Part shown: positions 1 to 40,084 of the stretch, piece by piece
Position numbering within the stretch: the stretch's first letter is position 1
Layout: each line of letters starts with the position of its first letter
IMG/VR virus record: IMGVR_UViG_3300046740_000180
Location: 1 to 40,084 of that record
Reading direction: 5' to 3' (one strand)
DNA length: 40,084 bases
Origin: a virus
Program-made: the position numbers and the translations under genes
Notes under the pieces: model-generated
Database searches by the model: none
The model's input: the letters and a program-made list of their open reading frames with translations, nothing else
What the model was told of the DNA's origin: nothing

Positions 1-297
1 TCGTCTACGCGGGAGAGGTTTTGCTCTACGACGGGGAGAATCCTTACGCTTTGGACACCGTTTTCCCGTTTGCCGAGTACGTCCACTACTACGTTCCGGG
101 CAAGTTTTGGGGCTTTTCGGACGTTGCTCTACTGAAATCGGCTCAGATGGTGGCCGACAAGAACATGGCGCAGGCCCTTGACGCCCAGAGAATGACTTCT
201 ATGGGCTATTTCGAGTATCCCGCCGAGGCTCTGGCCTACGCGCAGCGCGGAAACGCACCCGGGCAGGGCTTTCCGGTCCCGGTTCAGTACACGGGCC
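1..297. repeat. Left copy of the 297-bp terminal overlap
   Basis: These bases match 39788-40084 with ten substitutions (window positions 128, 131, 143, 179, 200, 231, 251, 257, 263 and 269). The first 127 bases are identical, and all ten changes are synonymous in the portal frame. This marks closure of a circular or circularly permuted genome, with two strain variants represented, and not a packaged terminal repeat. Confidence 0.9.
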
Positions 298-1094
298 GCG
301 CTAGATGGCTCACTCCTCAGGGATACAACGCCCAGCTGCACTCAATGGTGGACGAAATCAACCTCCGAGACTTTGAGCGAATGGGGGGCGTCTCCGACGT
401 GTCCACCGGGACATCTCCGAACGCTCCCACAAGCGGTGTCGAGGTGCAAGCACGGCAGAGGGCGGCGGCAACCCGTATCGGAATGCACTTGAAGCGCCTC
501 AATCGGTATCGGGGCGATCTAGCCTCCCTTGTATGGAAGGTGATGAACCAATACTACGTTGGCCCGAGAACATTCATGGTTCAGCAGCCCACCGGAGAGC
601 AAGAAGCAATCGCAGAGGATGTTTCCCAGTTGCCGCCCGGCGTAGCGGTTCGTGTCGATGCGGACTTAGACGCTCTGGAGAAAGACAAACTGATGGGACA
701 GAACCTCACCGCTGCGATACAAAGCGGGGTTCTCACGGACCCGAAGATGAGGCCGTTTCTCCCGATGTATCTGACCTCTCTGGGCCTGTCCCCGACCCTG
801 GTACGGCAGACGATTGAAACCGTCGATCAGGTTGCGGCCATGCAGGCGCAGGCTCCGCCTCCTCCGGTCGAGCCTCCAGACAAGATTCTGGTCGCCATGA
901 GCGATCTGTTGAAGGTTTCTCCCAATTCGGTGTCCTTCGAGCAGGTTCAGCAGGCATTGACTATGGCTGGCATCAATCCGGTGCAGCCCACGGACCACAA
1001 ACTAGAAATGGCTCCCACTCCGACTTCTAACAGCGAATCGACGCGGCCCGGCACGTCAAAAACGGGCAAGTCGAGCGCGGAGCCTAAAAATTGA
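1..1094 (+). CDS. Portal protein, C-terminal part (gene crosses the window junction)
   Basis: This is the 3' part of the portal gene, whose 5' part lies at the right end of the window. The portal is the dodecameric ring at the capsid vertex through which DNA is packed and ejected. The frame is open from base 3 with no start of its own, so this is not a separate gene. Joined at base 39787/1 the product is about 679 aa, close to P22-type portals. The C-terminal end carries a Pro-rich run (QAPPPPVEPPDK) followed by a Ser/Thr/Lys tail, a disordered end typical of podovirus portals. It lies between the terminase and scaffold/capsid genes. The function rests on gene order, length and general similarity, not on a single catalytic motif. 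Confidence 0.85.
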   Translation, partial: VYAGEVLLYDGENPYALDTVFPFAEYVHYYVPGKFWGFSDVALLKSAQMVADKNMAQALDAQRMTSMGYFEYPAEALAYAQRGNAPGQGFPVPVQYTGRARWLTPQGYNAQLHSMVDEINLRDFERMGGVSDVSTGTSPNAPTSGVEVQARQRAAATRIGMHLKRLNRYRGDLASLVWKVMNQYYVGPRTFMVQQPTGEQEAIAEDVSQLPPGVAVRVDADLDALEKDKLMGQNLTAAIQSGVLTDPKMRPFLPMYLTSLGLSPTLVRQTIETVDQVAAMQAQAPPPPVEPPDKILVAMSDLLKVSPNSVSFEQVQQALTMAGINPVQPTDHKLEMAPTPTSNSESTRPGTSKTGKSSAEPKN

Positions 1095-1105
1095 GGCTGA
1101 ACTAG

Positions 1106-1471
1106 GTGGCATCCACTACAACCTATCAGTCCGGTGATTCCTTCGTTATCACCAAGGAAGGCGTGAGCGACGGCACCTCAATCACGCTAGTCGGCGCTGC
1201 CCCAGGCAGAGCGCAGATGATCAAGGAAGTGTGCGTAAAGACCATTCATGCCCTGACAGTCGTGGATGTAACGGTCACCAAGAACGATACAACCACAGTG
1301 CTTGCAAAATGGGGAGCAACGTCCGACCTTCCAGTTGGCGGAGCAGTATGGAGCCTATCCGGCCCCATCTGCTGCGCTGTTAACGACAACGCGGTTGTCA
1401 CGTTCACGCTTACGGGCGCTACCGCAGCTACCGTGGCAGCGTCCGTTATGTACACACTTGTACCAGCGTAA
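1106..1471 (+). CDS. Small beta-rich head-associated protein, copy 1
   Basis: A 121-aa Thr/Val/Ala-rich protein starting with GTG 11 bases after the portal stop. It is a clear paralogue of the next gene: both share the blocks VVDV.VTKND..T.LAK.GATS.LPVGG and NDNA..T.T..G. The alternating hydrophobic/Thr pattern suggests an all-beta fold. Its place between portal and scaffold suggests a capsid decoration or minor head protein, but no family was recognised and the role is inference from position. Confidence 0.8.
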   Translation: MASTTTYQSGDSFVITKEGVSDGTSITLVGAAPGRAQMIKEVCVKTIHALTVVDVTVTKNDTTTVLAKWGATSDLPVGGAVWSLSGPICCAVNDNAVVTFTLTGATAATVAASVMYTLVPA

Positions 1472-1483
1472 GGCGGTGAATAA

Positions 1484-1846
1484 ATGGCTGTAGCGCATTA
1501 CCTGGCTGGAGACTCATGCACCACAGTTGATACTGGCCTTAACGATGGTGGGGTAATCACCCTCACCGGGGCCGGTGTGAACACTGGTCAGAGAATCACC
1601 GACATCCTCATCAAGTGCCTTGGCACGATCACGGTGGTTGACGTTCTGGTAACCAAGAACGACGGGTCCACGATTCTGGCAAAGTTTGGGGCGACATCGG
1701 CGCTTCCCGTAGGCGGTGGGGTCTACTCGTTCTCTAGCCCTATCAACTGCGTTGTGAACGATAACGCCAAGATTACGGTTACGGTTACTGGCGGGACCGC
1801 TGGCTCTCTTGCGATCACCGCGAACTACAAGTTCTTCTCCAAGTAA
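1484..1846 (+). CDS. Small beta-rich head-associated protein, copy 2
   Basis: A 120-aa paralogue of the preceding gene, evidently a tandem duplication that has diverged strongly while keeping the VVDVLVTKND and GATSALPVGGGV cores. It starts with ATG behind an SD matching AGGxGGTGA. Cys residues differ between the copies. Like its neighbour it is probably an all-beta minor head or decoration protein. The pair could form a heteromeric decoration, but this is inference. Confidence 0.82.
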   Translation: MAVAHYLAGDSCTTVDTGLNDGGVITLTGAGVNTGQRITDILIKCLGTITVVDVLVTKNDGSTILAKFGATSALPVGGGVYSFSSPINCVVNDNAKITVTVTGGTAGSLAITANYKFFSK

Positions 1847-1858
1847 GGAGTGATTCGA

Positions 1859-2113
1859 CTGTCAGGAACGCTTGAAGGAACCGGCCCCAATGTCCGGGGA
1901 ACGACCGACGCTTCGGCCTCGATGCTCGGCTACACGAGCATGACGCAAAATGCGACCACCAACGCCACGACCGACTATATCGGAGACGGTGGTCCAAACC
2001 CTACGTCGTCTCCCAGAAACCCACTTGAGAACATGGTGAACACTTCCAATGACACAGATGTACTGGTTGTTCCGTCTGGCGGAACGGTCGCGGACGGTGG
2101 TCCAAATCCCTAG
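1859..2113 (+). CDS. Small unknown protein, probable CTG start
   Basis: An 84-aa polar protein rich in Thr, Asn and Gly, containing the tripeptide-like repeat DGGPNP twice (mid-protein and at the C-terminus). Two starts are possible. GTG at 1850 lies inside the SD sequence AAGGAGTGA, so it is unlikely. CTG at 1859 sits 5 bases beyond that SD and is preferred. No family was recognised. The position between the head-associated pair and the scaffold suggests a structural or assembly accessory. Confidence 0.65.
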   Translation: MSGTLEGTGPNVRGTTDASASMLGYTSMTQNATTNATTDYIGDGGPNPTSSPRNPLENMVNTSNDTDVLVVPSGGTVADGGPNP

Positions 2114-2321
2114 CCCGATCTACAACACGACCGACAACGTTGCGACCAACATGGTGAACGAGTCGCACAGCATTGGCTCGATTGACGGAAGTCTGGACCG
2201 TAGCACCACGGGCTTCCCGTGCAAGTACATCGAAACTGACGATATGGGCGACAAAGCCGCCAGCGTTACCGAACTCCCTTCGGTTAGTGCTGGCCTTGAT
2301 CCCAAACAATCATCGAGGTAA
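2097..2321 (+). CDS. Small unknown protein before the scaffold
   Basis: A 74-aa polar protein. GTG at 2097 is chosen because it overlaps the preceding stop by 17 bases and lies beside GGACGGTG; an earlier GTG/ATG would overlap more. It holds the motif IPSPIYNTTDNVATNMVN. The preceding protein ends with the similar NPLENMVNTSNDTD, so the two may be distantly related. No function was recognised. It ends three bases before the scaffold start, so the genes are probably translationally coupled. Confidence 0.6.
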   Translation: MVQIPSPIYNTTDNVATNMVNESHSIGSIDGSLDRSTTGFPCKYIETDDMGDKAASVTELPSVSAGLDPKQSSR

Positions 2322-2324
2322 CTA

Positions 2325-3206
2325 ATGCCTGAAGATGTCACCCACCTGCTAGGCGGAGATCAGCCGCCGCCGCAGGAGCCGCAGGCGGAGCAGCCGCCCT
2401 CGCAAGAGCAGCCGCCCTCCGAAGCCCCGGCACCAGAAGAAACGGTTAGTTGGATCATTGGAGGCCGGGAACGACAAATCCCAGTCTCTCTAGCGCAGCA
2501 GTTTGCCAAGGCTGCAATGGACGAAGAAGACCCCGACTCGGTTCGTAACGCCCTCGCCCTAGGAAGCCGCTACAACAGCGACATGTCCCGGCAAGGCCGA
2601 GAGAACGCGCAGTTGAGGGCAAAACTCGCCCAACTTGAGGCGGCCCAGGGCGTACAGCCTATGGCCCCGGCTCAGCGACAGCCACAGCAGCCGCAGTACC
2701 AGAACCCACAGCAGCCCCCGGACCCCACGAACGATCCCGTGAACTATCTGGCGTATCGGTTCGATACCCGCCAGGAAGCACTGGAACGGAAGTTCGACGC
2801 CTACATTCAAGCGCAGCAGCAGGCCACTCTCCACCAGGAGCAGCAGAGAGAAGCCCAAGTCCTCGAACAGTCCTACAACAACTGGGCTGAGAAGAAGAAG
2901 GCGCAGGGCTTCAAGAGCGTGCCCTCCTTGGAGGAAATGGATCAGCTAGCCGCAGACCTTGAACTGGGCGCTACGAGTCTTCCCTACGACAAGGCGTTCG
3001 AGGTTGCTTGGAACGTGTACTACGGAGATCAGGTCGCACAGACCGCACAGAAGGCGGCTGTCGATAACCTTCGCAAGCCGAACGCGAAGATCGTTGTTCC
3101 TGGCGGTGGTGCGTCGAGACCGGCGCAGCCCGCAGCCAACCCAGCAGACCAACTCGGCGGAATGACTTGGGGCCAAGGCATCGAGTTCATCCCCGAAAAA
3201 CGATAA
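2325..3206 (+). CDS. Capsid scaffolding protein
   Basis: A 293-aa acidic, Gln/Pro-rich protein directly upstream of the major capsid gene. The first 45 residues are a low-complexity PPQEPQAEQPPSQEQ-type tail. A predicted helical/coiled-coil core follows (RQGRENAQLRAKLAQLEAA, then QQQATLHQEQQREAQVLEQSYNNWAEKKK). The C-terminus is short and mixed. This architecture and position are those of podovirus scaffolds, which line the procapsid interior and leave before DNA packaging. There is no visible protease domain or neighbouring protease gene. The assignment is from layout and composition. Confidence 0.8.
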   Translation: MPEDVTHLLGGDQPPPQEPQAEQPPSQEQPPSEAPAPEETVSWIIGGRERQIPVSLAQQFAKAAMDEEDPDSVRNALALGSRYNSDMSRQGRENAQLRAKLAQLEAAQGVQPMAPAQRQPQQPQYQNPQQPPDPTNDPVNYLAYRFDTRQEALERKFDAYIQAQQQATLHQEQQREAQVLEQSYNNWAEKKKAQGFKSVPSLEEMDQLAADLELGATSLPYDKAFEVAWNVYYGDQVAQTAQKAAVDNLRKPNAKIVVPGGGASRPAQPAANPADQLGGMTWGQGIEFIPEKR

Positions 3207-3220
3207 GGACGTGAGTTTAG

Positions 3221-4069
3221 ATAGGTAGCGTAACCTCAGTTACCGCCGCAACTCTAATCTCGAATCTGTGGTCCGACCAGATCGAGTACGCGGCAAACGA
3301 CGTTAGAGGCGTCGTCAACTTCATTACCGATACCGGGGAGCGCTGGTTCGGTCCCGGTGGCGGAAACATTCTGTTCCCGAACGTGGGAGCGATTGCGTCG
3401 AGCGCATACGGTGCTGGCTCGACGACCCTCACGCTCACGTCGAACACGGAAGGCGTCACCACGGTCAACCCGACCGTGATCTATACCGCCGTGGAACTCT
3501 ACGAGGACGTGCTGAATACGACCATCGTGGACGCGGTGAAGGTTTACGCGCCGGTTCTCGCGGAGGGCCTGTACCAGAACATCGAGGAAACGATCCTCTC
3601 GAAGCACCAGACGACCATTACCACGGTCGGAACGTCTTCGGCTGGCTACAACTTCCTCGAAGCGGACTTCCTTACCGGACTCGCTCAGCTTCATGCGAAC
3701 GGCAAGGACAAGGTGAAGCCGGGCAGCATCTACGGCATCTACCATCCGCTCCAGTACGACAACATGATGGCGGTGTCGAACATCGTGTCGGCGGCAGTGC
3801 GTGGGGAGTCGAACGGCCCGGCCAAGACCGGCGTCATCGGCCTCTCGAACGGCTGCAATATCTTCTTCACGTCGAACGTGCAGTTGCTCACGGCGAATAT
3901 GTGTAACCTCCTGATCGCTCCGAAGTGGCTCATTCTTGCTCGCAAGAATCGCCCGAAGATCGAGATGGAGCGCACCAATCTGGCGACTCGCGTCGTTGCC
4001 TCGACCCAGTACGGCGTTGCCGTCCAGTGGTCGAACTGCGGCGTTCGCCACGTTACTCAGTCGCTCTAG
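3221..4069 (+). CDS. Major capsid protein, start codon ATA
   Basis: A 282-aa protein following the scaffold, with long Thr/Val-rich beta segments, helical stretches and a C-terminal RTNLATRVVASTQYGVAVQWSNCGVRHVTQSL typical of HK97-fold capsid subunits. The frame is closed by TAG immediately upstream, so translation must start at or after 3221, where the codon is ATA. Ahead of it lies AAGGACGTGA, nearly the full complement of the 16S rRNA 3' end, with 6 bases between. The next NTG codons (CTG 3266, GTG 3383) would remove coding-like sequence. The product is the most abundant virion protein, so an ATA start is striking. Confidence 0.85.
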   Translation: MGSVTSVTAATLISNLWSDQIEYAANDVRGVVNFITDTGERWFGPGGGNILFPNVGAIASSAYGAGSTTLTLTSNTEGVTTVNPTVIYTAVELYEDVLNTTIVDAVKVYAPVLAEGLYQNIEETILSKHQTTITTVGTSSAGYNFLEADFLTGLAQLHANGKDKVKPGSIYGIYHPLQYDNMMAVSNIVSAAVRGESNGPAKTGVIGLSNGCNIFFTSNVQLLTANMCNLLIAPKWLILARKNRPKIEMERTNLATRVVASTQYGVAVQWSNCGVRHVTQSL

Positions 4070-4084
4070 TCGATTCACCTCGCG

Positions 4085-4108
4085 GGGGCGGGGCTTCGGC
4101 TCCGCCCC
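4085..4108 (+). terminator. UUCG hairpin after the major capsid gene
   Basis: A 10-bp GC-rich stem with one G-U pair is closed by the very stable C(UUCG)G tetraloop. No U-run follows, so it may act as a partial terminator or as an mRNA 3' stabiliser. Either would let the capsid be made in excess over the glycosyltransferase cassette downstream. Confidence 0.7.
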
Positions 4109-4120
4109 TATGGAGGCTCC

Positions 4121-4789
4121 TTGAGCCCAAAGATTGATTTAGAAAGCAATTCTGGAGAGTCGATAACGCCCGAGTACTTCGAGCATCCCACCGAGGGATG
4201 GCTTCGGTACGATCCCAGCACGCTCTACATCGACGCCAATAAGGACGGCCAGAAGCCGGTGAGCCATCCGATTGCGATGGAGGGCAAGTTCTTCGGGACC
4301 AAGCAACCGCACGTTCCGACTTGCAGCGAGCCTGGGAACGGGAACGCAGGATGCCCGAAGTGGCACGGCTGCCCTCTCAAGAAGTACATGCACGTTGGCC
4401 CCGGCAACGTCATCATGCGGAAGCACGGAACCGTGTCGATGTCGGTCTGCTATGACTACTTCGAGACTACGCGTGGCGGGCGCCCAGCGTCCCAGTTGCA
4501 TCACGGGCTGGACGGCTGGAAGTTGGACGTGGATCGCACGACCATCGACATCTACGGGCGCACCTGGGCTTTCGAGTCTGGCAAGTTGAACGTGAACTCC
4601 ACGGCCGCCGAGATCAACGCCACGAAGCCACGCAGGAACGAGATGGAGATTGGCGGCCTTCTTCCGATGTGGTGGCCCCTGATGAAGAAGAAGGGGTTGG
4701 CGCTCCCCACGCAGGCCCAGCATTACCCCGAGTTGGCCGAGGACGACGACGAACCTCCCGTGGAGAAGCCCAAGCGTGCCAAGCGTTGA
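4121..4789 (+). CDS. Unknown Cys/His-rich protein after the capsid
   Basis: A 222-aa protein starting with TTG behind GGAGG. The middle contains a cysteine cluster, CSEPGNGNAGCPKWHGCPL, with a further Cys and several His nearby, suggesting a metal-binding site. The C-terminal end is acidic then basic (EDDDEPPVEKPKRAKR). No family was recognised. It follows the capsid gene and overlaps the first glycosyltransferase by 14 bases, so it could be a minor capsid protein or a partner of the glycosylation cassette. Both are inference. Confidence 0.75.
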   Translation: MSPKIDLESNSGESITPEYFEHPTEGWLRYDPSTLYIDANKDGQKPVSHPIAMEGKFFGTKQPHVPTCSEPGNGNAGCPKWHGCPLKKYMHVGPGNVIMRKHGTVSMSVCYDYFETTRGGRPASQLHHGLDGWKLDVDRTTIDIYGRTWAFESGKLNVNSTAAEINATKPRRNEMEIGGLLPMWWPLMKKKGLALPTQAQHYPELAEDDDEPPVEKPKRAKR

Positions 4790-5528
4790 CGTAATCATCC
4801 CGACCTGGAAGAACGAATACTGGTTGAAGCGATGTCTACGAGCCTTCGCAGAGGCCAAGATGCCGGAACTCGGGAAGGTCATCGTCGTGGACAACGGCGG
4901 GGACTTCTACGAGTCCAACCACTTCACGGCCGGACTGACGACAATGGTAGTGGCTCCGGGGAAGAATCTGGGCTGGACGGGCGGCCTGTACGAGGGCCTG
5001 CAGCACTCGGATTCCGAGTACGTCATGTTCATGAACGACGACGCAGAGTTTGAGCGTATGCCGGATCGGCTCACCCTAATGCTGGAGCATTTCAATGATC
5101 CGAAGGTTGCAGCAGTGGGTCCCGCTACTGGTACTGCTATGGGTAGGCAAGCCGTGGAGGGGCCGGATACTGAGGACACTGGGGTTCTCGTCGGCTTCTG
5201 TGTACTGGTCAGACGACCTACTCTTGATGCGGTCGGGGGAGTCCTACTGGATTGGGACTTGGGAGACGACATCGACCTCTGTATCCGTTTCTCCAAGGCA
5301 GGCTATCGAATGGTTATCGACCGGAGAGTGTTCGTTTACCACCATGCTTTCAAGACTGGAGTCAAGGTCTACGGGCAGCCAAAGAAGCCCGGAGGGTGGA
5401 ACTCCATAGAGATGGTTTCGGCCACCACGCAAAGGCTCATCTTGAAGCACGGCGCTGAGGCTGTGCTGGCTGCTCTCGGGGAGGAAGCGAAGCCCCAGGG
5501 GGTCCGAACCATCACCATCGAAACGTAA
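4776..5528 (+). CDS. GT2-family glycosyltransferase
   Basis: A 250-aa GT-A fold enzyme of the rhamnosyltransferase-like GT2 type. The N-terminal VDVIIPTWKNEYWLKRCL and VIVVDNGG form the nucleotide-sugar Rossmann half. MFMNDDAEF holds the metal-binding DxD-type motif. GDDIDLCIRFSKAGYRMVIDRRVFVYHHAF matches the conserved acceptor-side segment of the family. It would move a sugar from a nucleotide donor to an unknown acceptor in the cytoplasm. It starts with GTG inside the previous gene and leads a cassette of sugar-transfer genes placed within the structural operon. Confidence 0.88.
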   Translation: MPSVDVIIPTWKNEYWLKRCLRAFAEAKMPELGKVIVVDNGGDFYESNHFTAGLTTMVVAPGKNLGWTGGLYEGLQHSDSEYVMFMNDDAEFERMPDRLTLMLEHFNDPKVAAVGPATGTAMGRQAVEGPDTEDTGVLVGFCVLVRRPTLDAVGGVLLDWDLGDDIDLCIRFSKAGYRMVIDRRVFVYHHAFKTGVKVYGQPKKPGGWNSIEMVSATTQRLILKHGAEAVLAALGEEAKPQGVRTITIET

Positions 5529-5875
5529 TGGCAATCGAGGAAAAGGAACTCCCGAACTCGAACCAATGGGAAATCAAGGCGACCGGGGCCGACATCCCCA
5601 AACTGGCTGGGATGCTCACCGAGACTGGGAACGAAGCGTACAGGGAAGCGTTCCACTCGAACGAGGGCCAGTACGTGAAGATAGCGGACCCGCAGGGGAA
5701 CCTGACCCATGTGCATCAGAGGGATGTGGAGGGTGCGTTGGCTGCGGGGTATGGGCGGGCTGGGGCGACTCCGAGGATGATAATGCCGACGGTCCCGTGG
5801 GCGCAGAAGAAGTCGGGGCCGGGGAAGCACAAGTTCCGCTACAACAAACTGACGGGCGAGATGGAGGAAGTCTGA
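5528..5875 (+). CDS. Small unknown protein within the glycosyltransferase cassette
   Basis: A 115-aa soluble protein whose ATG overlaps the previous stop (TAATG). It contains a HVHQRDVEGALAAGYGRAG segment, with a short GPGKHKFRYNKLTGEMEEV tail. No family was recognised. The tight overlaps on both sides show co-translation with the flanking glycosyltransferases. It could be a small structural protein or an acceptor/adaptor for them. Confidence 0.75.
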   Translation: MAIEEKELPNSNQWEIKATGADIPKLAGMLTETGNEAYREAFHSNEGQYVKIADPQGNLTHVHQRDVEGALAAGYGRAGATPRMIMPTVPWAQKKSGPGKHKFRYNKLTGEMEEV

Positions 5876-6549
5876 ACAAGATCGACTTGGTTCTGTGCGT
5901 TCCGATGCTTCAACGCTCCGGGCTTCACCCTGCGACCTTCTACTCTCTCTGGACGATGCGGCACGAACTCCCGGACAAAGACCACATGGTGAGCCTGTTT
6001 CCGATGGACAGGCCCCAGGCTTCGGCAAGGTCTGACGCTCTCAGGCTGGCTAGGGACATAGAGGCCGAAGCGCTCCTGTTCATCGACTCGGACATGGAGT
6101 TTCAGCCCGACCTTTACCGTCGGCTCCTGGCCGTAGATGCCGACATCGCCTGCGGGCTTTTCTGGACGAAGCGCATCCCGTCTTTCCCAACGGTAATGCG
6201 AAAGATCAAGATGGCGGACGATTCGGACTCCCTGACCCACATCATCCCCGACGGCAAGGTTCACGAAATCGACGCCTGCGGGATGGCGGCCACCCTGATT
6301 CGGAAGAACGTCATCCAGAGCGACCGATTCGAGTATCCGGCGTTCAAGCACCTTGGCTCGATTGGAGAGGACTACTTCTTCTGCCTCCACGCGAGGGACG
6401 CCGGTTTCACAATCAAGTGCGACACATCCATCAAGGTTGCTCATCGCGGGGATGTCGCCTTCAACGGCCAGCCGATCCTGACCCACCCGGACCTAAAGAC
6501 CCTCTCCTACCCGTTCGGCGGCGAGGACGGCGTACAGAACGCGGTTTGA
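5872..6549 (+). CDS. FIDSD-type glycosyltransferase, copy 1, CTG start
   Basis: A 225-aa GT-A type glycosyltransferase. ALLFIDSDMEF carries the DxD motif. ACGLFWTKRIPSFPTVM and GEDYFFCLHARDAGFTIKCDTSIKVAHRG match the two related enzymes downstream. The coding sequence can only begin near a CTG that overlaps the previous TGA as CTGA, placed 5 bases after GGAGGAAG. This mimics the common ATGA junction with C in place of A. There is no ATG, GTG or TTG at a suitable distance. It is cytoplasmic, with donor and acceptor unknown. The methyltransferase downstream overlaps by four bases. Confidence 0.83.
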   Translation: MNKIDLVLCVPMLQRSGLHPATFYSLWTMRHELPDKDHMVSLFPMDRPQASARSDALRLARDIEAEALLFIDSDMEFQPDLYRRLLAVDADIACGLFWTKRIPSFPTVMRKIKMADDSDSLTHIIPDGKVHEIDACGMAATLIRKNVIQSDRFEYPAFKHLGSIGEDYFFCLHARDAGFTIKCDTSIKVAHRGDVAFNGQPILTHPDLKTLSYPFGGEDGVQNAV

Positions 6550-7199
6550 GTCCGTCCTATTACACGATACGGAACTGGCACGAGGACAAGAAGGCCTGGA
6601 TTCCAGACACCAGAGTTTGGAAGGAACTTCGTTCCGGAGACAAAATGTGGCTTGAGTCGTTGCAGCATCCCGAGGAACTAGGCTCCCTAGTAGAACTTCT
6701 CAAAATTGCGAAAGTAAAGACGGTGCTGGAAATCGGGGCCGGACCCTGCGGAACCGCCGTCTACTTCGCTGAGGCCGTGGGGCCAGAGGGCTACGTCGTC
6801 TCGGTAGACCTCCCAGCCGACATGGGCGGCACCCCGCCACAGTACGAGCAAATGGCCAAGGCCAAGGCCGAGAACTGGGAACTGGTGCGGGGATACTCGA
6901 TTGAGCAGGGCACCGTAGAAGCCGTCAAGAAGGCCCTTGGGGGCCGCCAGGTTGGACTTTTATTCATAGACGGGGAACATACCCTGGACGCGGCACGAAG
7001 CGACTACGAGACCTACAGGCCCCTTCTAGAGAAGGACGGCATCATCGCCTTCCATGACATCACCCTACCCGAGTTGTGGCCCTTCTGGTGCGGGTTGAGG
7101 GCCAAGCGGCACCCGGTTCGGTCAATGGAGTTCATCGACAGCAAGGAGCGGATCGGGTTCGGGATCGGCGCTCTAGTGGGGCGAGATGAAGGTTTTTGA
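6546..7199 (+). CDS. SAM-dependent methyltransferase
   Basis: A 217-aa class I methyltransferase. VLEIGAGPCGTAVYFAE is the SAM-binding motif I. VVSVDLP is the acidic end of strand 2. LLFIDGEHTLDAARSDYETYRPLLEKDGIIAFHDI matches the Methyltransf_24/cephalosporin-hydroxylase-like group, often found beside sugar-modifying enzymes. The TTG start overlaps the previous stop (TTGA). Among glycosyltransferases it probably O-methylates a sugar or a glycosylated product. The true substrate is unknown. Confidence 0.85.
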   Translation: MSPSYYTIRNWHEDKKAWIPDTRVWKELRSGDKMWLESLQHPEELGSLVELLKIAKVKTVLEIGAGPCGTAVYFAEAVGPEGYVVSVDLPADMGGTPPQYEQMAKAKAENWELVRGYSIEQGTVEAVKKALGGRQVGLLFIDGEHTLDAARSDYETYRPLLEKDGIIAFHDITLPELWPFWCGLRAKRHPVRSMEFIDSKERIGFGIGALVGRDEGF

Positions 7200-7950
7200 T
7201 TGCATCCTGTTCTTCAACGAGTTCGACCTATTGGACTTACGGCTTCGGACCCTGGATTCGGTTGTAGATACCTTCGTCATCGTGGAGGCCCCGTGGACGT
7301 TCAGCGGAAAGCCGAAACTACTCTACTTCAAAGAGTTCCATGATGGGTACGGTCCCTGGCTTCACAAGATACGCCACATTCAGTTGAGCGGGGCCATTGA
7401 CGCTCAGATTCCCTGGGAACGCGAGTGGGCGAGCCGGAACGCCATGGTCGAGGGGCTTTGGGACGCAGAGGCAGACGATCTGGTGTTTCAGTCTGACACA
7501 GACGAAATCTGGAGGCCGGAGAAGCGGGACGAGTACCCCAACGATCCCATCGTCACCTACGAGCAGAGCCACAACTTCTACAATCTAAATACGACCCGGC
7601 TCCCTGAACACAAGTGGCTAGGAACTAGGCGGTGCAAGTTCGGGTCGTGGCCTGGAGGGCAGAAGCTCAGGGATTCCGTAGGGCGTAGGATCGAGAACGG
7701 GGGCTGGCACTTCTCCTACCTTGGAGACGAATACCAAGCCTCGGCCAAACTCCAGGCGTTCTCCCACACCGAGTACAGCGGTCCCGAGTACAGCGATCCC
7801 AAGAAGATTCGGCAACACATGGACGCTGGGACCGACCTGATTACTCCGCTCCAAGCCTTCTACATCCCGGTTCCAGTTGATGCGACATTCCCGAAGCCAG
7901 TCTTGGAGAACCCGGATAGATGGAAGAAGTATATCAAGCCCGTAGCCTGA
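7186..7950 (+). CDS. Glycosyltransferase family 17 protein
   Basis: A 254-aa protein whose N-terminus, FDCILFFNEFDLLDLRLRTL, is followed by VVDTFVIVEAPWTFSGKPK. This closely fits family GT17, whose eukaryotic member adds bisecting GlcNAc to N-glycans. FQSDTDEIWRPE is the expected acidic motif. It starts with ATG overlapping the methyltransferase end by 14 bases. GT17 homologues are common in phages, but their substrates are mostly unknown. Here it belongs to a five-enzyme glycosyltransferase set in the virion operon, so a virion protein is a possible acceptor (inference). Confidence 0.88.
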   Translation: MKVFDCILFFNEFDLLDLRLRTLDSVVDTFVIVEAPWTFSGKPKLLYFKEFHDGYGPWLHKIRHIQLSGAIDAQIPWEREWASRNAMVEGLWDAEADDLVFQSDTDEIWRPEKRDEYPNDPIVTYEQSHNFYNLNTTRLPEHKWLGTRRCKFGSWPGGQKLRDSVGRRIENGGWHFSYLGDEYQASAKLQAFSHTEYSGPEYSDPKKIRQHMDAGTDLITPLQAFYIPVPVDATFPKPVLENPDRWKKYIKPVA

Positions 7951-8579
7951 CCCTCATCGCTCTACCCTACGTATCGAAAGACGGCTTCGTTGGTCCCTGC
8001 GTCGAGTCTCTTCTGAACGCCATCGCAACGAAAAGCCTGGGTTCTGTGAGTTTCATGTGCATCAAGGACCGGACCCAGGTTTCAGCTAGAAATCTAGCAG
8101 CGCATAAGGCCCTACAGATCGGTGCCGACTACCTTTGGTTCATCGACTCGGACCAGGACTTCTCGGTGGATATGCTGGCTAGATTGAAGCGAGTAGACGC
8201 AGACGTAGCGTGTGCGGATATGTGGTCTAGGTCATGGCCCTCGTTTCGGATCGTGTTCGGGAAGGAGCCGGCTTGGGAAGGCGGAAAGGCCCGCTATCTC
8301 CCAGTTGGGGACGAAATAGCTAATAAGGGTTCGATAGAGAACATTGAATACTGCGGCATGGGATGCACCCTTATTAAGACTTCGATGCTAGCCAAGCTGA
8401 AGGAAGCCGAGCCGAACCAGCCATGGTTTTGGGCTGCGGACCACGGAGAGGACGCCACCTTCTGCTTCAAGGTTCTGGAGGCCGGCGGGACCGTGAAGTG
8501 CGATTTCGGCCTCAAGTCTGGACATTGGGGAAACATCAGGATGATGGGACAGGACTACACACGGAGGCCGGTTGAGTAA
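7920..8579 (+). CDS. FIDSD-type glycosyltransferase, copy 2
   Basis: A 219-aa paralogue of the enzymes at 5872 and 8572. It has LTLIALPYVSKDGFVGPCVESL at the N-terminus, YLWFIDSDQDF with the DxD motif, ADMWSRSWPSFRIV, and GEDATFCFKVLEAGGTVKCDFGLKSGHWG near the end. ATG at 7920 is chosen because the N-terminus then aligns with copy 3. An in-frame CTG at 7947, overlapping the previous stop as CTGA, is the alternative. Copies 2 and 3 are adjacent, indicating local duplication. Confidence 0.85.
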   Translation: MEEVYQARSLTLIALPYVSKDGFVGPCVESLLNAIATKSLGSVSFMCIKDRTQVSARNLAAHKALQIGADYLWFIDSDQDFSVDMLARLKRVDADVACADMWSRSWPSFRIVFGKEPAWEGGKARYLPVGDEIANKGSIENIEYCGMGCTLIKTSMLAKLKEAEPNQPWFWAADHGEDATFCFKVLEAGGTVKCDFGLKSGHWGNIRMMGQDYTRRPVE

Positions 8580-9294
8580 CGTCGAGCAGGTTCCGAAGGG
8601 TGTCACCAGCATCGCCCTTCCGTTCGTCTCCAAGCAGGGATTCACCGGAGCTACAACCCAATCTCTAATCCTTGGGATTCTGGCGGGCGGAATGAAGATG
8701 AGCAAGTTCCTGTTCCTTGGGGACCACTCCCAGGTGCAGGCCAGAAACGTAGCCTGCCAGGATGCCATCGACATCGGGTCTGAGTGGATTTGGTTTATCG
8801 ACTCGGACGCAGACTTCCCGGTAGATGCTCTAGCCAGACTCAAGGCGTGCGATTCCGACATCGCCTGTACTGATATGTGGAGCCGAAATATTCCCTCCTT
8901 CCGTACAGTGATGAGGCTGGAAGTCATCGACGGGGACAGAGCCGGGGTGCCGGTGCCTGGGAACCCGACCGGAGTAGAGGACATCGACCTGTGCGGGATG
9001 CACTGTACGCTGATCAAGGTTTCGCTTCTAAAGAAGATCAAGGACGCGTTCCCTGAAAGCCCCTGGTTCTGGAACGGGAAGAACGGCGAGGATGCGGAGT
9101 TCTGCTTCAAGGCTAAAGACCTTGGGGCAAAGATCAAGTGTGACTTCTCGATCATGTCGGGCCACTGGGGGGTCGCTAGGATGGCCGGGCAGGACTGGAG
9201 CCGAGACGCAAAGAATCAGCCGATGCATGTAGCCAATATGGAAATGATGAAGAGAATGGGAGTCAAAAACCTAAAAGAAGAAGGAGTGGTCTAG
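8572..9294 (+). CDS. FIDSD-type glycosyltransferase, copy 3
   Basis: A 240-aa paralogue of the preceding gene, sharing IALPFVSKQGFTG, QARNVA, WIWFIDSDADF, DMWSRNIPSFRTVM and GEDAEFCFKAKDLGAKIKCDFSIMSGHWG. The TTG start lies in the 8-base overlap TTGAGTAA with copy 2. It ends the glycosyltransferase cassette; the next gene is a structural-type beta protein. Three divergent copies suggest different donors, acceptors or sequential sugar additions, which the sequence cannot resolve. Confidence 0.86.
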   Translation: MSNVEQVPKGVTSIALPFVSKQGFTGATTQSLILGILAGGMKMSKFLFLGDHSQVQARNVACQDAIDIGSEWIWFIDSDADFPVDALARLKACDSDIACTDMWSRNIPSFRTVMRLEVIDGDRAGVPVPGNPTGVEDIDLCGMHCTLIKVSLLKKIKDAFPESPWFWNGKNGEDAEFCFKAKDLGAKIKCDFSIMSGHWGVARMAGQDWSRDAKNQPMHVANMEMMKRMGVKNLKEEGVV

Positions 9295-9570
9295 TTGGCG
9301 TTTTCGTACACGATCACCGGAACCCGAGACTTGCAGGGTGCGAAGTTGATTCACGGCACCTGGGACGCAACCGCTGCGACGAGCGGAACGATCACCTTTG
9401 GCGGAACTCGGGGCGGAAACCAGGGAACGCCCTACACCCTGATTGACTCAACTGTTGTCTCCAGTGTCTCGTCCACCACCATGACGGCATCGAAGATGAC
9501 CGCAACGGGAACGCTGGTTCTCACCTGTGTCTCTGGCGATGCGGGCTACTGGTCCGTCACCGTCCTGTAA
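9295..9570 (+). CDS. Small beta structural protein, copy 1 (TTG start)
   Basis: A 91-aa Thr/Gly-rich protein beginning MAFSYTITGTRDLQGAKLIHGTWDATAA and containing the block TYTLIDSTVVSSVSSTTMTASKM (positions approximate). The next gene repeats the same layout. TTG directly follows the preceding TAG, after AAGGAGTGG. It is probably a virion or decoration protein with an all-beta fold. No family was recognised. Confidence 0.78.
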   Translation: MAFSYTITGTRDLQGAKLIHGTWDATAATSGTITFGGTRGGNQGTPYTLIDSTVVSSVSSTTMTASKMTATGTLVLTCVSGDAGYWSVTVL

Positions 9571-9582
9571 GGGGGACTTACA

Positions 9583-10077
9583 ATAGCGTTCACCTATACT
9601 GAAACCGGCACCACGAATCTCGGTAACTGCCGGTTGGTCTACGGGACTTGGAGTGCCGCGAGCGTCACCGGGGGCGTCATTCCGATCTCGGTCCCGAACA
9701 CCTTCTTCCCCACGGCCCTCACCACCACGACCGCAAGCAACACCACCCTCACCACTTCCGGCTCGTATACGACCTCGGCTATCGCGGTAGGAGACTACAT
9801 CACCGGAACCGGGATTATCGACGGAACCTATGTCGCGTCGATTGAGTCGGCTACTTCGCTGACTATGAGCCAGGCGGCCACGGACTCGACGGCCACGAGC
9901 CGGACGTTCTCTCGCGCAGGCCGAAGCCCGTACTCGATCCTCACTGCCAAGGTTGTCTCCAGCACTTCTTCCACGACGATGACCGCGTGCCGTATTAGGT
10001 CGCTCTCCACGATGCAGCACCTAGACATGACCTGCGTCACCGACGACTTCGGCTACTGGTCCATCTACTGCTACTAG
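9583..10077 (+). CDS. Small beta structural protein, copy 2, ATA start
   Basis: A 164-aa paralogue of the preceding protein with a Thr/Ser-rich insertion. Both share AF.YT.TGT at the N-terminus, GTW.AA, SILTAKVVSS.SSTTMTA (copy 2 wording) and D.GYWS near the end. The frame is closed by TAA at 9568, and the paralogue alignment places Met exactly at an ATA codon, behind AAGGGGG with 7 bases between. The next TTG is 51 bases inside the shared domain. This is the best independent support for ATA initiation in this phage. The function is unknown, presumably virion. Confidence 0.82.
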   Translation: MAFTYTETGTTNLGNCRLVYGTWSAASVTGGVIPISVPNTFFPTALTTTTASNTTLTTSGSYTTSAIAVGDYITGTGIIDGTYVASIESATSLTMSQAATDSTATSRTFSRAGRSPYSILTAKVVSSTSSTTMTACRIRSLSTMQHLDMTCVTDDFGYWSIYCY

Positions 10078-10085
10078 GGGGTTAG

Positions 10086-10289
10086 TTGCCACGCAAGAAC
10101 AGCAAGGCATCGGCTCGGTGGCTTGTGAAGCCGCTCACGTGGAAGGACGTGTTTGGTAAATCGCAGTCGGCGTCACGCAACCGGGCGGTGCCGGTACGAC
10201 CATCTTCATCTACGATAACGCCTCCTCCGCCAACGGAATCGCCTACACCTTCGCGGAGATCGCAGCGGCGTTCCCAGCCGACGACGTAG
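10086..10289 (+). CDS. Short reading frame MPRKNSKASARWLVKPLTW; own gene or 5' part of the next
   Basis: TTG follows AGGGGGTTAG, a good SD. The first 25 codons (basic, then WLVKPLTWKDVFGK) look coding. After about 10160 the frame becomes an out-of-frame shadow of the next gene (Pro/Ser/Arg-rich). There are two readings. It may be a separate 67-aa product overlapping its neighbour by 130 bases. Or the two are one protein joined by a -1 shift, programmed or due to an indel, near GGTAAATC. The fused product would begin MPRKNSKASARW and run into IAVGVTQPGG. Confidence 0.4.
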   Translation: MPRKNSKASARWLVKPLTWKDVFGKSQSASRNRAVPVRPSSSTITPPPPTESPTPSRRSQRRSQPTT

Positions 10290-11452
10290 ACAACGGCACC
10301 AACCGAAAGTCCTACCGCAACAAGGTCAACATCCAGGTCGGGGAGACTGGTTCTGGTGGCTCGCTAACCTCGATTGTAGACACCGACAAGACTCTGCTAT
10401 TCGACAACTCTAGGACGCTTGTGTTCAAGTCCACCCAGACTACATCCTGGGCTTGCACTCTCGGGACCAAGGTTGGCACCGGGAACAGGGCTAGCGGGAC
10501 GGCCGGGTGCGACATCACAGCAGGAACCGCCCTCACCTTTCGCGGAAACACGAAACTCTACGGATGCACGGTTCGGCAGACAGCGAACTCCGGTATCTCA
10601 ATCACTCCAGCGACAACCGGAACCTGCGAGATAATCAACTGTCTATTCGACTCCAAGGCTACAAGTTTCTCGGCTCCACTGGCTTTTGGCAACTCAGCCA
10701 CGTTCATCGACAATATCTACAACTTGGACGTAGCCTGCTCGGTTAGTGGGCAGACCATCATAACCAACTTCTTCGCAAACAACGCGGAGAGGATAACTGT
10801 AGCGGCGTCCGGGTCGCCTACGTCGTTCTTCCTAATCTCGGCATCGGGATTCGCAATCAAGGACGTTTCCCTGTTCGGGACTCCGACGGCTGGCGACTTC
10901 GCTTGGCAGACCGGAATTTCAGGTCCATCGACTCTGGTTAGGCCAGTGTGGTCTGGAAATGCGTCTAAGTTTGGACCGTTATCGGCACCGACTTCAAGTA
11001 TGCTCACAATTGGAAGGCAGTGTTCTGAATACTGGATGTTAGATGTGAAGATTGAGGATGGGTCTGGAACCGCTATCAGCGGGATACCAGTAAGGCTTAC
11101 CGATACAGTTGGGACTGTCCAAGTCAACACCACCTCAAACTCATCTGGAGAAATATCGTTTGGGTCAGGGCTAACAGCCGAAGCTGTGATCGTTATGGAT
11201 CACTACGCTGGAAACGATTCGGCTGCCGACACAGTATACAGGCAGCGCCACCGATCCCCGTTCCTGCTTGAAGTCAACCTGCCCACGATGGCCGGATACA
11301 ACAACAACTACCAGTCCAAAAGGATGACCTTCAACTGGCCGGGATACGAGTCGGTAACAACCTCGGCTGGAACGTTCGAGGACGTGAATATAGTCATCTC
11401 TCTTAGCGACCCTCCAGGCACCCCCACCATCTGGACCGAAGCATCACTCTAA
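10160..11452 (+). CDS. Beta-helix virion protein, apparent ATC start
   Basis: A 430-aa protein. Residues 1-250 have the short repeated strands of a right-handed beta-helix (LTFRGNTKLYGCTV, TCEIINCLF). Residues 280-370 contain a carboxypeptidase-regulatory-like Ig segment (DVKIEDGSGTAISGIPVRLTDTVGTVQVNTTSNSSGEISF). The frame is closed by TAA at 10157 and then continuously coding from ATC. The SD AAGGACGTG is the same 9-mer as at the capsid gene, 8 bases before ATC. The next NTG codons lie about 235-260 bases inside. The alternative is a frameshifted fusion with the short frame upstream. It is likely an adhesin-like virion component. Confidence 0.78.
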   Translation: MAVGVTQPGGAGTTIFIYDNASSANGIAYTFAEIAAAFPADDVDNGTNRKSYRNKVNIQVGETGSGGSLTSIVDTDKTLLFDNSRTLVFKSTQTTSWACTLGTKVGTGNRASGTAGCDITAGTALTFRGNTKLYGCTVRQTANSGISITPATTGTCEIINCLFDSKATSFSAPLAFGNSATFIDNIYNLDVACSVSGQTIITNFFANNAERITVAASGSPTSFFLISASGFAIKDVSLFGTPTAGDFAWQTGISGPSTLVRPVWSGNASKFGPLSAPTSSMLTIGRQCSEYWMLDVKIEDGSGTAISGIPVRLTDTVGTVQVNTTSNSSGEISFGSGLTAEAVIVMDHYAGNDSAADTVYRQRHRSPFLLEVNLPTMAGYNNNYQSKRMTFNWPGYESVTTSAGTFEDVNIVISLSDPPGTPTIWTEASL

Positions 11453-11464
11453 GGAAAGGACACT

Positions 11465-12037
11465 ATGCCTGTTTCGTTTGAATGGGGAGAGGACTACGGC
11501 ACTCAGACCGGCTCTCCCACAAGGGGCACCACTCGGGCCAGCACGACCGAGAACGGTACCACGGTCACCAACGTAAACTGGAAGAACACGGCTGACGTTG
11601 GGACTGCTTACGGCTCGTCTGCTATCACGGCTGGCAATAACTCCTACGAGAAGTGGACGTTTGGGCGGCTTGCTGCTGGCTCTACGTCGATTGGCGCTGG
11701 CCTATTCGCCAATACCAATGGCGATATGGGCACCGGCCTTACGCTCAAGGGGACTCCCGCCTGTACTGGCGTGACTCCCCCGGTGGCCTACACCACCCCA
11801 AGCACGTCGGCCAACGCTGGCTTGAGCGTGAACATGTCCACGCACACGGTCATCGCCTCTGGTGTTGCGGTCTGGTTCGGTATCACCGGACCGCAGACGG
11901 CTAGCAAGGCAGTCTCGGATACAAGCGGGGCTGTCATCTACACGAACTATCTAGTCACCCAGTTGCAGACCACGACCTCGGCTGCATCCTCAGATACGGC
12001 CACCATCACGCTCACCTTTCAGTACGACGAAACATGA
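11465..12037 (+). CDS. Virion-type beta protein
   Basis: A 190-aa Thr/Gly/Ala-rich protein with an ATG start behind AAGGAAAGGA. It shows TRASTTENGTTVTNVNWKN and a C-terminal SAASSDTATITLTFQYDET strand, the composition of phage decoration or baseplate-like beta proteins. No named family was recognised. It lies in a run of receptor-region genes, so a tail or decoration role is inferred. Confidence 0.75.
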   Translation: MPVSFEWGEDYGTQTGSPTRGTTRASTTENGTTVTNVNWKNTADVGTAYGSSAITAGNNSYEKWTFGRLAAGSTSIGAGLFANTNGDMGTGLTLKGTPACTGVTPPVAYTTPSTSANAGLSVNMSTHTVIASGVAVWFGITGPQTASKAVSDTSGAVIYTNYLVTQLQTTTSAASSDTATITLTFQYDET

Positions 12038-12054
12038 GCCGATAGGACAATACA

Positions 12055-12462
12055 ATGTCCACCTACCGCCTAAAGTACATCTTTAGGGCTTACTACAAAG
12101 ACAAGCCCATGTACGTCCAGAACGAGGCCGACACCTCGCAGACCACGCTTGGCCGAACCGCGTGGTACGACGTTGTGAATACGGAGCCAATCGCCTTCTC
12201 GCTTGAGGGTGCTGGCCAGATGGTGCTGCTTGACCTGGAGGGTGGTCGCTTCCTTATCAACGGTGTCGCTGTTGTTGACCCGGAATGTAGGGCACAGAGG
12301 GCTGTTACGCCCAAGCGCCTGATCTACTTCCGCAGAGTCCGGCAGGGGCTTACTCACGACTTCGTTGAGAAGGAAGGTACCACCAGGGTCGCGTACCATA
12401 TCGGCTGGCAGGCCAACGACGAGGACGGAAACAATCTCAAGTACGTCATGGAGCTAGTCTAG
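12055..12462 (+). CDS. Small unknown virion-region protein
   Basis: A 135-aa mixed alpha/beta protein with an ATG start, containing YRLKYIFRAYYKDKPMYVQNEADTS, GRFLINGVAVVDPECRAQRAVTPKRLIYFRRVRQG and a C-terminal YHIGWQANDEDGNNLKYVMELV. No family was recognised. It ends immediately before the giant fibre gene (TAG then TTG), so it may be an accessory or assembly factor for that fibre. Confidence 0.75.
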   Translation: MSTYRLKYIFRAYYKDKPMYVQNEADTSQTTLGRTAWYDVVNTEPIAFSLEGAGQMVLLDLEGGRFLINGVAVVDPECRAQRAVTPKRLIYFRRVRQGLTHDFVEKEGTTRVAYHIGWQANDEDGNNLKYVMELV

Positions 12463-15400
12463 TTGTCCCGTAGATTCAACGGGTCCACGGACCTTATCTC
12501 CTGCGCTTCTCCGGCTGTTCTGGACAACCTGACGGGCGGCCTCACGATTGGGTGCTGGATTTACGCATCGAACTTCGGGGCCAACTCCAAGGGTTATATC
12601 GTTGGTAAGGGAACCTCAGACTCCACCAACACTACGACGTGGCGCATCGCCAATGCTACGTCTGGAGGGGCCGACAAGTACGCCCTACGGTTCGAGGTAA
12701 TGTACTCGGACGGATTTGGGTTGTTCCGTGAGACTGCCAATGCCTCGTTCACGCTAAATACGTGGTACTACGTCATCGTCACCTGGGGAGGCTCCAACGC
12801 CAGGACAGACATACATATGTACTCGGAGGGTGTCGAGTGTACCTACGGGGCTGGTGGAGAGCATAACGGTGGTACTACCCACGATGATTCGGCTGGCAAC
12901 TGGGTAATCGGAGAGAGGCCAGCACAGCACAACAGAACGTGGTCTGGCGATCTCTATGGGCTTAGGGCGTGGGCGTCGGTAATATCCAGCACCAACTTCG
13001 CTTCCATGAGACTGGACGGAACCGTGGGTACTCCGGTCGGCTGGTGGGCTATGAACGGGACCGCCGACCCTGAACCAGACACTTCTGGTAACGGAAACGA
13101 TGGAGTCCTAACTGGGACCACCGGCTCAAGTAACCCCCCAGCGATTGGCACGGCCCATACAAGCCAATCGATCCCAGGCACGGCCAAGATTCATGCGACC
13201 CTGACGAAGACGCTTACCGGGGTGGCCAACATCTTCCCGTCTGGCCGTCACCAGCGCCCCATCACGGGCGTAGCAGCCATAACTCCTGGGCTTGTGAACG
13301 CTACGTGGACCGCGCTACCGGCTCCAACCCAGGTGCCGTATGCCAGCCTTAGCGGAACCTACGACCCTCGCGGTTGGGACAAACTGGAGTACGACCCAAC
13401 TAGCGGCAAATTCTGGACGTGGGACGGCTATCTTGCGAGTGACAGGGCCTACACGATCTACGGAAACGCCCTGTGGCAGTACGACCAGGGAAGCAACAAA
13501 CTCATCCTCTACAAGATCATCAACTGGCAATGGACAGCCCCCACCTACGTCACGTCTCCAACTCCAGAGAACGCGGCTGACCCTACCCCATACGACCGAC
13601 ATTCGTACCAGGGAATGTGCGTGGTTCCCTCTCAGAACAAGTTGTATCTATGGGGCGGAGCGAACACTACCAAGGCGGACAACTGGAAGGCCGAGTTCTG
13701 GAGTTACGACCTAGCGGCCACACCGGGGACGGTCAATTCGTGGACCCTGATTTCAACGTCCAGCGACAGCACGCTAACCAATTCCACGACGCCTACGCTG
13801 CCCCCATACGCATCGTTCGAGCAGTGTATGGTGAACGACACGCAGAACGGGCAACTAATCGTATTCAGCGCCAGGAACGACCACGGGTTTGTGCAGGAGG
13901 GCCGGGACACCTTCACCTATAACCTGGCCGCTGGGACTTGGGCGAAGCGTGCCAACGCAAGCGGTGACCCCGGAGCGAGACTTGGGCACTCGATGTGCTG
14001 GGACTCGTCTAGGAATTGCGTCTGGATGTTCGGTGGTAGCGGCGCTTCCCCGTATCCCCAGTTGGGGAACGAACTCTGGAAGTACGTTCCGGCAACGAAC
14101 ACCTGGAGCCAGCCTACTACTACTGGAGGCCCGCCAAGGACTAGGCGTTTCGGAAACTGGGCCTACGATTCCCAGAACGATGTCTGCGTGCTGTTCGGTG
14201 GGAGCGACGTTTACAGGAACGCTGGGGATACTGCGGACCTGTCAGACAGCAGTTTCGTAGGGCTGAACGATACGTGGGTATTCCGCCCAGGCTCTCTTGT
14301 GTGGCAGCAGTTGTCCCCGTCCGCTAGCCCAACAGCATCCGAGTCGTTCGGCAACAAACTGGCCTACGATTCGGTCAACAACTACTTCGTCTACAACGCT
14401 ATGGGGACAGAGGGTAAGTTCTACCTGTTCCGATATGGTTCCACGCCACATGCTAGCCAGACGATTACTGGCAAGGCCAAGATCAAGGCTCACATCCCCC
14501 AGACCATCACGGGCGTTGCCAACATAACCCCGAACACGGCCAAGCAGACTCAGACAATCACTGGGAAGGCCAACATAGCCGCAGGCCCGCTTTCGGTTCA
14601 GATCACTGTAAGCGAGACACTTCCGCTGAGCGTCCCTGGCTTGGCTCGGTCCCTGTCTCCGGTGAGTGTTGGAATCCCGATTCCTGAGTCAGCAAATATC
14701 TCCAGCGTAAGCCAGCTTGGGATGACCGGTCCCACAGCCTACCAATTCCGAATCCTTGGAAACTACGCTAGCGGCAAAGCCAAGTGGGTGTTGTGTGACT
14801 TCCTAGATTCCGTGTCGGCTGGCGGTAGCAGTACGGCGGCAACGCTGACTAGCGGCACCGGGGCGCTCGGCTCCAACATGGCTACGGACGGGGCCACAAT
14901 CTCCGTGGACACCGGAGCGGCGGTGTTCTCGGTCGTCAAGGCCCCGTTCAAGATGTTCGATGCGGTGACCGTTGGCGGGACTTCTGTGGTGACCACTGGG
15001 GGAACCGGGGTAACGTTGCTGGTGGGTGGTATCGCCTACTCGTCTGCCAACGACAATAGCGCCACGACTACGGTAGAAGAGAACGGCCCGGTCCGAGTCT
15101 GCGTCTTGTCCAAGGGTGCGTTGAAAAACGGCGGCGGCACCCGGCTCATGGACTACACGGTGAGGCTGCACTTCTACAAGGGTAAGTCTTACTGCCGGGC
15201 CTTCGTTACACTGCGGAACGCCAAGGAGTCATCTACTCAGGCTCCAGTTGTCTTTGACTCGGTGGAAGTGTCTCTCAAGGTTGGCACTTCAGCCTCGACT
15301 TTCGTAACCAAGACCTCGCTGGACGTTTCTCCGCTTTCCATCCCGCTGTCTGCTGCGGAGACGGCCTACGCTTATCAGGCGTACTCGACAAAGTATCAGG

Positions 15401-17595
15401 CCACATCCTCTCAGAACGATTATGCTACTGCACCGATGAATACTGCCGTGAAGGGCGTGGCCGTCGTGAAGGGCGCTACGACTTACCACGCTCAGAGCGG
15501 AAACACTTCTGACTACGTTGAGTGGGCTGCCCTGGAGGATTCTGGCGGCAAGGGCGTAACGATGGTCATGCCGTACATGGCCCAGTATTGGCCTGCTGGA
15601 TTCGAGGTGTCCCAGGACGGCTCATGCTCGGTACAGTTATTCTCTAAGAGGAACAGTAAGACCGGGATCAAGTTCGCATTCCTGGCTCACGAGACTCGGG
15701 AACTCTTCTTCGACTTCCACGCTACTACTCCGGCCAGCAGAAGCACCGCTCTCTACGAGGCCCAGTATTCTCTCCAGGGTAGGGCCAGCGTAACGCAGTA
15801 CGCATCTACTGGTGCCATCTTCGGAGAGACTCAACTGGTATCTCAGGCAGAGCAAGATACGTGGTACACGACCCTGACTGCGGTGTCTGGCCCACCAGGC
15901 GGAGTACCCAACGTGGTCCCTGGGATTATCCGGTGGTGGTCTTGGAATCAGGGGTCCGGCAACAACCAGACAGACTTCGCCGTAATCGACTTCATTGACT
16001 GGATAAGGACCGGGTACGGCGGATACTGGTGGCAGGGATTCAAGAACACTTGGTTCAAGAGCCACAACGCAGTGCCGTGGTCCGACGACTGGGACATGTA
16101 CCTTGACCAGATCAATGCCGGGGACGAGACTGGCGGCACCAACCTTGGCACATTCAACTCCTACCCATTCCAGCAGGCGCACCCCCACTTCACAAGCCTG
16201 ATGCTCGGATACTACATGACTGGGCAGATGGAGTTCTACGATGCTGTGTATGAGTACGGAGAATACGAAATATCTCTAGGGGACGGCATCTCCCCGCTCC
16301 TGTTCTACAACCCCACTGGGTCATTCGACAACGTAGGCTCTTCATTTAGCCTTGAGACGGTAGGGGACATGCGTATCTGGTCCCGCTATCTCAGGAACTT
16401 CGCTGCCATATGGGACTTCACCAGAAATCCGCGATACTACTCCATGATGTCCCTCATGGTGAACAGCATGCTGAACTCCACGGAAGTCCCAGGCTCCGTG
16501 GCTCCTGCTGGCCGAAATCGTCGCAGGGGATATATGTGGATGTCTCACGGAGCCTTTGCGCTTCCACGAACGGTATCGGACTTCTTTACTTCTCAGATTC
16601 ACTTCGAAGCGGTCTGGTACGCTAAGATGATGCTGGCCGAACAGGGAGCAACAGCCACCGTCCTAGCAATCGAGGACTATCTGCTCGGCCTGGGCGACTT
16701 CATGTACTACGAGATGTTCTTCGATCTTACTGGTAGTGGTGGGGCTATGGGTTATCTCTACACCTACTACTTGGATGTAGCTAACAACTCAACAAATAAC
16801 CCGCACTGGCCGCCACTCGACTATCTGAGAATGATTGCCGGTGGGCGTTGCTGGACGTTCATGTGGCAGATGACCGGAGATACGAAGTACCTGGATCGAG
16901 GGCGGCTCCTGCTGGTTGGGGATGCCAAGGGGCAGACGGACGCTGGAGTGTCGTTTAGAACTCCGTCCGACTTCCCACAGCAGGCGTTCATGTACAACGA
17001 CCTGTACCGGCCCGAGACTGGGTGGATCAACGCTAGCCCAGTAAGCGCGTTCCCGATTGGGCTAAACAAGTACAGAGTGTTCGTAACTCTACCGTCTACG
17101 GCCAACGGGGTAAGGGTGAGGGCGGCTCCTGCTGGGTCAAACATAGTTGACTGGCTTGGATTCAGCCAGGACTCAAGAACCTACATCTACGGCTCAACGG
17201 GCTTTACTCCCTGGTTCGCTGGAGTCCATTTCACAGACCCCGACGCAACCCAGGTCAAGGCCAACGGCTTCTTCGACCTAACCGGAACCAACATAGTGAC
17301 TCAATACGGTTCCTTCATGGTGAAGTACACGACCGGAACAACCCCAGTCTCGACCCCTAGAACGATCCAGGGCAAGGCGAAGATTCTAGCCCACGTTCCG
17401 CAAACCATCACCGGCAAGAGCAGAATCCTCAAGCACGTTCCGCAGACTATTACCGGGGTGGCGTCGATCCTGCCTCCGAGTACCACTAGGGCGGTCTACG
17501 ACATTACCGGGGTAGCGAAGATAAGCACCGGCCCTGGCCCCTCGACGTGGATCCACGGAACGACCCCATACGGACAATGGAAGAAGGGTAGATAG
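12463..17595 (+). CDS. Giant modular tail fibre with lectin, kelch and polysaccharide-lyase-like domains
   Basis: A 1710-aa protein with a TTG start. Residues 1-230 match LamG/concanavalin-like lectins (FNGSTD, LTIGCWIYAS, WYYVIVTWGG, YGLRAWASV). About 275-660 is a kelch propeller (LYLWGGAN, CVWMFGGSG, CVLFGGSD). About 710-1100 resembles the RIFT-barrel and beta-sandwich of YetA/PL26 exo-rhamnogalacturonan lyases (SVGIPIP, KAKWVLCDF). About 1140-1560 is a Trp/Tyr-rich helical part like their alpha/alpha toroid. Ten short QTITGKAKI-type repeats sit at domain borders (near 235-270, 660-705 and 1630-1690). It probably binds and perhaps degrades a surface polysaccharide. Enzyme activity is inferred; catalytic residues were not identified. 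Confidence 0.88.
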   Translation: MSRRFNGSTDLISCASPAVLDNLTGGLTIGCWIYASNFGANSKGYIVGKGTSDSTNTTTWRIANATSGGADKYALRFEVMYSDGFGLFRETANASFTLNTWYYVIVTWGGSNARTDIHMYSEGVECTYGAGGEHNGGTTHDDSAGNWVIGERPAQHNRTWSGDLYGLRAWASVISSTNFASMRLDGTVGTPVGWWAMNGTADPEPDTSGNGNDGVLTGTTGSSNPPAIGTAHTSQSIPGTAKIHATLTKTLTGVANIFPSGRHQRPITGVAAITPGLVNATWTALPAPTQVPYASLSGTYDPRGWDKLEYDPTSGKFWTWDGYLASDRAYTIYGNALWQYDQGSNKLILYKIINWQWTAPTYVTSPTPENAADPTPYDRHSYQGMCVVPSQNKLYLWGGANTTKADNWKAEFWSYDLAATPGTVNSWTLISTSSDSTLTNSTTPTLPPYASFEQCMVNDTQNGQLIVFSARNDHGFVQEGRDTFTYNLAAGTWAKRANASGDPGARLGHSMCWDSSRNCVWMFGGSGASPYPQLGNELWKYVPATNTWSQPTTTGGPPRTRRFGNWAYDSQNDVCVLFGGSDVYRNAGDTADLSDSSFVGLNDTWVFRPGSLVWQQLSPSASPTASESFGNKLAYDSVNNYFVYNAMGTEGKFYLFRYGSTPHASQTITGKAKIKAHIPQTITGVANITPNTAKQTQTITGKANIAAGPLSVQITVSETLPLSVPGLARSLSPVSVGIPIPESANISSVSQLGMTGPTAYQFRILGNYASGKAKWVLCDFLDSVSAGGSSTAATLTSGTGALGSNMATDGATISVDTGAAVFSVVKAPFKMFDAVTVGGTSVVTTGGTGVTLLVGGIAYSSANDNSATTTVEENGPVRVCVLSKGALKNGGGTRLMDYTVRLHFYKGKSYCRAFVTLRNAKESSTQAPVVFDSVEVSLKVGTSASTFVTKTSLDVSPLSIPLSAAETAYAYQAYSTKYQATSSQNDYATAPMNTAVKGVAVVKGATTYHAQSGNTSDYVEWAALEDSGGKGVTMVMPYMAQYWPAGFEVSQDGSCSVQLFSKRNSKTGIKFAFLAHETRELFFDFHATTPASRSTALYEAQYSLQGRASVTQYASTGAIFGETQLVSQAEQDTWYTTLTAVSGPPGGVPNVVPGIIRWWSWNQGSGNNQTDFAVIDFIDWIRTGYGGYWWQGFKNTWFKSHNAVPWSDDWDMYLDQINAGDETGGTNLGTFNSYPFQQAHPHFTSLMLGYYMTGQMEFYDAVYEYGEYEISLGDGISPLLFYNPTGSFDNVGSSFSLETVGDMRIWSRYLRNFAAIWDFTRNPRYYSMMSLMVNSMLNSTEVPGSVAPAGRNRRRGYMWMSHGAFALPRTVSDFFTSQIHFEAVWYAKMMLAEQGATATVLAIEDYLLGLGDFMYYEMFFDLTGSGGAMGYLYTYYLDVANNSTNNPHWPPLDYLRMIAGGRCWTFMWQMTGDTKYLDRGRLLLVGDAKGQTDAGVSFRTPSDFPQQAFMYNDLYRPETGWINASPVSAFPIGLNKYRVFVTLPSTANGVRVRAAPAGSNIVDWLGFSQDSRTYIYGSTGFTPWFAGVHFTDPDATQVKANGFFDLTGTNIVTQYGSFMVKYTTGTTPVSTPRTIQGKAKILAHVPQTITGKSRILKHVPQTITGVASILPPSTTRAVYDITGVAKISTGPGPSTWIHGTTPYGQWKKGR

Positions 17596-17774
17596 TGAGT
17601 CTCGACTACGAGAAAAGCGACGTGATGGGCTTCGCGCTATTCGGGATGCCTATTCCGATCTACAACGGGACCGCGTTCCTAGACCCTGCGGTTTGGGTTG
17701 AGAGGACGGCCAGTTCTGGCGGGTTCTCGGAGCGTAGCGTTACTGGTACTACCTGGGTGGAGAAGGGTACTTGA
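17595..17774 (+). CDS. Small protein between fibre and tailspike
   Basis: A 59-aa protein with GTG overlapping the fibre stop (TAGTG) and ending in TGA that overlaps the next TTG. It begins MSLDYEKSDVMGFALFGMPIPIYNG and is rich in aromatic and Gly residues. No family was recognised. Tight coupling to both receptor-binding genes suggests an adaptor or chaperone for fibre or spike. Confidence 0.68.
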   Translation: MSLDYEKSDVMGFALFGMPIPIYNGTAFLDPAVWVERTASSGGFSERSVTGTTWVEKGT

Positions 17775-19129
17775 GCGATCCAGTCGGAGGCATTTGGGCC
17801 TGGAAGTCTGGGGAGTTCCAGCCCGCCAACTTCGCCTCTACCGTGGTGGGGCTACAGGCAGCCGTGGACTACTGCGGGACCACGGGCGGAGAGATCAAGA
17901 TTGGCCCCGGCACCATCGCCTGCGGGACCACCACCGTCCTGGTTAGCACGGGGCTGGCTGGGACGCTCATCATCTCGGGATCGGGCGAGAGGGCCACGAT
18001 CCTCTCCTACACCGGAACCGGAAGCCTCATCACGCTGGGGGCCGACGACGGGAACCACTCCGGCTCCGCCAACTCCTATGCTGGAACTATCCTGTTCCGT
18101 CTCAAGGACATCAAGCTGGCTGGCCCTGGAGAGACTTCGCTTGCTACTGGAGTCACGGACTGGGAGAACGGGTCGGCCCGCTACGAGAACGTCTTCTTCG
18201 ACCAGTGGCTTGTGGGCTACTTCGGCATAGGCGCGGACGTTGTTACCTTCGACACATGTCTGTTCAACAAGTGTGGGAAGGGCGCGTTCATCGCTACGAG
18301 GTCTGACCAGAACACATTCCAATCCTGCTACTTCTCCCTGAATACGATTGGCGCGAACATAGAGTACGCCACCGGCACCCGTTTCACCGACTGCCAGTTC
18401 GTATTCTCGGACACTTCCGACATCGTGTTTGACGCTCCAGCTAGCCCTACGTCCAATGGAGAGGCCAGGACCGATGCCGCTGCGTGGATTGCTGGATGCT
18501 GGTTCGAGTCCACGTCCAGCCCGAATGTCACGAATCATATCAACATCGGGACCAACGGGACGCAGGCGAGACGTTATGAGGCAGTACACATCAACAACTG
18601 CTACTTGCTGGCCGTAAACACTACCAACTTCGTGAACGTAGAGGCTGCGAACATCGTCCGGCTTGAGAACGTCTATCAGGCCGGGACCATCACTGGGGCG
18701 CTCATGAACATCACCAGTGTCTCCAGCCTGACTCAAGAGGTGTCGATTAAGGAGTGCCGTGTCAACGGTGGCACGTTCTTCGGAGGAACCTCAAGCGCCA
18801 CCCAGGCCCTTCTCTACAGAGCCAGGAACACCACTAGCAGCGCCTTCGCGGCCTCGTTCACTCCCAATGCGCTTGGCGGGGAGATTCAGGAGATCGGGGC
18901 GCTTACCGCTGCCATCACGATCAATGCCCCCACCAACCCGGTGCGAGGAAAGTATCTCCAATTCAGGATCATCCAGGACGGTACCGGAGGCTGGGGCGTG
19001 ACCTGGGACTCTGTGTTCAAGCACGGATGGAGCAACACCGGGAACACGGCAAGTAAGAGAAGCACGATTACCTTCTACTACGACGGTTCCAACTGGAACC
19101 AGGTCGGGGCGCAGTCACCATATTACTAG
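17771..19129 (+). CDS. Beta-helix tailspike-like protein
   Basis: A 452-aa protein. The N-terminal FASTVVGLQAAVDYCGTTGGEIKIGPGTI matches the start of pectate-lyase-type right-handed beta-helix spikes. Repeated short strands follow (FDTCLFNKCGKGAFIATRSDQNTFQSCYF, FTDCQFVFS, VHINNCYLLA). A C-terminal domain of about 80 residues ends FYYDGSNWNQVGAQSPYY, a motif common at phage spike ends. It starts at TTG (TTGA overlap). It probably trimerises and binds or cleaves host glycan. No catalytic pair could be assigned. Confidence 0.82.
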   Translation: MSDPVGGIWAWKSGEFQPANFASTVVGLQAAVDYCGTTGGEIKIGPGTIACGTTTVLVSTGLAGTLIISGSGERATILSYTGTGSLITLGADDGNHSGSANSYAGTILFRLKDIKLAGPGETSLATGVTDWENGSARYENVFFDQWLVGYFGIGADVVTFDTCLFNKCGKGAFIATRSDQNTFQSCYFSLNTIGANIEYATGTRFTDCQFVFSDTSDIVFDAPASPTSNGEARTDAAAWIAGCWFESTSSPNVTNHINIGTNGTQARRYEAVHINNCYLLAVNTTNFVNVEAANIVRLENVYQAGTITGALMNITSVSSLTQEVSIKECRVNGGTFFGGTSSATQALLYRARNTTSSAFAASFTPNALGGEIQEIGALTAAITINAPTNPVRGKYLQFRIIQDGTGGWGVTWDSVFKHGWSNTGNTASKRSTITFYYDGSNWNQVGAQSPYY

Positions 19130-19143
19130 GAGCGTGAACTAGA

Positions 19144-19311
19144 TTGGCCAAGCCTCCCCTTGGGAGCGGACAGCGGTTCAAGTTGTTGGAGCAGAAACTA
19201 GCGAACAAGCCGGGCATCACCAACCCGGGAGCATTGGCGGCTAGCATCGGCAGGAAGAAGTACGGCAACAAGCGGTTCGCCATGCTGTCTCAGAAGGGTC
19301 GCAAGAAGTAG
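19144..19311 (+). CDS. Small basic protein before the adaptor
   Basis: A 55-aa strongly basic protein (MAKPPLGSGQRFKLLEQKLANK, then ASIGRKKYGNKRFAMLSQKGRKK). It starts at TTG exactly 6 bases after AGGAGCGTGA, which sets the reference spacing for this phage's SDs. Similar tiny basic proteins often precede adaptor genes in podoviruses and may bind DNA, but the function is unknown. The adaptor's GTG follows its TAG directly. Confidence 0.78.
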   Translation: MAKPPLGSGQRFKLLEQKLANKPGITNPGALAASIGRKKYGNKRFAMLSQKGRKK

Positions 19312-19986
19312 GTGGCATCGACCGCCGATCTGGAAACTGCGGTGCGCGACCTGATTGGAGAGGATACGGCGGGAAAGGTGTCCTCGCCCCAGATGGTGCG
19401 CTTCCTCAACATCGCCCAACGGAATCTCTGCGTCGAGGGCGACATTCTACTGTCCGAGTGGTCAACGTCCACCGTGGCGGGGCAGGAAGAATACTCGGTG
19501 CCCACGGACTTCTTGAACGTGTCCTCCATCTTCATCTACGACACGACCGTAGGGCACAAGGTGAAACTTGCCCCGATGACGATTCATCAGCGAGACCCGG
19601 CCAAGAACCAGGGCTACCCTCGGTGGTACTATATCCACGGCTTGAACGTCTCCAGTGTGAACGCCTACACGTTGGGGCTGAATCCGATCCCCTCGTTCAG
19701 CGGCACGTCTAACCTCGAACTGTGGGGTCGGCAGCAGCCCTTGACGATGGTTACTGGAGGGCAGGCCCCGGAGATTCTTACACCGTGGCAGGACTACTTG
19801 GTGGCCTATGCGGCTTGGTGCTGCTACGTCCGTAGAGGCCCCGACTTCCGGCCCTACGCTTCGGACATGTGGCAAATCTGGCAGCGTGGGTTGGAGAAGG
19901 CCAAGGCGTGGCGTAACCCGCTCATGAACGACTACCCGATTGAGGCCGCTGACACGGCGGGATACAACTCCAACTATGGCTATTAG
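19312..19986 (+). CDS. Head-tail adaptor protein
   Basis: A 224-aa protein with the layout of podovirus adaptors (P22 gp4 / gp11-like). It has an N-terminal helical part, LETAVRDLIGEDTAGKVSSPQMVRFLNIAQRNLCVEGDILLSEW, then a central beta part (AGQEEYSVPTDFLNVSSIFIY) and a C-terminal helix (MWQIWQRGLEKAKAWRNP). It would seal the portal and connect it to the nozzle. The adjacent downstream nozzle-like gene supports the call. The GTG start directly follows the previous TAG. Confidence 0.78.
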   Translation: MASTADLETAVRDLIGEDTAGKVSSPQMVRFLNIAQRNLCVEGDILLSEWSTSTVAGQEEYSVPTDFLNVSSIFIYDTTVGHKVKLAPMTIHQRDPAKNQGYPRWYYIHGLNVSSVNAYTLGLNPIPSFSGTSNLELWGRQQPLTMVTGGQAPEILTPWQDYLVAYAAWCCYVRRGPDFRPYASDMWQIWQRGLEKAKAWRNPLMNDYPIEAADTAGYNSNYGY

Positions 19987-22393
19987 CCAACTGGAAGTAG
20001 GCACGTCCAAGCGCCCCTTCCGTGGGCTGACGGAGCTTCCCTTCTACGGACGAGACCCTGGGTGGCTCAGGAAGTGCGAGAACTTCCGACGTATGCCGGA
20101 GGGATACCTTGAGGCTCGTGGCGGCTTCCAGTCTATCCGGGCAAGCGGCGGGTCTACTACCGACCCAATCTCGGCTGGTATCTACGTTGGTGCCCACGAG
20201 CATACGATGGCTGACGGGTACATCTTCACGGCTGGCACTGGCGGAACTGTGTTCTTGGCCAACCTAGCGCAGCGAGGATACTTTGAGATTTGGTCGTCTA
20301 GCGCAGAGGCCAAGCACGACGCCCTCTATGTCGGCGCTGACTCCAAGTTCTCAAGAGTAGTTCTGTACATCGGGCAGGCCCTGGTGTCTGGCGGCGCGGC
20401 ACAGACTTTCACCTACGAGTATCCGAAGGCCGCAGCGTGGGACACGGACGGCAACGCAGCCACTAGCGGCACGCTCACCACTACCAGCACGCCTACGTTC
20501 ACGGCCACTGGAGAGCAGATTCTTGAGTTCGCCATCCCTACTGATTGGGTCAAGGCTGTAAGAAATGGAGTCTACGCTTGGTGGGTTCGCATTAGGCTCT
20601 CCGATGTTGGTGGGGGGATCACCACGGCGGCCCGCCAGGGGGCTACTGCTGCCACCAGCCCGAACCAAAAGGTCTACTGCGACTGGACCGGGACCAGACA
20701 GATTTACGTTGGCTCTGCCAATGGCGCTGCTGCTACCAACAACGGCTTAGTCAAGTACTACGGCCAGTCGTCCTCTACGGCGCTGTCATGGCAGAGCGTG
20801 TCCACTTCTCTATTCAGCGGGAACAACCCCCCGTATCGCTTTTCGTCCTACAAGAACTTGGTCTACTTCGTGAACGGCAAGGAGCAGAAGCGCTGGGACA
20901 ACAACACGCTTGCCGATATTGGGTTCACGGCTCCCACGAGTAGCGGCCCCTCGGCCAACGTGGGTGGGGCTGGCGTACTCAACGGTGTGTTCGGGTACTC
21001 GGTAACTTACGGCTACGGCCCCGCTGGAGAATGGGGAGAGTCCAATGAACTTAGTCTTGGGTCGGCGTCTCCTCCTACCAAGAACGTGGTCTGGACCCTC
21101 AACCTAACCAGCATCCCTGCTCAGGCAGAGGTGCTGTACGTCTACCGAACCACTGACACTACAAGCGTTGTGGAGACTTCTTCGTTCCCTCAGTTCCGAA
21201 TCCAGACTCTCTATAGGGATGCCACCGGATCGTTCCCTACCACGGTCACAGACAACACTCCCGACTTCCCGTTCCCGCCAGTTGAGTTGAACGTGGCGAC
21301 CACCGCTCCCCCGTCTCGGTGCAAGTACGTCACGACCCACAAGAACCGTCTGTTCCTTGGGAGCAACAACCAGTATCCGGGCCGTGTGTGGTGGAGTGAG
21401 ACGTTCCAAGCCGAGTCGTTTAATACTGACGAGAACTTCGCAGACTTCACTAGGTCTACTGGCGGCCAACTTACCGGCATGGCCGAGTTCAACGACCAGG
21501 TAATTGCCTGGACTGAGGATCAGATGTTCGGGATTGCTAATCTAGACCAGGACATCCCTAGCATCTTCGTAATCTCCCCCGGAGTCGGCTGCGTGGCCCC
21601 AGACTCCGTGGCCGTTGGTAACGGGCTGCTCATGTGGCTTGGCAGGAACGGGGCGTATGTGTGGGATGGAGACAATCCTCCGAAGCGCGTGAGCGACGGG
21701 CTGCCCATCACGTTCGGGAAACTATCCTATGAGAACCACGGAGGGAGCCGAGCAGTAATCCACAACAGGATGTATGAAGTCTCGTTTGCCAAGGCTGACC
21801 GATCCGACGGCTCCAGTACCACGCTGTCGTACCGATACGATCTAGTCACAGACTCATGGGCCAAGGTCGTGACGGCCAGCAGTACCTATTGGATGCCTAT
21901 CATATCCGCCACTATGCCGCTAGCTCACGCTGATGCAGGCTATCGCCATCCTCTCTACGGGGCCATGAAAACTGGTGGCACGGACTACACGCTAAACGTC
22001 GGAGAGTACACCACGCAGGACTCCGGCTCTAACTTCACCTGCACCGTCGAGGTTCACTTCGGCCCGAGCGGGCTTAGAGAAGTTACGCCCCAGAAGGCGT
22101 GGGCCTACTACGATGGCTCATCTTCTACCGGCTGGGCCACTCCGACTCTTAGCAACGTAAATACCAGCGCCTATCTTGGCGATACTCCCGGCACGCTCAA
22201 CAATATGACTCCGGATGGCGGCCAGGACTACAGCCGACTTTCTGGAATATACAGCGAGGGCACACTAGGGACCGGAGACTTGCTGGTTGGATTCTCTGCT
22301 GTAACGAACGGAAGCGGGTCTGCTAACGGGCAGAGGCTACTATCGGTCGGACTAGAGGCAAGCGGAACCGACCCCCTGTGGGGTAATTCGTAG
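19976..22393 (+). CDS. Tail nozzle / tail stabilisation protein
   Basis: An 805-aa protein whose ATG overlaps the adaptor end. The N-terminal FRGLTELPFYGRDPGWLRKCENFRRMPEGYLEARGGF and later NRLFLGSNNQYPGRVWWSE, GMAEFNDQVIAWTEDQMFGI and LLMWLGRNGAYVWDGDNPPKRVSDGLP are propeller-blade motifs of P22 gp10-type nozzle proteins, which close the podovirus tail below the adaptor. The C-terminal 250 residues are more Thr/Ser-rich, probably a fibre-docking part. Position, size and motifs agree. Confidence 0.82.
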   Translation: MAISQLEVGTSKRPFRGLTELPFYGRDPGWLRKCENFRRMPEGYLEARGGFQSIRASGGSTTDPISAGIYVGAHEHTMADGYIFTAGTGGTVFLANLAQRGYFEIWSSSAEAKHDALYVGADSKFSRVVLYIGQALVSGGAAQTFTYEYPKAAAWDTDGNAATSGTLTTTSTPTFTATGEQILEFAIPTDWVKAVRNGVYAWWVRIRLSDVGGGITTAARQGATAATSPNQKVYCDWTGTRQIYVGSANGAAATNNGLVKYYGQSSSTALSWQSVSTSLFSGNNPPYRFSSYKNLVYFVNGKEQKRWDNNTLADIGFTAPTSSGPSANVGGAGVLNGVFGYSVTYGYGPAGEWGESNELSLGSASPPTKNVVWTLNLTSIPAQAEVLYVYRTTDTTSVVETSSFPQFRIQTLYRDATGSFPTTVTDNTPDFPFPPVELNVATTAPPSRCKYVTTHKNRLFLGSNNQYPGRVWWSETFQAESFNTDENFADFTRSTGGQLTGMAEFNDQVIAWTEDQMFGIANLDQDIPSIFVISPGVGCVAPDSVAVGNGLLMWLGRNGAYVWDGDNPPKRVSDGLPITFGKLSYENHGGSRAVIHNRMYEVSFAKADRSDGSSTTLSYRYDLVTDSWAKVVTASSTYWMPIISATMPLAHADAGYRHPLYGAMKTGGTDYTLNVGEYTTQDSGSNFTCTVEVHFGPSGLREVTPQKAWAYYDGSSSTGWATPTLSNVNTSAYLGDTPGTLNNMTPDGGQDYSRLSGIYSEGTLGTGDLLVGFSAVTNGSGSANGQRLLSVGLEASGTDPLWGNS

Positions 22394-22740
22394 TGCCAAA
22401 CCCACTCGTAACTTCCAGGGACATCACCGATGGAGCGGTAACAAGCCAGCCAAGGAAGTTCTCCGGCAACAAGTCCTCCATGCGGGCGGCCCGCGTGTTC
22501 TTCTATTTCAGAACCGCTAACATACCGGTGAGTATGCCCCATTCATTCGGCAAGACTCCGAGTTCGTGGCGAGTCGTCAACGTATCCAGGGACGGAACAC
22601 CAGGAGTCATATACGCCCCTACTCAGTATGACGGGGCGGGAGCAAAGACCAAGACCGGGCACCTTTACAATCTAGGTAGGAATTACATCGTGCTTGCCTG
22701 TGAGACGGCGAACACATGGGCGGAGATAGAGCTAACTTGA
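22393..22740 (+). CDS. Small beta tail-tip-region protein
   Basis: A 115-aa protein with GTG overlapping the nozzle stop (TAGTG). The C-terminal half, TPSSWRVVNVSRDGTPGVIYAPTQYDGAGAKTKTGHLYNLGRNYIVLACETANTWAEIEL, looks like a compact beta domain as found at phage needle or fibre tips. No family was recognised. The location between nozzle and ejection-type proteins suggests a tail needle or plug role, which is speculative. Confidence 0.72.
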   Translation: MPNPLVTSRDITDGAVTSQPRKFSGNKSSMRAARVFFYFRTANIPVSMPHSFGKTPSSWRVVNVSRDGTPGVIYAPTQYDGAGAKTKTGHLYNLGRNYIVLACETANTWAEIELT

Positions 22741-22753
22741 AAGGGATGGTTTA

Positions 22754-23197
22754 GTGCCTACTGTTGTTTCTTCGGGCAGCACCAGGGGCGGCCCGAATAT
22801 CCAGGCCCCTATTGGCTCTACCTCGGCTTTTGGTAACCGGCTCGGATTCCTGGGTGGGCGCGGTGGCTACTGGCTATCATCCCAACGTGCGGCGAAGAAG
22901 CCTGGAAGCCCGGACCTGCCAGTGCCATCAGACTTGCAGGGGCTAACACAGACTCAGGGCGGAAACTTCAACGATCCGTTCGCCATGTGGTCCCAACTAA
23001 CAGGGATGCGTGCGGGCGGCGGTGGCCTTCCGCCTGTGACCAGAGAGAGGTTGGGGCAGTTGGCCACGGCGAATCAAGCATACGGTGGATTCCAGAGAGC
23101 TAACGGGCTTGGCGCTGCGGCCCCAGGATTCGGAGAGCTTGGCAGCATTGACCCGCTTCGCAAACTAATCCAGCAGAGAATGGGGGGCGCACTTTAG
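22754..23197 (+). CDS. Small Gly-rich virion protein
   Basis: A 147-aa Gly/Gln-rich protein with a GTG start behind AAAGGGATGG. It holds STRGGPNIQAPIGSTSAFGNRLGFLGGRGGYWLSSQRAAKKPG and a C-terminal helix (PLRKLIQQRMGGAL). It is the first of a run of proteins with ejection-protein character. No family was recognised. Confidence 0.72.
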   Translation: MPTVVSSGSTRGGPNIQAPIGSTSAFGNRLGFLGGRGGYWLSSQRAAKKPGSPDLPVPSDLQGLTQTQGGNFNDPFAMWSQLTGMRAGGGGLPPVTRERLGQLATANQAYGGFQRANGLGAAAPGFGELGSIDPLRKLIQQRMGGAL

Positions 23198-23686
23198 GTG
23201 GCCTATTCAGTTCCTACCTACGACACCACAACCCGGAACAAGATTCTAGATCAGGCGAATCAGTTCTCGGGAGACTACCAGCCCTACTTCAACCAGATTC
23301 AGGGCCAGGGAAACCTTGCGCTCCAAAAAGCGTTCCAGGCAGCGCAGCAGAATATTGGCCAGCAGTTCACCCCCGCGTTCCGCATGGCGCAACAGAGGCT
23401 CGGCGGTAGCCCGCTGCTGGCAGATTCAGGCTATGCTAACCGATTGAACCGGCAACTCCAGACCTCTGCGTTTGGTGACCTGTCCAACCAGTACGGGCAG
23501 GCTGCGGCATCGCAGGCCCAGCAGCAGCAGAGTCTACTGGCCCAGTTGATTCAGCAGAAGTTGGCGGCCCGGAATCAGTTCATCCAGGGCACGATGCAGG
23601 GCACCCAGCAGAAGAAGAAGTTCGGAGACTACGCGATGGGGGTTGTCGGGGCTGGGCTTGGTGCCCTAGGTGGGAGCCGATACTAG
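23198..23686 (+). CDS. Gln-rich internal virion protein
   Basis: A 162-aa protein, mostly helical and Gln/Ala-rich (FQAAQQNIGQQFTPAFRMAQQRLGG, GQAAASQAQQQQSLLAQLIQQKLAARNQF), ending in a Gly-rich VVGAGLGALGGSRY. This composition is typical of podovirus internal or ejection proteins that leave the head with DNA. GTG directly follows the previous TAG. The assignment is from composition and gene order. Confidence 0.75.
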   Translation: MAYSVPTYDTTTRNKILDQANQFSGDYQPYFNQIQGQGNLALQKAFQAAQQNIGQQFTPAFRMAQQRLGGSPLLADSGYANRLNRQLQTSAFGDLSNQYGQAAASQAQQQQSLLAQLIQQKLAARNQFIQGTMQGTQQKKKFGDYAMGVVGAGLGALGGSRY

Positions 23687-24951
23687 TGGCCTACCTAGAC
23701 CAATTCGGAGTTCCGTCTGACGTAAGCCAATCCCTTGGCATGAGTCCGCCGTTCTTGCAGAGCAGGGACGAGGCCGTGTCTAAGCTTGCTAGCCAGAGGG
23801 CGAACAAGTGGCGGCAGGCCCTAGCAGCGTTCGGTACGGGGCTGTCGGCTTCTCTTACTCAGCCTACTGGAGCCGGAGCGTTTGTTGCCGGGCTAGGTGG
23901 TGGCTTGCAGGGCGGAGAGCGATACGCTTCCCAGGAGGACGAACGGCAGTTCGTTAGGAGTCGTCAGGCCCTCGCAGACCAGATTTCTGCAAGGGAGGCT
24001 GCCAATAGGGAAGCAACGCTAGCGGAGACTACGCGCCATAACGTGGCCACAGAAAATATCCGTGAAACCCCTAAGCCCCCGGAGTCTCCGTTCGGCAAGT
24101 TGCCTGACTTTGCCAACCCCGCACTTACCAAGGAACAGCGGGATGCGTTGTATCGCAAGGCAACCTATATTGCTCCGCCCTCTACCGAGAACACCATAGA
24201 CACTTCTACCATCGACAAGCGAACCCTTCGGATGCTCGGCCAGCAGTACAGGATGGGTGGGCCGCAGTCGGTCCCTAGAGTTACCGGTAGAGATTCCGCC
24301 AAATGGATGGCGGCGATTGTGAAGGAGGCCGCAAATCCGACTCCGCTGAGTCCCGGAGAAGCGCCAATGCCTCCTATCATGGCTAGTGCGGCCGACTATC
24401 AGGCCAACCTAGCTTCGTACAAGGAAACCTCCAAGCGTTACCACAATATCAGCGCCTTCGAGAACACGGCGCTAGCCAATTCCGAAAAGGTAGTCATCCC
24501 CTTGCTCGACAAGATTCCAGACACCGGCAATCAGATCGGAAACCAAGTCATGCGTACTGGGGCGTCGATCTTCGGCCACGGCCAAGTTCCAGCGTTCCAG
24601 GCGGCTCGCCAGTCCGTGTTGGCGGAGTTCTCCCGCCTACTCCAGACGGCCAACGCTAGCGGAATCATTACGGACACGGCTCGCAAGGAATTGGAGGCTG
24701 GAATCGGCCCCAATTTCACCAAGCAGCAGATGATTAACGCGCTAGATACTCTAAGGGCCGAGGCTCACAACCGCCGAGTGGCCACAGCGAATGAGCTTAC
24801 GGATATAAGGAATCTTATCGGGTTCGATCCCGCCTCTGGGCTACCCAATCCGAACGATAACCTAGCTAATCCTGCCAATCCACAGTCCGCCACAACTGCG
24901 GCACCGGACGTGGTTTGGAAACTAGTCAACGGGAAGTTGGTGAAGGAATAG
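23686..24951 (+). CDS. Internal (ejection-type) virion protein
   Basis: A 421-aa protein with a Gly-rich hydrophobic segment near residue 50-80 (FGTGLSASLTQPTGAGAFVAGLGGGLQGG), then long charged helices and a C-terminal coiled-coil-like part (ARKELEAGIGPNFTKQQMINALDTLRAEAHNRRVATANELTDIRNLIGFDP). The DFAN/FTKQQ arrangement is common in podovirus DNA-injection proteins. GTG overlaps the previous TAG. No enzymatic motif is visible. Confidence 0.76.
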   Translation: MAYLDQFGVPSDVSQSLGMSPPFLQSRDEAVSKLASQRANKWRQALAAFGTGLSASLTQPTGAGAFVAGLGGGLQGGERYASQEDERQFVRSRQALADQISAREAANREATLAETTRHNVATENIRETPKPPESPFGKLPDFANPALTKEQRDALYRKATYIAPPSTENTIDTSTIDKRTLRMLGQQYRMGGPQSVPRVTGRDSAKWMAAIVKEAANPTPLSPGEAPMPPIMASAADYQANLASYKETSKRYHNISAFENTALANSEKVVIPLLDKIPDTGNQIGNQVMRTGASIFGHGQVPAFQAARQSVLAEFSRLLQTANASGIITDTARKELEAGIGPNFTKQQMINALDTLRAEAHNRRVATANELTDIRNLIGFDPASGLPNPNDNLANPANPQSATTAAPDVVWKLVNGKLVKE

Positions 24952-26093
24952 TGAATGTAAGGGGTCCCGACGGCCTGATCCATCAATTCCCAGAGGGCAC
25001 TACGGCGGCCCAAATCAGCGCGGCTTTCGCCGGGGAGTCTAAGCAGAACGGATTTACCCCAGACATCTTCAAGGGAAGCCCATTCACCGCTCCCCTGGCC
25101 AACGAGGCCATTAGAAAAGCACTACCTGCGGCTGGGGCCATTACTGGAAGCGTGGTGGGATCGCCATTTGGCCTACCCGGGATGGTCTACGGCGCGGCTG
25201 CTGGCGGAGCAGCTGGAGAAGGGGCCAGACAGGCATTCAGCGGAGAAAAGATCGACCCTATGGCCGTCGCCCACGAAGGGGCAGGCCAGGGCCTCCTAGA
25301 GGCTGGTGGGCAGGCCCTAGTCGGTCCGGCAGCATTCCTGGGTAGGTCTATTATGCGTGGTGCCGTTAGGGCGTCCCCCTCGATTCAATACCAATTCCCG
25401 GGCTACCTAGAGGAGATTCAGAAGGGCGGCTGGCTGGCAACTAAGAAGGGTGCGGCTGGAGCGGAGGCGGCAAGGGCGGCGTCTGGCCAGAACACCAAGG
25501 GGCTTCTACAGGGAGCCGAGAACAGCGGGACCATGTTCAATTCCGGTCCTGTCACCCAGCCGGTCAACGATTTGCTTGGCCAGTACTCGCTTGAGAACTC
25601 AAAAAAGGCCGTAATCACTAAGGAACTTCAGGATTGGCTAGCCCAATACGGCGGGGACATCACGCCGACTCAACTTCAGGAACTCAAGCAAGTCGCCCAG
25701 AAGAATGCAGCCCCCACCTTCTCCATGACAAACGAGGGAGTAAAGCCTGAGGCCCTGAACGCATCACAGCAATTTTGGGCCGCGCTTCGTCGTGGCGCTC
25801 ACGACCAACTAGACCTTGTGCCTGGAGTCAGCGCCAGCGATGCTAGGACGCAAGCACTCATGGGCGCAGAGGACGCGCTTCAGGCTGCGGCATCGAGGCA
25901 TGCCACGCCCCCAAACATCTTGAATCCGTCAACATGGCTTCCGTTCGGGAGGCAGACCGCATCCTTCACGGCCAGAATGATTAGCCATCCTGGCTTCCAG
26001 CAACTAATAAAGCAGTCGCCGCGTCTGGCGGCAGAACTTTTAACCCAATCCTTGAACTCGTCAGCACCAGCCGACGCTACTAGTGGCCGATAA
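24951..26093 (+). CDS. Ejection-type protein with glycine zipper
   Basis: A 380-aa protein with GTG overlapping the previous TAG (TAGTG). The N-terminal GPDGLIHQFPEGTTAAQISAAF is a short motif frequent at the start of phage internal virion proteins. Residues 60-100 are a glycine zipper (AGAITGSVVGSPFGLPGMVYGAAAGGAAGEGARQAF) able to insert in membranes. The rest is helical. It is probably part of the conduit through which DNA enters the cell. Inference rests on layout and composition. Confidence 0.76.
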   Translation: MNVRGPDGLIHQFPEGTTAAQISAAFAGESKQNGFTPDIFKGSPFTAPLANEAIRKALPAAGAITGSVVGSPFGLPGMVYGAAAGGAAGEGARQAFSGEKIDPMAVAHEGAGQGLLEAGGQALVGPAAFLGRSIMRGAVRASPSIQYQFPGYLEEIQKGGWLATKKGAAGAEAARAASGQNTKGLLQGAENSGTMFNSGPVTQPVNDLLGQYSLENSKKAVITKELQDWLAQYGGDITPTQLQELKQVAQKNAAPTFSMTNEGVKPEALNASQQFWAALRRGAHDQLDLVPGVSASDARTQALMGAEDALQAAASRHATPPNILNPSTWLPFGRQTASFTARMISHPGFQQLIKQSPRLAAELLTQSLNSSAPADATSGR

Positions 26094-26106
26094 TGGGGGG
26101 AGAACG

Positions 26107-26271
26107 CTGGAGGCAATTCTAGCAAACATCGGGGTTGGAGTTATCGCTGCCGCATTCGGAGTCTGGGCCGGAGTCCAAGTCCACTCATCGCAGATCGAGG
26201 ACATCAAGCACCGCCTGGACCGTATCGAGTCCAAGGTTGATCGGCTGATCGAGCGCAAGATTGAAACCTAG
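26107..26271 (+). CDS. Membrane protein with C-terminal coiled coil, probable lysis accessory
   Basis: A 54-aa protein (from CTG) with one hydrophobic span (ILANIGVGVIAAAFGVWAGV) followed by a charged amphipathic helix (IEDIKHRLDRIESKVDRLIERKIET). This resembles holin-partner or spanin-like proteins, in reversed order to XhlA. The CTG lies 4 bases after GGGGGGAGA. An in-frame GTG at 26083 has no SD and overlaps the previous gene, so CTG is preferred. It overlaps the transglycosylase start by 11 bases. Confidence 0.7.
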   Translation: MEAILANIGVGVIAAAFGVWAGVQVHSSQIEDIKHRLDRIESKVDRLIERKIET

Positions 26272-26761
26272 CGACCGCTTCGACTCAATGCTCCAGTACT
26301 ACAGCGAACGTGCTGGCCTCCCCTGGGCGCTAGTGAAGCGCCAGATGATGCAGGAGAGTGGCGGGAACCCCGATGCCGAGTCAGGAGCAGGTGCGATTGG
26401 CCTGCTACAACTGATGTCTGGCACGGCCCAGGAAGTCGGCTGTTTAGACCGACGTAATCCCGACCACAACCTGAGAGGCGGGACCGAGTACTTGGCCCGC
26501 CAACTCGCAAACGTGAAACTTCTACTGCACGGAGTAGCTCCAGTTTCGGACGACGACTACCTTCGCATGGCACTCGCCTCGTACAACGGGGGGTACGGCT
26601 ACGTCCGTGCAGCGATTAAATTGGCCCTCGTACCCGGCCAACCCCTCACTTGGGTCCAAGTCGCTTCCCTGCTCCCCCAGGCCGAAGTACGAGGGAAGAA
26701 GCCAGACGTGAAGCAGATCACCGACTACGTAGCCCGAATCCTACCTCCATCGAACCCATAA
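26261..26761 (+). CDS. Lytic transglycosylase / endolysin (SLT fold)
   Basis: A 166-aa goose-lysozyme/SLT-type domain. The catalytic Glu is in MMQESGGNP (about residue 32), followed by GAIGLLQLMSGTA and ASYNGGYGYVRAA, the standard SLT motifs. It cleaves the glycan strands of peptidoglycan. There is no signal peptide, so it needs a holin or is carried in the virion. It starts at TTG inside the preceding membrane gene. Beside membrane-protein genes it is the likely endolysin. A virion-borne role is possible, since it follows the ejection genes. Confidence 0.88.
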   Translation: MKPSDRFDSMLQYYSERAGLPWALVKRQMMQESGGNPDAESGAGAIGLLQLMSGTAQEVGCLDRRNPDHNLRGGTEYLARQLANVKLLLHGVAPVSDDDYLRMALASYNGGYGYVRAAIKLALVPGQPLTWVQVASLLPQAEVRGKKPDVKQITDYVARILPPSNP

Positions 26762-26863
26762 AGCGATACATGCGCCAATGAACATTCCAATGGCGAACCC
26801 AATAAGGGTTCCAACGGCTGCGACGACTCCGGCCGCTACCTCCGCCGCCAAATCCATAGCCAT
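26741..26863 (-). CDS. Tiny antisense membrane protein (tentative)
   Basis: A 40-aa product, MAMDLAAEVAAGVVAAVGT followed by LIGFAIGMFIGACIALWVRWR. It is a single glycine-zipper membrane span with a basic tail, encoded opposite the end of the transglycosylase and the short gap after it. No clear SD is seen. It could be a small holin or holin inhibitor in the lysis cluster. Protein-like composition is the only support. Confidence 0.4.
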   Translation of the reverse strand: MAMDLAAEVAAGVVAAVGTLIGFAIGMFIGACIALWVRWR

Positions 26864-26913
26864 GCAAGGGTCACAATCGCTGTCGGCATCGTACCCAGGA
26901 GACTTCTAGTCAT

Positions 26914-27234
26914 ATGCCTCCTATCAAGAAGGGCCGCCCCGTAAAACTCAAGGTCGGGGACTACGTTGTCTGCCATTGGCTCGACACCGTTTCCTACGGG
27001 CGAACCTCAAGGCCAGACGATCAACTCATCCTAGCCGAGTTTCTCACTTACGGCGTCGTCTCCCACATGAACAATGTACGTATAGTGGTAAGGACGGAAG
27101 AGGAAGTCACTCCACACCCCATCACCGAGGACGTAGGGGAGTACCGTAAGGTGATGGAGCCGGTACTGATACCACTCGGCTGCATTTCCAAGATAACGGT
27201 CCTCAAACCTTTCGGGGAAGCGTTTGCAGGCTGA
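26914..27234 (+). CDS. Small unknown protein, KOW/SH3-like
   Basis: A 106-aa protein with an ATG start; AGGAG lies 12 bases ahead, a little far. It has RPVKLKVGDYVVCHWLDTVSYG near the start, and strands through the remainder, suggesting an SH3-like beta barrel. No family was recognised. It converges with the next leftward gene and overlaps it by 32 bases. Confidence 0.68.
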   Translation: MPPIKKGRPVKLKVGDYVVCHWLDTVSYGRTSRPDDQLILAEFLTYGVVSHMNNVRIVVRTEEEVTPHPITEDVGEYRKVMEPVLIPLGCISKITVLKPFGEAFAG

Positions 27235-27496
27235 GTTCATCCATTTCCTCCAAAACCTTCTTGCTTCTCCATCCGTCCCTGTGGCTACGGTCTAGGAACT
27301 TGCGCGGCCTGTTGCGATCATCGAACTTGTTGAACTCGGTACCGCAGCCGCAGGCGCACTTGACTAGCTCCACGAACCGCTTCCTACCAATGCTGATGTC
27401 GCTGAACCCGTAGGTCTTGCAAGCGAAGCAAAGGCCGCCGTCCATCATCGTAGGCGAAGACTGAAACCCGCATTTAGAGCAACGTACAGGATTCAC
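27203..27496 (-). CDS. Small double zinc-motif protein
   Basis: A 97-aa protein on the opposite strand to its neighbours. It holds CSKCG...CFAC (a zinc ribbon near residues 6-28) and then KCACGCGTEFNKFDDRNRPRKFLDRSHRDGW, a motif often found in small phage proteins related to HNH-type zinc folds. The GTG start follows a G-run SD (TTGGGGGG). It could bind nucleic acid; no nuclease residues were established. It splits the rightward lysis genes, suggesting separate insertion. Confidence 0.75.
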   Translation of the reverse strand: MNPVRCSKCGFQSSPTMMDGGLCFACKTYGFSDISIGRKRFVELVKCACGCGTEFNKFDDRNRPRKFLDRSHRDGWRSKKVLEEMDELSLQTLPRKV

Positions 27497-27521
27497 CAAA
27501 CCCCCCAACGAAAGGACTAAC

Positions 27522-27701
27522 GTGGATAAGATTCTCCTTAACTGGCGTACCACGCTTCTCGGTGTTCTCGCTGTTCTCGCTGCCCTCGTGCCCCCTCTCC
27601 GCGACTGGATCACCGCCACGACTCATATCGACATCTCGGCGATCCTCGCTCTCATCATTGGCGTCATGGGCGCTCTCGCCAAGGACTCGCACACCGCGTG
27701 A
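27522..27701 (+). CDS. Holin-like membrane protein
   Basis: A 59-aa protein with a GTG start behind AAAGGA. It has two hydrophobic spans: TTLLGVLAVLAALVPPL and ISAILALIIGVMGALAK, separated by a short loop, with a small polar tail. This is the size and topology of class II phage holins, which time lysis by opening the inner membrane to the endolysin. The transglycosylase lies about 760 bases upstream. It is coupled to the next small gene (GTGA overlap). Confidence 0.72.
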   Translation: MDKILLNWRTTLLGVLAVLAALVPPLRDWITATTHIDISAILALIIGVMGALAKDSHTA

Positions 27702-27853
27702 AACTACGCAAACTACTCCACTACGTTGCCGCGCTTGGCCCCGCCGTCTTGCGGTTGGTAGGAGTCAAGAAGAACACCGTCGCGGCAGACGTAGTGGAAG
27801 TCGCCCAAGAAGCGGACAAAGTGCTACCCCCGGAAGGTGATGCAAAGAAGTAA
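27698..27853 (+). CDS. Small amphipathic protein after the holin
   Basis: A 51-aa protein with GTG in a GTGA overlap. It begins MKLRKLLHYVAALGPAVLRLVGV (basic then hydrophobic) and continues with an acidic helix (ADVVEVAQEADKVLPPEGDAKK). It could be membrane-associated and part of the lysis set, such as a holin partner. No family was recognised. Confidence 0.66.
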   Translation: MKLRKLLHYVAALGPAVLRLVGVKKNTVAADVVEVAQEADKVLPPEGDAKK

Positions 27854-27868
27854 CCCGGAGATAACCGA

Positions 27869-28522
27869 ATGAACCCTGCCACTATGCCGAAGGCGGAGAT
27901 TGTGTCTCGTCTCCGCTTTCGCTGTCCCCACCGCCACAACGGTCTTGAGCATCATCGCTGTTACGACTCCATCCACAACACAGAGCGTATAGGATTCCTC
28001 GACATCGAGGCCACCAGTCTCAATGCCTCGTTCGGCTACATGCTCTCTTACTGCATAAAGCCCCTCGACAAGCCGGTTGTAAAGCGCCCGATCTCTTCCG
28101 GGGAAATCCGGGGCCTCACGTTCGACAAGCGCCTGTGCAAGCAACTGCTTGAAGACCTGGGCGATTACGACAGGCTCGTGACCTACTACGGCACCGGCTA
28201 CGACTTGCCATTCATCAGAACCCGATGCCTCACGCACGGCCTCGACTTCCCTCCGATGGGTAGCATCTTCCACACCGACGTTTACTACGCGGTCAAGTCC
28301 AAGCTCCGGCTCCATCGCAATCGGATGGAGGTTGCATGCGACCAGTTTGGTATCGAATCCAAGGGTCATCGTCTGACTCCGAAGGTCTGGCAGGAGGCCC
28401 AGGCGGGCCACAAGACCGCCATCGACTACGTTCTCCAGCACAACATCGAGGATGTCATATCCCTGGAAGCTCTGTGGAAGAAGATGGCTGGTCACTTTCG
28501 GACGAACAAGACTTCAGCGTAG
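27869..28522 (+). CDS. DEDD-type 3'-5' exonuclease (YprB-like RNase H fold)
   Basis: A 217-aa protein. FLDIEATSL (D45, E47) is Exo I. YYGTGYDLPFI (D112) is Exo II. The C-terminal YVLQHNIEDVISLE is Exo III. Together they give the DEDD metal site of 3'-5' exonucleases in the RNase_H_2/YprB group. A Cys/His segment (CPHRHNGLEHHRC, residues 19-31) precedes the domain and may bind zinc. It probably trims or degrades DNA, complementing RecT and the resolvase. It has an ATG start with GGAGATAACCG ahead. Confidence 0.86.
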   Translation: MNPATMPKAEIVSRLRFRCPHRHNGLEHHRCYDSIHNTERIGFLDIEATSLNASFGYMLSYCIKPLDKPVVKRPISSGEIRGLTFDKRLCKQLLEDLGDYDRLVTYYGTGYDLPFIRTRCLTHGLDFPPMGSIFHTDVYYAVKSKLRLHRNRMEVACDQFGIESKGHRLTPKVWQEAQAGHKTAIDYVLQHNIEDVISLEALWKKMAGHFRTNKTSA

Positions 28523-28670
28523 CGTTACAGTCGGGCCAGTCCTCGCAGATAGGCCAGGCCAAGAGGGGGCCAGAATCTCCGCCCTCGTTCTCCCAGTCCA
28601 TCGGCTCCCCGTTCACGTCGCAGACAACTTGCCGCCCACACCTGCACTTCCAGATAGGAGTTTCCGTCAT
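28455..28670 (-). CDS. Small Cys-rich protein, last gene of the leftward operon
   Basis: A 71-aa protein with WKCRCGRQVVCDVNGEPMDWENEGG and WPICEDWPDCNATLKSC, a likely zinc site. Its ATG, behind GAGGGGGAGG, shares bases with the ATG of the rightward neighbour (CATG). Its 3' end overlaps the exonuclease gene by 68 bases. No family was recognised. Because of the double overlap its reality is less sure than that of the neighbour. Confidence 0.58.
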   Translation of the reverse strand: MTETPIWKCRCGRQVVCDVNGEPMDWENEGGDSGPLLAWPICEDWPDCNATLKSCSSESDQPSSSTELPGI

Positions 28671-28887
28671 GCCCTCCCCCTCTTGCTACTGCGGCGTACC
28701 GAAGATTGTTGAACCCGACGGCCAAGAATGGTGCCCGGCGTGCCAATCTCCTGCCATTCTGACCAAGAACTGTACGGTCCCCACTGAAGGCAGTGGTAGA
28801 ATTGTGCGGTCCAAGACCGGGCGATATACCCTTGTGTCGTCAGACGGTACAGAAGTGCAAGTTGGCTCATATCCTAGCCCTGACTAG
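28669..28887 (+). CDS. Small zinc-ribbon protein
   Basis: A 72-aa protein, MPSPSCYCGVPKIVEPDGQ then EWCPACQSPAILTKNC. The CxCG...CPAC pair is a zinc ribbon, followed by a beta hairpin (SKTGRYTLVSSDGTEVQV). ATG lies 8 bases after TAGGAG. Its start overlaps the start of the leftward gene, and its end overlaps the end of another leftward gene by 14 bases. The role is unknown. Confidence 0.68.
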   Translation: MPSPSCYCGVPKIVEPDGQEWCPACQSPAILTKNCTVPTEGSGRIVRSKTGRYTLVSSDGTEVQVGSYPSPD

Positions 28888-29185
28888 CGATCTCCCGCAG
28901 GCGCTTGGCTAGATGCTCCAACCCGCGAGCCTGGGATTCGACATCCTCCGCAATCGCTTCGATCTTCTCCCTACGCTCGGCTCGCTCCGCTTCAAGATGC
29001 TCGTTCGCGTCGCAGCACTTGTTGTACGACTCAATGACGATGGCGTGCTTCTCGGCCCATGAACGGTCCTCGGCCCGCTCGCGCTCCAGCGCGGCCTTGA
29101 GGCGGACGCTCCTAGCCTCGTCCAGCCCGTATTCGTCAACCTCCGCCAGCACGTCGCCCACCGTCTCCTGCTTCTCGTCGGTCAC
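28874..29185 (-). CDS. Coiled-coil protein
   Basis: A 103-aa highly charged helical protein. VRLKAALERERAEDRSWAEKHAIVIESYNKC and HLEAERAERREKIEAIAEDVESQARGLEHLAKRLREI form a long coiled coil with two adjacent Cys in the middle. GTG is set by the GTGA overlap with the upstream gene. No family was recognised; it may be a scaffold or inhibitor in early infection. Confidence 0.75.
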   Translation of the reverse strand: MTDEKQETVGDVLAEVDEYGLDEARSVRLKAALERERAEDRSWAEKHAIVIESYNKCCDANEHLEAERAERREKIEAIAEDVESQARGLEHLAKRLREIASQG

Positions 29186-29397
29186 CGCTTCTCCCCCTTC
29201 TTGGCCTTCGGCTTCTTGCCGTCGATTGTTCTGAGCAGGTAATCAAAACACTCGCACCATAGGTCGATGGTTTTATCTTCAAGTGGCAGCAGAACGAAGG
29301 CTGCCTTCATTACCCTAATCTGGTCCCTTGCGGGCATACCGGCCAGCAGCTGGAATGATCTGATGCGCTTGCCTTCCGCCTTCACCGTCCGCTTCAT
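29182..29397 (-). CDS. Small early protein
   Basis: A 71-aa basic protein starting at ATG in an ATGA overlap. MKRTVKAEGKRIRSFQLLAG is followed by a helical segment and ends DGKKPKAKKGEKR. The same PKAKKGEKR-like end (EAKKGEKR) closes the protein at 30166-30402, and both are followed by a GTG start, so the two gene ends share an origin. Function unknown. Confidence 0.74.
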   Translation of the reverse strand: MKRTVKAEGKRIRSFQLLAGMPARDQIRVMKAAFVLLPLEDKTIDLWCECFDYLLRTIDGKKPKAKKGEKR

Positions 29398-29705
29398 TGG
29401 TAAGCCGCCTCCAGCGCGGCGATCCAGCCGCGTAGGTGAATCTCGGCCTGAGTCACGTTCTCGCTGGCCCAATTCTGTGGCAGCGGGCACACCTTCATCT
29501 CCTCCACCACCTCCCGCACTTCGGGCGGCATGACGCGGCGAGAGTTCCATGCCTGAATCGGAATCGGCCCGTTATGCGGCCGAAAGCAATACAGTTGACA
29601 CTCCCTATCAGAGCAGGCCACCTCATCCACCACGCGCTCAGGCGACAACCGAACAGTTATCTCCATAGCTGGCGATCTGCACCACGGACACGGTTTCAAT
29701 TCCAC
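29394..29705 (-). CDS. Lar-like zinc-ribbon protein
   Basis: A 103-aa protein beginning VELKPCPWCRSPAMEI with a second pair (VACSDRECQLYC) and then AIQAWNSR-like PIPIQAWNSR, the arrangement of Lar-family restriction-alleviation proteins. Those modulate host type I restriction, and many phage members are uncharacterised. The C-terminal 45 residues are helical. GTG at 29705 is chosen because the Lar motif begins there and GGAGCGAGAGAC precedes it. A longer frame upstream runs through a structured RNA region and is less likely. Confidence 0.72.
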   Translation of the reverse strand: MELKPCPWCRSPAMEITVRLSPERVVDEVACSDRECQLYCFRPHNGPIPIQAWNSRRVMPPEVREVVEEMKVCPLPQNWASENVTQAEIHLRGWIAALEAAYQ

Positions 29706-29734
29706 GTCTCTCGCTCCTTCCTCTGGGTGAAACA

Positions 29735-29839
29735 GGGTGCCGTGGCGGCCGGAGCAATCAGCCGCGAGATCGCCTAGCCGCTTCTGGCGTAACCCCCGAG
29801 ACGAAACTCGGGCTCTCGCTGCACGCTCCCACGGCACCC
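29735..29839 (-). ncRNA. Structured leader region with an 11-bp closing stem
   Basis: Bases 29735-29745 and 29829-29839 form a perfect 11-bp inverted repeat (GGGTGCCGTGG / CCACGGCACCC) enclosing about 83 bases that contain a second hairpin (CCCGAG, 6-base loop, CTCGGG). It lies just upstream of the Lar-like gene on its strand, so it may be a regulatory leader or a small RNA. It matches no riboswitch known to me. Confidence 0.45.
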
Positions 29840-29876
29840 ATTCAATCTAGGCGGCGGGCCGGGCCGGACCGTTGCC

Positions 29877-29913
29877 GGGTTTAGGTGACGTGCGTCGCTG
29901 CGTCGTCAAACCC
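29877..29913. other. Inverted repeat in the 29706-29998 non-coding gap
   Basis: GGGTT and AACCC flank TGACG and CGTCA, giving a two-part stem with a small bulge. Together with the structured region beside it, this fills most of the only long gap (293 bases) inside the leftward operon. No convincing coding frame or tRNA is seen there. Confidence 0.4.
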
Positions 29914-29998
29914 TACCGCGCCCTTGTGTGGCCCCGTTCTGCCGTTACTGCCCGCAGACGTGAGCCGCTGTTCGCTGACACACCTGCCGCCGCCGCCC

Positions 29999-30169
29999 TT
30001 ATCGCTTCGCTACTTCGATCTCCTGCCAGAAGTCGGCGTTGTATCCCTTCGGGAGCCTGGCTTCGTAGCGCCCACACTTCTGGCAGCGTCGATACATGCC
30101 GCCCAACTCCGACAGGCTCCAACCAGACGGCTCAGGTACAAGCCTCCACTTGTGCCAGCACCATTTCAC
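29999..30169 (-). CDS. Small zinc-binding early protein
   Basis: A 56-aa protein from GTG in a GTGA overlap. CWHKW...CQKCGRYEARLP supplies Cys/His ligands typical of a small zinc ribbon. The aromatic/Gly content (WSLSELGGMYRR) is that of compact phage zinc proteins that bind host factors. No family was recognised. Confidence 0.74.
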   Translation of the reverse strand: MKWCWHKWRLVPEPSGWSLSELGGMYRRCQKCGRYEARLPKGYNADFWQEIEVAKR

Positions 30170-30402
30170 CGCTTCTCCCCCTTCTTGGCCTCCGGCGCGA
30201 GACGGTCGGCAAAGTCGTAGGCGAATGCTTGGTATGGCATACGCCAATGGCTTCCGTGCGCTCTCGCGTCCCTCGCCACGGCCTCGACCGCGGCGCGGAT
30301 GGAGGCGATCTCGTTCAAGAACACTTCCTCCATGACGTGCTGTTCCAGCGCCTTGAGCCGTTCCGCCACGCTCGGCTTGCGCGGCACGCTAGGGGCGGTC
30401 AT
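30166..30402 (-). CDS. Small helical early protein (MTAPSVP module A)
   Basis: A 78-aa protein, MTAPSVPRKPSVAERLKALEQ followed by helices and ending EAKKGEKR. Its start region and first codons are identical over 27 bases to those of the neighbouring gene at 30605, although the proteins differ after about seven residues. ATG is set by an ATGA overlap. Function unknown. Confidence 0.75.
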   Translation of the reverse strand: MTAPSVPRKPSVAERLKALEQHVMEEVFLNEIASIRAAVEAVARDARAHGSHWRMPYQAFAYDFADRLAPEAKKGEKR

Positions 30403-30407
30403 GGCTT
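30381..30407. repeat. 27-bp direct repeat spanning a start codon, copy 1
   Basis: These 27 bases are identical to 30584-30610 and cover the leftward ATG, the seven codons after it and five bases ahead. The repeat links two otherwise unrelated early genes. Confidence 0.85.
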
Positions 30408-30605
30408 GCCACCCTGCTGCTTTCGTCGGTTTCTGGCGTGACGTATGAGCGCCTGCGTCCAGAGTCGGCCAAGTTCGCGGCATCCGACATCGGACAGGGA
30501 AGCAACATCGAGAGTCGCGCCGCTGTCGGTTTTCAGGAAGTTAGGCAGCGTCGGTATATGCACCGGCTCGGAGCGCAACTTGAGCGGCACGCTAGGGGCG
30601 GTCAT
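30399..30605 (-). CDS. Small early protein (MTAPSVP module B)
   Basis: A 68-aa basic protein beginning MTAPSVPLKLRSEPVHIPTL and ending with a basic helix (LWTQALIRHARNRRKQQGGKP). It shares its translation start module with the next gene downstream. ATG is coupled to the upstream stop by an ATGA overlap. Function unknown; the basic end could contact nucleic acid. Confidence 0.74.
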   Translation of the reverse strand: MTAPSVPLKLRSEPVHIPTLPNFLKTDSGATLDVASLSDVGCRELGRLWTQALIRHARNRRKQQGGKP

Positions 30606-30610
30606 GGCTT
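30584..30610. repeat. 27-bp direct repeat spanning a start codon, copy 2
   Basis: This is the partner of the repeat at 30381-30407. It is centred on the same MTAPSVP start of the adjacent gene, 203 bases away. Confidence 0.85.
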
Positions 30611-30748
30611 CGGTCCCCTGCAAGACAGTTCGCGCCATCCCCACACGATGAACGCGGCCACCACAGCGGCCACGCCAAGCGCGAGGGACCACATTGCGAT
30701 TACCATAGCCCAGGAAAGAAGGGTGTCGGTCAATGGAGTTGCGGTCAT
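30602..30748 (-). CDS. Small membrane protein
   Basis: A 48-aa protein starting MTATPLTDTLLSWAMVIAMW with one long hydrophobic span (WAMVIAMWSLALGVAAVVAAFIVWGW) and a short basic tail. It is bounded by ATGA overlaps on both sides. It is probably an inner-membrane protein made early, and could act in superinfection exclusion, though nothing specific shows this. Confidence 0.72.
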   Translation of the reverse strand: MTATPLTDTLLSWAMVIAMWSLALGVAAVVAAFIVWGWRELSCRGPKP

Positions 30749-31143
30749 GGTTCCCGTCCGAGCGCGTCAACCACGGTTCGCAGATTGCTGCGAAGCGAAT
30801 CCCGCTCCTTCGTCAGCCGCTCCACCTGGGCCTTCAACGCCGCGACTTCGGCACGGTGGGCGGCGAGGGCTTGCCCGTAGTAGCCAGCCCAAGGCTCGAA
30901 TCCACACTTATGACGGTGATCCTTGATGAATCGGAACATTCCCTCCAGAATCTCCTCGCACGTCCGCTCCGGGGCGGGAGTCGCAGGCGGCTCCGGCTTG
31001 TCGCCCCCATTCGCTCTCCAGGCGTCTACTGCGGCTAGGTAGGCTTCAAGTGCGCGACGATACCCCTGGCAACCTTCGGCTGAATTGTAGCCCGCAGTCG
31101 CCTCGACGTACTCCGCCAACTCCCTCCACGGGTAGGGGGTCAT
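30745..31143 (-). CDS. Helical early protein with coiled-coil C-terminus
   Basis: A 132-aa protein from ATG in an ATGA overlap. MTPYPWRELAEYVEATAGYNS is followed by a helix, a Pro-rich linker (DKPEPPATPAPER), then HKCGFEPWAGYYGQ and a coiled coil (AEVAALKAQVERLTKERDSLRSNLRTVVDAL). No family was recognised. Confidence 0.75.
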   Translation of the reverse strand: MTPYPWRELAEYVEATAGYNSAEGCQGYRRALEAYLAAVDAWRANGGDKPEPPATPAPERTCEEILEGMFRFIKDHRHKCGFEPWAGYYGQALAAHRAEVAALKAQVERLTKERDSLRSNLRTVVDALGREP

Positions 31144-31457
31144 TCCTGCAACCCCGGGGGCAGAACCCTGTACGGCTTCCCGCTTTTCCATGCTTCAACC
31201 TCCGTTGCTTTCCCGCCTTCCCACCAGACCATGACCCACGATGCTTCTGTATGCTCTGATGCGTAACAGCACCCCTCTCGTTCCTTCGGAGTTGGCTTGG
31301 CGCACTTCACCTGGATCGCGTAGGTGCGATGCTGGAACATGGCTACCAGGTCCGCAGGAGACTTGCTGCCTGCGCTCCTCACCACGATGGCCCCAGCCTC
31401 TTGGAGTTTGTCCCGCACAGCCCACTCGGCGCGTCTGCCCTTGGCGTAGTTAGTCAT
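31140..31457 (-). CDS. Hjc-type Holliday-junction resolvase-like nuclease
   Basis: A 105-aa protein with the PD-(D/E)XK layout of archaeal-type resolvases. It has Glu11 in KGRRAEWAVRDKL, then VVRSAGSKSPADLVA with Asp36, and IQVKCAK with Gln49 and Lys51. It would cut four-way junctions made during recombination or packaging of branched DNA. Length and motif spacing fit the family. ATG lies in an 8-base overlap (ATGACTAA) with the upstream gene. The RecT gene in the same operon supports a recombination role. Confidence 0.84.
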   Translation of the reverse strand: MTNYAKGRRAEWAVRDKLQEAGAIVVRSAGSKSPADLVAMFQHRTYAIQVKCAKPTPKEREGCCYASEHTEASWVMVWWEGGKATEVEAWKSGKPYRVLPPGLQE

Positions 31458-31788
31458 GTTTAGCCCAGTAGGTCTTCCATTCCTTTGGAACTTTCAGCGT
31501 TCGGTTAAATGGAGGCCTGCCAAACCTTACTACCTGCATGGTCTTGCCTCCCCTGCGTCTGCCCCATCTGATAAAGACTGTGCGGGCCATGCAACCAGCG
31601 TGTGGTGACTCCGTTCCGCCAATGATCCCGTCCCAAGGGCGAACTGTTAGGACTCCATTCTTGCTGATGCAGAACTTGAATTGGTAGCCAGCCCTCTGCG
31701 CTCTCTTGATAGCCATGTAGAATCTACGGCCAAGCCTTTTCAGGGTGGCTAACTCTCCCATCCTACTTAGCGAGTCGCGCTTTCTCAC
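31450..31788 (-). CDS. Small basic early protein
   Basis: A 112-aa strongly basic protein (GRRFYMAIKRAQRAGYQFKFCISKNGVLTVRPWDG, IRWGRRRGGKTMQVVRFGRPPFNRTLKVPKEWKTYW). The GTG start comes from a GTGA overlap with the upstream stop. ATG at 31761 is a possible alternative. Basic charge suggests DNA or RNA binding. No family was recognised. Confidence 0.73.
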   Translation of the reverse strand: MRKRDSLSRMGELATLKRLGRRFYMAIKRAQRAGYQFKFCISKNGVLTVRPWDGIIGGTESPHAGCMARTVFIRWGRRRGGKTMQVVRFGRPPFNRTLKVPKEWKTYWAKHD

Positions 31789-31874
31789 TCCTCGTCCCTC
31801 GGTAGAACGGAGACAAAGGAGACAACGAGGATCGCAAGAGCGCCGCAGATGAAGCCCAGCACGAAGCCGATCAC
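31785..31874 (-). CDS. Tiny membrane protein
   Basis: A 29-aa peptide, a single membrane span (VIGFVLGFICGALAILVVSFVSVL) followed by PRDEE. GTG is chosen for the GTGA overlap with the RecT stop; an in-frame GTG at 31886 would add four residues. Its overlaps on both sides and clear hydrophobic pattern support translation, although neither start has a clear SD. Confidence 0.58.
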   Translation of the reverse strand: MIGFVLGFICGALAILVVSFVSVLPRDEE

Positions 31875-32791
31875 TTGCCAGCCCACTTGAAGAAGTGGCC
31901 CGCTGTGGCAGTACGGATCGTGGCGTCGTCGGCCTCCTGGGCCTTGAGAAGATGCCGCTCCCTGTTCCTGTGGGCGCACTCCCAGTACTCTCCGGCACCT
32001 GCCGATGACTCGAACTTCTGGATGGGCTTCCCGCATTCGCAGAAGTCGGGGATAGACTTCGGCCTTCCGTGCTTCTTGGCAATCTCGGCCTTGGCCTTCT
32101 CCAGTTGAGCCTCGATTGGCTCCTTGGGTCCGAAGTCAGCCAGGGCTGCTTCTCGCTTCGCCTTCGCTTCGGCCAGGAACTCATCGAGCGGCTGCTCGTT
32201 TACGAAGGCTTTGATGGCAGGCGGGGCCGGGGCTTCCGTTGAAGCTCCCCGAACAACTGCCCCAGCCTCGTCGCCTACCACTTCAAACTCGGCCTTCTCA
32301 CTCTTAGCGGGCTCGAAGTCCCCGACCTCCTCGGGCGTGTACCGGCCATAGTTCACGGCCGGGTCCGCCATCCTCACGCCATCCGAAGCGACCCTAGCTT
32401 TGAGCATTTGGCGCGGGTACTTCTTCCAGGTGGCATTGGCCGTGACTCCAGCCCGGTTAGCGTCCTCAAGGGTCCAGCGCACCTTGACGCCCTCCGGCAC
32501 CCCGGCGCTCGTGAACACGGCCTCACAAGCCTCGTTCGTCCATTCTGTCCACTTCACCGTCCCGCCCCGTTCCATGAACGAAGCCAGCATCGCGTCGGCC
32601 TTGAGAGCTGGCCTGTTCTGGATTACGTTGTAGCGCATCGCAGCGGTCATGGGATGCAATCCCTCGGCCTGGGCTACCAGGAACAGGGTAAGCGCCTGGG
32701 ACACGCTCTGTATGCCTGGGAATAGCTTGGAGCGCACAACCTCGGAGGCCATAGCCTCCATGTCCTTGTAAGGGATAATCTCACTAGTCAT
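31871..32791 (-). CDS. recT: RecT-family single-strand annealing protein
   Basis: A 306-aa protein. SQALTLFLVAQAEGLHPMTAAMRYNVIQNRPALKADAMLASFMERGGTVKWTEWT and ATWKKYPRQMLKARVASDGVRMADP are characteristic of the phage RecT/Bet annealing family. The C-terminal 100 residues are charged and end in a metal-like cluster (FCECGKPIQKF...YWECAHRNRER), unusual for RecT. It anneals complementary single strands during phage recombination and possibly recombination-dependent replication. A matching 5'-3' exonuclease was not found. The Hjc-type nuclease follows in the same operon. Confidence 0.86.
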   Translation of the reverse strand: MTSEIIPYKDMEAMASEVVRSKLFPGIQSVSQALTLFLVAQAEGLHPMTAAMRYNVIQNRPALKADAMLASFMERGGTVKWTEWTNEACEAVFTSAGVPEGVKVRWTLEDANRAGVTANATWKKYPRQMLKARVASDGVRMADPAVNYGRYTPEEVGDFEPAKSEKAEFEVVGDEAGAVVRGASTEAPAPPAIKAFVNEQPLDEFLAEAKAKREAALADFGPKEPIEAQLEKAKAEIAKKHGRPKSIPDFCECGKPIQKFESSAGAGEYWECAHRNRERHLLKAQEADDATIRTATAGHFFKWAGK

Positions 32792-33008
32792 TGGGGGCCT
32801 CGTAGTTGTAGTCCAAGTCCTCGCCGTCGAGTACCGGGCCGTCCTCCATGATCCTGTCGTAGCAGGGGCCGCAAAGGGTCCGCTCCCCGTCCGCTGAGAG
32901 CCAAAAGATATGGTCCGCAGGGATGAGTGCCTCCCCGTTCCACTTGTCGTGGCTAGGATCGGAGCAGTAGATATTGCCCTTAGAGACAAGGCGCTCGTTC
33001 GCGCTCAC
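32784..33008 (-). CDS. Small zinc-motif protein
   Basis: A 74-aa acidic protein from GTG (GTGA overlap, GAGGG ahead). IYCSDPSHDKWNG...TLCGPCYDRIMEDG contributes C...H...CxxC ligands for one zinc. The acidic tail (DGPVLDGEDLDYNYEAPND) is notable. It overlaps the RecT start by 8 bases (ATGACTAG), so the two are translationally coupled. The role is unknown. Confidence 0.75.
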   Translation of the reverse strand: MSANERLVSKGNIYCSDPSHDKWNGEALIPADHIFWLSADGERTLCGPCYDRIMEDGPVLDGEDLDYNYEAPND

Positions 33009-33211
33009 CGTTCGGCCCTCATCATGTCGATTTCCAGCGCCGTCTCCATCGGGAAGGGCAGATATCCCTCCGTGGTTTGGCGGTAGTAGTTCCAGCGCCC
33101 ACACTTGATGCAGTTCCATACTCCGGCCCCATTCCGCTTCTGGTTCCTGGAGCCACAACGACAGCGCGGCGCTCCAAAGTAGGCGCTCCCGTCCTTCTCA
33201 CGGTCAGTCAC
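33005..33211 (-). CDS. Small zinc-ribbon protein
   Basis: A 68-aa protein with APRCRCGSRNQKRNGAGVWNCIKCGRWNYY, a CxC(G)...CxxC ribbon. It starts at GTG in a GTGA overlap. This fold is common in phage early proteins binding nucleic acid or RNA polymerase, but nothing specific was recognised. Confidence 0.76.
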   Translation of the reverse strand: MTDREKDGSAYFGAPRCRCGSRNQKRNGAGVWNCIKCGRWNYYRQTTEGYLPFPMETALEIDMMRAER

Positions 33212-33396
33212 TTGACTAGTCCCCTCACTAGGTCGTAAGCCTTGGTTATGGACTCTTGAGCCTCGTCGCAGGCGGCCTGCATCAGGTCCACAGCCTTCCC
33301 GCCTTCTGGAAATACAGACCGAAGGGCTGAAAGGCCTCCCTGGATCCTGCCAATAGCCAAGGCCAGGTCGTCTAGCACACCTCTCTCGCGTCCCAT
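33208..33396 (-). CDS. Small helical early protein
   Basis: A 62-aa all-helical protein (MGRERGVLDDLALAIGRIQ, GGKAVDLMQAACDEAQESITKAYDLVRGLVK). ATG overlaps the upstream TAA as TAATG. No family was recognised. Confidence 0.73.
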   Translation of the reverse strand: MGRERGVLDDLALAIGRIQGGLSALRSVFPEGGKAVDLMQAACDEAQESITKAYDLVRGLVK

Positions 33397-33590
33397 TAGC
33401 GGCCCTCGCCTTCCGGTTCGGGGTCTTGGTACACCTTGGGGGAGATCGCTTCCCTATCGTCCCCGTAGGAGCCTAGGAACGCAGCGAAGCACAGCCTGTA
33501 GACCGCAGTCTCGTAGGCAATCTTGTGGGCTGCCGCTTGCTGGGGGGTCAACTCGTGGTACTTGGGGGCTTTGATGGCATCGCGTTCCAT
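33396..33590 (-). CDS. Small early protein
   Basis: A 64-aa protein, MERDAIKAPKYHELTPQQAA followed by HKIAYETAVYRLCFAAFLGSYGDDREAISPKVYQDPEPEGEGR. It has an ATG start. It resembles small phage proteins encoded near RecT but has no recognised domain. Confidence 0.73.
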   Translation of the reverse strand: MERDAIKAPKYHELTPQQAAAHKIAYETAVYRLCFAAFLGSYGDDREAISPKVYQDPEPEGEGR

Positions 33591-33610
33591 CTTAGTCTCC
33601 TGATTGGGGT

Positions 33611-33781
33611 TTACTTCTTCTTCTCTGCCTTCCTCAAGGCTTCCATCATCTTAGCGTAACGGGCTCGGGCGTAAGCATTTCGGGCCTCCGCGTTCTTGGC
33701 GTAGCTCCGGCGTCTGACTTCGAGTTGCTTCTGGTATCGGGCTGCCATTTCCTCTTGCGTGACTGCTTTGCGTTCTCTCAT
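33611..33781 (-). CDS. Small basic helical protein, probably leaderless
   Basis: A 56-aa Arg/Lys/Ala-rich helix (MRERKAVTQEEMAARYQKQL, RNAYARARYAKMMEALRKAEKKK). Its ATG begins 6 bases after the -10 box of the promoter ahead of it, so the transcript would start at or next to the ATG. The charge suggests nucleic-acid binding. It is the first gene of the internal transcription unit that includes RecT. Confidence 0.74.
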   Translation of the reverse strand: MRERKAVTQEEMAARYQKQLEVRRRSYAKNAEARNAYARARYAKMMEALRKAEKKK

Positions 33782-33787
33782 ACACCT

Positions 33788-33816
33788 ATGATAGCAGGTC
33801 CGAGGTGGAGTGTCAA
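33788..33816 (-). promoter_or_regulatory. Leftward promoter P1 (consensus -35, extended -10)
   Basis: On the minus strand TTGACA (33816-33811) is followed by exactly 17 bases and TATCAT (33793-33788), with TGC directly before the -10 box. It drives the gene at 33781 and the genes beyond. Two more promoters with the same build lie upstream. Confidence 0.88.
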
Positions 33817-33866
33817 GGCCGGAGGGTCCCGACGCGGCCCCGTGGTAGCAGCCGCGCCGGGCCTCG

Positions 33867-34034
33867 CTATCGATACAGACTGTCCACCTGAGCCTGAGTC
33901 AGCCCCTCGTCGCAAGCCTCTCCGTCCCTCGGGTCGTGCCTCCAGTCCCTTGCCGATGCGGTCACCTGCCCCGCAGCCCACAAGAGCCAAGCGGTGTAGG
34001 CAACGGCCAAGGCTCCTAGAAGGTAGCGTTTCAT
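33867..34034 (-). CDS. Small membrane or exported protein
   Basis: A 55-aa protein with an N-terminal basic-hydrophobic segment (MKRYLLGALAVAYTAWLLW) and polar remainder (DWRHDPRDGEACDEGLTQAQVDSLYR). This could be a membrane anchor or a signal peptide, though no clear lipobox is present. ATG is set by an ATGA overlap. The following 50 bases hold an inverted repeat (CGCGGC/GCCGCG), then promoter P1. Confidence 0.72.
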   Translation of the reverse strand: MKRYLLGALAVAYTAWLLWAAGQVTASARDWRHDPRDGEACDEGLTQAQVDSLYR

Positions 34035-34423
34035 TTGGCCCCCTTAGGCAACCAGCCGCAATTGAGACATCCCCCGCCAAAGTTGACGTGATGCGCCGTG
34101 CATGGGGTAGAGACTCCCGCCTTGGCGTAATGCTCGGCATGGGTATCCGGATCCGGTTCGCCCGGCATCCCGTGGATTGCATGGATCGCGCTCGCCGTCT
34201 CGCGTTCGGCCTTGTCCCGCTCGTGGTACTCGGCGCAAGCCGCGCACATTGGGACTTCTACGGTTCCCGTGCTGGGGTGCGTGCTGAAGGGGATAGCCAC
34301 CTTTCGGACGGTGCGGGCTTGGCACAATAGGACGGTCCCCTTCTGGTGATCTCCCCATCCACCGTGGTACTGGTGCTGATCGTCCCGACACTCGCAGCGA
34401 GTTCCAGGCTTCAGGCTTTCCAT
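34031..34423 (-). CDS. Cys/His-rich early protein
   Basis: A 130-aa protein with three candidate metal clusters: CECRDDQHQYHGGW, CAACAEYHERD and CTAHHVNFGGGCLNCGW. It lacks a named family. The second ATG (34423) is preferred because GGAGG is 8 bases away; the first (34429) is too close. An identical 18-bp start module precedes the next gene upstream. Confidence 0.74.
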   Translation of the reverse strand: MESLKPGTRCECRDDQHQYHGGWGDHQKGTVLLCQARTVRKVAIPFSTHPSTGTVEVPMCAACAEYHERDKAERETASAIHAIHGMPGEPDPDTHAEHYAKAGVSTPCTAHHVNFGGGCLNCGWLPKGAK

Positions 34424-34438
34424 TTTCATTCCCTCCGG
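34421..34438. repeat. 18-bp SD-start module, copy 1
   Basis: Identical to 34609-34626. On the minus strand it reads CCGGAGGGAATGAAAATG, covering SD and start codon of the Cys/His-rich gene. Confidence 0.82.
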
Positions 34439-34452
34439 GGCCTTGCGGCCGG

Positions 34453-34611
34453 TTACTTGGAGTTGCGCTTGCGCCACGCCCTAACACACGCGACGGCGGA
34501 ACGCTTGCTATTGAAGTGACCCAAACACTCCACCTTGCTACCAGTAAGGGCCGAGTGTAGCCAAACCGTGAATCCACTTTGCCCATCGCGCCAAACGTAA
34601 GCGTTGTACAT
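34453..34611 (-). CDS. Small early protein
   Basis: A 52-aa protein, MYNAYVWRDGQSGFTVWLHS followed by ALTGSKVECLGHFNSKRSAVACVRAWRKRNSK. It has a beta-hairpin then a basic helix. It is the first gene after promoter P2, with a leader of about 43 bases ending in the repeated SD-start module. No family was recognised. Confidence 0.75.
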   Translation of the reverse strand: MYNAYVWRDGQSGFTVWLHSALTGSKVECLGHFNSKRSAVACVRAWRKRNSK

Positions 34612-34626
34612 TTTCATTCCCTCCGG
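34609..34626. repeat. 18-bp SD-start module, copy 2
   Basis: Exact copy of 34421-34438, here giving SD and start of the 52-aa gene. The genes differ from the first codon after the ATG. Confidence 0.82.
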
Positions 34627-34659
34627 TTCAGGTCCACATCTCTACTGCCTGACACTGAT

Positions 34660-34688
34660 AGAATAGCACGGGTGGCTTTGTGTGTCAA
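34660..34688 (-). promoter_or_regulatory. Leftward promoter P2
   Basis: On the minus strand TTGACA (34688-34683), 17 bases, then TATTCT (34665-34660) preceded by TGC. Same architecture as P1 and P3. Confidence 0.87.
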
Positions 34689-34701
34689 GCCCCTTTTGAC
34701 A
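34683..34701. promoter_or_regulatory. Inverted repeat over the P2 -35 box, possible operator
   Basis: TGTCAA and TTGACA flank 7 bases, forming a dyad that contains the whole P2 -35 hexamer. A regulator bound here would block P2; the RHH-like gene next door is a candidate. It could also be chance similarity. Confidence 0.45.
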
Positions 34702-34740
34702 AAAATATGGCCCCAATCGAAAAGACTTGAGGCCTTGGGG
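34702..34740 (-). terminator. Possible terminator after the regulator gene
   Basis: CCCCAA and TTGGGG (34740-34735 and 34716-34711) can pair just after the leftward stop codon, and a T-run follows on that strand. The loop is long (18 bases), so termination would be weak. It would separate the P3 gene from the P2 unit. Confidence 0.45.
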
Positions 34741-35100
34741 TTAGTACTTCTCGTCAGTGTCCCAGGTGTAGGTGCCGTCCTCTCGAATATCTTTGATCCT
34801 GGGCTTCTGTAGGCCCCTAAGGCTGACGACTGATGCGTTCTCCCGCTCCAGCATGCTCGCCAGAGCTTTGGGGCCGATCTTCCTGGGCTCTAGCGGCTCG
34901 GCTTCGTAGTGGTGCGAAAGACATTGGAAGGCGAGCCGTACCAGGTAGACAACAGCTTGCGCCACTGACGGTCCCTTAGGGCCGCTAGAACTGGGGAATC
35001 GCTCGGCAACACCAAGCAGCAACTTTTTTTCGTCTTCCGTGAACTTGAGTGTGACCTTAACCTCTTCATTACTTTCATGGTCTAACCTCTTGCGGGCCAA
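34741..35100 (-). CDS. Ribbon-helix-helix-like protein, candidate early regulator
   Basis: A 119-aa protein. EVKVTLKFTEDEKKLLLGVAERF...SVAQAVVYLVRLAFQCL resembles a strand-helix-helix DNA-binding unit, followed by a polar C-terminal part. TTG at 35100 is chosen because GGGAGG lies 8 bases upstream. Longer frames from 35136 or 35133 lack an SD. It is the first leftward gene, alone between promoter P3 and a weak terminator, as expected for an autoregulated transcription factor. The fold assignment is tentative. Confidence 0.66.
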   Translation of the reverse strand: MARKRLDHESNEEVKVTLKFTEDEKKLLLGVAERFPSSSGPKGPSVAQAVVYLVRLAFQCLSHHYEAEPLEPRKIGPKALASMLERENASVVSLRGLQKPRIKDIREDGTYTWDTDEKY

Positions 35101-35141
35101 TGTTATATCCTCCCTGATTCCCCACCTCTTCACCAAAGACT

Positions 35142-35161
35142 GCGCAAATATAACTCTGCGC
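35142..35161. promoter_or_regulatory. Dyad just downstream of promoter P3
   Basis: GCGCA and TGCGC separated by 10 A/T-rich bases lie within the first transcribed bases after P3, a normal place for a repressor site. It could be the operator for autoregulation by the adjacent RHH-like protein. Confidence 0.42.
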
Positions 35162-35169
35162 TACCATTG

Positions 35170-35198
35170 AGGATAGCACCACTAAACCCCAATTTCAA
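35170..35198 (-). promoter_or_regulatory. Leftward promoter P3
   Basis: On the minus strand TTGAAA (35198-35193), 17 bases, TATCCT (35175-35170), again with TGC before the -10 box. It would drive the RHH-like gene with a leader of about 60 bases. Confidence 0.85.
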
Positions 35199-35319
35199 GC
35201 CCTTTTCGGGTACATATGTATCGCGCAGTTACCGAAAGAGGAGCACTGGTGAGCCGCGAAGCGGCGAGCGTGCGTCTACCAAACGTGCCTCTAGGCCAAC
35301 CTGGAAGGACGACCAGCCT

Positions 35320-35637
35320 ATGGAAGAGCGTAGCGGCTCCAGTGACTCTGACCTCCAGGCTACGGCCATTGTCACACAATGGCTGGAGTACGACGAAGGG
35401 CTGCGACTGAGGAGTAGGGTTGCAGAGTCTACCATTCTAAGGAATCGTCTTTGCCTCTCCGGCGAGTGTGAAACGAGCAGCGTAGCGAGGCGCTTGGAGC
35501 GACGAGCCTACAGGCCTGGAAGGCCTAGACTACCTAGGTATATGGGTAGAGGGAGCGGCAGCGACCCCCCGAGGGGGATATCCGGGGTAGTGGGCTGTTT
35601 AGTGGTTGAGGCTCTTCTTTATAGGAAACAGGGGTAA
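35320..35637 (+). CDS. Possible first gene of the rightward small-gene module
   Basis: A 105-aa frame from ATG with GGAAGGA 10 bases ahead. SDLQATAIVTQWLEYDEGLRLRSRVAESTILRNRLCLSG looks protein-like; the rest is Arg/Gly-rich. Several inverted repeats lie within it, so the region could instead be non-coding control DNA or RNA. It stops 5 bases before the next gene. If it is not real, 35101-35642 is a 540-base non-coding divergent region. A competing frame from GTG 35249 (53 aa, strong SD) overlaps it. Confidence 0.4.
   Translation: MEERSGSSDSDLQATAIVTQWLEYDEGLRLRSRVAESTILRNRLCLSGECETSSVARRLERRAYRPGRPRLPRYMGRGSGSDPPRGISGVVGCLVVEALLYRKQG
35365..35383. other. Perfect 8-bp inverted repeat (GCCATTGT-CAC-ACAATGGC)
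   Basis: An 8-bp perfect dyad with a 3-base loop, flanked further out by CTCCA and TGGAG. It lies in the divergent control region and could be a regulator site, a cruciform at an origin, or an RNA hairpin. Within the tentative frame it spans 19 bases of coding sequence. Confidence 0.6.
35565..35577. other. G/C hairpin (CCCCC-CGA-GGGGG) before the rightward genes
   Basis: A short strong hairpin, followed by the palindrome GGATATCC. No U-run follows, so it is not a classic terminator. Its role is unknown. Confidence 0.4.
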
Positions 35638-35642
35638 AAGCG

Positions 35643-35840
35643 TTGGCTGTGGTAGAAAACAGGGATAAAACCGTGCTGTTGTTTCACTTGGAGTCTATAT
35701 TGACTCAGGTGAATAGGATGGCTGGGGAGCATGCGTTGGGGACGAAGGGGAAGGACTTTGAGGCGGCGTTTTTCAGTGCTAGGGATCATTGTAAGAGTAT
35801 AGAGGGGATCGTTAAGGGGGGCAAGCAGGGTGAGTCTTGA
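35643..35840 (+). CDS. Small helical protein, rightward module
   Basis: A 65-aa protein with a TTG start. MAVVENRDKTVLLFHLESIL is followed by a charged helix (GKDFEAAFFSARDHCKSIEGIVKGGKQ). The gene begins a stretch whose codons favour G and T endings, unlike the C-rich structural genes. No family was recognised. Confidence 0.7.
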   Translation: MAVVENRDKTVLLFHLESILTQVNRMAGEHALGTKGKDFEAAFFSARDHCKSIEGIVKGGKQGES

Positions 35841-36153
35841 CGCTTCGGACCGGGCCAAGTTGGTGTATTTGGAGGGGCTTGTGGAAGAGGTCAAGGCGAG
35901 TTTGGGGGCGATTCGGCAGGATGTCCGGAGTGTACTGGCACATATTGGTCGGGGCGAGCTTGGGGTTGATTCTAGCGAATCTGAGAAGCCCACGGAAGAG
36001 GAATTGAAGGAGTTTCTGTTGAAGTGGAGGGAGAAGGCGGACGAGGCGTGGCAGAAGCAGTTGTCGGATCGTCGGTCTAAGTTGGGGTTGGCTACTGGGG
36101 ACGAGGTTACGTTGGAAGACGAGCAGGCGTACCTAGAGGGGTGGGCTAGGTGA
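35830..36153 (+). CDS. Small helical acidic protein, rightward module
   Basis: A 107-aa protein with GTG overlapping the previous gene by 11 bases. LDASDRAKLVYLEGLVEEVKASLGAIRQDVRSVLAHIG and EELKEFLLKWREKADEAWQKQLSDRRSKL are long amphipathic helices. It has no recognised domain. The stop overlaps the next GTG. Confidence 0.75.
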   Translation: MSLDASDRAKLVYLEGLVEEVKASLGAIRQDVRSVLAHIGRGELGVDSSESEKPTEEELKEFLLKWREKADEAWQKQLSDRRSKLGLATGDEVTLEDEQAYLEGWAR

Positions 36154-36344
36154 GCCTGGAGTGGGGCTATACGCTGGGGCGACTTTTCCTGTCTTTTATC
36201 TTTTTGTGTGTAAGTGTAATTGAATTTGGCCTTATCTCGCTGATCGCACCGCACATAGGATTGTTCTTTTCTATACCGATGTTTGGACTTGCCATAGCCT
36301 TCACCGGAGCTACTCAGGTTATGACCTGGAGAGGACAGTTATGA
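36150..36344 (+). CDS. Small two-span membrane protein
   Basis: A 64-aa protein with a GTG start. Hydrophobic spans are LGRLFLSFIFLCVSVIEFGLISLI and IGLFFSIPMFGLAIAFTG, with a short basic tail. It overlaps the next start as ATGA. It could alter the host membrane early or help lysis; context does not decide. Confidence 0.74.
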   Translation: MSLEWGYTLGRLFLSFIFLCVSVIEFGLISLIAPHIGLFFSIPMFGLAIAFTGATQVMTWRGQL

Positions 36345-36424
36345 ATCCTGTGTTGATTGCTGCTGCGATTGTGGTTGTTGGGGCTTTGATTTGGTGGAAT
36401 TGGCCGAGGGACCCCGTTGGCTAG
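36341..36424 (+). CDS. Tiny single-span membrane peptide
   Basis: A 27-aa peptide with an ATGA overlap start, MNPVLIAAAIVVVGALIWWN followed by WPRDPVG. It is a clear membrane span with Trp at the interface. Its stop overlaps the TTG of the next gene. The size is below usual annotation limits, but coupling on both sides supports it. Confidence 0.66.
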   Translation: MNPVLIAAAIVVVGALIWWNWPRDPVG

Positions 36425-36457
36425 GGTAGCCCCGTTCTGTCATGCGTGCGCCTGGGA
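36417..36457. repeat. 41-bp direct repeat at gene starts, copy 1
   Basis: Matches 36607-36647 with a single mismatch (C/G at the fifth base). It starts exactly at the TTG start codon and covers the FCHACAW zinc knuckle. Confidence 0.88.
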
Positions 36458-36614
36458 AGTGCCGTTGGAGTGCTGTAGAGACGGTGTTACTTCGTGGAAG
36501 AACGTAGATTGCAGGGTGGAGTTTGCTGCTCCGGTGCCTAAAGTTAAGTGGCTTAAACTTAGTCGGGAGTGTCCTAAGTGTGGATTGACGACGGAGTTCG
36601 AGTCATTTGGGTAG
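36417..36614 (+). CDS. Small zinc-binding protein (CHAC module A)
   Basis: A 65-aa protein with a TTG start, MARVAPFCHACAWEVPLECC with a C-terminal pair (RECPKCGLTTEFESFG). The FCHACAW knuckle and CPKCG pair can form one zinc site. Its first 14 codons are almost identical in DNA to those of the next gene. Confidence 0.76.
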   Translation: MARVAPFCHACAWEVPLECCRDGVTSWKNVDCRVEFAAPVPKVKWLKLSRECPKCGLTTEFESFG

Positions 36615-36647
36615 GGTAGCCCCGTTCTGTCATGCGTGCGCCTGGGA
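36607..36647. repeat. 41-bp direct repeat at gene starts, copy 2
   Basis: Partner of the repeat at 36417-36457, spaced 190 bases away and also starting at the TTG codon. Confidence 0.88.
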
Positions 36648-36855
36648 TTATCAGTCATACGTTGGTAGGGCGTTGAACAAGTGCTTGGTACACGGGACTG
36701 TCGTAAGGGATGGTACTTCCATGGCTTACGAGGCTTCCGTGGACTTGTGTGAGGTTTGTTATTGGTTGTACGAGCATGACGCGAGTCTGAGGCTCAAGTT
36801 GAGTACTCGTGCTGGTTTGGAGGTGGCTCGCCATAAGCAATGTGAAGGTTACTAA
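36607..36855 (+). CDS. Small zinc-binding protein (CHAC module B)
   Basis: An 82-aa protein with the same N-terminus (MGRVAPFCHACAWD) joined to an unrelated body with LCEVCYWLYEHD, which supplies the second Cys pair. The TTG start is inside the previous gene. The shared knuckle with different second halves implies a reusable 5' module. Function unknown. Confidence 0.76.
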   Translation: MGRVAPFCHACAWDYQSYVGRALNKCLVHGTVVRDGTSMAYEASVDLCEVCYWLYEHDASLRLKLSTRAGLEVARHKQCEGY

Positions 36856-37330
36856 ACTTCCAGTTGGGGAGTCTGGGGTTGAGCGGGGCCGTCTCACCGA
36901 GGATAGGCAGGACGCCCTCGCGGAGTGGTACGGGAAGTCGGAGGCCGAGAAGAAGGCTAGCGGGCTTCCCGATCCTGGGGCCGTGGCTCAGTTGCTTGGT
37001 ATCTCGGCGGCTACGGTTCGCAGGGCCAAGACGGACAAGCGGGTCATGGGGAAGATTCGGGAGCAGTTGGATCAGCAGCTTCTTTACGACGTGGTTGAGA
37101 TTCGGCCTGTTATCAAGGCTCTGGCGATGGACCCTGAGGGTAAGACGGACGTTCGGCTGAAGGCTGCACGGACCATCGAGGAGTTGGCTGGTAACTTGAA
37201 GAAGGGGCCTGGAGTAGAGATCAACACGACGAACGTTCACCCGACTGTGTGGCAGGACATGAGCGACGACCAGGTACTTGAGGCCGTCGAAAGGATTGCC
37301 AAGGAGCGCGGTTTCCGTAAGCCAGAATGA
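36842..37330 (+). CDS. terS: Small terminase subunit
   Basis: A 162-aa protein directly upstream of the large terminase. The N-terminal half has an HTH (DPGAVAQLLGISAATVRRAKTDKRVMGKIREQL) for recognising the packaging site. The second half (VVEIRPVIKALAMDPEGKTDVRLKAARTIEELAGNL) is helical, as in the oligomerisation region. It starts at GTG overlapping the previous gene by 14 bases with a weak SD. Family similarity is by architecture and position. Composition returns to the C-rich pattern of the structural genes here. Confidence 0.77.
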   Translation: MKVTKLPVGESGVERGRLTEDRQDALAEWYGKSEAEKKASGLPDPGAVAQLLGISAATVRRAKTDKRVMGKIREQLDQQLLYDVVEIRPVIKALAMDPEGKTDVRLKAARTIEELAGNLKKGPGVEINTTNVHPTVWQDMSDDQVLEAVERIAKERGFRKPE

Positions 37331-38813
37331 TGACCTAGCCCTACTCCAAGAGTACGAACGGAGGACGAAGCAACGCCCTTGGCTCGCCTACCGTTGTATC
37401 CCAGCCGTGAAGAAGTTCCACGACTCGAAGGACTTGATCCGTGTGTTGGCCGGGCCGAACCGTGGCGGCAAGACGACAGCGGGTTCATACGAACTCTTGT
37501 GCTTCGCAACCGGCTACAACCCAATTCGCAAGGAGAAGTACGAGGTACCGAACATTGTATGGGCTATTTCACTCGACTATGGAAATCTTGGCCATGTGAT
37601 GAGGGAGAAGGTGATGTCTCTCTTGCCACCGGGCTACAAGTTCTACAAGCAGGAGAATATCGTCACCCTTCCGAACAAGTCGGAGATTCACTTCAAGTCT
37701 GCCGATGCGGGAAGAGAGAAGTTTCAGGGCGCAGGGATCATGGCCGCTTGGTTCGACGAGGAGCCGAAGGGCCTAGCGGGGTCGGAAATCTTCTCGGAAG
37801 TCTATGCTCGACGGAAACCGGGCTGGCCACTGAAGATATTTATGACCTTCACCCCTCTTCAGGGGTTGTCGTGGGCCTACCGGGATTTGTGGAATGAGCA
37901 GACCCGGCGCTACCCGAGTATCAGTACATTCTCTTTCCAGTTGGATGACTGTTCGACATCCCTTGGAGGATTTCTTTCAGATGACGAAATCGAAACGATC
38001 AAAGCCGGGTACACGGAGTGGGAAAGGGAAGCCCGTGTCTACGGACGCTGGGGTCAAGTCTCAGGGAGGCCGTACTTCTCGCCCAAGCAAATCGAAGAAG
38101 CCCGCCAAAGGTCGGACAAGCCGGTCTACGGGTCGGTAAAGAAGAATGCGATTTCCGGGTATTCCTTCACCACCGACGATGCAGGGAACGTGGCCCAATT
38201 CCGTCCTCCTAGGTCCGGGGGAGACTATATCGTTGGGGTTGACGTTGGGGGTGGGGGAGGACGCGATTACACCGTCGCTACCGTCTGGGATCGACGTGAT
38301 CTGGCTGAAGTCGCGGTCTGGCGCTCTAACACTCACGATCCGGAACAATTCGCCCGAGAGCATTTGGTGCCCCTTGCCTCCTACTACAACTATGCACTCG
38401 TTGTACCAGAAACCAACGGGGAACACGGAGGAACCTGCATCTCGGTCCTGAAGAACTTCGCCTACCCCAATATCTATATGTACCAGGAGTGGAACAAGGT
38501 AAGAAACGTCTACATGGATAATTGGGGCTGGAGAACCACGGTTGGAACTAGGGGCCGGATTTTCGACTCCATCGCGCAAGCTCTCCGAGAGGGGAAGTTC
38601 ACCCCTTCCTCCCTCTTGTGTGACGAGCTATCGATGATTTCCGTAGACGAAGAGAACCGGCCCGACCATCTTGACGGATGCCACGACGACCACGTGATTG
38701 CGACTGGTATTGCTCTCACGGTCAACGCTGAGAATCCGCCTCCGAAGAAGATTCCGTACGACAAGGTGACCTATGCGTCTCCTCATGCAGAACATGAGTG
38801 GATGGGCGTTTGA
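37317..38813 (+). CDS. terL: Large terminase subunit, probable GTA start
   Basis: A 498-aa packaging motor. Walker A is GPNRGGKTT (about 46-54). Walker B with the catalytic Glu is AAWFDEEP (D147/E148). The RuvC-like nuclease has GVDVGGGGGRDYT (D309), VVPETNGEHGG and GCHDDHV (about 456-461). It translocates DNA through the portal and cuts concatemers. The coding frame has AAGGAG 10 bases before a GTA, giving MSQNDDLALLQEY. In-frame TTG codons at 37296 and 37278 exist but have no well-placed SD. GTA is preferred by SD spacing, with moderate certainty. Confidence 0.9.
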   Translation, partial: VSQNDDLALLQEYERRTKQRPWLAYRCIPAVKKFHDSKDLIRVLAGPNRGGKTTAGSYELLCFATGYNPIRKEKYEVPNIVWAISLDYGNLGHVMREKVMSLLPPGYKFYKQENIVTLPNKSEIHFKSADAGREKFQGAGIMAAWFDEEPKGLAGSEIFSEVYARRKPGWPLKIFMTFTPLQGLSWAYRDLWNEQTRRYPSISTFSFQLDDCSTSLGGFLSDDEIETIKAGYTEWEREARVYGRWGQVSGRPYFSPKQIEEARQRSDKPVYGSVKKNAISGYSFTTDDAGNVAQFRPPRSGGDYIVGVDVGGGGGRDYTVATVWDRRDLAEVAVWRSNTHDPEQFAREHLVPLASYYNYALVVPETNGEHGGTCISVLKNFAYPNIYMYQEWNKVRNVYMDNWGWRTTVGTRGRIFDSIAQALREGKFTPSSLLCDELSMISVDEENRPDHLDGCHDDHVIATGIALTVNAENPPPKKIPYDKVTYASPHAEHEWMGV

Positions 38814-38841
38814 AACCCGGACTAGAGAGGGGTGAGTCGGC

Positions 38842-40084
38842 TTAGACGAGCCTGTTAACGACACAGAGCAGGAAGGCTACAAGATCGCCAAGGCGCTTGC
38901 CGAGACGGCTCGCGGGCCTGCGAATAAATACACGGCCAACTACGAGAACGACCGAGACTATCTGCTCGGCGTTAACCATTGGCCCACACCACGCACGTAC
39001 ACGCAAATGGCCCCCGACGCTTGGAAGGCCAAGACTGTTAGAAACTGGCTTTTCCGCACCGTTGACCACAAACGCGCCGTTGTCCTAGACGCCACTCCGT
39101 CCATCCACGTAGAACCTTTGTCTGATGCCGTGCCCCTTGAACTGAGAGCCAAAATCAGTCAAGTGACCGAACATGAGTTGAATCGACTTCGATGGGACGA
39201 CCTGGCCGAGGCAGCATTTTGGGACGGGGCTGTGTGCGGCAAGGGAATCACGATGTGCCGGACTGAACGAGACAAGTTCACCGGAGAACACAAGATTCGG
39301 CTCGACCGCGTTGACCCCAGAGACTTCTTTCCCGACCCCTCCGCTGACTCTATTCACAACTCCCGATACGTTGTCTGGGAGCCAGACCTCGACCTATCGG
39401 TTATCAAGGACATTTTCCCCGAGAAGGGTGACAAGGTTCACGCAAACAAGACCCAGCCAATCAACATGCCTGGGTTCAAGCGTGCCCGCAGCGACGACGA
39501 GATCATTTACGCCCCCGGGCAGGAAATCGCGCTCGGAGATGGCAAACTCAAGGATCGAAAGGCCACCGTAACCTTCGTTTGGATCAAGGACGACTCGGTT
39601 TCTGAGGACACCGAGCTTGTTGTGAACCCGAACAAGACGGACGTTGCCGAGTGCCAGGACTGCGGGTCCATGTCGCAAACAAGCCCGTGCCCTAATTGCG
39701 GCTCCGAGAACATGGCGCAGACCCAACTTCCCTCCGACGTGACCCAAAACCAGGTTTTCACTCGTCAGTACCCGTTTGGGCGGCTCATCGTCTACGCGGG
39801 AGAGGTTTTGCTCTACGACGGGGAGAATCCTTACGCTTTGGACACCGTTTTCCCGTTTGCCGAGTACGTCCACTACTACGTTCCGGGCAAGTTTTGGGGC
39901 TTTTCGGACGTTGCGCTCCTGAAATCGGCCCAGATGGTGGCCGACAAGAACATGGCGCAGGCCCTCGACGCCCAGAGAATGACTTCGATGGGCTATTTCG
40001 AGTATCCCGCCGAGGCTTTGGCCTACGCGCAGCGCGGTAACGCCCCCGGACAGGGTTTTCCGGTCCCGGTTCAGTACACGGGCC
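38842..40084 (+). CDS. Portal protein, N-terminal part, start codon TTA
   Basis: The first 414 codons of the portal, continuing at base 1 onward (39788 equals base 1). NRDYLLGVNHWP-like ENDRDYLLGVNHWP, WKAKTVRNWLFRTVDHKRAVVLDATPSIHVEPL and LDRVDPRDFFPDP are typical of P22-type portals. A zinc knuckle (CQDCG...CPNCG, about residues 271-284) is inserted in the wing region, an odd addition. The frame is closed by TGA at 38833 and has no ATG, GTG or TTG before deep coding sequence. TTA lies 6 bases after GAGGGGTGA, giving MDEPVNDTEQEGYK. Confidence 0.86.
39788..40084. repeat. Right copy of the 297-bp terminal overlap
   Basis: Corresponds to bases 1-297. Identical for the first 127 bases, then ten synonymous differences in 170 bases. 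Represents a second haplotype of the same portal segment. Confidence 0.9.

Follow-up and report, generated by a model that had tools for sequence, protein, structure and literature searches.

Near-cognate start codons were previously known in single, mostly regulated genes. Initiation at such codons is normally repressed by IF3, and third-base variants of ATG and GTG serve as starts in infC (AUU or AUC) and sigR (GTC) (PMC5472188). In Staphylococcus aureus, infC, ccpN, citZ (AUA) and cvfC1 (AUU) combine an AUH codon with a long, strong and properly spaced Shine-Dalgarno sequence (SD), and AUA or AUU starts with an extended SD yield approximately 10-30% of the output of AUG (PMC13009471). In Escherichia coli, CUG yields 0.86% of the output of AUG (PMC11497404). 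Among prokaryotes, only 3 of 61,358 ancestral AUG starts have changed to CUG or AUU, and at GUG and UUG starts the weaker codon is compensated by a stronger SD (PMC5622118). A search of the literature for phages with AUA or AUU starts found nothing relevant. A study of reinitiation at non-canonical codons (PMC4648390) was set aside as not applicable, because it concerns eukaryotic ribosomes.

The window analysed here, the whole 40,084-base record of an uncultured virus, resembles these systems in several respects. Its AUH starts follow long, strong and properly spaced SDs, as in S. aureus; there, however, a few genes across the whole genome are involved and their output is reduced (PMC13009471), whereas in the window at least three or four of about 34 genes are involved, including that of the probable capsid protein. 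The portal gene may use GTC, as sigR does, but infC and sigR are regulatory genes repressed by IF3 (PMC5472188), whereas the genes of the window are structural. The pairing of weaker codons with stronger SDs recalls prokaryotic GUG and UUG starts. Given the rarity of non-canonical changes across prokaryotes, several in the 40 kb of one small genome, and thus in one lineage, are unusual (PMC5622118).

The phage is a distant P22/SU10-like podovirus from an uncultured clade. Family models identify the portal (PHROG 156), the terminase (PHROG 2) and an SU10 adaptor (PF24175, 7e-17); a match to P22_portal (PF16510, 1.6e-5) lies below the curated cut-off of that model. As in P22-like and SU10-like podoviruses, terminase, portal, capsid and adaptor genes are grouped in one module, and its portal and adaptor are similar to the P22/SU10 families. 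The clade is, however, distant from these, and most of its members use ATG, GTG or TTG at the genes considered here. No close relative was found among named phages: neither the capsid protein nor the protein encoded at 12463 had a match there, and the first 25 kb had none at the DNA level. The conserved genes used for the analysis of starts are open under table 11.

The ends of the window carry a 297-base repeat (1-297 and 39788-40084, 96.6% identity) that lies inside the portal gene, and a second contig, L002, spans the end junction without mismatch. The genome is therefore circular or permuted, with a length of about 39.8 kb. All ten differences between the end repeats are synonymous in the portal gene, and a second strain appears to be represented at one contig end. 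Several other features were observed. Genes resembling those for glycosyltransferases and methyltransferases, three of which match PHROG 1574, form a run within the virion module (5566-9294). Positions 12463-17595 encode a protein of 1710 residues with Kelch/beta-propeller matches and no relative in the viral collections searched. Repeats of 31-32 bases lie near the starts of small leftward genes between 29182 and 30610 (29182/30166 and 30376/30579), so that neighbouring early genes have a common start region.

The original prediction listed eight unusual start codons, all of which are present at the positions it gave. Those that could be judged most strictly belong to the following genes, listed with one paralogue (SD energies in kcal/mol):

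3221..4069, plus strand: probable major capsid protein gene, ATA start, SD AAGGACGTGA, -10.4
9295..9570, plus strand: paralogue with TTG start, which pins the start at 9583, SD -15.5
9583..10077, plus strand: gene with ATA start by paralogue alignment, SD TAAGGGGGA, -10.2
10160..11452, plus strand: gene with ATC start, coding-forced, SD GGAAGGACGUGU, -10.3
38836..40084, continuing over the circular junction into 1-1094, plus strand: portal gene, start at GTC 38836 or TTA 38842, SD AGAGAGGGGTGA

The product of 3221-4069 is probably the major capsid protein, judging from gene order, length and conservation. It matches no family model and has no relatives in the prokaryote genomes searched, but a protein search retrieved 15 uncultured contigs with 41-48% identity. 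Its frame contains no ATG, GTG or TTG until codon 55, and residues 5, 9 and 17 are invariant across the family, which places the start at the extreme 5' end of the frame. A coding test that takes no account of start codons likewise forces the start there. ATA 3221 aligns with the TTG, GTG or ATG starts of the 15 relatives. In two of these (L004 and L013), the number of codons from the TTG start to the conserved stretch is the same as from ATA 3221, so the ATA stands exactly at their TTG position.

An in-frame TAG (3218-3220) lies directly 5' of this ATA; in the window, the preceding gene ends at a different stop. Of 17 non-redundant family members (L003-L017, L034 and L064 surveyed), 13 have such a stop (TAG or TAA) adjoining the capsid gene start. 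This adjacency would have a chance of about 1e-14 if members were independent, but they are kin.

The other two starts are fixed by similar means. Residue 1 (TTG) of the 9295 paralogue aligns by BLASTP with ATA 9583. ATC 10160 aligns with the ATG of L009, L010 and L004, and its product begins IAVGVTQPGG, compared with MAVGVDQAGG in L009 and MAAGV in L004. A TTG-started reading frame with a good SD (10086-10289) overlaps the 10160 gene; it looks coding over the first 25 codons only. Where this frame would lie, L005, L007 and L008 have a stop directly 5' of the ATG of the next gene.

For the portal gene, the first ATG, GTG or TTG is codon 58, and homology begins at about codon 9, so that some non-canonical start is needed. 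The SD energy is -15.3 kcal/mol for GTC 38836 and -13.7 kcal/mol for TTA 38842, and the start region is identical in L002. The original prediction of TTA 38842 thus holds as to a non-canonical start, while the specific codon is unproven, since GTC 38836 fits equally well.

The remaining four listed sites have strong SDs and are less constrained:

1859..2113, plus strand: probable CTG start, SD -11.6, spacing 7
5872..6549, plus strand: probable CTG start, sharing bases with the upstream stop, SD -9.3, spacing 4, alternative TTG 5887
26107..26271, plus strand: probable CTG start, SD -10.2, with an in-frame GTG at 26083 that lacks an SD (-0.1)
37317..38813, plus strand: terminase large subunit, possible GTA start, SD -10.5, with in-frame TTG at 37278 and 37296

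For the 1859 gene, the alternative GTG 1850 lies inside the SD (SD -4.2, spacing -1), and the CTG site is identical in L002. At all four sites the proposed codon has good SD spacing, but an in-frame GTG or TTG is available, and the unusual start is not forced.

Two tests that take no account of start codon or SD, and that agreed with each other, compared the window with its relatives, to which further contigs had been added through portal and terminase alignments. In the coding test, a long coding stretch precedes the first canonical start in 3 of 34 window genes and in none of 331 genes of relatives (Fisher p = 7e-4), where the cut was chosen after the window had been seen and p values are indicative. 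The terminase of one relative (G006, with a CTG-type start) falls just under this cut (9.3 vs 10). None of 122 genes in the controls (T7, Arthrobacter phage Jasmine and Rhizobium phage RHph_N2) was flagged. In the homology test, which uses the median alignment onset (8 flags), no canonical start precedes the conserved region in 3 of 6 window genes and 5 of 263 genes of relatives, three of the five being near-copies of one gene (Fisher p = 3e-4, from rounded, de-duplicated counts). The earliest alignment onset was rejected as the criterion, since it was too lenient and gave 112 flags.

Taken gene by gene, the capsid, 10160 and portal genes have conserved coding regions with no canonical start at the 5' end. 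Homologues or a paralogue fix the start at a near-cognate codon for 3221, 9583 and 10160, independently of both start codon and SD; the portal start is not fixed. All three pinned starts are ATH codons (ATA, ATC or ATT), which make up 4.4% of internal codons, a coincidence with a chance of about 8e-5. The middle T that had been described as a constant is indeed kept at pinned starts other than ATG, GTG and TTG. The description of relaxed starts as genome-wide was overstated, as most genes begin with ATG, GTG or TTG.

Compensation of poor start codons by strong SD pairing, also proposed originally, was borne out. Measured against the standard anti-SD of the 16S tail, which may differ from that of the host, SD duplexes at the four forced sites range from -10.2 to -15.3 kcal/mol (median -10.35), and random 22-mers of the window have a median of -4.4. 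ATG sites have a median of -6.85 kcal/mol, weaker than the forced sites (p = 0.017) in a small sample with few genes and hand-picked canonical sites. TTG sites, at -9.5, are also stronger than ATG sites. In the relatives the difference has the same direction (TTG -9.4 vs ATG -7.7) and is not significant (p = 0.16). Aligned spacing at the forced sites is 7-10 (4 for GTC 38836), suited to the codon.

Relatives mostly have ordinary starts, with isolated odd ones that follow strong SDs. For the adaptor gene, the start is ATC in G002 (SD -10.2) and ATA in L014 (SD -14.1), and in both an in-frame ATG five codons downstream has only a poor, distant SD; the start is GTG in G003 and ATG in G001. A small gene has a CTG start in L017, L047 and L048 and GTG in G006, and probable CTG starts also occur at the terminase genes of G006 and the L064-L066 lineage. 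The occurrence of ordinary codons in relatives had been named as evidence against the claim. The outcome of this check is mixed: TTG, GTG or ATG does stand at the same positions, which confirms the position of the starts and shows that the odd codons were derived in the lineage of the window, where odd starts are densest. The sporadic ATA, ATC and CTG starts of the relatives imply that the tendency is a family trait, which most likely acts through the kind of host infected. These sporadic starts also make low initiation stringency in the host plausible.

The reading that probably accounts best for these observations is SD-driven near-cognate initiation by the ordinary initiator tRNA in a host with low start-codon stringency. 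The ordinary host initiator tRNA would read the near-cognate codon in the P site by pairing with its middle base and one of its outer bases; strong, well-spaced SD pairing would hold the 30S subunit, offsetting the poor codon. At the IF3 step, the host probably proofreads start codons less strictly than E. coli does, because a capsid gene started with AUA would be costly under E. coli-like stringency, where CUG yields less than 1%. In such a lax host, loss of the third-base G (NTG to NTN) would be cheap, and these codons could drift in. From the sequence, we infer that proteins are initiated with fMet at the near-cognate codons. A stronger version, in which the host lineage no longer needs the third-base G and NTN with a strong SD suffices for the capsid gene, is more doubtful and can be put forward only tentatively; the start sites of the phage family would then carry the trace of this relaxation.

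Host stringency could instead be ordinary, the odd codons having been kept to lower expression or having recently become fixed in a single strain despite a slight cost. Known near-cognate starts do reduce output, with infC and sigR as models, and relatives have ordinary codons at the same sites. A benefit of less capsid protein is, however, hard to see, and the strong SDs suggest compensation rather than reduction. Several independent cases in one genome, with single ones in relatives, point to general tolerance. Ordinary stringency is an unlikely explanation.

The original prediction had also raised a phage-timed change late in infection, affecting initiator tRNA, IF3 or the ribosome, such that odd codons work for virion genes only. 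All pinned or forced odd starts do lie in rightward virion genes. However, the leftward genes number about 10-15 and have no homologues in the phage family of the window, so that the absence of odd starts among them says little; at a rate of 4 in 34, finding none among ten genes has a chance of about 0.3. Adjacent virion genes use ATG, GTG and TTG normally. No phage tRNA was found, nor any translation-related family among the scanned proteins, many small reading frames matching no family, and a phage-made switch is thus left without a visible basis. The proposal is very improbable.

Error in sequence or assembly, or a mixed population at the odd start sites, has an equally low probability. The three pinned starts do come from one metagenome assembly with a second strain at its ends, because L002 stops short of the capsid gene start, at 2979; L002 is 100% identical to the window and may be the same population rather than an independent isolate. 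Errors would nevertheless not hit three starts, make each of them an ATH codon and leave the strong, spaced SDs intact. Moreover, every strain difference at the contig ends is synonymous, and L002 agrees exactly at the portal start and at 1859.

Production of the virion proteins by programmed frameshifting, with translation beginning upstream in a different frame, such as at a GTG inside the SD, is the least probable explanation and was rejected: other-frame GTGs do lie just upstream of the portal, capsid and 10160 starts, and the 10086 frame overlaps 10160, but the shifts required differ (+1, +1, -1), 9583 has no start of this kind, the GTGs lie inside SDs without spacing of their own, and relatives carry ordinary codons at the aligned start. 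Reinitiation after the in-frame stop adjoining the capsid and 10160 starts was likewise dismissed as a general explanation, as no gene ends there.

Near-cognate initiation in a permissive host would have consequences for both annotation and biology. Gene finders that accept only ATG, GTG and TTG would remove 54 residues from the capsid protein, 87 from the 10160 product and 57 from the portal protein. If the reading is true, near-cognate starts in core virion genes would be able to support high expression, and the presence of several odd virion starts in one phage genome would point to a host with different start-codon proofreading.

Follow-up and report, generated by a model that had tools for sequence, protein, structure and literature searches.

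The probable major capsid protein gene of the viral genome studied here (3221-4069, 282 aa) appears to start at an ATA codon. At least four start codons in the structural genes of this genome, this one included, end in a base other than G (ATA, ATA, ATC, and TTA or GTC). The stretch of DNA analyzed, which we call the window, is 40,084 nucleotides long, and the capsid, scaffold-like, terminase, portal, 9295, 9583 and 10160 genes described below lie on the + strand. We consider it the most probable reading, at roughly 0.6, that, in a tolerant host, the capsid gene and at least three other virion genes genuinely start at codons lacking G in the third position, with initiation driven by the Shine-Dalgarno (SD) sequence. 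The capsid protein would then be translated from the AUA at 3221 by fMet-tRNA, placed there by a strong extended SD.

The sequence-only reading had proposed the ATA start from the immediate 5' context of the gene (...CCCGAAAAACGA TAAGGACGTGA GTT TAG ATA GGT AGC GTA ACC...), and the elements on which it relied were all found in place. An in-frame TAG (3218-3220) lies directly 5' of the ATA (3221-3223), and the extended SD TAAGGACGTGA (3204-3214), described as nearly the full complement of the anti-SD, agrees with TAAGGAGGTGA at 10 of 11 bases, with a predicted SD:anti-SD energy of -11.3 kcal/mol that is equalled by 2.2% of random genome positions. The GTGA end of this SD (at 3214) is 6 bases from the ATA at 3221, the last three being the TAG, and the same spacing of 6 bases is indeed present at the TTG-started gene at 19144 (GGAGCGTGA-ACTAGA-TTG). 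The TAA stop of the upstream gene (2325-3206) overlaps the SD and makes up the first bases of TAAGGACGTGA; this gene is P/Q-rich and scaffold-like, its function being assigned from position and composition only, with no family match. The ORF at 3221-4069 is open throughout, and a codon model self-trained on the window detected coding signal from 3239 onward. The first in-frame ATG, GTG or TTG is the GTG at 3383, 54 codons downstream and within conserved sequence.

The product of 3221-4069 is probably the major capsid protein, as judged from gene order and from one weak profile match in a relative. The order terminase, portal, scaffold-like gene, capsid is present, the scaffold gene being assigned by position and composition only, and one of the 12 members of the capsid family showed a weak match to PHROG 544, 'major head protein' (E 0.0018). 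The window protein itself had no Pfam or PHROG match, the family profile had no PDB match, and no relatives of the capsid or portal profiles were found among genome contigs. Named phages yielded distant terminase matches only (e.g., Arthrobacter and Rhizobium phages, 25-30%), with no portal or capsid match.

Relatives of the capsid protein were found on 15 viral contigs (41-48% identity), and an alignment of their N-termini places the ATA at 3221 on the start codons of the relatives, which among the 11 distinct sequences are TTG in most and otherwise GTG or ATG. The start follows an in-frame stop directly in 10 of these 11, with one codon between the two in the remaining one. Since the relatives align in this way and share the stop-start pattern, the ATA stands at the expected start place and the TAG is a conserved feature of the family. 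Homology, the placement of the SD and the recurrence of such starts within the genome thus give good support to a capsid start at ATA. Nearly all relatives (L002-L016, L051) keep the stop directly before the capsid start, mostly as TAG TTG, the arrangement also seen in the further relative L051; across genes with homologues, a stop lies directly 5' of the start in 16 of 122, and NTG follows 3.9% of all stop triplets. The conserved stop may serve to block N-terminally extended products.

Further ORFs in the window showed coding signal ahead of any NTG with the codon model trained on the window. A TTG-started gene at 9295-9570 (TAG TTG GCG TTT TCG TAC) is followed by its paralogue, and residue 1 of the former aligns with the ATA at 9583 within the ORF 9571-10077 (blastp, E 9e-9), placing the start of the latter gene (9583-10077) at this ATA behind TAAGGGGGA (SD energy -10.2 kcal/mol). 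The gene at 10160-11452 starts at an ATC directly after a TAA, opens TAA ATC GCA GTC GGC GTC, and has the SD AAGGACGTG (-12.4 kcal/mol). The 9583 and 10160 proteins gave no matches when each was searched as a single sequence, and the homologues of the latter were obtained by comparing the genomes of relatives; at the same point these have TAG ATG GCA GTA GGT (G006), ATG GCC GTA GGA GTC (G009) and GTG GCT GCT GGG (G002). A frameshift from the ORF at 10086 into the 10160 gene was considered and rejected, since the ATG of the homologues falls exactly at the ATC. The first 24 or so codons of the ORF itself (10086-10289, TAG TTG CCA CGC AAG; MPRKNSKASARWLVKPLTWKDVFG...) resemble coding sequence, after which it runs over the 10160 gene in a different frame; a short gene and a remnant are both possible.

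The portal gene spans the circular junction, with its 5' part at 38836-40084 and its 3' part at 3-1094. The ORF runs for 57 codons without NTG, the first one (39007) being codon 58, deep in the conserved part. Its start codon is ambiguous: TTA at 38842 is the best candidate; its SD (-17.2 kcal/mol) is stronger than that of any other start examined, and six bases separate the TTA from GTGA, the spacing also seen at the capsid start. The alternative is GTC at 38836, directly after a TGA. The terminase large subunit gene (37317-38813) may start at GTA 37317, with AAGGAG 10 bases upstream, and TTG at 37278 or 37296 is also possible. All clear noncanonical cases in the window are in structural genes, the early genes being too poorly conserved to compare. 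ATG accounts for only about a third of the listed canonical starts in the window, and the SDs at the ATA, ATA and ATC starts are stronger than those at canonical starts (canonical median -8.3 kcal/mol; p=0.03, from few genes).

The two ends of the window (1-297 and 39788-40084) overlap by 297 bases with 10 differences that leave the protein unchanged, which indicates that the genome is circular, or circularly permuted, has some 39,787 bases and was assembled from a mixture of strains. At about 39652-39705, the portal contains a stretch with four cysteines that resembles a zinc ribbon and weakly matches HypA (CQDCGSMSQTSPCPNCGS); it is invariant in portal relatives. In many relatives (L023-L035), the portal gene has an ATG start that no recognizable SD precedes, and a TTGAC-like motif is frequent upstream, which suggests a promoter and possibly a leaderless transcript. 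The structural region also encodes, at 12463-17595, a 1710-residue protein with Kelch beta-propeller repeats (Pfam E about 1e-25).

The same type of start is present in a divergent relative, G022 (IMGVR 3300028831_000215, 40.8 kb, with a 141-base end repeat), whose capsid protein is 31% identical to that of the window. Its capsid gene starts AAAAGGACTGACTTGCA ATA GCG ACT, which aligns with TTG GCT ACA of the sister genome G020, and its homologue of the 10160 gene starts TAG ATC, so that both genes have the same noncanonical codon as in the window. The G022 terminase runs for 68 codons without NTG. A capsid tree built by maximum likelihood sets the two ATA users apart, both on long branches, and pairs G022 with the TTG-started G020 with full support; the ATA start was therefore either gained twice or retained with several reversions elsewhere. 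The terminases of G013 (L044, about 5000-5070) and G020 (L089, about 2070-2160) have no ATG, GTG or TTG ahead of the conserved part, and their probable start is CTG, a first-base mismatch unlike the third-base mismatches of the window; the G020 region is identical in three samples. Most other genes of G022, G013 and G020 have NTG starts.

The frequency with which such genes would arise by chance was addressed by a survey of genes with homologues, in which overlap-filtered ORFs were scored for any ATG, GTG or TTG before the conserved part. No such codon preceded the conserved part in 3 of 11 window genes, compared with 7 of 194 genes in sixteen related records (p=0.006, for which the window was entered with 9 genes instead of 11); four of the seven are convincing (the G013, G020 and G022 terminases and the G022 homologue of the 10160 gene) and the others are weak. 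As a control, six T7-group phages gave 1 of 103 (Fisher p=0.003 against the window), and this single case is trivial: the gene has a single homologue, and codon 11 is an NTG. The 9583 gene of the window and the G022 capsid gene were judged by hand and lie outside the survey counts.

How these codons might be used is constrained by what is known of initiation. Since ATA, ATA and ATC differ from AUG in the third base only and have the stronger SDs, they fit the use of ordinary fMet-tRNA, which would pair with a third-base mismatch and be held in place by the SD. In E. coli in vitro, IF3 rejects weak third-base pairs (PMC10158994), and high output from AUA would thus be unexpected in an E. coli-like host. 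In an E. coli reporter study, ATA and ATC are reported to have reached up to 19-44% of ATG in one context and to have been near zero in others (PMC6925171). From infC and sigR it is known that starts of this type function in cells and are sensitive to IF3 (PMC5472188). We infer that the checking by IF3 and initiator tRNA in the host of this phage tolerates a third-base mismatch when the SD is strong, allowing production in quantity, in which case the third base of the start codon would be under weak selection in the phage lineage. The sequence-only reading had left two options, a relaxed host or a start that limits the capsid; the presence of ATA, ATC and TTA/GTC starts in more window genes, together with ATA and ATC in G022, speaks for initiation that is relaxed or SD-driven rather than for a brake specific to the capsid, though neither is provable from sequence. 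A stronger form, in which a whole host group hardly checks the third start base and SD-positioned AUA and AUC are normal productive starts for abundant proteins, is offered tentatively; if it is true, gene finding restricted to ATG, GTG and TTG mis-annotates both phage and host.

The starts could instead be real and deliberately weak, repressed by host IF3 until IF3 runs short late in infection, which would time or balance the virion proteins. Third-base-mismatch starts are IF3-repressed in Streptomyces (PMC5472188) and E. coli (PMC2268962), and all clear window cases are in structural genes, as such gating would have it. Against this, a weak start would be costly for the capsid protein, normally the most abundant product, most relatives have TTG, GTG or ATG at the capsid gene, and the portal and capsid genes both have such starts despite the very different amounts needed; we regard the proposal as rather doubtful and favor productive SD-driven initiation in a tolerant host over it. 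No IF3_C match was found in the record. Decoding might also be changed, by AUA being read as Met in the host, by an altered initiator tRNA, or by editing of the third base; ATA and TTA would resemble AUG and UUG once their third base is taken as G. This is very unlikely: internal ATA codons align in homologues with I (27%) or V (24%; together 51%) and with M in 9%, neither editing of A nor AUA as Met can account for ATC, and no phage tRNA genes were detected in the record. AUA=Met recoding was accordingly rejected, the phage reading internal ATA as Ile, as was A-to-I editing, by which ATC is not explained. An altered initiator tRNA in the host might still apply.

The remaining alternatives concern the sequence and the frame. 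Sequencing or assembly error, or a damaged genome, with true starts of ATG, GTG or TTG, could be argued from the contig, which joins strain variants (10 differences in the 297-base end overlap), and from each ATA being one base change from ATG. Yet errors would be needed exactly at the start codon of at least four genes whose ORFs are otherwise open, every difference in the end overlap is synonymous, the portal start region is matched without a difference by L050, a 5382-base contig from another sample, and G022, an independent assembly, has ATA and ATC at the same two genes. We hold error to be very unlikely, and given the recurrence, the base change or frame shift by which the earlier proposal might have fallen is unlikely as well. 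Initiation might also occur at the GTG at 3211, inside the SD, and be followed by a +1 frameshift into the capsid frame, as there is a mini-ORF (GTG AGT TTA GAT AGG TAG) in the neighboring frame that ends just past the ATA. This GTG lies within the SD, one base past AAGGA, the mini-ORF is absent from the homologues, whose starts follow the stop, and no matching arrangement is present at the other noncanonical starts; a GTG inside the SD of sigR was misassigned as the start in the same way (PMC5472188). We view this route as extremely unlikely. A programmed frameshift fusion was likewise discarded, as neither the homologues nor the other noncanonical starts have a conserved upstream ORF with its own start and SD.

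Well-studied third-base-mismatch starts, those of infC and sigR, are rare and hold a regulator in check. Here, such starts would drive the probable capsid protein and other virion proteins in two lineages that the capsid tree separates. Genes of this kind are truncated by callers limited to ATG, GTG and TTG, and viral metagenomes may therefore hold many more. If confirmed, these starts would suggest that start-codon proofreading is loose in some hosts or states of infection, a property that can be tested in nature. In the part of the literature covered, no report was found of an ATA or ATC start in a structural gene of a phage, a negative to which we give little weight.

Compared with known systems, the window shares with the Streptomyces sigR gene and its GTC start (PMC5472188) a non-G third base, a strong extended SD and a tempting GTG inside that SD; sigR encodes a scarce regulator held down by IF3, whereas the window has such starts at several structural genes including the probable capsid gene. 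With infC (AUU in E. coli, ATC in Streptomyces; PMC5472188), the shared features are an NTN start and a third-base mismatch to the CAU anticodon, but infC encodes IF3 and its start provides feedback, while the window genes do not encode IF3. The T7-group phages resemble the window genome in size and in the late order of portal, scaffold and capsid, yet none of the 103 genes tested there convincingly lacks an NTG start. Overall, the type of start is known from infC and sigR, and what we would, with caution, call unusual is that several late structural genes are affected.

Follow-up and report, generated by a model that had tools for sequence, protein, structure and literature searches.

A Cluster of Glycosyltransferase Genes in the Virion Operon of a Podovirus-like Genome

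The window, by which we mean the whole 40,084-nucleotide stretch of DNA analyzed here, holds the essentially complete genome (∼39.8 kb) of an uncultivated, podovirus-like bacterial virus. Its late operon begins at the gene for the terminase large subunit (TerL), and the late region, which runs from TerL to about 26.8 kb, makes up ∼74% of the genome. The features relevant to this study, all on the + strand, are as follows.

3221..4069, +: major capsid protein as judged from gene position (open frame with an unsettled start)
4121..4789, +: Cys-rich protein encoded by a core gene of the virion operon
4776..5528, +: GT2 glycosyltransferase, insert 1 (PF00535, E 2.1e-12; FMNDDA motif)
5528..5875, +: 115-aa protein, core gene between the two inserts
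5872..6549, +: FID1, FIDSD GT-A glycosyltransferase, insert 2 (phrog_1574, E 7.7e-20)
6546..7199, +: SAM methyltransferase (Methyltransf_24), insert 2 (PF13578, E 3.3e-13; RMNT_CmcI, 2.5e-6)
7186..7950, +: GT17 glycosyltransferase, insert 2 (PF04724, E 9.1e-25; SDTDE motif)
7920..8579, +: FID2, FIDSD glycosyltransferase, insert 2 (phrog_1574, E 3.2e-7; FIDSD and GED intact)
8572..9294, +: FID3, FIDSD glycosyltransferase, insert 2 (phrog_1574, E 1.0e-6; FIDSD and GED intact)
9295..9570, +: small Ser/Thr-rich protein (33% Ser+Thr), candidate acceptor by composition only
9580..10077, +: small Ser/Thr-rich protein (36% Ser+Thr), candidate acceptor by composition only
10160..11452, +: next conserved virion-operon gene downstream
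37278..38813, +: TerL (phrog_2, E 2.1e-28)

Pfam and PHROG matches confirmed, on the + strand, all six enzymes, five glycosyltransferases and a methyltransferase, that the initial annotation had placed here. The cassette spans 4,519 nt, or ∼1/8.8 of the ∼39.8 kb, in agreement with the ninth of the genome given there, and motifs are intact in all six enzyme genes. The start codon of FID1 is uncertain (CTG at 5872 or a codon further on), and that of the methyltransferase is most likely the TTG at 6546, rather than 6417. Among the FIDSD paralogs, FID2 and FID3 are 50% identical, FID1 and FID3 40%, and FID1 and FID2 35%. The genes are closely packed. Specifically, the Cys-rich and GT2 genes overlap by 14 nt, the GT2 and 115-aa genes meet at TAATG, the 115-aa and FID1 genes at CTGA, and the FID1 stop overlaps the methyltransferase start in TTGA; overlaps of 14 nt (methyltransferase/GT17), 31 nt (GT17/FID2), and 8 nt (FID2/FID3) follow, and FID3 directly abuts the gene at 9295. 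Promoter- and terminator-like sites between 2000 and 12500 showed no excess over shuffled sequence, and Rfam and tRNA scans of this DNA were both empty. GT17, GT2, and the methyltransferase gave weak matches only against PDB sequences. Searches of IMG/VR revealed no close relatives of FID3 or the methyltransferase, and one fragment for TerL.

The Enzyme Genes Form Two Inserts around a Conserved Core Gene

The capsid gene was assigned by synteny. Its 17 homologs, with 37 to 48% identity, lie 3′ of portal (and of TerL where the contig covers TerL), giving the order TerL–portal–major capsid protein, and a scaffold-like protein was matched in L138 and L139. The window's own capsid protein has no PHROG match, and one of the 12 aligned capsid members matched the phrog_544 major head protein weakly (E 0.0018). 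The capsid alignment found no match among PDB sequences and no relative in genome_contigs, and hence provides no hint of the host; nothing was found when the capsid, Cys-rich, and 115-aa proteins were searched in annotated phages. The counts of relatives include near-copies (L092 to L095 of each other, and L096 and L097 likewise). The alignments (A4 and A5) comprise the window and 11 of 15 relatives, with the near-copies L093, L094, L095, and L097 excluded and L138 and L139, which were added later, outside them.

Directly 3′ of the capsid gene, all 17 relatives encode a homolog of the Cys-rich protein. Four Cys residues are invariant across the 12 aligned sequences of this family, and the structure model of the protein is poor (pLDDT 47). 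Next in line, in 16 of the 17, comes a member of the conserved 115-aa family, and the remaining contig ends there. The cassette is absent from every one of these relatives, in which GT2 is missing at its site, and a homolog of the gene at 10160 is present in each relative with a contig that reaches it. Thus, the single overlapping cassette that had been proposed is one in the sense that its genes overlap or abut, but the gene order of the relatives resolves it into two inserts flanking the core 115-aa gene. The 115-aa and Cys-rich proteins had been taken for partners of the enzymes. By the same comparison they are core virion-operon genes, and because both are conserved in relatives with no glycosyltransferase beside them, we reject the idea that they are glycosylation partners. 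Ser/Thr richness was likewise rejected as proof of an acceptor, as other operon genes and the small proteins of relatives are Ser/Thr-rich as well.

Other glycosyltransferase-like genes are present between TerL and portal in 8 of 14 capsid relatives, and in 6 of 14 this gap holds no glycosyltransferase. As no relative has the present cassette and these six have no glycosyltransferase in the gap, the cassette is dispensable. Other cargo occurs at the same or like sites, namely a methylase-like ORF in L104 and a SocA_Panacea protein in L100. The division into two inserts flanking a core gene, the different cargo at equivalent sites, and the 17 relatives without the cassette would fit a reading in which the enzymes are unrelated cargo at permissive operon sites and each acts independently, on small molecules or on targets in the host, in no single pathway. 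We consider this quite improbable, however, given that the six inserted genes overlap tightly and all encode enzymes of the carbohydrate type or of methyl transfer, with their motifs intact, and that comparable glycosyltransferase and methyltransferase sets are present in the head modules of other, unrelated phages.

FIDSD Proteins Are Putative Glycosyltransferases Resembling STIV A197

The FIDSD family corresponds to phrog_1574, which carries no name in PHROGs. A model of FID1, the one member of FID1 to FID3 that was modeled, has a GT-A fold (pLDDT 84, pTM 0.82), and the solved structure that it matches best is that of STIV A197 (PDB 2c0n; Z 19.4, rmsd 2.3, 169 aligned). The DSD and GED motifs are invariant in 22 aligned FIDSD sequences, FID1 to FID3 included, and a profile alignment places the GED of A197 on the invariant GED of the family. 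Asp151 of A197 is named as the catalytic base in PMC4187194. With both the DXD motif and the catalytic Asp found, we class FID1 to FID3, on sequence and the FID1 model, as putative GT-A, A197-like glycosyltransferases. The FID1 model and the family profile also match the collagen glycosyltransferases LH3 and COLGALT1.

The FID1 model further resembles the teichoic-acid/polysaccharide enzymes TarP, TarS, and RmlT (Z 13 to 14), and GT2 is similar to exopolysaccharide and galactofuranosyl-type enzymes. Both likenesses favor a role late in infection in which the enzymes remodel host surface polysaccharide, be it a lipid-linked precursor, LPS, or teichoic acid, to allow release from debris or to exclude superinfection. 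We regard this role as unlikely. By a crude hydropathy measure the cassette proteins have no strongly hydrophobic segment (19-residue maximum 1.53), the genome is without a tyrosine integrase (PF00589, which matched 14 of 14 control genomes), and placement in a late head module recurs across phages, as described below. Gtr-type serotype conversion combines a membrane-embedded flippase with a glycosyltransferase. The present genome departs from the temperate systems of this type in its absence of an integrase of the tyrosine type.

FIDSD Genes Recur beside Head and Baseplate Genes

We collected 80 loci with the FIDSD gene as the sole bait. Of the 56 cyanomyovirus-type loci, 54 have the gene beside the baseplate genes gp25/gp6, and in 21 of the 24 other loci it lies in the head module, although the collected loci share ancestry, so that independent events are few. 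In 16 of the non-cyanomyovirus loci (n = 24), it follows the gene for the major head protein either immediately or with one gene in between. The neighbor alignment covered 127 of 128 same-strand ORFs of at least 100 aa, drawn from 188 neighbors and called by a simple longest-ORF rule that admits some spurious ones; the ORF left out is a FIDSD-like ORF of L011. The cyanomyoviruses P-SSM2 and ACG-2014f, and MW202496, carry FIDSD genes next to genes for the baseplate or the capsid, annotated as hypothetical or putative glycosyltransferase. In the stretches examined, each has one FIDSD gene, whereas the window has three together with GT2, GT17, and the methyltransferase. MW202801 is similar in that glycosyltransferases and a methyltransferase come shortly after the capsid gene, but this set includes an Fe-S oxidoreductase, PhyH, and a NodB-like protein (as annotated), with no phrog_1574 or GT17 match. 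The recurrence of FIDSD genes beside genes for the shell or tail base suggests a sugar coat that such viruses place on their own particles. Late-operon location was rejected as proof by itself; with a late region of ∼74% of the genome, a cassette position within it is expected by chance and carries little weight on its own.

Base glycosylation is a familiar activity of phage glycosyltransferases (PMC12619734), and the enzymes could instead attach sugar to a modified base and so hypermodify the phage DNA. The chance of this appears very small. No member of the thymidylate-synthase/hydroxymethylase family (PF00303) was found in the genome, whereas 9 of 14 control genomes matched, and the base hydroxymethylase of T4-type DNA glucosylation belongs to this family. 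Moreover, the FIDSD family elsewhere accompanies head or baseplate genes. The Tet_JBP oxygenase (PF12851) had no match in the genome or in the controls.

A Probable Virion Glycosylation Module

We conclude that the likeliest role of the cassette, and on balance a probable one, is that of a phage-encoded virion glycosylation module. This had been suggested in the initial annotation, and it is strengthened by the FIDSD genes beside head and baseplate genes in unrelated phages, the relatedness to A197, and the glycosyltransferase and methyltransferase sets elsewhere; the proposed Cys-rich and 115-aa partners fall away. The glycosyltransferase-like genes between TerL and portal in relatives also speak for it, whereas the dispensability of the cassette, the other cargo at like sites, and the likeness of the FID1 model to teichoic-acid and polysaccharide enzymes count against it. 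The enzymes would be produced together with the head proteins, and the soluble GT-A enzymes would take nucleotide sugars from the host supply. The FIDSD enzymes would most likely place the first sugar or sugars on a head or decoration protein, with the capsid protein and the small Ser/Thr-rich proteins, whose genes come next downstream, as candidates. Extension of the glycan chain by GT2 and GT17 may follow, and the methyltransferase may O-methylate a sugar. We infer this acceptor, order of action, donor supply, and methyl target from the gene content and its context.

Several known systems resemble this arrangement. STIV A197 and the FIDSD proteins are both small, single-domain viral enzymes with a GT-A fold, a DXD motif, and a GED-type catalytic Asp, but STIV is an unrelated type of virus with a double-jelly-roll coat and a single enzyme. 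A197 of this archaeal virus is suspected of glycosylating the coat protein, with the acceptor unproven, according to PMC10551542 and PMC4187194. Mycobacteriophage (Che8-type) glycosyltransferases are proposed to modify the capsid, and glycans are reported on capsid and tail tube (Freeman et al. 2023, as cited in PMC12619734 and PMC11256854). There too the glycosyltransferases are phage-encoded. The F1 phage Maravista has its glycosyltransferases close to the 3′ genome end (PMC11256854) and outside the head module, unlike those described here. A search of the open-licence literature, at the level of listings, showed no paper in which glycosyltransferases encoded beside the capsid genes of phages are described as a virion system. 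To our knowledge, virion glycosylation is documented in few prokaryotic viruses.

The FIDSD proteins may constitute a widespread, A197-related family of virion-protein glycosyltransferases encoded beside the head or baseplate genes of many environmental tailed phages, a proposal we make tentatively and at rather less than even confidence. If it is correct, sugar-coated particles would be common among tailed phages, and the five glycosyltransferases and methyltransferase of this genome would build a longer, methyl-capped version of the coat. The recurrent head and baseplate neighborhood, combined with the A197 fold match, provides a concrete list of phages for intact particle weighing. The chemistry at the surface of environmental phage particles, with its consequences for adhesion and shielding, would in that case have been widely overlooked.

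The Cassette Is Well Formed and Lies in an Essentially Complete Genome

All six enzyme genes proposed by the initial annotation to form a cassette in the virion operon are present on the + strand, with neighbors abutting or overlapping and family E-values of 1e-6 to 9e-25; the cassette is real and well formed.

3221-4069, capsid-position gene (capsid by synteny)
4121-4789, Cys-rich gene
4776-9294, + strand, enzyme genes GT2, FID1, MT (SAM methyltransferase), GT17, FID2 and FID3
5528-5875, 115-aa gene

FID1, FID2 and FID3 are paralogues of the FIDSD family (phrog_1574, unnamed in PHROGs), predicted GT-A glycosyltransferases, and all three retain intact FIDSD and GED motifs. The likely start codon of MT is TTG 6546, which overlaps the stop codon of FID1.

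The record comprises 40,084 bases (GC 58%; ∼39.8 kb minus the repeat) and is essentially complete, since positions 1-297 and 39787-40084 form an imperfect terminal direct repeat (96.6% match over 297 bases, 10 mismatches). The genome is terminally redundant or circular, its two repeat copies varying, and the portal reading frame spans the record ends. Matches to TerL (phrog_2, 2.1e-28), portal (phrog_156, 1.9e-15), internal virion protein and RecT-type families point to a podovirus-like phage. The virion region also encodes a 1710-aa protein (12463-17595) with no PHROG match and no BLASTP homologue among 17 relative loci.

Capsid Relatives Lack the Enzymes at This Site

These 17 relatives comprise 15 IMG/VR loci found by the capsid-position protein (41-48% identity) and two, L138 and L139, found by capsid-protein alignment. 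The same gene order was recovered in them, with the enzymes absent from that place: a Cys-rich homologue immediately follows the capsid gene in 17/17 and the 115-aa family comes next in 16/17 (the contig of L100 stops right after the Cys-rich gene), while no glycosyltransferase lies between the capsid, Cys-rich and 115-aa genes in any. Because relatives keep both genes without an intervening glycosyltransferase, the Cys-rich and 115-aa genes belong to the core of the virion operon rather than being the cassette partners originally suggested, and the enzymes form two inserts, GT2 before the 115-aa gene and FID1-MT-GT17-FID2-FID3 after it. Neither phrog_1574 nor GT17 was found in the 15 relative records searched; GT2 (PF00535) matches 7 of these 15, and neither L138 nor L139.

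The region around the 115-aa gene accepts other cargo. In one relative (L104:6273-6779) a methylase-like conserved ORF with no significant Pfam match separates the Cys-rich gene from the 115-aa gene; in another (L092:6221-6907) and its near-copies it follows the 115-aa gene. A rather unlikely reading is that the cassette genes are unrelated cargo too; this use of the insert sites and a late region spanning about 74% of the window genome speak for it.

Fourteen relatives have contigs that enter or cover the TerL-portal gap, and in eight of them local profiles revealed further glycosyltransferase-like ORFs of two kinds, singly or together (L092, L094 and L095 being near-copies, as are L096 and L097). 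The first kind matches PF00535 (3.8e-8 in L098, 2.8e-8 in L099; 1.2e-4 in L103, under the cut-off) and the second PF13632 (2.4e-5, under its cut-off). Neither was found in the gap of L091, L096, L097, L100, L138 or L139. Since 8/14 carry such ORFs, glycosyltransferase content recurs within the window lineage, at a different site of the same operon. The gap of L100 holds a SocA_Panacea (antitoxin-like) domain protein (812-1402; PF13274, 5e-15), which counts against site specificity for glycosyltransferases.

FID1 Resembles a Viral GT-A Glycosyltransferase

The predicted FID1 structure (22 aligned sequences; pLDDT 84, pTM 0.82) has as its closest solved structure A197 of STIV (Foldseek E 9.6e-11, Z 19.4, rmsd 2.3, 169 aligned), followed by LH3 (Z about 18), Mnn9 (16.9), and Mimivirus R699 and COLGALT1 (about 15). 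Used without structure, the FIDSD sequence profile matches Mnn9 (1.9e-8), A197 (2.2e-8) and COLGALT1 (7.5e-5), and aligns the invariant GED of the family with the GED of A197 (chain residues 149-151). In two reviews, A197 is described as an essential protein with a GT-A fold (PMC10551542, PMC4187194) and Asp151 as catalytic base (PMC4187194); the STIV coat protein is glycosylated, with A197 the suspected, unproven enzyme (PMC10551542, PMC4187194).

Virion Glycosylation Is the Likeliest Reading

The proposal of a phage-encoded virion glycosylation system stands as the likeliest reading of the cassette, with its named partners, the Cys-rich and 115-aa proteins, reassigned to the core operon. The FIDSD enzymes would start a glycan on a putative acceptor, a head or decoration protein; GT2 and GT17 would lengthen it, and MT would cap a sugar. 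The donors would be host nucleotide sugars, because Epimerase and NTP_transferase families are absent from the window genome (14/14 controls positive). In a less likely reading the enzymes modify the host surface instead, for which the likeness between the FID1 model and teichoic-acid enzymes (Z 13-14) speaks; against it, the cassette has no obvious membrane enzymes and the window genome no tyrosine integrase (same search positive in 14/14 controls). Modification of phage DNA is very improbable, the window genome having no PF00303 partner; Tet_JBP had no match in the window, nor in any control genome.

FIDSD Genes Accompany Virion Genes in Other Phages

An alignment search gave at least 489 confirmed FIDSD relatives; the analysis used the best 80 loci among them, picked by the FIDSD gene alone and not by head genes. 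Among these 80, gp25 or gp6 lies 302-1934 nt downstream of the FIDSD gene in 54 of 56 cyanomyovirus-type loci (of the other two, one is close to a contig end and in L027 none was found), and in 21 of the 24 other loci the FIDSD gene is inside the head module (L022, L058 and L086 being unassigned).

Position of the FIDSD gene in the 24 other loci
phrog_10 major head protein ending about 4-100 nt upstream: 9/24 (L010, L013, L014, L015, L017, L018, L019, L021, L024)
phrog_1328-type major head protein ending 245-384 nt upstream, with space for one small gene: 7/24 (L034, L048, L049, L057, L059, L076, L085)
Between TerL and portal: 3/24 (L045, L072, L087)
Directly after portal: 2/24 (L011, L012)

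Scaffolding, protease, major head, terminase and portal were the commonest families among 127 scanned neighbor ORFs (neighbors alone tallied). Being closest matches with shared ancestry, the loci represent a small number of independent events, namely the two head-protein types, the TerL-portal, portal and baseplate types, and the window lineage.

In P-SSM2 (L008:4997-7364), the FIDSD gene is found, immediately upstream of the baseplate gene gp25, in the company of genes annotated as phytanoyl-CoA dioxygenase and 2OG-Fe(II) oxygenase; by speculative analogy with collagen lysine, an oxygenase could supply a hydroxyl acceptor.

Comparable enzyme sets occur elsewhere. The gene after FIDSD in L045 is a Methyltransf_24 (3.6e-23) with homologues in L072 and L087, and the portal gene of L011 is followed (9992-14442) by FIDSD, GT2, two methyltransferases and an Anp1/FIDSD-like glycosyltransferase. 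Like the window, MW202801, found via terminase similarity and not via glycosyltransferases, has genes annotated as glycosyltransferases and a methyltransferase after its capsid gene, along with others annotated as NodB-like and PhyH; in MW202496 a FIDSD gene is the second gene after the capsid gene. The wider distribution of the FIDSD family is a result of greater interest than the cassette itself.

Follow-up and report, generated by a model that had tools for sequence, protein, structure and literature searches.

A 1710-Residue Fibre-Like Phage Protein Combining a LamG Domain, a Kelch Propeller, and a Divergent PL26-Related Core with Kin in Bacterial EPS Clusters

Gene and Genomic Setting

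The stretch of DNA described here (the window) comprises the 40,084 bases of the virus record IMGVR_UViG_3300046740_000180. Its ends carry an imperfect direct repeat (positions 1–297 and 39788–40084; 297-base overlap, 96.6%), and another contig, L061 (IMGVR_UViG_3300046714_000300), crosses the join of these ends with an identity of 99.6–100%. Since the ends overlap and L061 spans the join, the window is taken as a nearly complete genome, of ~39.8 kb, of a small phage of soil type.

The gene that encodes the 1710-residue fibre/spike-like protein occupies positions 12463–17595 of the plus strand, starts with TTG, and contains no internal stops. An upstream stop codon (TAG, 12460–12462) lies directly 5' of this start, and a likely ribosome-binding site, GGAG (12450–12453, plus strand), can be read nine bases 5' of the TTG. 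The presence of GGAG at the start, of domains throughout, and of homology that extends to residue 1593 rules out an artefactual reading frame, and the gene is real, as the first-pass annotation had assumed.

Terminase and portal genes are present in the same record. The plus strand also carries an SU10-type adaptor gene (19312–19986; PF24175, 7.3e-17), part of a podovirus-like structural module, as well as an internal virion protein-like gene located downstream of the 1710-residue ORF (19940–22393; phrog_511, 1.2e-6). On the strength of these four genes, the ORF is assigned to the structural genes of a podovirus-like phage, and such a location in the tail or structural module is a trait of virion-associated phage depolymerases. 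Directly behind the fibre gene, positions 17771–19129 encode a 452-residue protein whose start, AAVDYCGTTGGEIKIGPGTI, resembles a β-helix tailspike by eye and which has no match in Pfam or PHROGs.

Modular Architecture of the Protein

The protein starts with a LamG/concanavalin A-like lectin domain (residues 8–176; 12484–12990, plus strand), which matches PF13385 (LamG_3) above the cut-off on the N-terminal piece with an E value of 3.7e-11. It is followed by a kelch β-propeller (residues 343–635; 13489–14367, plus strand), recognized by PF24681 (residues 437–625, E 9.6e-26) and PF24981 (residues 343–635, E 1.2e-20), so that Pfam scores above the cut-off define the family membership of both modules. 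They are likely to serve as glycan-binding or scaffolding modules. No recognized N-terminal virion anchor was found in the 1710-residue protein.

Three stretches of QTITGKA-type repeats, identified in the translation with a motif scan, are located at the LamG/kelch boundary, at the kelch/core boundary, and at the C terminus of the protein, and take forms such as QTITGKAKI and QTITGVANI. All are on the plus strand: ITGxA-type repeats in the first linker (residues 235–273; 13165–13281), three QTITGKA/VA repeats in the second (residues 664–705; 14452–14577), and ITGxA-type repeats again in the C-terminal tail (residues 1633–1710; 17359–17592). The tail is preceded by an Fn3-like piece common to the relatives of the protein (residues ~1530–1593; 17050–17241, plus strand; profile match 2.3e-10, and alignment). 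Neither the three repeat stretches nor the Fn3-like piece had been described in the first-pass annotation, which had otherwise given the order of modules as LamG, kelch, RIFT barrel/β-sandwich, and toroid; this order is borne out by Pfam, homology, and models.

Fold and Family of the Core

Three parts can be distinguished in the core, all encoded on the plus strand. A RIFT-barrel-like N-terminal part (residues ~710–808; 14590–14886) is predicted by AlphaFold2 with pLDDT mostly above 90 and is also supported by homology. The central β-sandwich (residues ~809–1100; 14887–15762) is defined by a match to PF21345 (PcRGLX_2nd) above the cut-off and by the AlphaFold2 model, and the α/α-toroid-like part (residues ~1100–1525; 15760–17037) by the profile of the close family built without the window (2.4e-37), by the models, and by VIA. 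RIFT barrel, β-sandwich, and α/α toroid are the combination characteristic of polysaccharide lyase family PL26, and all three are predicted in the core, with the toroid part weaker.

The match to PcRGLX_2nd covers residues 809–917, with an E value of 9.7e-6 and 25.3 bits (cut-off 23.5) when the whole protein is searched, and improves to 9.5e-7 and 28.6 bits on an isolated piece of it. The window protein is not matched by PcRGLX_1st and PcRGLX_3rd, but these models are insensitive, since they match only 7 and 1, respectively, of the 23 members of the core alignment; PcRGLX_2nd matches 19 of them. The segments SVGIPIP (residues 735–741) and KAKWVLCDF (residues 772–780), which had first drawn attention to PL26, indeed fall in columns common to PL26-like relatives and PcRGLX.

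The AlphaFold2 model of the core, based on an alignment of 23 sequences that included 13 bacterial PL26-like proteins, has a pLDDT of 67.7 and a pTM of 0.77, and its first 220 residues are mostly above 90. When it was compared with the PDB using Foldseek, all of the top 13 rows were PL26 PcRGLX chains (E 7.2e-17 to 3.5e-15), followed by a GH38 mannosidase (8.9e-7); the VIA alignment with PcRGLX gave a Z score of 29.1 over 600 residues, and the family ranked second reached 20.0 over 276. Since the 13 PL26-like proteins are part of the alignment used by AlphaFold2, this fold match is not independent of homology. Matches in BFVD were limited to weak viral rows, the best at 1.2e-7. The toroid modelled alone reached a pLDDT of only 59; Foldseek gave no row below 0.001 for it (best 0.035, GH76), and its VIA rows were mostly α/α-toroid enzymes, the best with a Z score of 15.5, which is near the chance level for helical models. 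PcRGLX is not among the 50 VIA rows listed for this model. Structure prediction thus bears out the proposed likeness to PL26, less firmly in the toroid than elsewhere, and the core model has a polysaccharide-degrading fold, another trait of virion-associated phage depolymerases.

When the seven closest relatives were made into a profile with the window left out, it matched the window with 491.6 bits (2.2e-148), whereas the best of 50 shuffled sequences reaches 3.3 bits, so that a chance match is ruled out for the core. Similarly, a profile of the bacterial PL26-like proteins, again without the window, gives 2.8e-51, with shuffled copies unmatched. In hhalign, the close subfamily and the 13 bacterial PL26-like proteins align with a probability of 100 and an E value of 3.2e-53 over 695 columns that extend into the toroid. 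In turn, these 13 proteins match PcRGLX at about 7e-26, and it is through them that the sequence link from the close subfamily to a solved structure passes. The close-subfamily profiles alone find no related PDB chain by sequence (a single chance row, E 0.97), for which reason the close subfamily is considered a divergent branch. As judged by sequence comparison and by the predicted model, the core is related to PL26 in fold and homology, yet it represents a divergent subfamily and not PL26 proper. The resemblance put forward in the first-pass annotation therefore stands for fold and homology and does not extend to membership of PL26 itself, as the residues of the toroid make clear.

Residues of the Putative Active Site

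Seven residues in the toroid region are identical in the 13 bacterial PL26-like proteins. Three of them are retained in the window protein, as Trp1161, Gly1254, and Arg1304, the last (16372–16374, plus strand) being aligned with an arginine that is invariant in the PL26-like relatives and also present in PcRGLX. The other four are changed (G441 to S1165, D442 to G1166, D497 to H1201, and H502 to W1206, the first of each pair in the numbering of the distant bacterial protein L031), and include two acidic residues and one histidine. The Gly-Asp pair formed by G441 and D442 is absent from every close-subfamily member in the alignment. With four of seven invariants changed, the label of exo-rhamnogalacturonan lyase is therefore not transferable to the window protein.

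One further position can be considered. The sequence of 5xqo, a substrate complex, differs from other PcRGLX sequences by a change of tyrosine to phenylalanine near chain position 437, from which we infer that this tyrosine is catalytic. It falls within a segment inserted in PcRGLX and left unaligned by the profile, and it has no clear counterpart in the window protein.

On the other hand, the close subfamily has a polar set of its own. It is kept in all eight members aligned and includes Trp1161, Asn1168, and Gln1169 (15943–15969, plus strand), as well as His1240 and His1242 (16180–16188, plus strand). The invariance of this set suggests a site that has changed but is not dead; a retained, re-tooled active site is plausible from these alignments, and a dead site is possible.

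Relatives in Bacteria and Viruses

Searches of 50,697 phage records and of plasmids by tblastn gave no match to the core, with only weak scraps appearing at E 10, nor was there any in PHROGs or NCBIfam. Viral contigs scanned with single proteins, or with the window protein and L026, likewise yielded no relative. A search of genome_contigs located one bacterial locus, in an Acidobacteriales MAG, with 26% identity over residues 710–1588 (E 6e-69). In whole-genome searches around this MAG, a threshold of 1e-6 recovered matches in 16 of 297 genomes, the close-subfamily profile at 1e-30 matched 4 of 397 genomes, and core relatives were present in 2 of 38 genomes of another class. The bacterial relatives comprise the close subfamily, represented by six copies of the core from five genomes (the G454 copy is a fragment), and the 13 more distant PL26-like proteins. 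Two of the latter, L031 and L037, end with a C-terminal hydrophobic segment resembling a membrane anchor, with no signal peptide seen, and L031 is also near glycosyltransferase-like genes.

When viral contigs were scanned with the close alignment, four virus contigs were recovered, and a second close-subfamily profile gave the same four. All of them, and the window, have a terminase match (in L041 under the Pfam cut-off, with a strong PHROG match). In L041 and L042 a PL26-like core is fused to a kelch domain that follows it; in L041, LamG is found in the next gene, and the core gene lies beside terminase and portal genes. The modules LamG, kelch, and core thus recur in different orders, as seen in these fusions, in the separate LamG gene, and in the bacterial pairing with kelch.

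The tree unites the close cores of bacteria and viruses in one clade (100/100), within which the core of the window pairs with that of bacterial G086 (98/96), and L041, L042, and L044 are found on a separate branch together with the remaining four bacterial copies (100/100). Its starred branches require a minimum of two changes between bacterium and virus, to which the tree gives no direction. Signal-peptide-like N termini are present on the bacterial copies and, by eye, on L042, and on L044 if read from an internal methionine; the window ORF has none. Because two of the related virus copies carry such starts, these copies may not be virion parts.

By eye, Sec-signal-like starts are also found on seven consecutive large ORFs in L042 (2023–20424) and on several in L044 (3585–17206). 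A crude script assigned signal-like starts to five of these seven L042 ORFs, to 3 of 12 L044 genes, to 2 of 44 genes in the window, neither of them in the fibre module, and to none of 18 in L062. Exported phage fibre-like proteins in L042 and L044 would be odd.

EPS Clusters and Kelch Neighbours

The close relatives in G001, G086, G258, and G383 sit among EPS-type biosynthesis genes, not in pectin-use loci. Their neighbours encode a Wzx-like flippase, sugar-transfer ATP-grasp, GT4 and GT2 glycosyltransferases, and a polysaccharide deacetylase, together with an asparagine synthase-like protein (best NCBIfam model XrtA/PEP-CTERM amidotransferase, 705.8 bits, under the cut-off of 816.9) and an O-antigen-ligase-like protein (147.9 against a cut-off of 188.1). 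The asparagine synthase-like gene is present in three of four close-subfamily genomes and none of 13 other PL26-like ones, and GT4 in all four compared to 1 of 13, the context lengths being unequal between the loci compared.

A kelch domain is fused to the core (G383) or encoded nearby (G001, G258, G454) in four of five close genomes, compared to 1 of 13 others. Domains of G258, G383, L042, and the window went into the kelch profile used here, so that these four match by construction, although Pfam had found their kelch domains earlier; the independent matches are G001, G454, and L041. Restricted to far loci with at least 13 kb of context, and with G454 left out, the comparison is three of four close against one of nine far loci (p 0.05). 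In the DNA examined for G086, the nearest relative of the window, no kelch gene neighbours the core.

Comparison with Known Systems

In PcRGLX (PL26; 5xq3, 5xqg, 5xqj, 5xqo), a RIFT barrel, a β-sandwich, and an α/α toroid follow one another in the same order as in the core of the window protein. The identity in structural alignments is about 10–14%, and several toroid residues found throughout PL26 are changed. The window protein, a phage gene product, extends beyond PcRGLX with its LamG and kelch domains, repeat linkers, and Fn3-like piece.

Closer counterparts are the secreted PcRGLX-like proteins of acidobacterial EPS clusters (L003, L026, L027, and L050), with 26–31% identity across the core, including the toroid and the Fn3-like piece. 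They have the same residue set as the window protein and are usually paired with kelch, but they carry signal-peptide-like starts, their kelch domain follows the core or is encoded by a gene close by, and no LamG was found with them. The G383 copy has a Big_7 tail, unlike the window protein. L041 and L042 have a PL26-like core and kelch in common with the window protein; however, the core precedes kelch, they belong to a separate branch of the tree, and their starts resemble signal peptides by eye, which that of the window protein does not.

Phage depolymerases are mostly β-helix endo-enzymes. What the window protein would share with them is a polysaccharide-degrading role in the tail. In the DepoScope survey, 984 polysaccharide-degrading fold matches among phage proteins were assigned to β-helices in 85.8% of cases, propellers in 12.1%, and α/α toroids in 1.1% (11) (PMC11326577), so that toroids are rare but not unknown in phage proteins. 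The passages of the survey consulted name no PL26-like phage depolymerase, and the literature, represented mostly by titles and abstracts, offered no description of a phage PL26 or toroid fibre.

Proposed Role and Alternatives

We class the window protein with phage depolymerases and receptor-binding proteins, as a variant that belongs with a new PL26-like subfamily linked to EPS. On balance, we favour the view that the ~39.8-kb podovirus-like phage carries it on the virion as a fibre or spike, which binds the host's EPS and trims it by means of a divergent PL26-type core. In the mechanism envisaged, the LamG and kelch domains would hold the phage on this EPS, and the core, as a glycan enzyme of a subfamily encoded in acidobacterial EPS biosynthesis clusters, would use its toroid/sandwich cleft to shorten or open the chains from their ends, giving the phage access to the cell surface. 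By analogy with PcRGLX, which acts on rhamnogalacturonan, the core likely acts on a chain end of the host EPS. As judged from gene kinship, the host is probably an acidobacterium; of 396 Acidobacteriota genomes, 9 had matches to the terminase, all of them partial and generic.

The changed toroid residues allow a different view of the same protein, in which the PL26-like core is no longer catalytic and, together with LamG and kelch, makes up a large module for glycan recognition in a fibre that only binds. The replacement of four of seven invariants, two acidic residues and a histidine among them, and the lack of a clear counterpart to the tyrosine mutated in 5xqo both point that way. However, the bacterial members share much of this loss and yet keep the Trp, Asn, Gln, His, His set, and the whole multi-domain core is kept in two phage lineages; we regard a binding-only fibre as a serious but lesser possibility. 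The tail enzyme first supposed, a true exo-rhamnogalacturonan or pectin lyase, could draw on PcRGLX being the best fold and family match, but with PL26 positions changed, close relatives located in EPS clusters, and close-subfamily profiles that do not reach PcRGLX by sequence, it is very improbable, and a pectin or rhamnogalacturonan substrate is unsupported. Pectin use by the phage was also considered and dropped, as no gene for it was seen.

The place of the protein in the virion can be questioned as well. The signal-peptide-like starts of the bacterial relatives and of L042 and L044 would suit a soluble or host-surface enzyme produced in the course of infection, for instance an accessory protein that modifies EPS. 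Against this stand the absence of a signal-like start from the window ORF, whose LamG domain begins right behind the start codon, the repeat linkers, and the position of the gene within the structural module, and a non-virion protein seems unlikely. If the virion-attached enzyme is the correct reading, a fibre with a PL26-type toroid core would broaden a phage depolymerase repertoire dominated by β-helices, and an exo-enzyme in this place raises the question of how end-acting cleavage helps a phage through the coat. The link to EPS clusters provides a handle on the composition of acidobacterial EPS and on phage entry into hard-to-grow soil bacteria, and the subfamily offers enzymologists a defined clade with conserved residues of its own.

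We can speculate, quite tentatively, that phages of EPS-making soil bacteria have exchanged a module of kelch and the PL26-like EPS-cluster protein with their hosts at least twice and use it to open the same EPS. One lineage would have built it into a virion fibre of the order LamG, kelch, and core, and others would have kept the Sec signal, so that infected cells may export the protein and EPS is trimmed at lysis or ahead of it. On this view, the subfamily would be a new family of glycan lyases, or of epimerase-like enzymes, with its own active site.

Other Features of the Window

A glycosylation cassette is located upstream of the fibre gene in this small phage genome (4776–9294). It consists of a GT2 (4776–5528; PF00535, 2.1e-12), a GT17 (7186–7950; PF04724, 9.1e-25), a methyltransferase (6417–7199; PF13578, 3.3e-13), and two phrog_1574 proteins (5566–6549 and 8572–9294), and virion proteins may be the target of its decoration. 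No tRNA genes or Rfam matches are found in the window. Upstream of the terminase genes there are two near-identical 41-bp direct repeats, at 36417–36457 and 36607–36647.
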